A stretch of DNA of 37,600 nucleotides from a virus. This document shows, one piece after another, positions 1-37,600 of the stretch. Each line of letters begins with the position of its first letter. The first letter of the stretch is position 1. The stretch spans positions 1-37,600 of IMG/VR virus record IMGVR_UViG_3300020558_000015, one strand, 5' to 3'. A program made the translations under genes and the position numbers. Below the pieces are notes generated by a model that ran no database searches, was not told where the DNA came from, and worked only from the letters and a program-made list of their open reading frames with translations.

Positions 1-733
1 TAAAATATCCTATATTATTTAGAGCATTATACATACCAACTGTAAAAGAAGAATCATAAACATCAGCATCTGGAGCTACTCCACTTGGTGTTTGAACAAC
101 AAAGTCACCTATATTCACCACGCTACCAAATAAAGGAATACCTTGGACACCTAATATAGTACCTTGTTTACTTACTCGTCTAAGGATATTAAATATTTCC
201 ACATTACCAAAATCATCATTACTTGGGCTATAATATATTATATCATAAGGAATATCAACTTCAGATTTTTCTGGGTTAAAATTATTTGAGTAGTTAGTAA
301 AACTATTCCAAAAAAACTGATAGCTTAAAGGAGGAATCGTTGCTAAACCACTGCCTTGAGAATAATCATGGCCATTAGCGTCATTCCATATACTTTCATT
401 TATTTCAACACAGTGATAAGTACCAACTCCTAATTCAAAAAATCTTTGAGTACTGTATCCCAATCCATATCCAATATCTAAAACTCTTAAATCATCAGCA
501 TTGACACCTCTATATTCACAAGCTGCGGCTACTAAAGCATTAGCATATTTTATCTCTAAGTTTCTAAATGCTCTATGCATTATAGGAAAAGCATTTATAC
601 CATTATTTGTGTAATTTAATACTCTAGGTACTGATATACTACCACCTTCAGCAAAAATATTTGGATCTGGTATTGAATAATTTGTTACTTTACTTCTTCC
701 AACAGATTGTTTTGTACCTTCACTATATGGCAT
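1..733 (-). CDS. Class I SAM-dependent methyltransferase-like protein, 3' end cut off by window edge
   Basis: An open frame runs without a stop from ATG at 733 to the window edge, giving 244 residues with the C-terminus missing. Residues 84-93 read VLDIGYGLGY, a textbook motif I of Rossmann-fold methyltransferases (D-x-G-x-G-x-G), followed by HCVEIN at 107-112, where the acidic residue that binds the SAM ribose normally sits. PYDIIYYSP at 162-170 fits the later strand with the catalytic loop. The first 60 residues (PNIFAEGGSISVPRVLNY...) are not recognised. It is the last visible gene of the fibre island, 14 bp after the PT-linker protein, so it may modify a virion surface protein or the host. 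The fold is fairly clear; the substrate is unknown. Confidence 0.7.
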   Translation of the reverse strand, partial: MPYSEGTKQSVGRSKVTNYSIPDPNIFAEGGSISVPRVLNYTNNGINAFPIMHRAFRNLEIKYANALVAAACEYRGVNADDLRVLDIGYGLGYSTQRFFELGVGTYHCVEINESIWNDANGHDYSQGSGLATIPPLSYQFFWNSFTNYSNNFNPEKSEVDIPYDIIYYSPSNDDFGNVEIFNILRRVSKQGTILGVQGIPLFGSVVNIGDFVVQTPSGVAPDADVYDSSFTVGMYNALNNIGYF

Positions 734-747
734 AATTAATTAATTTA

Positions 748-1659
748 TTATAAGCAATACAAATATCCAAGTTTACCTGTATAAACATTAATTGCTATAT
801 TTTTATTTGATGTACCAGAATTAAATGTAAATGGTGTACCTGTACAGTCAGCATTATCACAATAGTTAGCTGCGTTTGAAGGACAAGTACTTGTATTATC
901 ACTAGCATTAAATGATATACCTGTTCCAAGACTACAATCTAGTATAGCGATTGATATATCTTGGTTTGAATTAGCTGAGATAGTACCAGAGCAAGCTGAG
1001 CAGCTATCACTAGTTGGGCAACTACCACAAGATAACTGTTGCCATGCACCCTTTCCACTACATCCGTTTAGACGATAATAAACACTATATCCATTTCCAA
1101 CACCATTAGTATTTTGTTTAGTATATACTGTAATAGTAACACCTGATGAAGGTGTTGGTGTAGGTGTTGGAGTAGGTGTTGGTGTTGGAGTAGGGGTTGG
1201 TGTTGGTGTAGGTGTTGGAGTAGGACAAGAAGATATAGCTACAATAGTTTGATCAGTAACTTGATAACATGTTGTTCCATTGCTATAATATCCAACAATA
1301 TTAATAACAGGACCTCCACAGTAGTTACCTGGAGATATTAATCCTGATCTAAGAACATTTCCTATTGATAATCCACAAGAATAAAGAGTTGTTGTGAAAG
1401 GCCCAGTACAAGCATCAGCACAACTAGTGCTGCTAAATTTAAAACTACCTCTATTTGTACAAACAGCGCTATGATTATAGCTATACCATTCACTTATTTT
1501 TTGTGGGGTAGCAGCGTTTGGTCTAGCAGCGCTACATTCATTAAGATAAACATATCCACCATCTATAGCAGTATCTAGAGAGAAAGGTGATTGAGTAGAT
1601 ATCCCTAACTCAGTTCTAATATTATTCATTGATATTTGTCCACTAGCTGGTAAAGCCAT
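748..1659 (-). CDS. Virion surface protein with Pro-Thr linker and Cys-rich C-terminal domain
   Basis: 303 residues. The N-terminus (MALPASGQISMNNIRTELG, then GGYVYLNEC and SEWYSYNH at residues 57-63) resembles an N-terminal module I know from tail-associated phage proteins. Residues about 66-145 are Cys-rich (for example CADAC, SCG, YCGG). Residues 146-170 are an uninterrupted Pro-Thr run. After it comes a second Cys-rich domain (GSCPTSDSCSACSG) with many Ser, Asn and Gly. The plan suggests two disulphide-stabilised knobs joined by an extended stalk, likely a fibre tip or adhesin. It starts 7 bp after the collagen-like fibre gene and is probably cotranscribed with it. Exact role unknown; no enzyme motif seen. 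Confidence 0.7.
   Translation of the reverse strand: MALPASGQISMNNIRTELGISTQSPFSLDTAIDGGYVYLNECSAARPNAATPQKISEWYSYNHSAVCTNRGSFKFSSTSCADACTGPFTTTLYSCGLSIGNVLRSGLISPGNYCGGPVINIVGYYSNGTTCYQVTDQTIVAISSCPTPTPTPTPTPTPTPTPTPTPTPTPSSGVTITVYTKQNTNGVGNGYSVYYRLNGCSGKGAWQQLSCGSCPTSDSCSACSGTISANSNQDISIAILDCSLGTGISFNASDNTSTCPSNAANYCDNADCTGTPFTFNSGTSNKNIAINVYTGKLGYLYCL
1151..1224 (-). repeat. Hexanucleotide-type repeat encoding a Pro-Thr linker
   Basis: About twelve near-identical 6-bp units (GGTGTT, GGTGTA, GGAGTA on the plus strand) encode the PT run of the 303-residue protein. Each codon pair varies only at third positions. Such a tract can expand or contract in whole codon pairs, which would change stalk length without breaking the frame. 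Confidence 0.85.
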
Positions 1660-1666
1660 AAAAACT

Positions 1667-4600
1667 TTATTTTAATTTAGTTTTTAACTCATCAATTTGT
1701 TTTTGTTGTTCTTTGATGGCTTCAACAAGTAATGGTACTAATTTAGAATAATCTAATGTTTTATATCCATTTCCTATAGGAGCATCTTTAATAACTTCAG
1801 GTAAAACAGTTTCTACTTGTTGGGCTGATAATCCTACTTGTAATTTTTTCTCATATCCAAATGACTGAGCTATTTTATTTGGTTCATAATAGAAACCATT
1901 TAAAGTCATTACTTTAGATAAAGCATCTGATATATTACATTTAATATCTTTTAAACGTTCATCTGAGTAATAAGCTACTACATCACCAGCTACACGAATT
2001 GAGTCACCTGTAGCTGAACCATCAAAGTAATATGCTGTATTAGCTGAATCATACATTATAGGACAATATGTAGCATAGTTTAGATAAATATTATCTCCAC
2101 CATTACCAAAGTTAGCTACAGTATTACCTGTAGCTATATTATATATTCTAGTACCAGCATTATATGAATGGTGAGATGCTATAGTCACACCGGTATAAAA
2201 CCAAACATTAAGAGGTTGAGTCCATGCACCAGCTGGTTTTCCTATATAATAGTTTAAATCACCATCTGTATGGAAGTTAATTCTAAGAGGATTGGATGTT
2301 GAAACACTTTGATTACCTATAAAAATCGCTGTACCACCATTGTTAGCTGTGTCTAGTTGATAAAGAAAACTTGTACTAGCAGGATTTAAATAATATCCTG
2401 TATTATCTGAATCATAGAATATTGGAGCACGAGCACTATTAGCAAATTGGCTATATCCTCTATCTACAATAAAATACGAATCTGGTATCCATCTCCATAC
2501 CCAACCAAGACTATTATCATGCATACCCATAGTACCACCACCATTATTGATATCAGTCATCCATGCGAATCGTGTATATAATCCCCATCCACTCCATCCA
2601 TTTCTACCAACATTGTGTGTTGTAGCGTTACCATATGAGTTTCCTTCACCATGTGCTGAACGCAAACCATAACTATAAGAATTAAAATATAATCCATTAC
2701 TTCCATTTAAGTAGTACCAATCATTAACATAAAGAGTATTTAAATTAGTTGTACTAGCAGGATTTAAATAATATCCTGTATTATCCGAATCATAGAATAT
2801 TGGGGCTCTGAAAGAACTAGCAACAGTATTATTACCGCTCATGTCAAGTTGCCATCTATTAGCTGAAGCACTCCATCCACCAATTCTTAAAACATCATCA
2901 GCATCTAATCCCATATTAACAGCATATACTCCTCCTTTATGAAAAGACATAAATGCTGAGTTGTTAGATGTTGAATATGCTTGAAGAGGAGGACCACTTA
3001 AAACACCAGCATATCCACCAAGATTGCTTTGGAAATAGTTAGCACCAGTCCATGTATTATTACTACCTAAGATAGTGGCGCCAGATGCTCCCTGGGCACC
3101 CTGTGCTCCTTGAGCGCCTTGGCTACCCTGAGCACCTTGAGGGCCTGTCGCGCCTTGGGCTCCTTGAGCGCCTTGTGCACCTTGGGCACCTTGAGGGCCT
3201 GTTGCACCTTGGGCTCCTTGGGCACCTTGAGAGCCTTGGGCTCCTTGGTTACCTTGAATACCTTGAATACCTTGAGCACCTTGAGCACCCTGTGCACCTT
3301 GAGAGCCTTGGGCTCCTTGGTTACCTTGAATACCTTGAATACCTTGAGCACCTTGAGCACCCTGTGCACCTTGAGCACCCTGTGCACCTTGAGCTCCTTG
3401 AGGACCTGCTACTGTATTATATCCAATAGTTTTTGTTGTTGTATTAAAAGTAACAACTGTAGTATCAGATGTAGATCCTAAACTCGGTAATTTAATAGAA
3501 CCACTAATCTGAGTTGTATTGTTACTTCCTGATATTACAATAGCTTCAGCTCCAAACTTACCTAATTTAACTGTGTTATCAGCGAATGCTTCAATTACAG
3601 GTAAACCAGCAATTGTATTAGCTGAGAATATTGAGTTAGATAAATCATCTGTTACTTCAAATAATCTACCATTAGCTCCGTCTATTGAGAATAAAGTTGT
3701 ATTTACACCACTACCTGAACCTATAACTGATACTTTATTTGCTGTACTTCCAGATACAGTTAATGTAGATCCATCAAATGTTAAATTTGTCTCAGCATTG
3801 ATAGTAGATGAGTTAACTGAAGTTAATACTCTATTATCGCCTGGATTTGTATATGAAGTTATACCTGCATTTGGACCAGTAGCACCTTGAGCTCCTTGAG
3901 GCCCAGTTGCACCTTGTGCACCTTGAGATCCTTGGGCACCTTGTGAACCTTGAGCGCCTTGAATACCTTGAATACCTTGAATACCTTGAATACCTTGTGC
4001 ACCTTGGGCTCCCTGAGCGCCTTGGTTACCTTGAGCGCCTTGAGGTCCAGTCGCGCCTTGGGCTCCCTGAGCGCCTTGTGCACCTTGAGGCCCAGTTGCT
4101 CCTTGGGCACCTTGGGCTCCCTGTGCACCTTGGGCACCCTGAGGTCCTGTAGCACCTTGGGCACCTTGAATACCTTGAATACCTTGAGGTCCTGTAGCGC
4201 CTTGAGCTCCTTGGGCGCCTTGGGCTCCCTGAGGACCTGTAGCACCTTGGGCTCCCTGTGCGCCTTGGGCACCCTGTGGACCTGTAGCACCTTGGGCGCC
4301 TTGAATACCTTGAATACCTTGTGGACCAGTTGCGCCTTGGGCGCCTTGAGCACCTTGAGATCCTTGGGCACCCTGAGGGCCTGTAGCACCTTGAGCTCCT
4401 TGAATACCTTGGATACCTTGTGGTCCAGTTGCGCCTTGAGCTCCTTGAATACCTTGGATACCTTGAGGTCCTGTTGCGCCTTGAGCTCCTTGAATACCTT
4501 GGATACCTTGAGGTCCTGTTGCGCCTTGAGCTCCTTGAGCGCCTTGGGCACCCTGTGGACCTGTAGCACCTTGAGCTCCTTGTATACCTTGAATACCTTG

Positions 4601-6775
4601 GATACCTTGAATACCTTGAGGTCCTACAGCACCTTGTGCACCTTGTGCGCCTTGGGTACCTTGAGGTCCAGTTGCACCCTGTGCGCCTTGTATACCTTGT
4701 ATACCTTGGATGCCTTGTATACCTTGAGGACCTGTAGCACCTTGAGCTCCTTGAGCGCCTTGAGCACCTTGAGGTCCTGTTGCACCTTGAGCGCCTTGAG
4801 CGCCTAAGTTACCAGTTCTAGAAAAAGATATAGCAAGTAAAACACCATTAGCAGGTAAAGTACCACTTATATATGAAACAGGAATTGTGTAGTATCCTGT
4901 ATTAGCAGTTACAGCTCCAGTAACTTGAAACTGGTTTACTACAGTGCCTGTATCTCTACTATAAAGAGTTAAAACACCTCTTGTGGCAGTAGTTGTACTG
5001 TCATCCCATGTATCATACCATCCAGTTTGTGTAGTTCCAAGTTGATCTAAATTATCTATATAAATTGCAGAAACAGATCCTATAACACCATTGTTATACT
5101 GAAGCACACCATTACCTGGGTCTGTGTTTGTTGTTGTAGTTGAGAAATTGTAAGGTACACCTCCTCTTTGTCCTGTAGCACCTTGGGCACCTTGAGGACC
5201 TGTAGCTCCTTGGGCTCCTTGAGGACCTGTAGCTCCTTGGGCTCCTTGAGCACCTTGAGCGCCTTGTGGGCCTGTTGCACCCTGTGCGCCTTGTATACCT
5301 TGTATACCTTGCGGCCCAACAGCTCCCTGTGCTCCTTGAGCACCTTGGGCACCTTGAGGTCCAACTGCCCCTTGAGCTCCTTGAGCTCCCTGAGCACCTT
5401 GTGGGCCTACTGCTCCCTGAGCACCTTGAATACCCTGTATACCTTGAGGTCCTGTTGCACCTTGGGCACCTTGGGCACCCTGTGAACCTTGAGGACCTGT
5501 AGCTCCTTGAGCGCCTTGGGCTCCTAAGTTACCAGTTCTACTGAATTGAATTGCTAATTGAGCACTATTAGCTGGTAATGTACCACTGATATAAGACACT
5601 GGTATAGTGTAATAACCTACATTAGCAGTTACAGCACCAGTGACTTGAAATTGGTTTACTACTGTTCCAGTATCTCTACTATATAATGTAATTACACCTC
5701 TGGTGGCTGTAGTGGTACTATCATCCCAAGTGTCAAACCATGCTGCTTGAGAATTACTTAATTGGTCTACGTTATCAATATAAAGTGCTGATACAGAGCC
5801 AATTACTCCATTATTATATGCTACCACACCAGCGCCTGGATCAGCGTTTGTAGTTGATGTTGTAAAGTTATAAGGTACTCCACCACGTTGACCTGTAGCG
5901 CCTTGAGCACCCTGTGCACCTTGTGGACCTGTAGCGCCTTGGGCACCTTGAGCTCCTAAATTACCTGTTCTAGAAAATGCTACTGCTAATTGTTCACCGT
6001 TAGCTGGTAAAGTACCACTTACATAACTAACAGTAACTTGAAAATATCCTATTTTAGCATTAACATCTGTAACATTAAAAATATTAACTACAGTTCCTGT
6101 ATCTCTACTATAAAAAGTAAGTGTACCTCTATTTGCTATATTGGTAGAGTCATCCCATGTGTTATACCACGCAGTTTGGGTATTTCCAAGTTGGTCTAAG
6201 TTATCTATATAGATTGATGTAACTGAACTAATTGTAGCACTGCTATAAGCAACTACACCATTACCAGGATCTGCATTTAATGTAGATGTAGAGAAGTTAT
6301 AAGGTACACCACCTCTTTGTCCAGTTGCGCCTTGGGCGCCTTGAGGTCCTACAGCACCTTGGGCACCTTGAGGACCAACTGCACCTTGGGCTCCTTGAGC
6401 ACCTTGTGGACCAGTAGCACCTTGAGCACCTTGTAAACTTAAATTATTTCTATATTTGAATCCACCATTAGCATCTATTACTAAAATATTAGTTTCAGTA
6501 GTACCTAATGGTACTGATGGAATTGTTAAGCTTCCTGTTATTGAAACAGAACCTGTAAATTGATGTGTGTTAGAAAGTGATGATCCAAATACAGTAGAAC
6601 CCGTCACATAATCTCTAGATGAGGTAATATTCTGTACTAATAAAGTTTGGGCAGTTATTGTACCTGTGATAAGCGCATTAGAGGCAGTAACATTACTGCC
6701 AACACTTAACGATCCGGTTATTTGAGAGTCATTCAACGCAATGATACCATTGCGAGCAACAAATTCATTAGCCAT
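1667..6775 (-). CDS. Collagen-like tail fibre with C-terminal S74 (endosialidase-type) intramolecular chaperone
   Basis: 1702 residues. The N-terminus has [15 protein letters not shown]-type fibre repeats and a [10 protein letters not shown] cassette shared with the 1885-residue fibre. Long Gly-X-Y tracts ([19 protein letters not shown]) then alternate with three copies of a domain of about 110 residues starting PYNF and ending [11 protein letters not shown]. The distal part carries '[15 protein letters not shown]' repeats. Residues about 1604-1702 match the peptidase S74 chaperone: SDERLKDI at the autocleavage site, [17 protein letters not shown], and a closing coiled coil. In known family members this domain trimerises the fibre and cuts itself off before the Ser of SDERLK. 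A trimeric, very long host-recognition fibre is the likely product. Confidence 0.9.
3085..3405 (-). repeat. Distal Gly-X-Y (collagen-like) repeat tract
   Basis: Tandem 9-bp units, mostly Gly-Ala-Gln with Gly-Ile-Gln, Gly-Asn-Gln, Gly-Ser-Gln, Gly-Ala-Thr and Gly-Pro-Gln variants. The block lies between the fibre's central globular section and its distal receptor/chaperone section. Overlapping open frames in the other five frames here are by-products of the low-complexity DNA. Confidence 0.9.
3876..4805 (-). repeat. Central Gly-X-Y (collagen-like) repeat tract, about 930 bp
   Basis: The longest tract, around 310 residues of uninterrupted Gly-X-Y triplets. Higher-order units of about 36-45 bp ([15 protein letters not shown] or [15 protein letters not shown]) recur with synonymous changes, which points to repeated slippage or unequal recombination. 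Y positions are mostly Gln rather than Pro. Confidence 0.9.
4803..6312 (-). repeat. Three direct repeats of about 358 bp within the collagen-like fibre
   Basis: Copies lie at about 5955-6312, 5524-5883 and 4803-5163. Each encodes PYNFxTxTxNxDPGxGV, a DxxDQL segment, [16 protein letters not shown], and VSYxSGTLPAN, ending [11 protein letters not shown]. Copies two and three are closest to each other. Gly-X-Y tracts separate them, so the fibre looks like beads joined by collagen-like spacers. The bead fold is unknown to me; it may be a beta-rich carbohydrate-binding or trimerisation domain. Confidence 0.85.
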
Positions 6776-6826
6776 ACTTATATTACCTCAGTTCACTGTC
6801 CCTGAGATACGGGTTTGGTATAAATA
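6776..6826 (-). promoter_or_regulatory. Leader of the collagen-like fibre gene with 8-bp hairpin
   Basis: The plus-strand arms 6784-6791 (TACCTCAG) and 6802-6809 (CTGAGATA) form an 8-bp stem with one G-U pair and a 10-nt loop in the minus-strand RNA. No U-run follows, so it is not a terminator. It ends 8 nt before the ATG at 6775 and buries a GAGG that could otherwise act as a weak ribosome site. A role in translation control is inference. Confidence 0.45.
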
Positions 6827-6827
6827 T
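6819..6827 (-). promoter_or_regulatory. Junction motif ATATTTATA (candidate promoter), copy 1
   Basis: The coding strand reads TAATATTTATA, with the TAA being the stop codon of the 116-residue gene. It lies 43 nt before the collagen-fibre start and is one of twelve junction copies. Confidence 0.5.
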
Positions 6828-7177
6828 TAAAGAGATATGCTACCTGTAATAGGATTTGTCCAAAAAGGTGTAGCTAAAAGTTCTAATATTTCTGGATAGA
6901 GATACTCAGGATATTCAGGTGAATATATTGATGGACGACCATATGTTCCTGCTTCTATTATATAACTTTGTGTTGTTTGTGTTTGTGGGTCATACCAACT
7001 TTGTGTGTAAGATGCTGTTACTACAGTGACAGGATATTTTACAAATGTTTCTGTTTCATCTATAGATAAACGTAAAGTATCAATAGATGATTCTTCAACT
7101 TGTGAAAAATCAATTGAGTTTGTTATTGATGTTGGTATCACTAACCAACGTTTATTAGGAAATATATTTTCTGTCAT
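6827..7177 (-). CDS. Hypothetical protein in fibre island
   Basis: 116 residues, acidic, with no signal peptide or membrane segment. It has a Tyr/Pro-rich stretch near residues 80-98 (YGRPSIYSPEYPEYLYPE) and ends NPITGSISL. I do not recognise the family. It lies between the last LamG-like protein and the collagen-like fibre, 11 bp after the former and 51 bp before the latter, so it is probably expressed with them and may be a small fibre-associated or assembly protein. The start is preceded by TATTTATTTGT and no Shine-Dalgarno sequence. Confidence 0.7.
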   Translation of the reverse strand: MTENIFPNKRWLVIPTSITNSIDFSQVEESSIDTLRLSIDETETFVKYPVTVVTASYTQSWYDPQTQTTQSYIIEAGTYGRPSIYSPEYPEYLYPEILELLATPFWTNPITGSISL

Positions 7178-7180
7178 ACA

Positions 7181-7189
7181 AATAAATAT
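7181..7189 (-). promoter_or_regulatory. Junction motif ATATTTATT, copy 2
   Basis: The coding strand reads TAATATTTATTTGTATG, joining the stop codon of the LamG-like gene to the next start, with only 3 nt between motif and ATG. The same 17-bp arrangement recurs at 28127-28143 with one base changed. Confidence 0.45.
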
Positions 7190-8409
7190 TAAGGTAAGTT
7201 GAAGCGGGTTTTGTAGTGAAAGTAGTTATCTCTTACTTGAGATAATGATAATGCTGTATTATATATTTTGGCAACATATACATTTCCTTTGTAATAATAT
7301 GCTCTAGTAGCTCCATTATTATATCTTCCTATATTTACTTCAGCTAATGAAGGAATTGATGATGTTAATCCACCACCACTATGCCACAAATTTCCATCTA
7401 AATAAATTTCCATTATACCTGTATTAGCATTTTTTGTACATACCCAGTGGTGGTTTCCTAAATATTCAGATGGTTGAGCAAATTTATTAATTCTATTAAA
7501 TGGTCTTCCAGCATCCCAATAAACAACACCATCACTCCAAGGTAAGTGTAAACTTAAATCTTGGTTTCCACCAGCTCCTCCTGCTATTATGGAATTATAT
7601 TGTAAACCCCCATTCCAAGCGCATACAAATTCAACTGATATTTCATTGCCTGATGCTACTGATGATGGAGTTAAGTCTAAATAGTCATCAGAACCATCAA
7701 AGTTTAATTGTGGGTTAATAGCAGGACTAGTAAATGGATTATTATTTACTGTCATACTACGCCCAGCACCTATATCAACTACAGCTTGAGAGGTTGATCT
7801 AGTTCCATTCACAAATTGAGAAATAGTAGTACTATTTAGATCTTCTCTAAATGGACCTGCCCAATATATTGTTACTGTTTGTCCTACTGATGTTGAAGCA
7901 GGATTAATAGCCCAATATTTTCCATCTGATCTTGATACTGTATCATACCATAAAACATAAGCTCTAAACCAACCGTCTCCCATGTTTTCTATGTTACAGT
8001 TAGATTGCCAACCTCCAATATTAGAATAGTTAGTATAACAAGGACAACCACACATTGGTACAGTTGGTTTAAAAAAAATAGAATGGCCTGTGTAAACACC
8101 TCCAGTGCCTCCACCACCACTAGTTACAACACCTATACCTGGATTATTACATCCGCTTAACCAAGAAGCACCTGATCCATCTAAGGCTGTTAAAGTTTCT
8201 ACATAAACAGGAGCACCTCTATAAGTTTCACCTGTAGTTGTTAAAGTAGCAGATACACTTCCAGGAACGTTATTGTATATAGACATTCCAGCATTTGCTA
8301 AAATATTAGTTGTAGGGCGACCTAAATATGAGTTATAGGTGTCGCCTGTGTCATAGGCGAATGTTAATCCATTTGTTGTTACTTTACTATATCCTGTTCC
8401 TACTGCCAT
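7189..8409 (-). CDS. LamG/concanavalin-like lectin-fold fibre protein, paralogue 1
   Basis: 406 residues. It opens with TTNGLTFAYDTGDTYNSYLGRPT, the entry segment shared with the next paralogue. Residues about 40-190 look like a beta-rich carbohydrate-binding domain (GWFRAYVLWYD, YWAGPF). A LamG-type jelly roll follows: FDGSDDYLDL near 242-251, EISVEFV, HHWVCTKN, MEIYLDGNLWHSGG, INIGRYNNG-like VNIGRYNNG, and a close of YNTALSLSQVRDNY near 385-398. LamG folds in phages usually bind polysaccharide or mediate tail-fibre attachment. The gene follows paralogue 2 with a 1-bp gap. Receptor binding is inferred from fold and location. Confidence 0.75.
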   Translation of the reverse strand: MAVGTGYSKVTTNGLTFAYDTGDTYNSYLGRPTTNILANAGMSIYNNVPGSVSATLTTTGETYRGAPVYVETLTALDGSGASWLSGCNNPGIGVVTSGGGGTGGVYTGHSIFFKPTVPMCGCPCYTNYSNIGGWQSNCNIENMGDGWFRAYVLWYDTVSRSDGKYWAINPASTSVGQTVTIYWAGPFREDLNSTTISQFVNGTRSTSQAVVDIGAGRSMTVNNNPFTSPAINPQLNFDGSDDYLDLTPSSVASGNEISVEFVCAWNGGLQYNSIIAGGAGGNQDLSLHLPWSDGVVYWDAGRPFNRINKFAQPSEYLGNHHWVCTKNANTGIMEIYLDGNLWHSGGGLTSSIPSLAEVNIGRYNNGATRAYYYKGNVYVAKIYNTALSLSQVRDNYFHYKTRFNLP

Positions 8410-8410
8410 A

Positions 8411-9517
8411 TTATGAGAGATTAAAACGTGTTTTGTATGCTAGATAGTTGTTTGTTACTTCAGTGTCACTTAAAGCTCTATTATACATTTTTACAATAGC
8501 TATTTGTCCATTCCATGCATAATTTCCTCCATAAGGCCAATATCCTATTCTCATTCCATTAGTCCAATTAGCTGTTCCTGATGTTGCTTGTTGTCCTTCA
8601 TATACTCCATTTCTATATATTCTTACAAAAGATCCATTATATACTATTACCCAATGCCCCCAACCATTTATTGTAAAACTTTTTGGATAGTAATACTCTC
8701 CGGACACACCGCCGTGTGTATAATACCAGCTATTATCTCCATATTGATAGAAAACAGGTCCTCCTCTAAAAGCTATAGGCATTCTATCATTTGATCCTTT
8801 ATAAGAAACATGTTCTATTGTATATTCATTTAAAGTACCCAAATTGCTAGTAACATCAGTGTAGTCATCGGTTCCATCAAAAACAGGCAATGCGGCGGCA
8901 TTGTAGGTCATATTAACTAAGTCAATAGTGTTACTTTTACCTGATATATCTAATAAGCCTTGTGTTGTAGATCTAGTTTGGTTAGCTCCAATAAATGGAG
9001 TAACATGACTTTTATATTCATATTGTGGCATAGCAAAGTAAGCTATACCATTAGTTGAATAAGTTAAAGCAGCATTTCCATAACTGTTTCCTTCATTAAT
9101 AGTATATGTTTCAGATATTCTAACCCACTGATATTTTGTAATAGCTTGTTGTGTACCATAATACCAAGGAAACCAGTGTTGACCTACTTGTACATAATCT
9201 CCTATTGTTAAATAAGCATAAATACTATTTGTGATAGTAGCAACATTATTATTTGGATAAGTAGCATTCCATAAAATACATTGTCCATAAGATCCAATAG
9301 TATTAGCTGTTACTTTTACTACCTCATATCCAGGTATAGGAGGAGCTATATCAGTAGAGTTTCTAATATTAGTAGCACCGTCATTATAAATGCTAAATTG
9401 ATTGCCATTCCAATAATTAATGGTAGGTTCTCCTTTATAGCTATTAGCTGCATCTCCAGTATCATAAGCAAATATGATCGAGTCGTTGACAGTATTTGGT
9501 CCTGATGAGCTTGGCAT
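8411..9517 (-). CDS. LamG/concanavalin-like lectin-fold fibre protein, paralogue 2
   Basis: 368 residues with the same plan as the neighbour at 7189-8409: entry segment IIFAYDTGDAANSYKGEPT, a middle beta domain (YVQVGQHWFPWYYG, YQWVRISETYT), then a LamG-type domain marked by FDGTDDYTDVTS, YTIEHVSY, GHWVIVYNGSFVRIYRNG, MRIGYWPYGG and the shared closing MYNRALSDTEVTNNYLAYKTRF. It contains many Trp and Tyr, as is common in sugar-binding surfaces. One-base gaps on either side indicate a single tightly packed unit. The paralogues differ most in the middle domain, which would suit different receptor specificities. Confidence 0.75.
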   Translation of the reverse strand: MPSSSGPNTVNDSIIFAYDTGDAANSYKGEPTINYWNGNQFSIYNDGATNIRNSTDIAPPIPGYEVVKVTANTIGSYGQCILWNATYPNNNVATITNSIYAYLTIGDYVQVGQHWFPWYYGTQQAITKYQWVRISETYTINEGNSYGNAALTYSTNGIAYFAMPQYEYKSHVTPFIGANQTRSTTQGLLDISGKSNTIDLVNMTYNAAALPVFDGTDDYTDVTSNLGTLNEYTIEHVSYKGSNDRMPIAFRGGPVFYQYGDNSWYYTHGGVSGEYYYPKSFTINGWGHWVIVYNGSFVRIYRNGVYEGQQATSGTANWTNGMRIGYWPYGGNYAWNGQIAIVKMYNRALSDTEVTNNYLAYKTRFNLS

Positions 9518-9518
9518 A

Positions 9519-10229
9519 TTATAATCTGAATCTTGTTTTTTGAATGTTATATATTTGAGTTATTTCAGCATCACTTAACATTCTATTATAACATGATACA
9601 ATAGATACACTACCATTATCTACTGTTCCAGCATAGCCTGTTCCTACTCTTATAGCACCAGCAGGTATTAATGCTGTATTACTGCGTGAAGTATATGCTG
9701 ATATAAAAGAACCACCGTTTTTACTATAAAATCCTGTTCTAGAAATAGAAGTTAATCCTGTAGACATTTTAATAGCCATCATATTCCAAGCATTAGTTGT
9801 GCAAGCATTAGTATTGGCGTAGTCATAATCTGGTATAGCTCTACTATACCAAGATATATCTTGTCCTACTTCCCAAGTCATAGCTACTTCTTGTTGATAA
9901 GATGCATATGTTGTTCCTGCTTTTTCAAAAATAGTTTTTCTAACACTATGTCCTACTTCATATAACCATAATATTATTGTACAATCACCTCCTAAATTAA
10001 CATTACTAAATCCTGAACCACACTCCCAATAACCTGAGCCGTTAAATGTAAATGCTCTGCTTCCACCAACAGTGCTCCAAGAAGTTGTAGTACCATATGA
10101 ATTAAATGTTAATCCTTGAGCAAGATCTTTCCAAACAGTACCTGATCCTGGATAAGAGTTAATATCAGCTGCATCTAACAATAAAGTTAAACCATCTGTT
10201 ATTATAGTTGGTCCATAATTTAATCCCAT
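9519..10229 (-). CDS. LamG/concanavalin-like lectin-fold fibre protein, paralogue 3 (short form)
   Basis: 236 residues, a single LamG-type domain lacking the middle domain of the two longer paralogues. The entry segment DGLTLLLDAADINSYPGSG is a very common start for phage LamG-like proteins. FTFNGSGYWECG, CTIILWLYE, AIRVGTGYAG and the closing YNRMLSDAEITQIYNIQKTRF follow. The last 25 residues align well with the ends of the other two. It sits 5 bp after the stop of a 57-codon gene and 1 bp before paralogue 2. Likely a minor fibre or adhesin tip. Confidence 0.75.
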   Translation of the reverse strand: MGLNYGPTIITDGLTLLLDAADINSYPGSGTVWKDLAQGLTFNSYGTTTSWSTVGGSRAFTFNGSGYWECGSGFSNVNLGGDCTIILWLYEVGHSVRKTIFEKAGTTYASYQQEVAMTWEVGQDISWYSRAIPDYDYANTNACTTNAWNMMAIKMSTGLTSISRTGFYSKNGGSFISAYTSRSNTALIPAGAIRVGTGYAGTVDNGSVSIVSCYNRMLSDAEITQIYNIQKTRFRL

Positions 10230-10234
10230 AACAA

Positions 10235-10408
10235 TTATATTTTTACTACTCTATATTTTCTTCCTGTTGTATCAGCATTTTGTAATTCAGTTGCTTTATC
10301 TTGAGCCTCAGGTTCATTATCATACTGATAAATTGGATCATCTGGGTTTAGTCTTGCTACCCAAATTGTATTACTTCCTGGGATAAATTGCATTTGTACT
10401 TGAAACAT
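10235..10408 (-). CDS. Small conserved-looking phage protein, 57 residues
   Basis: Translated by hand: ATG at 10406-10408, TAA at 10235-10237. It begins MFQVQMQFIPGSNTIWVARL, continues DPIYQYDNEPEAQDKATELQ, and ends GRKYRVVKI. It fills the gap between the 1885-residue fibre and the LamG proteins, with 12 bp and 5 bp of spacing, which supports a real gene. The pattern of a short beta strand, an acidic Tyr-rich patch and a basic end is like small proteins I associate with phage fibre loci, but I assign no function. No Shine-Dalgarno sequence; the upstream region is AT-only. Confidence 0.65.
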   Translation of the reverse strand: MFQVQMQFIPGSNTIWVARLNPDDPIYQYDNEPEAQDKATELQNADTTGRKYRVVKI

Positions 10409-10420
10409 AATTTAATATTT

Positions 10421-13400
10421 TTATAAATAAGTTACTGTTGATTTTAATCTCCATCCTGATGTACCTGTAGTAATGTTAAATAAAACATCTGAACCAACCA
10501 CAGATACTGATGGTATTACACCTGATGTTGATCCAATATCTAATGTTGAATAATCAGTGTATTGAGCTGAAGATCCATTCCATACAGCTATTACTTCACC
10601 TGATCTAGCATTAGCACCATTTGACACAGTGTATTTGTAGAAAGCGGATGTGTAAGAACCTGTTGTTTGGGTAAATACATTATTTGAACCTACTACTGAT
10701 GATGCTACTGTATTGGTGTATGTTTGTGTGATACCAATAGTAAACCCATTATTGGCGTGTGACGCAGTAGCTGCATATGAAGCACTAGTTACACTTAATG
10801 AACTAGTTGATTGGTAATATAATTGACCTGTTGTTGTATCATATCCAACTACATTATTTTGATTTATGTTAGAAAGACTTGGAAATGTAATTGATCCAGT
10901 AGCAGTTAAATTATTAGTAAAGTTACCAGATCCAGATACATTTAATTTATATCCTGGATTATCTGTTGTGCCTAATAAGAAGTTACCCGCGTGGTAACTT
11001 TTGAATGATGAATCAGTTAAATATAATCCCCATCTGTTGGTAATTGTACCAGTAGCACCAATATTGGTAACATGACGTAATAGATAAAAGTTTGTGATTG
11101 TACCTGGGCCACCTGATGTTGAGCCAACGTTAGTTGTATTTAAAAGGAAATCATAATCTGTTATAGTAGATGCTTGTGAGCCTGCTGTATCTGCTACTTG
11201 TAAGTTTTCGTTACCCCATCTTGTAGTAGTGTAAAAGCCAGATCTTAATCTTGTTTGTGTATTAAAATGATACGCTATAGAATTACCACCAAGTGGGCTA
11301 GCTGTAGCTTCTCTATTAAAACTAGTAAATACTGTATATAATTGTCCAAGTGTTCCTAAATCATTGGCATCATTTGCAACAAGTAAGTTATTTAAAGCGA
11401 TCATTTGGAAAGGTACAGTACTAACCGTTGACCTAACATAATTTTGATTTCTAAAACCAACCATTAGTAAGTTAGATGTACCTCCTGCTGTTGTATAAAA
11501 TTCATTATTTGCGAAATAATTATATTGAAAACCAGCTGTTCCAGTACCAGGATAATTTATTGTATTACCTGAGCCAAAACTAGTAACATAATTAAATGTT
11601 CTGCCTACAGGATTAGAGAAACCAAGATAAGGAAGAAATCCATCACTGCTAATTACTCCACTAGAGTCAATAGAATAAGATGGGTTTGTTTTATTTATAC
11701 CAACAAAAGATCCACTATTAAAAATTGATCCTGTTGTTAAACTAGTGCCATCTTTCCATATTGCTGCATAGTATTGAGCACCACCTAATATATTAGATGA
11801 TGTTGTAGCATACGATGCTGTTGTAGCATTTACAGCATAAGATCCACTTAATGAATAAGAAGCACTTGTAGCGGCTAATGCATATGAAGCACTTGTAGCT
11901 ACTAAAGCATATGATGCTGTTGTAGCATTTAATGCGTATGAAGCTGAGGTGCTATTGTTGCTATAAGATGATGTTAAGGCGTATGATGCACTTGTAGCTG
12001 TTGCTGAATACGATGCACTTATAGCGTTTATAGTATAAGATGATGTTGTAGCGTAAGAAGCACTAATAGCATTTAATACATATGATGCACTAATAGCATT
12101 TAGTGCGTATGAAGCAGTCACAGCATATGAAGCAGTAGTAGCGGTAGCAGCATTTCCTGAGATAGAGGCACTAATAGATGATAAGTTTCTCCATTTAGCG
12201 GCAGTTGTATCATAAACTAATGCTTGACCATCTGTAGGTCCTGAGATTAATACATCAGATAATCCTGATAGTGTTTGTGTTATTATAGAACCTCCACCAC
12301 CTGATCCTCCTACTTGTCTAAATAAGCCTCCAGGTACTATTGTAAAGTCATTAACATCTGTAAATACACCATCACCGTTAATTACAATAGCACCCAGATA
12401 AATTGCATTAGCTGCTGTATTAGGGGCTTCTACAAATGGTTCTATATTAATATTAGCAATAGCTTCTGATTCGCTTGTATATACTGTATTACCATAGTAA
12501 ACAACTATTGCTTTTGTTACTGAATTAGGGAACCAGAATACTCTTTGGATAGTCCACCTTGATCCTACAGGTGAAGGTACTAATGTTAATACTCCGTTAT
12601 TTGAATATTGTGTTGGATCAATAGTTGCAAAACCAGCACCTGCGTTTGTTAAATAAACCCAGCTAGATCCTGATTGGTAATATCTAAATATTTTAGATAC
12701 ATTGGTGCCATTATCAACTGTATAATAAGGTTCGTTTGGATCTATAGTATAGTTAGAACCAGGAGAATATGCAGTACCACTTCCTACAACTAAACTACCT
12801 GTACTTGATCCACTAGGTGCTAAAGTATATCCTGATAATTTTAAAGGTCCAAATGCTCTATTAAATATATTTTGTTGTTGTTCAAATCCATATGCTACAG
12901 AAGGCTGTGTTTTAACACCATTAATTGTAGATTGGTTTTGGAATAATACGTTACCAATGTTTATTATATAGTCAAATTGACCATTACTAAATGGTGTTCC
13001 TTGAGCGTAAATGTTATTGGTTGAATCAATACCAACAAAGGCTTGTTGATAAGATGATGTTAAAGGAGCAATACTAGCTGATAAATTACCCCATTTAAGA
13101 TATTGTATTGTTGGGTATGGATCATCACTTAAACTTGCATTTAAGTTTACTATAATACCACTACCACTACTTACTTGATAAACAGTAGATGATTGGGTTG
13201 TAATTAAACCACCATGTAACAAACCAGTATATAAGTTACCTTCTAACCAACGTAAACGGGTTACGTTACTATACCCAGCACTATTTTGAGAAAAATATAA
13301 GTCGTTTGTAGATCCACTTACATAAATGTAAGATGCAGTTATTGAAGTATCTATATTTGTAGTTACAGGATCAAATCTATGATAACCTGTTTGTCTAATA

Positions 13401-16078
13401 TCACCATATATTTGTACTGATGCTGTTGCAGCACCAGGTCCAGTAGATCCTGATATTATAATACTACCTGATAATGTTGTATTACCAATTAAAGTATTAT
13501 TACCTGTTTGAGTAGTAGATCCAGTTATATTTAAACTACCAGTTAATGTAGTAGAACCAACTAATGTATTTGATCCATTAGTAAATAAACTACCAGTTAT
13601 TGATACTGATCCAGTAAACTGGTGTGTATCTGTTAATTGAGTACCAAATTTAGTTGATCCAGTTATAAATTCAGTAGAGGATGTTATTGTTTGGACAACA
13701 ATTGTTTGAGCAGTTAAAGTACCTCTAACGGTAAAATTATCTGCTGATGAGGCAGTAGCGGCATTTATTGCATTAGTAGCATTATTAGCCCAGCTTGCTG
13801 TACCTTGTAATGATCCTGTTATACCTCCATTTACTTCTAATGATCCTGTTATTTCAACTGTAGAATCATGAGCATATATTAAGTTTGATCTATTACCATC
13901 GTCAGTTCCATTACCTACAATAAAAGCTGCAGGTACAGATGATACAGTGTTAAATTGGCCCTGTACGTGTTGATGATTGGCTAATGCTATTGTTTGATAA
14001 CCTTCAGCATGTGAATATGAGCCTGATGCTATTGTTTCTTGACCTTCAGCATGTGAATAATTTCCTTTCGCTTGGGTAAAATCTCCTTCAGCATGCGAGT
14101 AGTCTCCTGTTGCTTTAGTAATACTTCCTTCAGCATGTGAGTATTCTCCTGTCGCTATATTTCCCTCTAACCCTTGAATAAGAGAGCCTGTTATTATAAC
14201 TAGTTGATTTAAAGGATTAATATATGATGCAGTTGAGGCAAATGAAGCACTTGTAGCTATTAAAGTATATGATGCACTAGTAGCGTTGTTAGCATGAGAG
14301 GCGCTTGTAGCATATGATGCACTTATAGCATTTGTAGCGTTTAAAGCATATGAGGCACTTAAAGCATTTACAGCGTGAGAGGCTGTTATAGCATTTTCAG
14401 CCCAACTAGATGTACCTTGTAGTGAACCTGTAAAACTAAACGCTGTAACGCTTCCACTTACATTTAATGAACCAGTCATGTTATGCTGGTTATTATCGTT
14501 TAATTGTAATTTTCTATTTAAATTGGTATCATCACCTCCAACAAAGAATTGTAATGGTTGGCCAGGTGTTATATTACCAATATGTAAGTGATTACCTGCA
14601 GAATATAAATAAGCATCATTTGGATCACCAATTGGACCTGAGAAATTAGATCCATTGATACCCATATCAATATAATTACTAGTTTCAGTACCGTTGTCTG
14701 CTGTAGCTACAACGTCTGAAGAAGCAGTGGTACCTGTATTAGTATTCTGGATATTAAGTTGTAAGTAGTTATTTGAGTTACCTTTACCTGTTATAACATT
14801 GAATGATGTAGGATGTGTTTGGAAAACATATAATGCTTCAGGATCACCACTTGTGAAATTAGTTTCATTTATACCAATGTGAGATCCTGATTGATATACT
14901 ACACTACTAGATAATGAGGTAGGTGTTTTAAATACAGGTATATAGTTAGTAGCACCACCTTGAATATTAGATGCTGTTTCAGCTGATAAAGCATTAACCG
15001 CGTTTTCAGCCCAACTAGCTGTACCATATAATGAACCTGTGATTCCGTTTGTTACAATTAATGAACCTGTTACTTGAGCTCCATTATCATCTACTCTAAA
15101 TTTTCTAGTCCAAGTAGATCCATTAAATGAAGCAATGTTAAAGCCACTATCACCTCCATTTCTATTATCATAAACAAACTCAGCTGAGCCTCTTTGAACT
15201 ATATTTGAATAGTTGTTACCAAATAATTGATAATATGGACCATGAATTGTACTACCATCAAACATACCAAATAGCATGTTATTAGTAGCATCATTATTGT
15301 AAACTAATCTATTAGAACCACTCATGAATAGATTTCCATCTATTTGAACATTACTATTCATGAATTTACTAGTACCAGGACCTGTTACTTCTAAAGAGCC
15401 TGATACTGCTAAACCTGGATTTGTTGGTATAATTCTAATACCAACTTTATCATTGAAATAAGTGTAATTAGGGCTATATATATTGATAGTGCTTCCACCA
15501 TCATATACTTGTAAGTAAGTATTATTTCCAGTTCCAGCGTTACCTAAAATAAAACTATTAAAATTATAATCTAAAGTTAAACCTTTATCTAATCCACTAT
15601 ATATTGTTTTTAAAACACTACCTGATTGATTTAAGTAACTGCTAGCTAAACTAGTATTTGTATCCCATAACGGAACATAATATTGAGTTCCACCTTGTAC
15701 ATTTGATGCTGTTAAAGCATAAGACGCAGTTACAGCATTTGATGCTGTTAAATTACTTACTCCATTAACAGTTAATGAACCTGTGATTGATACACTACCT
15801 GTAAATTGGTGAGTGTTGGATAATTGAGAGCCAAATATGGTTGAACCAGTAACATAGTCTGTACTGGAAGTTATTGTTTGTACAACAATTGTTTGCGCTG
15901 TTAAAGTACCAGCTACTGTAAAATTATCAGCATATGACGCGGTTAAAGCACTTACAGCCCAGCTTGATGTACCTTGTAAGGAGCCTGTGAATGATTGAGC
16001 TACAACATTTGTTGTAACATTTACAGAGTTTAAAGTAGCATTTGAGCCACTAACAATGACTTTTTTCCAATTTGGCAT
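10421..16078 (-). CDS. Very long tail fibre/adhesin with YadA-like head repeats
   Basis: 1885 residues. It begins MPNWKKVIVSGSNATLNSVN, the same docking-like N-terminus as the 325-residue fibre protein. Recurrent 'GSLQGTSSWA' and 'ASYAxNA' units follow, and two copies of a TSST...STxFG...[14 protein letters not shown] cassette near residues 75-105 and 795-830. Residues about 640-705 hold four 14-residue YSHAEG repeats like the beta-roll of trimeric autotransporter adhesins. Further ASYA repeats occupy about 1310-1425, and several beta-rich segments fill the rest. The C-terminus (SGWRLKSTVTYL) is not the S74 type. Probably a trimeric side fibre. A structured 102-bp leader precedes it. Confidence 0.88.
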   Translation of the reverse strand: MPNWKKVIVSGSNATLNSVNVTTNVVAQSFTGSLQGTSSWAVSALTASYADNFTVAGTLTAQTIVVQTITSSTDYVTGSTIFGSQLSNTHQFTGSVSITGSLTVNGVSNLTASNAVTASYALTASNVQGGTQYYVPLWDTNTSLASSYLNQSGSVLKTIYSGLDKGLTLDYNFNSFILGNAGTGNNTYLQVYDGGSTINIYSPNYTYFNDKVGIRIIPTNPGLAVSGSLEVTGPGTSKFMNSNVQIDGNLFMSGSNRLVYNNDATNNMLFGMFDGSTIHGPYYQLFGNNYSNIVQRGSAEFVYDNRNGGDSGFNIASFNGSTWTRKFRVDDNGAQVTGSLIVTNGITGSLYGTASWAENAVNALSAETASNIQGGATNYIPVFKTPTSLSSSVVYQSGSHIGINETNFTSGDPEALYVFQTHPTSFNVITGKGNSNNYLQLNIQNTNTGTTASSDVVATADNGTETSNYIDMGINGSNFSGPIGDPNDAYLYSAGNHLHIGNITPGQPLQFFVGGDDTNLNRKLQLNDNNQHNMTGSLNVSGSVTAFSFTGSLQGTSSWAENAITASHAVNALSASYALNATNAISASYATSASHANNATSASYTLIATSASFASTASYINPLNQLVIITGSLIQGLEGNIATGEYSHAEGSITKATGDYSHAEGDFTQAKGNYSHAEGQETIASGSYSHAEGYQTIALANHQHVQGQFNTVSSVPAAFIVGNGTDDGNRSNLIYAHDSTVEITGSLEVNGGITGSLQGTASWANNATNAINAATASSADNFTVRGTLTAQTIVVQTITSSTEFITGSTKFGTQLTDTHQFTGSVSITGSLFTNGSNTLVGSTTLTGSLNITGSTTQTGNNTLIGNTTLSGSIIISGSTGPGAATASVQIYGDIRQTGYHRFDPVTTNIDTSITASYIYVSGSTNDLYFSQNSAGYSNVTRLRWLEGNLYTGLLHGGLITTQSSTVYQVSSGSGIIVNLNASLSDDPYPTIQYLKWGNLSASIAPLTSSYQQAFVGIDSTNNIYAQGTPFSNGQFDYIINIGNVLFQNQSTINGVKTQPSVAYGFEQQQNIFNRAFGPLKLSGYTLAPSGSSTGSLVVGSGTAYSPGSNYTIDPNEPYYTVDNGTNVSKIFRYYQSGSSWVYLTNAGAGFATIDPTQYSNNGVLTLVPSPVGSRWTIQRVFWFPNSVTKAIVVYYGNTVYTSESEAIANINIEPFVEAPNTAANAIYLGAIVINGDGVFTDVNDFTIVPGGLFRQVGGSGGGGSIITQTLSGLSDVLISGPTDGQALVYDTTAAKWRNLSSISASISGNAATATTASYAVTASYALNAISASYVLNAISASYATTSSYTINAISASYSATATSASYALTSSYSNNSTSASYALNATTASYALVATSASYALAATSASYSLSGSYAVNATTASYATTSSNILGGAQYYAAIWKDGTSLTTGSIFNSGSFVGINKTNPSYSIDSSGVISSDGFLPYLGFSNPVGRTFNYVTSFGSGNTINYPGTGTAGFQYNYFANNEFYTTAGGTSNLLMVGFRNQNYVRSTVSTVPFQMIALNNLLVANDANDLGTLGQLYTVFTSFNREATASPLGGNSIAYHFNTQTRLRSGFYTTTRWGNENLQVADTAGSQASTITDYDFLLNTTNVGSTSGGPGTITNFYLLRHVTNIGATGTITNRWGLYLTDSSFKSYHAGNFLLGTTDNPGYKLNVSGSGNFTNNLTATGSITFPSLSNINQNNVVGYDTTTGQLYYQSTSSLSVTSASYAATASHANNGFTIGITQTYTNTVASSVVGSNNVFTQTTGSYTSAFYKYTVSNGANARSGEVIAVWNGSSAQYTDYSTLDIGSTSGVIPSVSVVGSDVLFNITTGTSGWRLKSTVTYL
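10422..10429 (-). promoter_or_regulatory. Junction motif TATTTATA, copy 3 (overlaps stop codon)
   Basis: The core TATTTATA contains the TAA stop of the 1885-residue fibre, so it may simply be coding (Tyr-Leu-stop). It lies 13 nt before the 57-residue gene. The weakest of the twelve copies. Confidence 0.3.
11790..12150 (-). repeat. ASYA-type repeat tract in the long fibre
   Basis: About a dozen units of 8-10 residues built on TASYALNAT/SASYATTSS. DNA units of 24-30 bp (for example GCATATGAAGCACTTGTAGC on the plus strand) recur with small changes. A shorter run of the same unit lies near 14220-14400. The units probably form a repetitive trimeric beta or coiled shaft. Confidence 0.75.
13962..14160 (-). 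repeat. SHAEG repeats (YadA-like head, 14-residue period)
   Basis: Four copies of YSHAEG at exact 14-residue spacing, followed by a degenerate fifth (HQHVQG). This is the signature of the left-handed parallel beta-roll of trimeric autotransporter heads such as YadA. In a phage fibre it implies a trimeric shaft segment. Confidence 0.85.
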
Positions 16079-16180
16079 AGTATATTACAAATTTTAACTG
16101 TGGTTAGATACATACACTTATGCCGTGTATATGCCTACTTCCTTTCGGCCAACAGTATATTTGTAATAAATATGAAAAAA
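16079..16180 (-). promoter_or_regulatory. Structured leader of the 1885-residue fibre gene
   Basis: This 102-bp gap holds nested complementary segments. Outer arms 16083-16092 (TATTACAAAT) and 16159-16168 (ATTTGTAATA) are a perfect 10-bp inverted repeat. Inside, CTGTTGG and CCACAG can pair with one bulge. CCGAAAGG forms a short GNRA-capped stem. ATATACAC pairs with GTGTATGT (one G-U) around a 7-nt loop. The 3' outer arm ends 4 nt before the ATG at 16078, so folding could hide the start. It could be an RNA switch or a protein-binding inverted repeat. No match to a known riboswitch recognised. Confidence 0.45.
16165..16173 (-). promoter_or_regulatory. Junction motif ATATTTATT, copy 4
   Basis: The coding strand reads TTCATATTTATTACAAATATAC, 86 nt before the fibre start. 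It overlaps the first outer arm of the structured leader, so promoter and inverted repeat share bases. Confidence 0.5.
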
Positions 16181-16468
16181 TTAAGGTAACTGAGTATAGT
16201 ATTTTTGAAGTTTTGAAACAAGATCATATACTAATTGTACATGTTCACCTTTAAATGAAGCTTGGCGAACCATGATTAGTAATGTCTCAACTTCAGCTTT
16301 AGTTAAATGAACAGATGGTGGTTCAAACAATGCTTGTTGAACCACCTCGGGTTGAGATTTAATTGTCTCTTCTGTTATATTTTCTTTATTGTCTGTCTCG
16401 TTCTTAATTGAAACCTTATTAAATTTAAATCCCATAACTGTATTTGTAATTTTATTTATTAAGCCCAT
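16181..16468 (-). CDS. Small hypothetical protein in fibre island
   Basis: 95 residues. The first half is Lys/Asn/Glu-rich and probably disordered. The second half (VHLTKAEVETLLIMVRQASFKGEHVQLVYDLVSKLQKYYTQLP) predicts two amphipathic helices. No membrane segment. Its start overlaps the end of the 325-residue fibre gene by 10 bp, suggesting translational coupling. Helical small proteins beside fibre genes can act as assembly chaperones, but that is a guess. Family not named. Confidence 0.7.
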   Translation of the reverse strand: MGLINKITNTVMGFKFNKVSIKNETDNKENITEETIKSQPEVVQQALFEPPSVHLTKAEVETLLIMVRQASFKGEHVQLVYDLVSKLQKYYTQLP

Positions 16469-17436
16469 ATATAAATGTCACCTGTATCTTCTTTGATCCA
16501 AAGATTACCTTTACCATTTGTTGATCCACCCCATGTTGGAGGGACAGAATCTGATGGAGCGTTTGAAGCATCTAATTTAGCTGTTACAGCATATTCATCA
16601 GCTGTTACTGATGATTCACCAGCATTAACATTTGGAGCTACAGCCCATCTTCCGTAATCACCAGTTGAAGTTGATTCTAAATACCAAGCTGAACCTGATA
16701 ATCCTGGACCTGAACTTATAATTAAACCACCATCTGTTAATGTGTTAGAACCAGATGCTAATAAAGCAAATCTATCAGCTATTAAAAGTGATGTTTGGTT
16801 ATTAAAACTAGCTGTACCAGCAACTGTTAAGTCACCTAATACAGTTAAATCATTTGAAACAATAATATCATTAGGTAATCCAATAGTTACAGTTTGGTTA
16901 GAAACTGAAGTTTCAATTTCATTAGCTGTACCTGTAATTGTTAAACCTTGAGTTAATAAATCAACAGATCCACTAGTACCATTTGATCCAGTAATTTTTA
17001 AAGTTGTAACTAATCCAGTTAATTGAGAACCATCACCTTTAAATGATCCACTAAATGAACCAGTTAAACTTGAATTAGCACCGGTTAATACAATTGAAGT
17101 AGAACCAGATATTACAGTACCATCATCTGTTAAACTTGAATTAGCAAATGCATCACCAGTCCACTTTGTAATAGCATTAGTATTTAAACTAGAGGCACCA
17201 CTAACTGCTACTGTGGCTGTTGTAGCACCATCATATATAAATGGTACAATACCTACACCTTGAGTTAAGTCAGGAAGGTTAGTAGTACCAACAAAATTAC
17301 CTTCAAATGATCCACTAAATGAACCACTTAAAAATGTAGTTGATGGAGAGGTACTAATTTGTTGATTAGTTCCAACATTTAATTGATTAAGTATCGCGTT
17401 ACTACCTGATACTATTATTTTTTTCCAACCTGCCAT
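16459..17436 (-). CDS. Tail fibre protein with WKKIIVSGSNA N-terminus
   Basis: 325 residues. MAGWKKIIVSGSNAILNQLN is shared with the 1885-residue fibre (MPNWKKVIVSGSNATLNSVN), probably a common docking or trimerisation module. It is rich in Ser, Gly and Thr with SGSFSGSFEGNF and SLTGSFSGSFKGDGSQLTGL segments, typical of repetitive fibre shafts. The middle (GLTITGTANEIETSVSNQTVTIGLPNDI and DLTVLGDLTVAGTASFNN) is beta-rich. The C-terminus (GNLWIKEDTGDIYIWA) looks like a capping domain. Likely a short structural fibre or a base for longer fibres. No S74 chaperone and no enzyme motif. Confidence 0.8.
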   Translation of the reverse strand: MAGWKKIIVSGSNAILNQLNVGTNQQISTSPSTTFLSGSFSGSFEGNFVGTTNLPDLTQGVGIVPFIYDGATTATVAVSGASSLNTNAITKWTGDAFANSSLTDDGTVISGSTSIVLTGANSSLTGSFSGSFKGDGSQLTGLVTTLKITGSNGTSGSVDLLTQGLTITGTANEIETSVSNQTVTIGLPNDIIVSNDLTVLGDLTVAGTASFNNQTSLLIADRFALLASGSNTLTDGGLIISSGPGLSGSAWYLESTSTGDYGRWAVAPNVNAGESSVTADEYAVTAKLDASNAPSDSVPPTWGGSTNGKGNLWIKEDTGDIYIWA

Positions 17437-17455
17437 GGCGTTTTATATTTTAATT

Positions 17456-17875
17456 TTAAGGAGCTATGTCCTCTATTCCGATATACATATCATAAGAATC
17501 AAAGTAAATACCACCTAATACTGGAGTAGGTATAGATCCTGTACATACTTTCATAATCGCTACTCCTTGATTATTAATAGTGAATGCACTTCCTGTTGAG
17601 TTTTGTACAGATAATATATTGTCTGTAGATCCAGTGTTAACTATTGTTAAAGTTGATGTATTAGTATATGTTAAATAACCTTTAGAGGCGGTGACACTAA
17701 ATGGTGTTAAATTACTACTAGTAGGTAAACCAATAAATGATCCACTAAATGTACCTGTAAAATAACCTGATGCTGTAGAAAATGAAGCTGAAGTAGCAGA
17801 GATAGTTGTACTTGCTTCTACAGAGTTAAAGGTAACATTACTGTATTGGGGCGCTATTTTTAAAAAAGTACCCAT
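17456..17875 (-). CDS. Small fibre-like structural protein
   Basis: 139 residues. ATSASFSTASGYFTGTFSGSFIG near residues 27-50 is a fibre-shaft repeat of the type in the two long fibres. The C-terminal part (STDNILSVQNSTGSAFTINNQGV, then GGIYFDSYDMYIGIED) parallels the C-terminus of the 90-residue neighbour (QVFKVNKQGV, then GGLFYSASDEWFLYHR). Gaps are 6 bp on the upstream side and 19 bp on the downstream side. Probably a small trimeric fibre piece. Confidence 0.7.
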   Translation of the reverse strand: MGTFLKIAPQYSNVTFNSVEASTTISATSASFSTASGYFTGTFSGSFIGLPTSSNLTPFSVTASKGYLTYTNTSTLTIVNTGSTDNILSVQNSTGSAFTINNQGVAIMKVCTGSIPTPVLGGIYFDSYDMYIGIEDIAP

Positions 17876-17881
17876 TATTAA

Positions 17882-18154
17882 TTATTGTCTATGATATAAA
17901 AACCATTCATCTGAGGCACTATAAAATAAACCTCCAGTTACAACTGTTGGTGTGTTTAAAATCTCTTTAAATTCAACAACACCCTGTTTGTTAACTTTAA
18001 ATACTTGTTGTCCATTATCTTTAATAATAAAGAAATCAGTACTAGAAGTTATAGAATTAATTTCAACATAACTCCCACTAAATAAAAATGTACCTGAACT
18101 TCCGCTCAGGTAAAATGGTATGTCTAACTGATATCCTTGTATTAAATTTGCCAT
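17882..18154 (-). CDS. Small fibre-like protein, related to its 139-residue neighbour
   Basis: 90 residues, beta-rich: LSGSSGTFLFSGSYVEINSI, then STDFFIIKDNGQQVFKVNKQGVVEF, then VTGGLFYSASDEWFLYHRQ. The ending matches the neighbour's in pattern (NxQGV ... GGxxYxxxD), suggesting an old duplication in which this copy lacks the shaft. First gene after the gp15-like protein, so it marks the start of the fibre island. Function beyond structural is unknown. Confidence 0.65.
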   Translation of the reverse strand: MANLIQGYQLDIPFYLSGSSGTFLFSGSYVEINSITSSTDFFIIKDNGQQVFKVNKQGVVEFKEILNTPTVVTGGLFYSASDEWFLYHRQ

Positions 18155-18159
18155 GTTTT

Positions 18160-19398
18160 TTACGAGAATTTACCAACTACTGAAACTCCATTTGTTGTTG
18201 TTAAATTGTACCCTAATCCTACTGTGTCAATAACTATATCAACATTAGCTCCATTTTGTGTTACAGATACAATAAGGTTGTTAGGTATATAAGTTGCGTT
18301 GATTACCACCTCAAAAGCAGTTTTATCAGTAGGAGGTAATGGAGGTGGTGCTGGTGTTATGGTACTATTTAATACACGTAAAGTGTTGTAACTCATAATT
18401 TGTAAGTCACCTCCAGTTTTAGTCACAATACCTGCTAAATAAGCTACAACAGCATTTGAAGCATCTACAATCTCAATATTTTGAGCTGGTGTTGGGAAGT
18501 TAACAGCTTGTTTTTTAACAGTATTTGATGGTGTAGTTCCAATAGTGAATATATCTACATCATCAGTTTCTAAATTAAATACTAATTGTGCTTTTGATAA
18601 ATACTTTTTAGGATAAGAAATATCTCTATTTACTGTGTCTGGAATGATATATCCATTTATAGTAATATCAAAATTAGTTCTTGTTGTTCTATCTTGTCCT
18701 ACACTATATTCAGTTGATGTTGTAAAAGAACCAATATTAGCTCTAAATTGGAATCTACCTTCCTCACCCCAATATGTGTTAGCTGCATACTGTAACGCCT
18801 CTATAATTTTATTATTCTGTTCTAAGTGGTTTGTGAATACAACAGCGCTATACTTTAAAGTGACATATTCAGGCATTACAACCATCCTATATTCCTTAAC
18901 AGGGATTCTATTTGAGAGAGCTGCGAAATTATCATATTGATTTTTCTTTGTATATGGTACTTCAAACGCATATATATTTTGTGGTCGGTTAGCATCAATT
19001 TTAGTTCCTAAAGTTCTATTAGCTTCTAAACTGTCACGTTTCAATACAATAACAGGCGCTACAAATCTTCCTGAGTATTCTCTTAAAAATCCTTTTTCTT
19101 GAATTGTAGCCCAACGCTCTGGGAAACCATACATTACAGGTACTTGAAGTCGATTACCATCTTGCATTATAGATGGTTTAACTTTTTGTTCAATATACTT
19201 AATAATAGAAGTATCAATATCCATTATACTGATGGATATATCTTTTGTTCTATCACCTTTTGTAGATACTTCGTTTCCTCTATTGACAAAGTTATCTGAT
19301 GCTCTTAATCCTAAATTAGGATCTTGAGCATTAGTGCCTAATGCTTCATCATATATCTCACGAAGATTTTTTGGTCTTGGTTTTCTAGTTTTAGGCAT
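18160..19398 (-). CDS. Tail completion / sheath-stabiliser protein, gp15-like
   Basis: 412 residues, longer than T4 gp15 (272). Landmarks occur in the gp15 order: LQVPVMYGFPERWATIQ near 84-100 (T4 has a VPITYASKEHF segment), VTLKYSAVVFTNHLEQNNKIIEALQ near 178-202 (T4 MIYELSIFTRYEDDMFQIVEQI), and TNFDITINGYIIP near 240-252 (T4 LTFEVNGWMYP). A C-terminal extension after residue 290 includes APPPLPP and a beta-rich end absent from T4. Gene order after the gp14-like neck protein fits gp15, which caps the tail and joins it to the neck. It overlaps the start region of nothing downstream and is coupled upstream by TAATG. Confidence 0.6.
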   Translation of the reverse strand: MPKTRKPRPKNLREIYDEALGTNAQDPNLGLRASDNFVNRGNEVSTKGDRTKDISISIMDIDTSIIKYIEQKVKPSIMQDGNRLQVPVMYGFPERWATIQEKGFLREYSGRFVAPVIVLKRDSLEANRTLGTKIDANRPQNIYAFEVPYTKKNQYDNFAALSNRIPVKEYRMVVMPEYVTLKYSAVVFTNHLEQNNKIIEALQYAANTYWGEEGRFQFRANIGSFTTSTEYSVGQDRTTRTNFDITINGYIIPDTVNRDISYPKKYLSKAQLVFNLETDDVDIFTIGTTPSNTVKKQAVNFPTPAQNIEIVDASNAVVAYLAGIVTKTGGDLQIMSYNTLRVLNSTITPAPPPLPPTDKTAFEVVINATYIPNNLIVSVTQNGANVDIVIDTVGLGYNLTTTNGVSVVGKFS

Positions 19399-20165
19399 TA
19401 TAATAATTTATAAGGTAATAAATTAAGTCTACTTACTCTTGTCATATAACAATCTAAATCATACTTCAGTATTTTAACTGGAGGGCAACTTAGACTTGTA
19501 ACACCAATATTTGAAACTATAGGATAATAGTCTATTACTATATTATGTATTTCATAATATCTTTCTCTACCAATATCAAAAATTATATCTCCTATTTCTG
19601 GTATTATGTTTATAGGTGTAATGATATTAAATGGATTGTTTGGATTTAATACAGCCTCAGGTAACTGAATAGTAATATGTTGCATTATATCAGGTCCAAA
19701 CATTTCATTATCTATAGTTTCAGGATCTCTTGTTACAGCTCCTTTTGTTTCTATAGCCTCATAATACCATTTTTCTAATGATTCACCATATATATTCTTT
19801 TGAGTTTGCTCTAAATTTAACTTATAGTAAAGTACTCTATCTGTTAAAAATGATACTAATGATGCTTGTACTAATTGAGGACTAGCAAAATCAATACATT
19901 GTGGTGTTGGTGATGGAGTTGGAGTTGGGGTTGGTGTATCTGTAGGTATAGGAGTTTCAGTTGGAGTAGGAGTAGCTGTTGGTAATGGAGTAGGTGTTGG
20001 TGTGAATGTAGGGGCTCCAGTAGGTGTAACAGTTGGTGTTGGTGTAGGAGTAGATGTTGGTCCTGGTGTTGGTGTTGGAGTTGGTGTAGCTTGGTTTATA
20101 GGTCCATTTCCATCATTTGGATCATCAGGCATGAAAAATCTTCTTGGATAAGTATTTGAAAACAT
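19398..20165 (-). CDS. Neck protein, gp14-like, with N-terminal Pro-Thr linker
   Basis: 255 residues, close to T4 gp14 (256). Residues about 92-255 follow the T4 gp14 pattern: [19 protein letters not shown], then [15 protein letters not shown] (T4 LIFGEDL...), [33 protein letters not shown] near 192-210 (T4 EGDLIYFPMDNSLFEI), and a KILKYDLDC end. Between a short N-terminal segment ([20 protein letters not shown]) and this domain lies a 65-residue Pro-Thr-rich stretch, which I do not know from other neck proteins. The stop overlaps the next start by one base (TAATG), consistent with coupled synthesis of neck and tail-completion proteins. Confidence 0.7.
19901..20090 (-). repeat. Pro-Thr-rich low-complexity tract in the neck gene
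   Basis: Plus-strand GGTGTT/GGAGTT/GGTGTA units encode ATPTPTP blocks interrupted by Gly, Ser, Val, Ala, Phe, Leu, Glu, Ile and Asp. The DNA is similar in type to the PT tract at 1151-1224, but more diverged, so it is probably older or under selection for varied residues. Confidence 0.85.
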
Positions 20166-20169
20166 AATA

Positions 20170-21810
20170 TTATAAAGCGTAAATTAATAATGGTACTTGA
20201 TTCATTGATTGACGAGTAAAGTCAGCCTCTTGTTGTTTACGCTCTAATTGAGCTCTACGAGAAACTTCATTAAGCATCTCTTTTAATTCAGTCATCAAAT
20301 CTTGTTTTTCTTGTCTAGCATCAGTTAATAATTCAGTACCTTTAAACATACCTGGGATCTGTCCTGTATCTAAGGCTGTTTTAACTTGTCCTTCTATTTC
20401 TTTACAGATGGCTAAAGTATATCTATAAATCCACATTCTACCTACATGGTTAATATTAGAGTAAATTGGATTACGATAAGGAACTCTCATCACATCGGAT
20501 ACAACATTTCTTACAGTATCAACTGTAGGTTTGTTTTTATCCATCTTCTTAACATATCTAAACCATAATTTATGCCCTATATATATGTCACCAGGTACAG
20601 GGAATAATCTGAGTTGGTTATCTACTAAGTCAAAGCTAAATGCTGATTTTCTTACTTGGTCATTAAATTCAATAGCTTGAATCTTTTGAATATCCCAATA
20701 TACAGGCATTAACATAAAGTTAATACCAGGTGAGTAAGAACCAAATCCAAATGTTTCTAATAATCCTTGAACACCAGTACCTGTACCAGCATATGGATCA
20801 AAATATCTTACAATAGCAGGAGGTTCTTGATAGAATATTTGTCTTACTTCTATACTATCTCCTGGTTCTAATGAAGCAGAATCAGCGGCCCAAGCATTTA
20901 AGTCATAATTTTGTTGGTTAGGAATTAAAGTAAGTGATCCAGTATATTCTAATACTGTACCACCTACACTAGCTTCACCTCCATAAGTGTCAGCTATTCT
21001 AATTTGAGCTGCTAAGTTATTATTTAATACTTTATTATTTAATTCGTTTTGTAAACGAGCTTGATAATAAACTGTTGGAATACCATTTGTAGAATAGTTA
21101 TTAAAACGAGATGGATATCCTCCACTCACACCTGGATCAACAGTGAAGAAATAAATAAAGTCACTACCATTAGTTATAATATTGTTTGATCCAGAAGTTG
21201 GGCCAGCTACTTTATTAAATTGATTTAATACTACTCTTGATAAGTTAACATTATTGCTGCCGTTATAAAAAGCATCACCTGCTAAAGTAAAGTTATTTAA
21301 AAAATCTAAATTTGGAGCAACAAAGTCACTTAATGAAGCTGACATTACAAATACCTCACTATCTACAATAGATTGAGAATAGAAAGTATCATTTCCAATT
21401 TCATCCCATTTAGCAGTACGAGCTGGAGACCAGAATATAGGTGTTCTGTTAGAAACACTATTAATTAAAGTTGTGCTAGATTGGTTAAATACATCTGTTT
21501 CAGAGCCTTCTAAGTTAATATAGTTATCTCTGATTTTATATTGGTAAACCATGTTACCGTATGTCAATACTGCTTCTTCAAATGCAGCATAAACACCAAT
21601 ATCACTTAAATTTAAAAATAATCCAGCACCAATACCAGATGTAATACCTAAACGTTGAGCAACAAATACAGTACAGTTTCTAGCATCTCTAACAAATTCT
21701 GTATCATTATCAAAATATCCAAACGGGGTATTGCCTTTAACTGTAGTTAAAGAACTAAATCCAGTTGATATATTACCAGCCCCGTATAATTGTGTAAGGT
21801 TTTGCGCCAT
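20170..21810 (-). CDS. Neck / head-completion protein, possibly gp13-like
   Basis: 546 residues, larger than T4 gp13 (309). Residues about 40-100 ([14 protein letters not shown], then [25 protein letters not shown]) resemble the helical connector start of head-completion proteins. The middle is beta-rich. Residues about 370-420 ([42 protein letters not shown]) are a conserved-looking core. The C-terminus ([30 protein letters not shown]) is a charged helix. Position between capsid/PhoH and the gp14-like gene is the gp13 position in T4-like genomes. The role follows mostly from context, so confidence in gp13 identity is moderate. Confidence 0.55.
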
Positions 21811-21830
21811 TTATATTAGTATTATTCTAA

Positions 21831-21839
21831 TATAAATAT
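21831..21839 (-). promoter_or_regulatory. Junction motif ATATTTATA, copy 5
   Basis: Sits directly after the PhoH-like stop (TAATAATATTTATATTAG on the coding strand), 20 nt before the neck protein start. No other signal in the gap. Confidence 0.5.
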
Positions 21840-21841
21840 TA

Positions 21842-22510
21842 TTATTTCCCGTATTCGTATTCAAGTATTTTACCTACTAAATCAGATCTGTGGTTTTCTT
21901 TTAGTTTAATCCACTTAATTTCTTCAATCTTTTTAGATAATTCAATAGCGTAAGATAACCCGTTTATTTCACCAGTAGGTGTTTTGATATCAGTTTGCTC
22001 ATTATCGCCGTTAATCACTATTTTACCTGTTTTACCTAAACGAGTTAATATAGCTAACATTTCGCCTTTAGTTAGGTTTTGAGCCTCTTCTACAATTAGT
22101 ATGTCGTCTATAGTTTTACCTCTAATAAATTGTACAGGCATAGCTTTAACTTTACCTTCCTCAATTAATTCAGGTACTTCATTTTTATTTGAACAACATT
22201 TAACTAGATTTTCAACTAATGCTTCCATGTATGGATCAAACTTACCATTAATATCACCTGGTAGAAATCCTAATGATTTACCTACTTCAATAGCTGCGCG
22301 AGTATTATATATACAACTAATTTGTTTTTTCTTAAGAAAATCTAAGGCGGCTTGAGCACATACTAATGATTTACCTGATCCCGCTCTACCTGTTATAATT
22401 ACTACTTGATTTTCTACTATTAATCGTTTTGCTTCTTTTTGTTCTTCATTTAACTGTAACGCATTAATAGATTTAATGTCATTCTTCCTCTCACGATTTG
22501 GTTCACGCAT
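21842..22510 (-). CDS. phoH-like: PhoH-like P-loop ATPase
   Basis: 222 residues forming one PhoH domain. Walker A is GRAGSGKS at 41-48. The PhoH-specific LGFLPGDINGKFDPYM lies at 80-95, RGKTIDDILIVEEAQN at 130-145 holds Walker B and the RGxT signature, and NGDNEQTD lies at 168-174. PhoH proteins bind ATP and are linked to RNA metabolism; many marine phages carry one, with unclear function. Here it lies between the capsid gene and the neck genes instead of among metabolic genes, behind its own terminator and junction motif. The Walker B acidic pair is EE rather than the more usual DE. Confidence 0.88.
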   Translation of the reverse strand: MREPNRERKNDIKSINALQLNEEQKEAKRLIVENQVVIITGRAGSGKSLVCAQAALDFLKKKQISCIYNTRAAIEVGKSLGFLPGDINGKFDPYMEALVENLVKCCSNKNEVPELIEEGKVKAMPVQFIRGKTIDDILIVEEAQNLTKGEMLAILTRLGKTGKIVINGDNEQTDIKTPTGEINGLSYAIELSKKIEEIKWIKLKENHRSDLVGKILEYEYGK

Positions 22511-22524
22511 ATAACATTATTTGC

Positions 22525-22533
22525 TATAAATAT
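22525..22533 (-). promoter_or_regulatory. Junction motif ATATTTATA, copy 6, directly after a terminator
   Basis: The coding strand reads TTTCATATTTATAGC, 10 nt after the stem of the capsid-gene terminator and 14 nt before the PhoH-like start. This is one of three terminator-motif pairs, the best support for promoter activity. Confidence 0.6.
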
Positions 22534-22543
22534 GAAAGAAAAA

Positions 22544-22563
22544 ACCCGAGCTTGCGCTCGGGT
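22544..22563 (-). terminator. Rho-independent terminator after the major capsid gene
   Basis: An 8-bp GC-rich perfect stem, ACCCGAGC with GCTCGGGT around a TTGC loop. On the minus strand it is followed by a TTTTTTCTTTC run. It lies 27 nt after the capsid stop codon. A shorter T-run on the other side means it could also act on plus-strand transcripts. Confidence 0.85.
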
Positions 22564-22589
22564 CTTTCTTTAACTCTAAGGGTTATTTA

Positions 22590-24257
22590 TTAGATAACTT
22601 GTAAGTCAGCAATAAATACCTTACCGTAGAATTCAGGACGTACCATTTTCTTCGCGTAACGAGTCATGATACCTTTTCTTGGAGTGAAGGTATTTGGATC
22701 GTACACTAATGGAGTCATGATCAATGGAATATATGGAGCATAAACAGCACCAGTTTCTAAGAATTGGTTACCACGGAATCCCATTAAGATGGTATTCTCG
22801 ATCATGTAAGGATTCTTGTAAACTTTGTAACGGCTGTTTAATTGACCAATTTTCTGTACGCCGAATGCATACTTCATGTTGTCAGCTGCACCGTCTGTAT
22901 CAGCTGCAAATCCTGGAATTGACTCAAGGATAGTAGCTACAGTTGGAGAAACTACCATGAAATTAGCACCACCACGTAAAGTACGTTGGTGAATTTGGTT
23001 AGAAACTTTTTGTAATTTGATACCTAAAGTTTGGAACCAAGTCATCTGAGTGTAATAAACACCTGATGTGTTGTAAGCAATGTTAGATGAACCTGCAGTT
23101 ACAGTACCGCCCACTTTAGCTGACCATTGTTCAACGATTGGAGCGTTCTGGATTAACATATCCATGATTTCTAAGTCGATCTCTAAAGAGATGTACTCTG
23201 ATAACATAGAAGTTAATTCAGCTTCAGCATCCAAGTTTTGGTAAGCGTTTAAGTCTTGAGCGAATTCTGGAGTCCATTGTGCTTTTAACTTACGAGTTTT
23301 AGCAGCAATAGTCTCAGAACGTAATTGTACATTGATCTCTGGGATTACGATTTCTGTATTGCTTTCTGCGTTTGGATAACCAGCACCAGCAGCATCTTCG
23401 AAATCACCACGAGCGTTATCAGCAGTCTTCTTGTTGAAGAATAAAGTCATACCACCTGTGATAGCGTTAACAGCAGCAACACCAGAAGCAGTTACGAATA
23501 ACTTAACTGTACCACCAGCAATTGTAGTAAACTGAGGTAATAATGTAGCTGAAGTGATAACAGTTCCTGGAGAAGCAGGAGTACCATCGATCAAATAAAG
23601 ATCACGAACACCATTCACATCAAAGTTAGTTGGGAAACCAGCTGAACCAGTTGTGAAAGAAATTTGAATGATCTTGCTATTAACAATAGACTGAGAATAA
23701 TCAGAATCCCAGTTGATAGCATCAAATGTAGCAGCAGCTGCATTTGTAGCATTAGTTAATGAAGCTGAGAATTGGTTAACTGAATAACCCCAACGGCCAG
23801 CACCATAAAGACCACCCTGAGCTAAGTTACCAAAGCCAGAATCACCTTGAGTGTAAGCTGTACCATAAAGTGAATTACCAGAAGTGAATGGATCTTTATT
23901 AGTTCCGTATTGGAAATCTAAGAAGAACACTAAACCAGCTGGTAAGCTCATTGGTTGTACAGAAACGAATTCTTTAGAAGCGATTTGTCCGAATACCTTA
24001 CGAACGAGTGGTAAAGCTACGCCAGCCCACTGCTCACCAGTTCCTGGAGTAAAAGTACCACCAGTTCCAGTGTTTGACTGTTCAACAACTAATTGCTTAG
24101 CTTGGTTCTCAAGCATTACAGCCATATTAGATTTGTTGTAGTCAGTAAGACCTTCTAACAAACCTGATTTTTCCCACTTGTTAGCTAAACGAGAAGCCTC
24201 GCCTTGCTGTGACTGCCATGGGTTAGCAGATTCGATTAAAGATTGAATTTGACTCAT
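22590..24257 (-). CDS. gp23: Major capsid protein, gp23-like
   Basis: 555 residues (T4 gp23 is 521). Landmarks: FVSVQPMSLPAGLVFFLDF near 98-116 (T4 GVQPMNSPTGQVFAL), KLKAQWTPEFAQDLNAY (T4 LKAAYSIELAQDLRA), LDAEAELTSMLSEYISLEID (T4 MDADAELSGILATEIMLEIN), GANFMVVSP, YAPYIPLIMTPLVYDP and MTRYAKKMVRPE. A prohead protease site is likely after Glu59 (LVVE/QS), close to T4's cut after Glu65. The mature N-terminus would start QSNTGTGGTFTPGTG. It follows the scaffold gene by 29 bp and ends in a terminator, so the two form a short high-output unit. The start has no Shine-Dalgarno sequence. Confidence 0.95.
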   Translation of the reverse strand: MSQIQSLIESANPWQSQQGEASRLANKWEKSGLLEGLTDYNKSNMAVMLENQAKQLVVEQSNTGTGGTFTPGTGEQWAGVALPLVRKVFGQIASKEFVSVQPMSLPAGLVFFLDFQYGTNKDPFTSGNSLYGTAYTQGDSGFGNLAQGGLYGAGRWGYSVNQFSASLTNATNAAAATFDAINWDSDYSQSIVNSKIIQISFTTGSAGFPTNFDVNGVRDLYLIDGTPASPGTVITSATLLPQFTTIAGGTVKLFVTASGVAAVNAITGGMTLFFNKKTADNARGDFEDAAGAGYPNAESNTEIVIPEINVQLRSETIAAKTRKLKAQWTPEFAQDLNAYQNLDAEAELTSMLSEYISLEIDLEIMDMLIQNAPIVEQWSAKVGGTVTAGSSNIAYNTSGVYYTQMTWFQTLGIKLQKVSNQIHQRTLRGGANFMVVSPTVATILESIPGFAADTDGAADNMKYAFGVQKIGQLNSRYKVYKNPYMIENTILMGFRGNQFLETGAVYAPYIPLIMTPLVYDPNTFTPRKGIMTRYAKKMVRPEFYGKVFIADLQVI

Positions 24258-24286
24258 TTTGAATGAATTTTTGTTTTTTAAATTGT

Positions 24287-25624
24287 TTATTTTACGATTC
24301 CCGCTAATTGTTGCATACGGCGAATAGCGGCATCACCTTCTACAATCGGTTGGGCAGGGGCAACACCTACTGCTTTAGAAGCAAATCCAACTGATTCTTT
24401 AATTGTAGTTTTAGTTTTAGTTTCAAAAGACTCAGATAAAGTGTTGTAAACAGTTTTAACTTCGCTTACATTTGTAGCTTTATCAAAAGCTTTTAATACC
24501 TTAACTTTTTGAGCTTCATTTAAAGACTTAGCTTTGAAGATCTTATTTGTATAAAGAAGTTTCGCATTTAAGAGATTAACTTCGTTAAGTTCAGTTTGCA
24601 AAGTCTTGATAGTAGAAATAGCTTCTTCTAAGTCTTTCTTAGCTTCTTCCATTTCATCTTTCTTTTCAGCGATACCAGATGTAGCTTTAGTAACAGATGG
24701 ACCTTGGAATCCGCCTTTTTCACCAGATAAGCAAGTGTCATATATGATTCTTGCTTCTTTGTCTGATTTACCAGCTTTGATAGCAGCATTGTATTCTTGA
24801 ACACATGCTAAACCAAGTCCTTTTTTAATGTCATCAGCTACTTTTAAGAAGAAATTTTTAACATCAGAGATGCCTTCTTCTACTTCTGTGGCTTCTTCAA
24901 CTTTTTCTTTCTTTTCCTCAACTTCTTTTTTCTCTTCAACTTTCTTACCTTCTTCTTTGTCTAATTCAGCTAATAATTCATCGAGGCTGATAGATTCTTC
25001 ATCTTCAGTTTCCTCTTCTTCACCAGCTTCATCATCCATTTCAAGTTCTTCTTCACCAGCTTCTTCTCCACTACCCATTACGTCTTTTAATACGTCACGG
25101 ATAATGTCTTTAAGCTCATCGACAGTGAGTTCAGTAACTTCGTCGTCACCTTCAGCTTCTTCTAAAGACTCTTCAACTTTTTCTTTTTTGTCGTTGTCTT
25201 TTTTCTTAGCTTCTTCAACTTCTTTTTTACCTTCCTCTACTTCTTTTTTAGCTTCTTCCATTTCTTCTTTGCCTTCTTCTTTCTTGCCTTTTTCTTCAGC
25301 TTCAAGTTGGGCTAAGATTTCTTCTAGATCAGCTTCTTCCATGTTGTCAGCTTCTTCCATTTCACCTTCAATTTGAGGTTTTTGTGAAGCAGCTCCATAA
25401 CCAATTTCGGCTTCATGGCCTTCTTCTTTTTTGTAGCCTTCTTCTTCTTTTTCCATTTTCTCTTCTAATCCTTCTTCTTCCAACTCATTTAATTTAGCTG
25501 AAAGCATAGACATGATTTTTGGAGTAAATGTTTCTTCAAGAGCGGCTTTAGCATTTGCTACTGCAGCGTCGCGAACAGCTTTAGCATCAGCAATTGCTTG
25601 ACTGAATAATTCTTGATTTGTCAT
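24287..25624 (-). CDS. gp22: Prohead scaffold/core protein, gp22-like
   Basis: 445 residues against 269 for T4 gp22. The N-terminus (ELFSQAIADAKAVRDAAVANAKAAL) is a helix. Residues about 45-255 are extremely Glu/Lys-rich with repeated EEAKKEVEEG-type blocks, predicted as charged coiled coil. Residues about 255-310 form an inserted segment with two Cys (GLACVQEYNAAIKAGKSDKEARIIYDTCLSG). The end (NLLNAKLLYTNKIFKAKSLN, then KVLKAFDKATNVSEVKTVYN) is the part I associate with the gp22 family. Many [ILV]-x-E sites suit complete digestion by gp21. It lies between protease and capsid genes as in T4. It is the only start with a strong Shine-Dalgarno sequence. Confidence 0.85.
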   Translation of the reverse strand: MTNQELFSQAIADAKAVRDAAVANAKAALEETFTPKIMSMLSAKLNELEEEGLEEKMEKEEEGYKKEEGHEAEIGYGAASQKPQIEGEMEEADNMEEADLEEILAQLEAEEKGKKEEGKEEMEEAKKEVEEGKKEVEEAKKKDNDKKEKVEESLEEAEGDDEVTELTVDELKDIIRDVLKDVMGSGEEAGEEELEMDDEAGEEEETEDEESISLDELLAELDKEEGKKVEEKKEVEEKKEKVEEATEVEEGISDVKNFFLKVADDIKKGLGLACVQEYNAAIKAGKSDKEARIIYDTCLSGEKGGFQGPSVTKATSGIAEKKDEMEEAKKDLEEAISTIKTLQTELNEVNLLNAKLLYTNKIFKAKSLNEAQKVKVLKAFDKATNVSEVKTVYNTLSESFETKTKTTIKESVGFASKAVGVAPAQPIVEGDAAIRRMQQLAGIVK

Positions 25625-25633
25625 CTGAATTTT

Positions 25634-25638
25634 CTCCT
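25634..25638 (-). promoter_or_regulatory. Strong Shine-Dalgarno site of the scaffold gene
   Basis: The coding strand has AAAAAGGAGAAAATTCAG before the ATG, placing AGGAG 9 nt upstream. Nearly all other starts in the window lack this signal, so it stands out and fixes the scaffold start at 25624. Confidence 0.8.
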
Positions 25639-25643
25639 TTTTG

Positions 25644-25712
25644 ATTGCTTATTAGTAGGGGAAGCAATATAAGATTAAAAACGTTAAATTAATGAGATAT
25701 TGGAGATCTCAT
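25644..25712 (-). promoter_or_regulatory. Two small hairpins in the scaffold-gene leader
   Basis: Plus-strand arms 25644-25650 (ATTGCTT) with 25662-25668 (AAGCAAT), and 25692-25698 (ATGAGAT) with 25706-25712 (ATCTCAT), form two 7-bp stems. Neither is followed by a U-run. They lie between the junction motif and the Shine-Dalgarno site and may stabilise the mRNA 5' end or tune translation. Confidence 0.4.
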
Positions 25713-25724
25713 ATGTGGGATGTT

Positions 25725-25733
25725 CATAAATAT
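25725..25733 (-). promoter_or_regulatory. Junction motif ATATTTATG, copy 7, after a terminator
   Basis: The coding strand reads CACATATTTATGAAC, 29 nt after the protease-gene terminator stem and 100 nt before the scaffold start. Here a promoter reading gives a long leader containing the two hairpins. Confidence 0.55.
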
Positions 25734-25762
25734 GTGAAAAGTGCTCAAAGCGATAAAAATGA

Positions 25763-25786
25763 AACCCAGCCTTACGGGGCTGGGTT
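25763..25786 (-). terminator. Rho-independent terminator after the prohead protease gene
   Basis: A 9-bp stem, AACCCAGCC with GGCTGGGTT around TTACGG (plus strand). On the minus strand a TTTCATTTTT run follows. It lies 31 nt after the gp21 stop and separates the terminase-to-protease unit from the scaffold-capsid unit. Confidence 0.85.
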
Positions 25787-25817
25787 CAGAGCTATAATAC
25801 TGAGACTATAGCGGGGC

Positions 25818-26447
25818 TTATCTAATGCAGCAAACACCTGTTTGGCTACAAATAATTTCTGAAATTAAATTATTTACTTTAGTATACTTACCAAATGAAC
25901 GAGTACCAGGTACATAACTTTCACTTAGTCCTGTTGGTCTCATAAATGCACCTTGAGTTGATGGTGTTGAAACAAAATCCCAACATAATAATTCAAAGTC
26001 ATCTTGTACCTCCATTGTTCCTTCACCTAGTGGTTTTACTGAACCCATACCACGAGAAGAAATACCAACAGTTATATTATTTAAAAATAATTCTTTTAAT
26101 ATATTACCACTTGGTGTAGGTAATACTTCAATTTTACCCATTAAATCATCACCATCCCACCATAAAGACTTAATGTTATGACATACATTCTTTAAGTTAA
26201 TGATTGATGAATCTGGGTGGTCTAATTCACCTAATGCTCTATTTTCAGCTATAGGTCCAGCTATATATTTTTCTACTTCACGTTCTAATGTATCTTTAGG
26301 ATAAACACGTCCGTTTTGGTTTTTAGCATCTGCGCGTTGTACTACACCTTCAACAATTAAGTTTTTAGATGGAGACAACTTTGCCTCATGCAAAGCACGA
26401 GGCGAAGGTGTAAATGAATAATATTCTATTAATACTTGTTTGTTCAT
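25818..26447 (-). CDS. gp21: Prohead core protease, gp21-like
   Basis: 209 residues, close to T4 gp21 (212). Landmarks: KNLIVEGVVQRADAKNQNGR near 28-47, ALGELDHPD at 71-79 with the probable catalytic His77, and TVGISSRGMG at 126-135 with the probable nucleophile Ser130 or Ser131. CWDFVSTPS follows at 155-163. This is the herpes-protease-like serine peptidase that matures T4-type proheads by cutting after Glu in [ILV]-x-E. LIVE (30-33) and LISE (194-197) within the protein are candidate self-cleavage sites. It begins at a TAATG overlap with the preceding core gene. The Cys-rich tail (ICSQTGVCCIR) is unusual. Confidence 0.92.
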   Translation of the reverse strand: MNKQVLIEYYSFTPSPRALHEAKLSPSKNLIVEGVVQRADAKNQNGRVYPKDTLEREVEKYIAGPIAENRALGELDHPDSSIINLKNVCHNIKSLWWDGDDLMGKIEVLPTPSGNILKELFLNNITVGISSRGMGSVKPLGEGTMEVQDDFELLCWDFVSTPSTQGAFMRPTGLSESYVPGTRSFGKYTKVNNLISEIICSQTGVCCIR

Positions 26448-28129
26448 TATCCTTGGGTTCCTGGTTTAGCTAATACAGCTGCTTTCTTTGTTAATATTTG
26501 TGCTAAAGCTTTTTCAGCGGCTTCTTCGTCTTTTTCTATTCTAGCCATAGCTGGATCTTCTTCTTTTAAAGCTTTCTTTAAAGCAGCTTTTAATGCTTCT
26601 TTAATTTTAGAATGCTTATCTTCACCTTCCATAAAGAAAGAAGATGTTATTTTTCTATCAGATGGAGCTTTAGAGTTGAATAATTCAATAGCTTTATCAA
26701 CACCAATTTGCTTACCTAACATCTTTAATTTACTATTCATAGCTGTTCCACGATCATAAGCACGTGGATCATCGCTCATTTCATAATACCAGTCATACTT
26801 AGACATTAATGAATTAAATTCTTCTTCAGCATTCATTTGTCCTTTCATTTTGTCAAATGAAGTACCTAAGTCAACACCACCCATGAATGAACCTTCTTTA
26901 ACATTCTTACTGTTATATTTATCAGCAAATGCTTTAGCATCAGCTTCTTTATCGAATGTTTTTATTTCACCATCTTGAGTTGTATAAACTTCGAATTTAC
27001 CATCCACTTTCATTACCTTAGCTTTGTCATGTGGATCTTTTGAAGCTTCTTCTAATCCTTCTTTAATAGATTTTAATTTATCAGCGTCAACAGTGATCAT
27101 AACATAATCACCTGCTGCTTCAATATCACCGCCAATCTTATCTATAATTTTAACAAAAGCATGGTCTGGTCCTAAAACATCTCTCCAGTTATCATCAGTA
27201 ATACCTTCTTCACCAAATTCATCCTCTATTCTATCCATATCAAATTCAAAATCTAAAGAAAAACTTACCTTACCATCTTTCTCTACAAATCCACTATAGT
27301 CACCACTGTCAGCTGATATATGTATTTGATTATCATCTTGTGTAACTTCTAATCCTTCTTTAATATTACCTTTATCAGATACTATTTTATAATCGTAGTT
27401 GTTATATGGTTCAAAGTCATCAAAGTTAGTTTGAGATATAAAATCTTCTTTACTAAGATCTGTATCTCCATTATCAAAAGCTATTTGCCAATGATGAGCT
27501 AAAGCAGCTTTTTTAGCTTCTTCTTCAGAACTAAAATATTCAACATCCACATCTTCTAAATCACCTGATGAGGGATCATAATGATATACTTTTAATATTA
27601 CCTCATTAATAAGATTCTCTTTAATGGTTTTTTCAGAGCCAGTTACACCTTTATCAGGCATTACTTTAACACCTTTAGGTTTTTTCTTACCTGCTTCTTT
27701 TTTACCTAATGTATCTTGTACATTAGCTTTAGCATCTTTCTTTAATTCTTTCTTTAAATAACCATCAGCTTTAGCTTGCATACCTGGTTTGTCTGTTTCA
27801 GGAGCTTCAAACTTATAAGGTGATTGATCTTGGTTAAGTAAAGTAGTATAGAAGTTAACATCTTTAGCTAAGTTCTTCAATACAATTGATTTAGCTTTTT
27901 CTAAAGATTCATTACTATAGTCATCCATTTGCTCTAGTTCATATTGAAGACCCATACGGTATTCATACGGGTTAGCAACGTCTATAGATAATTCTTTAAC
28001 TTCTTTTTTCTTTTTACCCTCAGTTAATGTTGTTCTTTTAACGCCGTATACTGAGTCATTATAATTAATTTCGTTAATTAAACCAGCGATAAGTTTAAGT
28101 CTTTCTATTTCGTTGATTGGTTTTTTCAT
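26447..28129 (-). CDS. Large prohead core / internal head protein
   Basis: 560 residues, strongly charged and rich in Lys, Asp and Glu. Low-complexity Lys runs (KKEAGKKKPKG) alternate with small folded-looking segments (VILKVYHYDPSSGDLEDVDVEYF, IHISADSGDYSGFVEKDGKVSF, FEVYTTQDGEIKTFDKEADA). Sites of the [ILV]-x-E-[GAIV] type recur: LINEIN, LTEGK, LINEVI, IKEGLE, VKEGS, IKEAL. That pattern fits a core protein cut by gp21 into pieces. It is coupled to gp21 by a one-base TAATG overlap and lies among the head-core genes. T4 has no clear counterpart of this size; function is inferred from composition, sites and context. Confidence 0.65.
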   Translation of the reverse strand: MKKPINEIERLKLIAGLINEINYNDSVYGVKRTTLTEGKKKKEVKELSIDVANPYEYRMGLQYELEQMDDYSNESLEKAKSIVLKNLAKDVNFYTTLLNQDQSPYKFEAPETDKPGMQAKADGYLKKELKKDAKANVQDTLGKKEAGKKKPKGVKVMPDKGVTGSEKTIKENLINEVILKVYHYDPSSGDLEDVDVEYFSSEEEAKKAALAHHWQIAFDNGDTDLSKEDFISQTNFDDFEPYNNYDYKIVSDKGNIKEGLEVTQDDNQIHISADSGDYSGFVEKDGKVSFSLDFEFDMDRIEDEFGEEGITDDNWRDVLGPDHAFVKIIDKIGGDIEAAGDYVMITVDADKLKSIKEGLEEASKDPHDKAKVMKVDGKFEVYTTQDGEIKTFDKEADAKAFADKYNSKNVKEGSFMGGVDLGTSFDKMKGQMNAEEEFNSLMSKYDWYYEMSDDPRAYDRGTAMNSKLKMLGKQIGVDKAIELFNSKAPSDRKITSSFFMEGEDKHSKIKEALKAALKKALKEEDPAMARIEKDEEAAEKALAQILTKKAAVLAKPGTQG

Positions 28130-28132
28130 ACT

Positions 28133-28141
28133 AATAAATAT
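28133..28141 (-). promoter_or_regulatory. Junction motif ATATTTATT, copy 8
   Basis: The coding strand reads TAATATTTATTAGTATG. TAA is the stop of the 41-residue gene and ATG the start of the next; only 3 nt separate motif and start. At this distance it cannot be a normal promoter for that ATG. Confidence 0.45.
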
Positions 28142-28266
28142 TAACGGCCCTGACCACGATATGCTTTTGGGCGAGGGCTATGTTTGTTATATGATTTTTT
28201 AGCGTTACCGCCTTTACGTTTACCAAATGTAACTTTGCGGCTTTCGCCTCTTATTGCTTTTGCCAT
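28141..28266 (-). CDS. Small, highly basic protein, 41 residues
   Basis: Translated by hand: ATG at 28264-28266, TAA at 28141-28143. It has 8 Lys and 6 Arg among 41 residues and almost no acidic ones. Segments include AIRGESRKVTFGKRKGG, NAKKSYNKHSPRPKAYRGQGR. Tight spacing (2 bp before, 11 bp after) and its place in the head-core operon support a real gene. The composition suits nucleic-acid binding or neutralising the acidic core. T4 also has small core proteins here (gp67, gp68), but I cannot show homology. Codon usage is slightly more GC-rich than its neighbours. Confidence 0.75.
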   Translation of the reverse strand: MAKAIRGESRKVTFGKRKGGNAKKSYNKHSPRPKAYRGQGR

Positions 28267-28268
28267 AA

Positions 28269-29126
28269 TTAATATCCTAAACTTTTAATTGTATCTTTAA
28301 CAAATATAGCAGCTTGTGCTACAGGGTAGTCAAATTTTTTAGCTACACCTTTTAAAAAGCGTAATACTAATTTATCACCTTCTGGATTTTTACCACCCAT
28401 AGCTTCATCCATATTAGTGTCTTTAATTTTCTCTATTTTATTTTGACACCAGTCAATAACTTCTTGTAAGTATTCAATTTGATCTCTCTTACTATCAGTT
28501 CCATGCATAAGATCATCTTCAATATCAGCGAAAATATCTTCACCTTCTTTTACTGGTTTTTTAGTTTCATTCATTTCAAGTTCAACACCTAAATCTTCAA
28601 CTAAGTCTTTTAATTCTTTAAGAGCTTGTACTAAACCTATTTTTTCTTGTGTTGGAATATTTGAACTAGTTGAGATATTGCGAGCTAAATTACTAACAAT
28701 TTCTTCAATTCTATCAATAGCCATAAGACTACCTTGACTTGCTTCTTCTACATTTTTCTCAGCTAAGAAATCCATCATTTTTTCTGCTTCAGCATCAGTA
28801 CGATCTTGTCCTAGATCTTCTTTAGCTAATTTTTCTTTTTCTTCTTTTTCACCAGCGGCTTTACCTTTCTCATATTCATAAGCAGCTTCACCTTCACCTA
28901 AATGTGACCAAATTTCTTTAGCTGTTTCAGCATCAATCAATTTCCAGCCTTCACCTTGTTTAATTACTTCAGCTTTAGCTTGTTCTAATGAGAAAGGACC
29001 AATTGGTTCTTCTAATCCTTCTTCATCATGAACATAATATTGTTGCTCTGGATTTTCTCTTAATTTAGAATAAGCACCTAATTTGTTTTCAACTAGGAAT
29101 TGTTTCATGTCAAAATTATCTGCCAT
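28269..29126 (-). CDS. Head-core protein with capsid-targeting-like N-terminus
   Basis: 285 residues, acidic. The start MADNFDMKQFLVENKLG nearly matches that of the 322-residue protein at 34975 (MADNFDLRKFITEAKLK) and resembles, as I recall it, the T4 internal-protein capsid-targeting sequence (MKTYQEFIAEA), which gp21 cuts after the Glu. The likely cut here is FLVE/NK. A short domain follows (YYVHDEEGLEEPIGPFSLEQAKAEVIKQG, similar to GYF-2-like 'ExGPFS' segments), then charged helices and LGVELEMNETKKPVKEGEDIF. The C-terminal 45 residues (LVLRFLKGVAKKFDYPVAQA) look folded. It lies 1 bp after the preceding core gene. Internal head protein is the best inference. Confidence 0.6.
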   Translation of the reverse strand: MADNFDMKQFLVENKLGAYSKLRENPEQQYYVHDEEGLEEPIGPFSLEQAKAEVIKQGEGWKLIDAETAKEIWSHLGEGEAAYEYEKGKAAGEKEEKEKLAKEDLGQDRTDAEAEKMMDFLAEKNVEEASQGSLMAIDRIEEIVSNLARNISTSSNIPTQEKIGLVQALKELKDLVEDLGVELEMNETKKPVKEGEDIFADIEDDLMHGTDSKRDQIEYLQEVIDWCQNKIEKIKDTNMDEAMGGKNPEGDKLVLRFLKGVAKKFDYPVAQAAIFVKDTIKSLGY

Positions 29127-29127
29127 T

Positions 29128-29775
29128 TTATTTTAGTTTTGTAGATTTTAAAAATAATGATTTTGCACTCTCTTTAATTTGTTGGAATGCATTTTCAGTA
29201 TATTTTTTATATTTTAAATCTTCACCTTCACTTAATTCACTTTTTAAACGATCAACGTATTCAAATATACGATTGATTTCGTTCATTTTTCTTTTTATTT
29301 GTTTAACTGCTTGATGGAATTGATCTGGTTTAGAACGCATTTTAGTTTCATTTCTAAACTGAGCGTATCCTTCATTTAAGCTAACTGTTTTTTTAACAAT
29401 TTCAATAGCATCAGTTGGTTTTAAAGCTCCCATTTCAACTGCTTTAACAAGTACTTTAACAGCATCTTCTTCAGCACCTAATTGTGCTAACATACCTGCT
29501 AAAGACTCATATTCACCTGCTTCCCATAGTTCTTTATAGTCAATTGCTTTTGAAGAACGATTTGGTTTAGATGGAGCATTAGTAAAACCAAAATGAGACA
29601 CAGCATAGTTATCTTTTACTTTACCAGCTGCTAGTTGTGGGGCATCTTCTTTTACTTTTTTCTTAAAAGCATATTTTGTAGCTACGCCCATACCAACACC
29701 TGGAGTTACAGAAGCACCGGTTCCTGTGGCCGATGTTTCTTTTTTAAGTTTAATTCCTAATTTTTTCTTATCCAT
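29128..29775 (-). CDS. Head-core protein sharing a TGTGxxxTPGxG motif with the capsid protein
   Basis: 215 residues, basic. Residues 16-31 read SATGTGASVTPGVGMG, closely paralleling SNTGTGGTFTPGTGEQ just after the predicted cleavage site of the major capsid protein. The middle (ELWEAGEYESLAGMLAQLGAEEDAVKVLVKAV) is helical. After that come QFRNETKMRSKPDQFHQAVKQIKRKMNEIN and a long helix ending KSLFLKSTKLK. No enzyme motif. It overlaps the upstream gene by 8 bp and leaves 1 bp to the next, so all are cotranscribed. Probably a core or capsid-interior component. Confidence 0.6.
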   Translation of the reverse strand: MDKKKLGIKLKKETSATGTGASVTPGVGMGVATKYAFKKKVKEDAPQLAAGKVKDNYAVSHFGFTNAPSKPNRSSKAIDYKELWEAGEYESLAGMLAQLGAEEDAVKVLVKAVEMGALKPTDAIEIVKKTVSLNEGYAQFRNETKMRSKPDQFHQAVKQIKRKMNEINRIFEYVDRLKSELSEGEDLKYKKYTENAFQQIKESAKSLFLKSTKLK

Positions 29776-30622
29776 TTACTTTCTTAATTTCCTCAGCTAG
29801 TTGCTGATATTGAAGTAATGCTACTAAATGTTCATCTTTTACAGACGACTTGTTAGATATTGGCTTTATCAACGTTATAACTTCGTTTAACTTAATTTCA
29901 GTTGTTTTGTCATTAACTTGTTTAACTAAATCAGTTAACTCGGTTTTAACCTTATTAAGGTTCTCGTTGATATATGTTTTAAGGTGTTCAGGATTAGAAA
30001 TATTGTTAATGAATTCTTTAAGTACTAACTTTTGACGTGTACTTAATGTTGAGTATTTAGTGTTGAACTTCTCAATTAACATTTTATATGCTAATAAACG
30101 TACATTTTTATCTTCTTTAGCTAATACTTGTTCAACTTCGTTTTCTTTATTTTCAACTAAGGTTTTCTTAGTGATATGTTCCATTACAGTAAGTTTATTA
30201 AGCACTAATTGTTTAGGCTCAACAAACTTATTATCCATAGCAGATTCAAATAATGTGTAAGCGGCGGCTAATGTTTTATAGTTGTTAACTTTGACTTTGA
30301 AAAAGCTCTCAAGGTTATAATGCTTCTTAATTTCTTTAATTAAGTTGTATTTTTCCTTAAGTAATGTTTCTTTGTTTAATTTTTTAGCTAAGTCAACAGT
30401 AGTATTAACTAATGCTTCAGCTTTACCTTCACTTAAGCGTGGTGCTGTTAAAATAGTATGGTAGAGTTTATGCTCTTTTGCTATTTCATTACTGTGAAAA
30501 TATTTTTTCACAATCTTTACCGCCTTAGAATCAGTATTCGCCAATGTGTCTGATGCTATTTGACGCACTAATAGCTCAAATAATACACCAGTGTTGCGAA
30601 ATTTGTTATGTTTTATGCGCAT
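29768..30622 (-). CDS. Conserved-looking head-operon protein of unknown function
   Basis: 284 residues, Lys-rich and almost entirely helical. The start MRIKHNKFRNTGVLFELLVRQIASD is distinctive and I have seen similar openings in genes near the portal of T4-like environmental phages. The rest (AVKIVKKYFHSNEIAKEHKLYHTI, LLAYKMLIEKFNTKYSTLSTRQKLVLKEF, LNEVITLIKPISNKS) predicts a helical bundle. No signal peptide, membrane segment or catalytic motif. Its place directly after the portal and before the core proteins suggests head assembly. Function not assigned. Confidence 0.65.
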   Translation of the reverse strand: MRIKHNKFRNTGVLFELLVRQIASDTLANTDSKAVKIVKKYFHSNEIAKEHKLYHTILTAPRLSEGKAEALVNTTVDLAKKLNKETLLKEKYNLIKEIKKHYNLESFFKVKVNNYKTLAAAYTLFESAMDNKFVEPKQLVLNKLTVMEHITKKTLVENKENEVEQVLAKEDKNVRLLAYKMLIEKFNTKYSTLSTRQKLVLKEFINNISNPEHLKTYINENLNKVKTELTDLVKQVNDKTTEIKLNEVITLIKPISNKSSVKDEHLVALLQYQQLAEEIKKVNG

Positions 30623-30644
30623 AGTTTAGTATAATGATACTAAT

Positions 30645-30653
30645 TATAAATAT
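30645..30653 (-). promoter_or_regulatory. Junction motif ATATTTATA, copy 9
   Basis: The coding strand reads TACATATTTATAATTAG in the 36-bp gap after the portal gene, 22 nt before the next start. It also contains TATAAT on the coding strand, so a host sigma-type reading is possible here. Confidence 0.5.
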
Positions 30654-30658
30654 GTATA

Positions 30659-32548
30659 TTATTTGATCTCGTCGCGGATGTTGTTTTCATTCAGTAAATC
30701 ACTTTCAAATAAAGTTGTACGGCGATTTACTGGTAATCCATCAAACATTTTCTTGTTTTTAAGATATGTTTCTAATGCTAATGGTGATCCACCTTTCCAT
30801 TGAGTTTTTGCTAATGTATCTTCTTGGTCTACACCTGCTGTGCTATATGATTTAGTACCTAATCTATCTTTACCAAATGGATTATCTTGACGATTAATAT
30901 TTGATACTGAAGCCTCAGGACGGCCAACTAAGTGTACAGGTTCATTAGGATTTTTCTCGTTATATCCTGTTGGCACAGCTCCATCTTTTCTACCCTTACC
31001 ATAAGCGACAGCTAATTGGTGTGGTGTACCATATACCTGGCCTGATTCATCTGGGTCATTACCTTCACCTTCAATTTGAGCTAATCTAAACTTACGTTTT
31101 TTATCTTCAATAATTAAATCACGATATTCATCATATTGGTCTTGGCTGAAATGGAATAAGTTATCATAAATCCAATCAGTTGGTAATAAATTAGACTCCA
31201 TAATGTTACTTGCTAACTCAACTTTTTCTTTCATTAAGTTAACACGTTCTTGATCATAAATGATAGAAGGTGTAGTTAAGTTTAACTCAAAGTTGGTTAA
31301 CATTTCACCATCATATCCTTGAGTATATAAGTGTACTAAGGCAATCTTAGTTAATTCTGATAATAATATCTTTTGAATACGTTCTACTGTACGAGCAAAT
31401 CTAATATCTTCAGCGGCTAATGTAGCTTTACCAGTTAAGTCTTTTTCATAACCCATAAATGCTTTAGGTATCTTAAGAGCAGCGAATAACTTATCTCTTA
31501 AGTAAGCTACGTCTTCAATACCATTATATTCTAAACCTTTTGCTGTATCAATACGAGTTGATTGGTCGTTACCTCTTACAGGAATGTAAAAGTCTTCCAT
31601 CATGTTCATCATATTGTACTTAAGGTTATATTGGCCTGTTGTTGGATCTACAAAAGGTACTTTCTTAAGTTTTTGTACTGTTTTTTGCATGAATGCTTCT
31701 ACCTCATTTGGAGGAATAGCACCTACATTCATATAGAAAATACGTTTTTCAGGAGCACGAACAATACGATGAATTAACATCGCATCTTCCATTAATATCA
31801 TTTGTTTGAATATCTTACGGCCTGGCTCTAAATAACTTCTACCATAAGGTAAATAGTTAACATCACTTATTAATCTAAAGTGAGCCATTTCATAGTTTTC
31901 AAAGTAGATATCTGATGTTGATGTACCTAAAGCGTACTGTGTTTGAGGAGTAGTGATACCAGATACTGATGTAGGATCATATTTAAATCTTACATAAGTA
32001 GGATTTTTAGGATTAGTACCTTCCTCTCTGATAATTGAGTAAGCGGAGAATGGTATAACATTATATACGCCAAATTTCTCAGCTATTTCTAATTTAAGAT
32101 AAAAGTCACCATACTTACACATGTTACGAGCCCAACTCCATAAGTTGAATTCAATATTTAACACATCATAGAATAAGTTGTATAATATCTTTTGAATATT
32201 TTCATCACTAGAGCGAACATGGAGCATTTCACCATGTTCATTTTTTAAAGTACACTCATCGGCTATAATATCAAGTGCTGAGGCTACAATAGCGTCAGTA
32301 TCCATTGATTCATAGTCGGTATAAAGTTGTACCCTTAATGTCTGGTAGTTGTAAACATTGTTTACATTATAAATACCAGCACCAGATGTGGTATAAATTT
32401 TAGTGAATCGGTCTACAAGTGCATTAGTCTGTAAAGTACCTAATGACTGTATTCGATCTGTATCAATTACTCTCAACTCATCCCCACCTACATTACGAAT
32501 AACAACGTCTGAAGAGAATAATCGTTTTAGATTGTCAAATAATCCCAT
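30659..32548 (-). CDS. gp20: Portal protein, gp20-like
   Basis: 629 residues (T4 gp20 is 524). Landmarks: MGLFDNLKRLF start, YTDYESMDTDAIVASALDIIAD near 76-97, WARNMCKYGDFYLKLEI near 139-155, HRIVRAPEKRIFYMNVG near 260-276, and the QSTRIDTAKGLEYNGIEDVAYLRDKL region, all as in T4-type portals. The dodecameric portal forms the head vertex through which terminase moves DNA and where the neck later attaches. The C-terminal 120 residues, beginning near 505 (EGEGNDPDESGQVYG), are polar and probably an extension. It follows the terminase by 30 bp. No Shine-Dalgarno sequence before the ATG. Confidence 0.95.
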   Translation of the reverse strand: MGLFDNLKRLFSSDVVIRNVGGDELRVIDTDRIQSLGTLQTNALVDRFTKIYTTSGAGIYNVNNVYNYQTLRVQLYTDYESMDTDAIVASALDIIADECTLKNEHGEMLHVRSSDENIQKILYNLFYDVLNIEFNLWSWARNMCKYGDFYLKLEIAEKFGVYNVIPFSAYSIIREEGTNPKNPTYVRFKYDPTSVSGITTPQTQYALGTSTSDIYFENYEMAHFRLISDVNYLPYGRSYLEPGRKIFKQMILMEDAMLIHRIVRAPEKRIFYMNVGAIPPNEVEAFMQKTVQKLKKVPFVDPTTGQYNLKYNMMNMMEDFYIPVRGNDQSTRIDTAKGLEYNGIEDVAYLRDKLFAALKIPKAFMGYEKDLTGKATLAAEDIRFARTVERIQKILLSELTKIALVHLYTQGYDGEMLTNFELNLTTPSIIYDQERVNLMKEKVELASNIMESNLLPTDWIYDNLFHFSQDQYDEYRDLIIEDKKRKFRLAQIEGEGNDPDESGQVYGTPHQLAVAYGKGRKDGAVPTGYNEKNPNEPVHLVGRPEASVSNINRQDNPFGKDRLGTKSYSTAGVDQEDTLAKTQWKGGSPLALETYLKNKKMFDGLPVNRRTTLFESDLLNENNIRDEIK

Positions 32549-32565
32549 AGTATCTTAGTATATGT

Positions 32566-32574
32566 TATAAATAT
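32566..32574 (-). promoter_or_regulatory. Junction motif ATATTTATA, copy 10 (near-palindromic)
   Basis: The coding strand reads TAGATAAATATTTATAAC after the terminase stop, 17 nt before the portal start. This copy also contains GATAAATA on the coding strand, so it could work in either direction. Confidence 0.5.
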
Positions 32575-32578
32575 TTAT

Positions 32579-34171
32579 CTAAACCAACCAGCTAATATCT
32601 TCCATTTGTCCTCTACCATTATCCATTTGCCAAGGATTATTTTGTTGCGGACTATGTGGGGTATAAAAGCCACTTGGTCCGGTATTATATGAAATTTTTC
32701 CTATACCTCCAAGTGAAGCGCGAGTTAAGTCCATACCTGTTTGAGAGAATTTTAAAGCTGTATCACGTAAAAACATACCAATACCAAAAGACATTACAAG
32801 GTCATCATTATATCCATCGTTGGCTTGCGCTTTACCATTTTTCCATACAAATGTTCTTAATTCCTCTAATGTGCGACGTGATTGAATAACACAAGCTCTA
32901 TCTCTCATATAAGCCTCTAATTTGGCTACTACAAGTGGTCTAGTTTTGAGTGAGTTAGTGAAACCTGGTATTAAATTATTGTTATTTCTATTTATAAAGT
33001 TATCCATTGTTATATTAGCTGTATCTGATTTAGATGAGTAATATAAGTTTTGGTAGCCTCGTTCTATAATGGTTTGTATTGTGTCCCATCCTATGTTTGC
33101 ATTTTCAACAACTAATAAAGCATTATTCCATTCAGTAGCAATTGATACAAGCATATGTCCGTAGTCACGAGTACCAACTTGTCCTTTATACTCTTCTACT
33201 TGTTTGGCCTCAGCTATATCAATAACATGACAAGCAGAATAGTCTTTACCATCACCTCTAGCTACGTCAGCAACAACCATATATTGTTTTGTATAATCTG
33301 GAAATTCCCAACGCCATAAGTTACCATCAAATCCACCTTTTGAAATAGGATCTGCTTGATATGTTGATATATAAAAATTTAAAATATCAGGTTCAACAAC
33401 TGTATCACCTGAAGTTGTAAAGTCACAATCACATTCTTGAGCGGCGTTTCTAATTCCTAAGATAGCATCTTGTTCATCTCTCCATTTTTGAGTTCGTTCT
33501 GGGTGTACTGTCCAAGGTAATTTTATAGATACAAATCCGTTTTTTCCTTCTTCACCACCAATAAATGTTCTATGGAACCAATTACCAGTACCAAATGGTG
33601 TTGATATAGCGATACATTGACCACCAGTGGCTAAGGTTTGTTGAGCAGAGGCAAATATCTCATCTATACCTTCAATGAATGCGGCCTCATCTAGTAACAG
33701 TAATGATACTGCTTCAGATCGACCTGCGTCGCCAGTAGCACCAATTGCTTTTATCTGAGATCCATTTGCTAGTTTTAAACTTAGTTTATTGTTTTCTAAA
33801 GCATTTATTTTAAGCCAGCTGGGTAGGTTATCATAAGCAAATTTTACTTTGGTAACCATGTTTTTAGCAGTTTCTTGCTTAGTGGCTATACAAAGTACGT
33901 TTTTGTCTTTGTTAAATAACATTAACCAAAGTGAATAAGCTGACACTAGAGTAGAGATACCTAACTGTCTTGACTTGTTAACTATACTGTAACGATTCTT
34001 TTTAAACTGATGTAATACACCTTCCTGAAATGGATATAAATTAAATTGGATACGACCACGTTGTGGGTGTTGAATCCAATAATATTTTTTCATAAAATAA
34101 ACAGGATCAGTAGCACATTTAACATATTCCTGTTTAATAATATCTTTAATATTCTGTTGTTGATCGCTCAT
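32579..34171 (-). CDS. gp17: Large terminase subunit, gp17-like
   Basis: 530 residues (T4 gp17 is 610). The ATPase part has a deviant Walker A, KSRQLGIST at 66-74, with Ile where T4 has the P-loop Lys; Lys66 may substitute, as in lambda-type terminases. Walker B is LLLLDEAAF at 157-165 and the coupling motif AISTPFG lies at 188-194. The RNase H-like nuclease shows VVADVARGDGKD (Asp302), LLVVENANIG (Glu356) and YNDDLVMSF (Asp456/457). It cuts concatemeric DNA and drives packaging through the portal. First gene of its unit, 13 nt after a junction motif and a terminator. No small terminase gene is visible in the window. Confidence 0.95.
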   Translation of the reverse strand: MSDQQQNIKDIIKQEYVKCATDPVYFMKKYYWIQHPQRGRIQFNLYPFQEGVLHQFKKNRYSIVNKSRQLGISTLVSAYSLWLMLFNKDKNVLCIATKQETAKNMVTKVKFAYDNLPSWLKINALENNKLSLKLANGSQIKAIGATGDAGRSEAVSLLLLDEAAFIEGIDEIFASAQQTLATGGQCIAISTPFGTGNWFHRTFIGGEEGKNGFVSIKLPWTVHPERTQKWRDEQDAILGIRNAAQECDCDFTTSGDTVVEPDILNFYISTYQADPISKGGFDGNLWRWEFPDYTKQYMVVADVARGDGKDYSACHVIDIAEAKQVEEYKGQVGTRDYGHMLVSIATEWNNALLVVENANIGWDTIQTIIERGYQNLYYSSKSDTANITMDNFINRNNNNLIPGFTNSLKTRPLVVAKLEAYMRDRACVIQSRRTLEELRTFVWKNGKAQANDGYNDDLVMSFGIGMFLRDTALKFSQTGMDLTRASLGGIGKISYNTGPSGFYTPHSPQQNNPWQMDNGRGQMEDISWLV

Positions 34172-34184
34172 GCAACTGTTTGTA

Positions 34185-34193
34185 TATAAATAT
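34185..34193 (-). promoter_or_regulatory. Junction motif ATATTTATA, copy 11, directly after a terminator
   Basis: The coding strand reads CTTTTATATATTTATATAC; the terminator stem ends 6 nt earlier and the terminase ATG is 13 nt later. If it is a promoter -10 element, the terminase mRNA would have a leader of only a few nucleotides. Confidence 0.6.
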
Positions 34194-34199
34194 ATAAAA

Positions 34200-34226
34200 G
34201 AGGCCTAACCTTACCGGTTAAGCCTC
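34200..34226 (-). terminator. Rho-independent terminator before the terminase gene
   Basis: An 11-bp stem with one G-U pair: GAGGCTTAACC with GGTTAGGCCTC around GGTAA on the minus strand, followed by TTTTATATA. It lies 22 nt after the stop of the 130-residue gene and ends the upstream unit. Confidence 0.8.
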
Positions 34227-34248
34227 AGTGCATGGGATTGCAAGGATC

Positions 34249-34641
34249 TTATTTAGTTAAATATAAATAGCCTAAACCGCCTATAACAGCAGTTCCTAAT
34301 AGTTTAGTGAAAACTAATTTAGCTTTTAATTTCTTATTATCTTTTCTTAATTGATCAACCCATAATTGTTGAGCATCAAATTTTAACTGTTCATTTTTGA
34401 TACGTTCTTCATATAACATACCTTTTTGAACATGTCCTGATATAATACTATCTTTTAATGTTACTTTCTTTTCTAATAATGTAATATTTTCATTACATAA
34501 TTTTAACTCAGCCTTAGCACTATCACCACTAACTAAATCTTTAACAATTAATTTAGCTACAGGAGATGGTATTTTAATAGTATCTTGTTGAGCGTAACCA
34601 AATATAGGTAAAAACGCTAATATAATTAAAATGTATTTCAT
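34249..34641 (-). CDS. Exported coiled-coil protein with C-terminal membrane anchor (possible spanin partner)
   Basis: 130 residues. Residues 1-19 (MKYILIILAFLPIFGYAQQ) are a type I signal peptide ending in the AQ/QD style common in Bacteroidetes. A charged coiled coil follows at about 42-108, then a hydrophobic segment at 110-128 and a Lys end. There is no lipobox Cys, so it is not a classical outer-membrane spanin. It starts on the stop of the gene before it (TAATG, one-base overlap), as in tightly coupled lysis pairs. Together they could span the periplasm. Alternatives: an envelope protein for superinfection exclusion, or a virion injection protein. Confidence 0.5.
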   Translation of the reverse strand: MKYILIILAFLPIFGYAQQDTIKIPSPVAKLIVKDLVSGDSAKAELKLCNENITLLEKKVTLKDSIISGHVQKGMLYEERIKNEQLKFDAQQLWVDQLRKDNKKLKAKLVFTKLLGTAVIGGLGYLYLTK

Positions 34642-35018
34642 TAGTATCCGTATCTAGCTTTAAAAAATGAATCTACCTGTGTTGGAGTATATTGCTCAGC
34701 TTGTTGACCTACTTCATGGTAATACTCACGAATAATAGTTGTTTTTTCCTTAATGTTATCTACTTGAAAGTCAATTTGATCAACTTCAGCCTCATAAACA
34801 TTAATTGTACTATCAATTTGTTGTTGATGCTCAATTAATTGCTTATTAACTGCTGTTAATGAGTCAATAGTAGCCTTAATATCAGCAGGCATACCTTGCT
34901 TTGATGTAACTAATAGGATAAATAAGTATAAAAATATAACCCCACCTATCACAATAAATAACTTTCCGATGGTTTTAGAGTTCTTCTTCACCATCAATTT
35001 CAATGTCTGTATCATCAA
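34641..35018 (-). CDS. Membrane-anchored coiled-coil protein, Rz-like inner spanin candidate
   Basis: 125 residues. A basic N-terminus precedes one membrane helix at about 20-38 (LFIVIGGVIFLYLFILLVT), then a periplasmic coiled coil (DIKATIDSLTAVNKQLIEHQ, VDNIKEKTTIIREYYHEVG) and a short tail VDSFFKARYGY. Size, type II topology and coiled coil match inner spanins. The start at 35018 overlaps the preceding gene by 44 bp; a second ATG at codon 9 (34994) would reduce this to 20 bp and keeps the whole membrane segment. No holin or endolysin is in the window, so the lysis role is inference. Confidence 0.5.
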   Translation of the reverse strand: MMIQTLKLMVKKNSKTIGKLFIVIGGVIFLYLFILLVTSKQGMPADIKATIDSLTAVNKQLIEHQQQIDSTINVYEAEVDQIDFQVDNIKEKTTIIREYYHEVGQQAEQYTPTQVDSFFKARYGY

Positions 35019-35943
35019 TACCTAATTTTTTAAATTCATCTTCTTCACTATCTTTTCTCTTAGATCCAATAGTTGGAAGTTTATCTTCGCCTAATGATTT
35101 AAGGATCATTTTCATTACTCCTTTAGTATTAGTAGCTCCGAATTTATATTTGTCAAGATCATTTAATACTTTAACATAAGCATTATAATCTTCATCTTTT
35201 AAAACTTCAATTTTGTCTACAAGACGTTTTACTAAGTCAGGTAAACCAGCTTTAGCTGCTTCTTTAGATTTAGCTTGAGCTGCTTTAAAGTCAGTACTTG
35301 ATAAACCACCATCTTCAGCTTCTTTAACTGTACGACCTGTTTTAATATTTGATTGAGCATATTGTTTAATGATACGATCAATTAAATCACTATTATCAAC
35401 AAACCATTCACCAGCTTTAGAACCAGCGGCAGTTGATTTTGGTGCTTTAAGTTTAGTAATATCTTTTTCAGATGGTTCTTCATCCCCTGTTTCTGGTTTT
35501 GCTTTTTTAGATTTAAGTTTACCTTTACCTACAAACAAATCTTCAGCATCATCAGCGCCACCAAATATATCACCTTCACCTGGTTCTTCATCAGCAGCTT
35601 TTTCTGGTTTAACAGTTGTGGCTTTTAAGAGTTGATTACGAATATCAGGAGTGAAAGACCAGTTAATACCAGGAGCTGAATTTTTTTCAATATCACTTTT
35701 TAGCAATTCAACTTCCATTGGATCAATACTCTCATCTTTTGCTTTTTTAACAAAGTAATTAACTACTTGTTGTTTTCTATCTGTTTTAAAGTTGCTAGGA
35801 TTAGCAATTCTATCTTCAATTTGTGGAAAGTCTGGATTGAGTTTATATTTTTCTTTAGCGATACGTGCCATTTCCTTTACAGGAACTTTAATTTTAAGTT
35901 TCGCTTCAGTAATAAATTTTCTAAGATCAAAATTGTCTGCCAT
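34975..35943 (-). CDS. Charged protein with capsid-targeting-like N-terminus
   Basis: 322 residues, Lys/Asp/Glu-rich. The first 16 residues (MADNFDLRKFITEAKL) match those of the core protein at 28269-29126 and contain FITE/A, a good gp21 cleavage site resembling T4's FLTE/A in gp23. Residues 25-105 include a compact helical segment (FKTDRKQQVVNYFVKKAKDE, INWSFTPDIRNQLLKA). Low-complexity acidic and Lys-rich blocks follow, then a helical stretch (DLVKRLVDKIEVLKDEDYNAYVKVLNDLDKYKF) and an acidic tail (DTDIEIDGEEEL). It lies in a different unit from the other core proteins. I propose an encapsidated internal protein; this is inference. Confidence 0.6.
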   Translation of the reverse strand: MADNFDLRKFITEAKLKIKVPVKEMARIAKEKYKLNPDFPQIEDRIANPSNFKTDRKQQVVNYFVKKAKDESIDPMEVELLKSDIEKNSAPGINWSFTPDIRNQLLKATTVKPEKAADEEPGEGDIFGGADDAEDLFVGKGKLKSKKAKPETGDEEPSEKDITKLKAPKSTAAGSKAGEWFVDNSDLIDRIIKQYAQSNIKTGRTVKEAEDGGLSSTDFKAAQAKSKEAAKAGLPDLVKRLVDKIEVLKDEDYNAYVKVLNDLDKYKFGATNTKGVMKMILKSLGEDKLPTIGSKRKDSEEDEFKKLGIDDTDIEIDGEEEL

Positions 35944-35961
35944 GTTTAATTGTTATGTGTT

Positions 35962-35970
35962 AATAAATAT
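35962..35970 (-). promoter_or_regulatory. Junction motif ATATTTATT, copy 12
   Basis: The coding strand reads TAAAATATTTATTAACAC, starting at the stop codon of the kinase-like gene, 18 nt before the start of the 322-residue gene. Confidence 0.5.
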
Positions 35971-35971
35971 T

Positions 35972-36493
35972 TTAATCTATGTAATTTAACATTAAATCTA
36001 TACGATCACCTGTAGAACCACTTAAAACTATTAATTTTTTAGGCGGATATAGTGCAAGTAAACGCAATATTTCCTGGTTTATAGCAGCTCTATATTCAAG
36101 ATCTGTTTCTCTTACACCATTATCTTCCATATTAGTACCAACAGGATCAATATAAAATACAACATCATATTGGTCTTTAAGCGTCATTGCTGCTGTTACA
36201 AAATTAGATTTATCAGTTAAACTAATTGATTTAGCTGACATTGTAAATGAACATACATCCCATATTGTTCTATCTGTTAAAACATTTTCATGTAATAATT
36301 CACTAGCACGTTCAGCTAAAAATACAAACTGACCATTAACTGTTGAATCTGTATTTAATGGAATACCTAAATCTCTTAAGTATTTACTACGTTCAGTTGC
36401 TAATTTATAGTCTTTAAATATCTCAAGTTTAGATAATTCCTTAACTAAAGTTGTTTTACCAACTGACATTGTACCGCATAATCCTATCTTCAT
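35972..36493 (-). CDS. P-loop ATPase/kinase, AAA_28/NadR-like
   Basis: 173 residues. It opens MKIGLCGTMSVGKTTLVKEL with a Walker A GTMSVGKT at 7-14. ERSKYLRDLGIPLN near 34-47 and LTDRTIWDVCSF near 72-83 carry a DR pair typical of small-molecule kinases. VVFYIDPVGTNMEDNGVRETDLEYRAAI near 110-137 fits Walker B and the lid, and KKLIVLSGSTGDRI closes the core. This order matches the NadR ribosylnicotinamide-kinase-like ATPases (AAA_28) that many T4-like phages carry. The substrate could be nicotinamide riboside or another nucleoside; the sequence alone does not settle it. It lies 14 bp after the small gene upstream. Confidence 0.75.
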   Translation of the reverse strand: MKIGLCGTMSVGKTTLVKELSKLEIFKDYKLATERSKYLRDLGIPLNTDSTVNGQFVFLAERASELLHENVLTDRTIWDVCSFTMSAKSISLTDKSNFVTAAMTLKDQYDVVFYIDPVGTNMEDNGVRETDLEYRAAINQEILRLLALYPPKKLIVLSGSTGDRIDLMLNYID

Positions 36494-36507
36494 ATTATTT
36501 TTATTTG

Positions 36508-36741
36508 TTAGAGACGTGTGTCATATTTAGGGTCCTTAGCTGGTGGAACACCATTTGTATCACGCTTACGATCCATAAATTCATCTTTACTATATTGATA
36601 TCCAAATAACCAATATTCTTTTTTACCATTTGGATGTATCACAGCTGGTTCTTCCCAGTTATGGAGTTTACCTTCAAGCATGTACATAATTGTGCCATCA
36701 GGTGTTTTTATTTTTCTAACTCCGCTTGTTTGTTTAGCCAT
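36508..36741 (-). CDS. Small protein with a 'GKLHNWEEPAVI' motif
   Basis: 77 residues. TPDGTIMYMLEGKLHNWEEPAVIHP followed by GKKEYWLFGYQYSKDEF resembles a short repeat found in many phage and bacterial proteins, of the form W-x-N-G-x-LH-R-x-x-GPA ... EYWxNG. Here one full unit and a partial second unit are present. No membrane segment. The function of that family is unknown. It lies between the FAD dehydrogenase and the kinase-like gene, 38 bp and 14 bp apart, and is probably cotranscribed with both. Confidence 0.7.
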   Translation of the reverse strand: MAKQTSGVRKIKTPDGTIMYMLEGKLHNWEEPAVIHPNGKKEYWLFGYQYSKDEFMDRKRDTNGVPPAKDPKYDTRL

Positions 36742-36779
36742 ATGATTTAATTTATTTAAATATAAGTTATTTATCCAGG

Positions 36780-37600
36780 TTATTCACCCATGTTCATTAA
36801 TTCAATAAGTGCTTCTTTTCTAATTAATTTTTCAGCAACATAAATTCCTTGTGAACCAGCAACTGTAATACCACGAGCACTTAAAGCATCACCCACAAAG
36901 TGTACATTTGAGAATTGTTTTAATGACAGATCATGATAATTAACTAATGGTTCAGGACTTAAATACTTTACTTCAGGAATGTACATACCCCAATCATCAC
37001 CAAATTCAAATACCTTATTCATATCATCAATAAAGTTTAAAACATAATCAGCATATTCACCCATTGCTCCTTTAAATCCATCTAAAAATTTAATTTGATG
37101 TGCTGTTACATCTGTACCCTCAGATGTTTTACTTACAGTTCTAGAAGGACTATAATATAATCCCTTTCCATCTATTTGTAATTTTTGTACTACATCTCTA
37201 CTCCACTTAAATGGATCTTCAATACCCTTAATTTCCATTAGAATACCAAAGTTGGTCATTTGATTTTCAAATTCCTTACCTTTTTTAGCGTGACCATTGT
37301 AACTAACATCTCCATAAGTTTCTTCAACAGCCACATATGCAGCATTATTATTAGTACAAAATGAACGTAAGCTAACGTTATTAAATTTTTGATATAATTT
37401 GAAATCATAAGATACATCAATTAGTTTTTGGAAGTATTTTTGTGGTGCTTCAAAACGAACACCAATTTGTACTGATTTAGGTTCATTAGGTAATGTATAT
37501 TCATCAGCTAATTTTTGAGCAAAATCAATACCTGATTTACCTACTGCAAATATTAATTCATCATATTTTAATCTGAGGGTAGGACCTGATATGCCAAGTG
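36780..37600 (-). CDS. FAD-dependent dehydrogenase (COG2509-like), 5' end cut off by window edge
   Basis: The frame is open from the TAA at 36780 to the window edge, giving at least 273 C-terminal residues; an internal GTG at 37334 is not the true start. Visible landmarks: ELIFAVGKSGIDFAQKLADE, VQIGVRFEAP, LRSFCTNNNAAYVAVEE, YNGHAKKGKEFENQMTNFG and VHFVGDALSARGITVAGSQGI. These follow the order in the COG2509 family (ATGRSG, RxE, FC..., NGH, and the FAD-binding GDxxxxxRGIxxAxxxG end). The N-terminal dinucleotide-binding motif lies outside the window. Its substrate is unknown. Such an enzyme in a structural-gene block would be an auxiliary metabolic gene. Confidence 0.75.
   Translation of the reverse strand, partial: LGISGPTLRLKYDELIFAVGKSGIDFAQKLADEYTLPNEPKSVQIGVRFEAPQKYFQKLIDVSYDFKLYQKFNNVSLRSFCTNNNAAYVAVEETYGDVSYNGHAKKGKEFENQMTNFGILMEIKGIEDPFKWSRDVVQKLQIDGKGLYYSPSRTVSKTSEGTDVTAHQIKFLDGFKGAMGEYADYVLNFIDDMNKVFEFGDDWGMYIPEVKYLSPEPLVNYHDLSLKQFSNVHFVGDALSARGITVAGSQGIYVAEKLIRKEALIELMNMGE

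What the first reader, a model, noticed from the sequence alone, without database searches (positions are those of the whole stretch)
6819..35970. Twelve gene junctions carry ATATTTATN, the reverse complement of the T4 late promoter
On the plus strand, NATAAATAT occurs at 6819, 7181, 16165, 21831, 22525, 25725, 28133, 30645, 32566, 34185 and 35962, with a shorter TATAAATA at 10422. Seven of the twelve contain the exact T4 late consensus TATAAATA, but pointing opposite to every gene. All lie in the roughly 1 kb of non-coding DNA or touch a stop codon; I noticed only about three like it in coding DNA (near 2084, 14604, 34262). Either a divergent late sigma factor reads ATATTTAT on the coding strand, or there are antisense promoters at most junctions, or it is an RNA-level signal such as a processing site.
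Basis: partly seen in the sequence, partly recalled or inferred. Interest (0 to 1): 0.8.

Follow-up and report, generated by a model that had tools for sequence, protein, structure and literature searches.

The report
Rewritten late promoters in T4-like phages
A family of viruses related to phage T4, which probably infects Bacteroidetes-type bacteria, marks the start of its late gene transcripts with a changed version of T4's late promoter, probably read by the phage's own divergent sigma factor, so the motif points with the genes and not against them.

Summary
The motif is real and far from chance. Eleven of 21 junctions of 5 nt or more carry ATATTTAT on the coding strand; shuffled junctions average 0.46. 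It is not a backwards T4 promoter. ATATTTAT is the commonest junction 8-mer across related phages, 353 copies against 12 reversed; 73 of 80 contigs favour the coding strand, 0 the other, 7 have none. It follows terminators (80 of 98 junctions, never only before), has no conserved upstream element, and is followed 12 nt on by a conserved purine, the likely transcription start. Consensus: [A/c]TATTTATA-N3-A(+1). In that register it equals T4's TATAAATA except AA→TT at -9/-8, two bases that T4 gp55 flips into pockets (PMC7892883). These phages carry an unannotated protein whose predicted fold best matches T4 gp55; the motif lies within 80 nt downstream of it in 160 of 160 loci. Best reading: a reprogrammed T4-type late promoter/sigma pair. 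In immuto the early genes use a different promoter. Start sites and sigma activity are inferred; sequence homology to gp55 is weak. No sigma gene was found in the window, a fragment.

The parts
35963..35970 (-). late promoter element ATATTTAT; inferred +1 at 35958 (A), upstream of ORF 34975-35943
34186..34193 (-). late promoter element; inferred +1 at 34181 (A); follows terminator 34226-34200; upstream of terminase large subunit 32579-34171
34200..34226 (-). terminator-like hairpin ending the previous transcription unit
32567..32574 (-). late promoter element (palindromic copy); base at the inferred +1 (32562) is T; upstream of portal 30659-32548
30646..30653 (-). late promoter element; inferred +1 at 30641 (A); upstream of ORF 29768-30622
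28134..28141 (-). late promoter element; inferred +1 at 28129 is the A of the next start codon (leaderless), ORF 26447-28129
25762..25787 (-). terminator-like hairpin after the head protease gene 25818-26447
25726..25733 (-). late promoter element; inferred +1 at 25721 (A); upstream of ORF 24287-25624 and the major capsid gene 22590-24257
22539..22568 (-). terminator-like hairpin after the major capsid gene
22526..22533 (-). late promoter element; inferred +1 at 22521 (A); upstream of the PhoH-like gene 21842-22510; [A/C]TATTTAT found after the capsid gene in 66 of 72 relatives
21832..21839 (-). late promoter element; inferred +1 at 21827 (G); upstream of ORF 20170-21810
16166..16173 (-). late promoter element; inferred +1 at 16161 (A); upstream of ORF 10421-16078
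10422..10430 (-). weak variant (TTATTTATA, T in the first position) overlapping the stop of ORF 10421-16078, upstream of the 57-aa ORF 10235-10408; does not match the core
7182..7189 (-). late promoter element; inferred +1 at 7177 is the A of the next start codon (leaderless), ORF 6827-7177
6820..6827 (-). late promoter element; inferred +1 at 6815 (A); upstream of the collagen-repeat fibre-like gene 1667-6775

Best explanation
ATATTTAT is the -10-like element of a single-element late promoter that points with the genes. Its consensus in the clade is [A/c]TATTTATA-N3-A(+1). Each copy opens a late transcription unit, often after the terminator of the one before; where the start codon is 12 or 13 nt from the motif's first base, the mRNA is leaderless or nearly so. 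The element is read by a phage-encoded, gp55-like sigma factor, the family of immuto gp118 and its homologue in the contig whose capsid is 85% identical to the window's, which directs host RNA polymerase to late genes. In immuto the sigma gene lies downstream of an early-type promoter, with no terminator found between. It is a T4-type late promoter/sigma pair whose recognition sequence has changed, mainly AA to TT at -9/-8. Shown by sequence: position, strand, conservation, spacing, order after terminators, linkage to the sigma gene. Inferred: transcription initiation, the +1, and that this protein reads the motif.
For: Window: 11 of 21 junctions, shuffle maximum 4 in 2,000; a purine at the inferred +1 in 10 of 11. 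Relatives, pooled from 73 sources: top 8-mer in junctions, 353 against 12 for the reverse complement, found by an open count of all 8-mers. A 22-nt weight matrix seeded with the motif fits 340 of 534 junctions, 17 on the reverse strand and 25 of 534 random windows. Sense exceeds antisense in 73 contigs, the reverse in 0, none in 7. Of 98 junctions with a terminator-like hairpin the motif follows it in 80, precedes it only in 0 and is absent in 18. In window 20,000-37,600 six terminator-like sites are on the coding strand; the three in junctions are each followed by a motif, the other three lie inside genes. No conserved -35 element. Conserved purine at offset 12 (A 0.82, G 0.09, T 0.09, C 0.00); start codons at offset 12 or 13 in 46 of 302 sites and nearer in only 4. 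Cultured relative immuto: 14 ATATTTAT against 1 reversed in its third 50 kb, many just upstream of structural genes. In its first 100 kb another promoter, TTG-N20-TAT[A/C]TTTAG, stands at 17 of 17 sites with exactly 20 nt spacing, none in the rest of the genome. Candidate sigma: found in 8 of 10 records tried, one being immuto itself; best structural match of two models is T4 gp55, 7d7c_F, Z 9.7 and 9.9, the other listed rows being, by their titles, sigma factors or chains of sigma-RNA polymerase complexes; [A/C]TATTTAT within 80 nt downstream in 160 of 160 loci, 0 of 160 control windows inside the gene.
Against: Sequence evidence linking the candidate to gp55 is weak: hhalign E 0.2 and 0.37 with probabilities below 1%; no Pfam match above cut-off in four members, nor for T4 gp55 itself; phrog_1740 (sigma) in 6 and phrog_234 (late sigma) in 3 of 50 members at best E 0.011 and 0.026, among 20 weakly matched families of which several unrelated ones score as well or better. 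The immuto hit to phrog_234 (E 0.008) is of a kind that the same search also gives at E up to 1 in 7 of 14 control genomes. Z near 10 for helical proteins is not decisive, by the tool's own note. Foldseek alone had no PDB hit at E below 0.001. The window and three near-identical contigs gave no sigma gene. The jumbo phage LR756508 has a clear homologue of the sigma but almost no ATATTTAT in the part read, so the pairing is not universal. No T4-type clamp was found in 5 relatives. In 27 of 33 exactly leaderless cases the junction is one orthologous place. Ten of 21 window junctions lack the exact motif. Used on T4's own late region as a control, my junction count gave only 9 sense against 6 antisense TATAAATA, so the method is no perfect guide to direction there. 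There are no transcript data.
Confidence: 0.85

Rival explanations
1. Antisense T4-type late promoters (TATAAATA) sit at most junctions and drive transcription against the genes, silencing or regulating them.
For: Seven of the twelve window sites contain exact TATAAATA on the plus strand, and 206 of 302 sites in relatives do so on the antisense strand.
Against: The other 96 of 302 sites do not have the antisense T4 octamer, yet 89 of these 96 keep the purine at offset 12 on the coding strand, which an antisense promoter would not need. The fixed spacing to the sense start codon and the place after, never only before, coding-direction terminators in 80 of 98 junctions also have no reason under this reading. 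The T4 consensus is expected on the antisense strand of any ATATTTATA by near-palindromy.
Confidence: 0.04
2. An RNA-level signal: an mRNA processing site or stability element between genes.
For: Some sites touch stop codons and lie in short junctions; hairpins of 6 bp or more are over-represented downstream (42 of 302 against 17 expected in base shuffles).
Against: Hairpins are absent downstream in 260 of 302 sites. The motif lies beyond terminators, where the upstream transcript should mostly have ended. After the capsid gene the motif stays where the next start region looks different (sequences printed). No Rfam family matches the window.
Confidence: 0.05
3. It is a promoter, but read by the host housekeeping sigma or by another phage sigma, and gp118 has a different role.
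For: Sequence support for gp118 as gp55 is weak. RM378 carries a second, annotated sigma of another family. LR756508 has the gp118 family without the motif.
Against: Immuto early genes carry a distinct two-element promoter that fits the Bacteroidetes housekeeping consensus as I recall it, while the late motif has no conserved upstream element. gp118 folds best onto gp55 and the motif is next to its gene in 160 of 160 loci.
Confidence: 0.12

Closest known systems
T4 late promoter and its sigma gp55 (Escherichia phage T4)
   Same: Single -10-like element with no -35 element; likely start about 12 nt from the element's first base (T4: 13 nt from T-13); found at late gene junctions; probable phage sigma with the region-2 fold of gp55 (PDB 7d7c).
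   Different: Core [A/c]TATTTAT in place of TATAAATA; in the +1 register the change is AA to TT at -9/-8; in the low-scoring block aligned by hhalign gp55 H95 and T99 (the -9 and -8 contacts in PMC7892883) face F/Y and Q/G while Y97 is kept; no gp45-type clamp found; some mRNAs probably leaderless.
Cyanophage late promoter NATAAATA (S-PM2, Syn9) and Aeh1 late promoter CTAAATA
   Same: Variants of the T4 late element already known in T4-like phages (passages of PMC2984593 and PMC1524935); Aeh1 shares C at -12, as in the CTATTTAT form here.
   Different: Those keep the AAATA end; here the central AA is TT.
Flavobacterium phage immuto (NC_055915), genus Immutovirus
   Same: Closest cultured relative by capsid protein (55.8%); same motif in the same orientation; same sigma family.
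   Different: Uses CTATTTAT as well as ATATTTAT. I found no description of its promoters in print.
Rhodothermus phage RM378
   Same: Distant homologue of the sigma family (E 1e-9); junction motif TTATTTAA shares the TATTTA core and sits 6-13 nt before start codons in 16 of 22 listed sites.
   Different: First base T and last base A; many genes on both strands; carries another annotated sigma as well.

Membership tests
T4-type late promoter | -10-like element TATAAATA at -13 to -6 | tested here: not met
   Core is [A/c]TATTTAT; 5 of 7 shared bases in the +1 register, TT for AA at -9/-8 (T4 positions from PMC1524935, passage)
T4-type late promoter | no -35 element | tested here: met
   no column above 0.3 bit from -50 to -10 relative to the motif; a slight TTG excess, 64 against 39 of 302 in two windows, without sharp spacing
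T4-type late promoter | located upstream of late (structural) genes, in their direction | tested here: met
T4-type late promoter | drives late transcription in infected cells | not testable with these tools
   needs 5'-end mapping
gp55 sigma family (candidate: immuto gp118 and homologues) | sigma region 2 fold resembling gp55 | tested here: met
   7d7c_F is top of both VIA-align lists, Z 9.7 (122 aligned, 5.6 A) and 9.9 (118 aligned, 4.1 A), tied within 1 Z with other sigmas; models of pLDDT 77.7 and 76.3; fold similarity only
gp55 sigma family (candidate: immuto gp118 and homologues) | sequence homology to gp55 | tested here: inconclusive
   phrog_234 E 0.008 in immuto; hhalign E 0.2 and 0.37
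gp55 sigma family (candidate: immuto gp118 and homologues) | binds RNA polymerase and selects late promoters | not testable with these tools
   needs biochemistry
T4 late activation by clamp gp45 and gp33 | gp45-type sliding clamp encoded | tested here: inconclusive
   PF02916 found in T4 but in 0 of 5 relatives; a divergent clamp could be missed
T4 late activation by clamp gp45 and gp33 | gp33 co-activator encoded | not tested
   no search made

The most novel reading that the evidence does not exclude
A large, mostly uncultured T4-like phage clade has rewritten the code between late sigma and late promoter. The two bases that T4 gp55 flips at -9/-8 changed from AA to TT together with the residues that contact them, while the -12 contact stayed. 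The system makes leaderless late mRNAs and does without a T4-type clamp, and its TATTTA core reaches back to Rhodothermus phage RM378, so this may be an ancient second branch of T4-type late transcription in phages of the Bacteroidetes lineage.
Probability: 0.4. Interest if true: 0.75.

Novelty: new variant of a known kind. Interest (0 to 1): 0.62.

Why it matters
It gives a simple sequence rule for finding late transcription units in a large, poorly annotated group of phages. It also names a probable late sigma for hundreds of contigs, annotated as a hypothetical protein in immuto, and offers a natural specificity switch to test how gp55-type sigmas read DNA. The authors of PMC7029224 (passages seen) report that methods for finding middle and late promoters in cyanophages failed in pelagimyophages, so promoter variants in T4-like phages are a known gap.

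Tried and rejected
Whole-window counts of the motif are nearly unremarkable, so the case rests on junctions and strand. T4 gp55 as a direct protein query found nothing in immuto or RM378, and family phrog_12791 found nothing in them either, though it found T4's. The annotated RM378 sigma led to crAss-like, Rhizobium and Sinorhizobium phage sigmas and others, and immuto was not in the 20 of 33 rows listed. A profile of the candidate sigma found no PDB sequence at E up to 10. Plain Foldseek gave no PDB or viral match at E below 0.001, though sigma factors appear among the weak hits. Covariation between the first promoter base (A, C or rarely T) and sigma residues looks dominated by lineage and shows nothing. 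LR756511 gave no ATATTTAT in 38 junctions and no clear motif in 14 same-strand junctions. LR756508 showed AACTTAAA at 7 junctions, 0 reversed, in its structural region; with two more 50-kb pieces added it is no longer among the top words; left as a lead. In the immuto early region my first exact pattern for the host-type promoter (TTTG ending) hit 0 of 27 junctions; the sites end in TTTAG. A strict host-type search of the window found one coding-strand hit, inside a gene, and three on the other strand. A first count of 20 window junctions misplaced a small ORF; one search corrects it to 21. A TTG excess upstream of late sites (64 against 39 of 302) has no sharp spacing, so I do not read it as a -33 element. 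My note says 79 pooled sources; the scripts used 73 (the window, 70 contigs, one immuto piece, the Mel-JY01 piece); L017-L019, L049 and L066 were left out as near-copies, and L054, L070, L073, L085, L094 as short contigs (2.1 to 5.0 kb). One search listed 353 sites and kept 302 unique full-length ones for profiles and spacing; one search kept 534 of 616 junctions as non-redundant. A draft of this report said that the base after the motif speaks against antisense T4 promoters; that was wrong (A there makes the antisense octamer), and one search replaces it; I raised two rivals' odds by 0.01 and 0.02 and lowered my own by 0.01.
Full report
WHAT THE WINDOW IS. The window is a 37.6-kb virus record from a T4-like phage with its main genes all on the minus strand. 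It carries a terminase, portal, head protease, gp23-type capsid protein and PhoH-like protein. By capsid protein the closest cultured relative is Flavobacterium phage immuto (55.8% identity), followed by Microcystis phage Mel-JY01, an uncultured jumbo phage (LR756508) and Rhodothermus phage RM378. IMG/VR contigs with capsid identity up to 100% exist. The host of the window's virus is not known; a Bacteroidetes host is inferred from immuto.

THE OBSERVATION. On the coding strand each reads ATATTTAT. Of 21 junctions of at least 5 nt, 11 hold it; shuffling each junction with dinucleotides kept gives a mean of 0.455 and a maximum of 4 in 2,000. Of 11 junctions longer than 25 nt, 9 hold it. The whole-window count alone (14 against 8.9) would not have been convincing.

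DIRECTION. The decisive question is which strand matters. In immuto the third 50-kb piece has 14 ATATTTAT and 1 reversed copy with nearly all genes on the plus strand. Sites lie just before the terminase, tail sheath, tail tube and other genes (with the annotation). In a pooled set of 73 sources an open count of all 8-mers in junctions puts ATATTTAT first: 353 against 12 for its reverse complement. Contig by contig, 73 of 80 favour the coding strand, 0 the other, and 7 have none. In the Mel-JY01 piece it is 10 against 0 junctions. So the motif points with the genes. As a control, the same junction count on T4's late region ranks TATAAATA first, but with only 9 sense against 6 antisense junctions.

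PROMOTER ANATOMY. A weight matrix grown from the sites fits 340 of 534 non-redundant junctions, against 17 for the reverse strand and 25 of 534 random windows. The consensus is [A .89/C .11] T A T T T A T A(.71), then three loose bases, then A (.82) or G (.09). Upstream, from -50 to -10, no column is strongly conserved. Of 98 junctions with a terminator-like hairpin 80 have the motif after it, 0 only before it, and 18 have none. In window 20,000-37,600 six terminator-like sites are on the coding strand; the three in junctions are each followed by a motif, and three lie inside genes. After the capsid gene [A/C]TATTTAT is found in 66 of 72 relatives; in the 26 printed sequences a terminator-like hairpin precedes it where it occurs, also where the next start region looks different (by eye). 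Other junctions keep it less evenly: portal 56 of 56, terminase 34 of 49, protease 36 of 68, PhoH 36 of 51.

START SITE. The conserved purine 12 nt from the first base of the motif is the likely +1. In the window it is A in nine, G in one and T in one of 11 sites. Start codons lie 12 nt from the first base in 33 and 13 nt in 13 of 302 sites, and closer in only 4. Such mRNAs would be leaderless or nearly so; in the window these are 7182 and 28134. Caution: 27 of the 33 exact cases are one orthologous junction; the 46 cases at 12 or 13 nt fall into 13 gene families.

COMPARISON WITH T4. The T4 element TATAAATA spans -13 to -6 (PMC1524935, passage). My own look at ten T4 sites agrees with a start about 12-14 nt on, but is too small to fix the register. 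Setting +1 equal, the new element keeps A-12, T-11, A-10, T-7 and A-6 and differs by TT for AA at -9/-8. A rival register without the start site pairs TATTTATA with TATAAATA directly, again with two central changes. In the cryo-EM structure gp55 inserts A-12 (stacked on Y97), A-9 (N13, H95) and A-8 (T99) into pockets (PMC7892883, section 8). That two of these three flipped positions are the changed ones is inference, not a test.

THE SIGMA. Late sigma family phrog_234 hits immuto weakly at gp118 (E 0.008; the same family also gives hits at E up to 1 in 7 of 14 control genomes). It occurs in 8 of 10 records tried, immuto itself included, among them the 66-kb contig whose capsid is 85% identical to the window's. 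It was not found in the window or in its three nearest contigs, all of which may be fragments. Two AlphaFold models, one per lineage (pLDDT 77.7 and 76.3), have T4 gp55 as best structural match in the second-look lists (Z 9.7 and 9.9); the other listed rows are, by their titles, sigma factors or chains of sigma-RNA polymerase complexes, several within 1 Z of gp55 (that the RPSH, RPSB and RPSD models and the phage AR9 chain are sigma proteins is recalled). Sequence comparison stays weak. In the hhalign block the Tyr that stacks on A-12 is kept, while H95 and T99 face F/Y and Q/G; this rests on a low-scoring alignment. Within 80 nt after the sigma match [A/C]TATTTAT occurs in 160 of 160 loci (ATATTTAT itself in 101), and in 0 of 160 windows inside the gene. 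In immuto an early-type promoter stands at 76,216 before the sigma operon, no terminator-like hairpin was found between, and a late motif follows the sigma gene at 78,884.

TWO PROMOTER CLASSES. The first 100 kb of immuto carries TTG, exactly 20 nt, then TAT[A/C]TTTAG in 17 of 17 sites found by their common tail, 0 on the reverse strand and 0 in the rest of the genome. Many of these lie in the region of small genes at 60-76 kb. The form fits the Bacteroidetes housekeeping promoter TTG/TAnnTTTG as I recall it. So early and late classes differ.

DEPTH. RM378 holds a distant homologue of the sigma (E 1e-9) and a junction motif TTATTTAA, 11 against 2 in 55 same-strand junctions; 16 of 22 listed sites are 6-13 nt before a start codon. 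LR756508 holds a clear homologue (E 2e-63) but hardly any ATATTTAT in the parts read: sigma and motif do not always go together. This is the main result against a simple pairing.

PUBLISHED STATE. Searches of the held library found no description of this motif or of immuto's promoters. Only listings were seen, for the first 20 of 126, for 20 of 29, for 15 of 22. Passages of PMC7892883, PMC1524935, PMC2984593, PMC7029224, PMC2988020 and PMC3037559 were read, and section 8 of PMC7892883 in full. Variants of the late element in cyanophages and Aeh1 are known, so this is a new variant of a known kind.

VERDICT. Late promoters on the coding strand, very likely; read by a gp55-like phage sigma, likely. 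Not an antisense promoter, and not mainly an RNA signal.

Noticed in passing
L007 and L008 (immuto 22,094 to 76,216): Seventeen copies of a two-element promoter, TTG-N20-TAT[A/C]TTTAGGTA, only in the first 100 kb and mostly among small early-type genes; probably the host-type promoter.
   Followed up: partly
window 21811-21841, 30623-30658, 6776-6826: Inverted repeats follow the motif (for example TTAGTATCATTATACTAA); hairpins of 6 bp or more are over-represented downstream of the motif in relatives, 42 of 302 against 17 expected. Role unknown.
   Followed up: partly
L324, L325, L012 (RM378): TTATTTAA, then a few A-rich bases, then ATG at many junctions: a likely promoter class of RM378, 22 sites listed.
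   Followed up: partly
L233 (LR756508 structural region): AACTTAAA at 7 junctions, 0 reversed: possible late motif of this jumbo phage; not a top word when more of the genome is added.
   Followed up: partly
LR756511, 464,494-464,829: A frame matching the sigma profile holds one TAG; the phage may read TAG as an amino acid, or the gene is broken.
   Followed up: no
window 1667-6775: 1702-aa protein with collagen repeats and a C-terminal S74 chaperone domain, with a local G+C rise to 50%: probable tail fibre.
   Followed up: no
window 28141-28266: 41-aa Arg/Lys-rich ORF just before the strictly spaced leaderless junction; small head-region gene of unknown role.
   Followed up: no
loci L114-L176: The promoter after the sigma gene starts with C (CTATTTAT) in most of this group and with A in the window's lineage.
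   Followed up: partly
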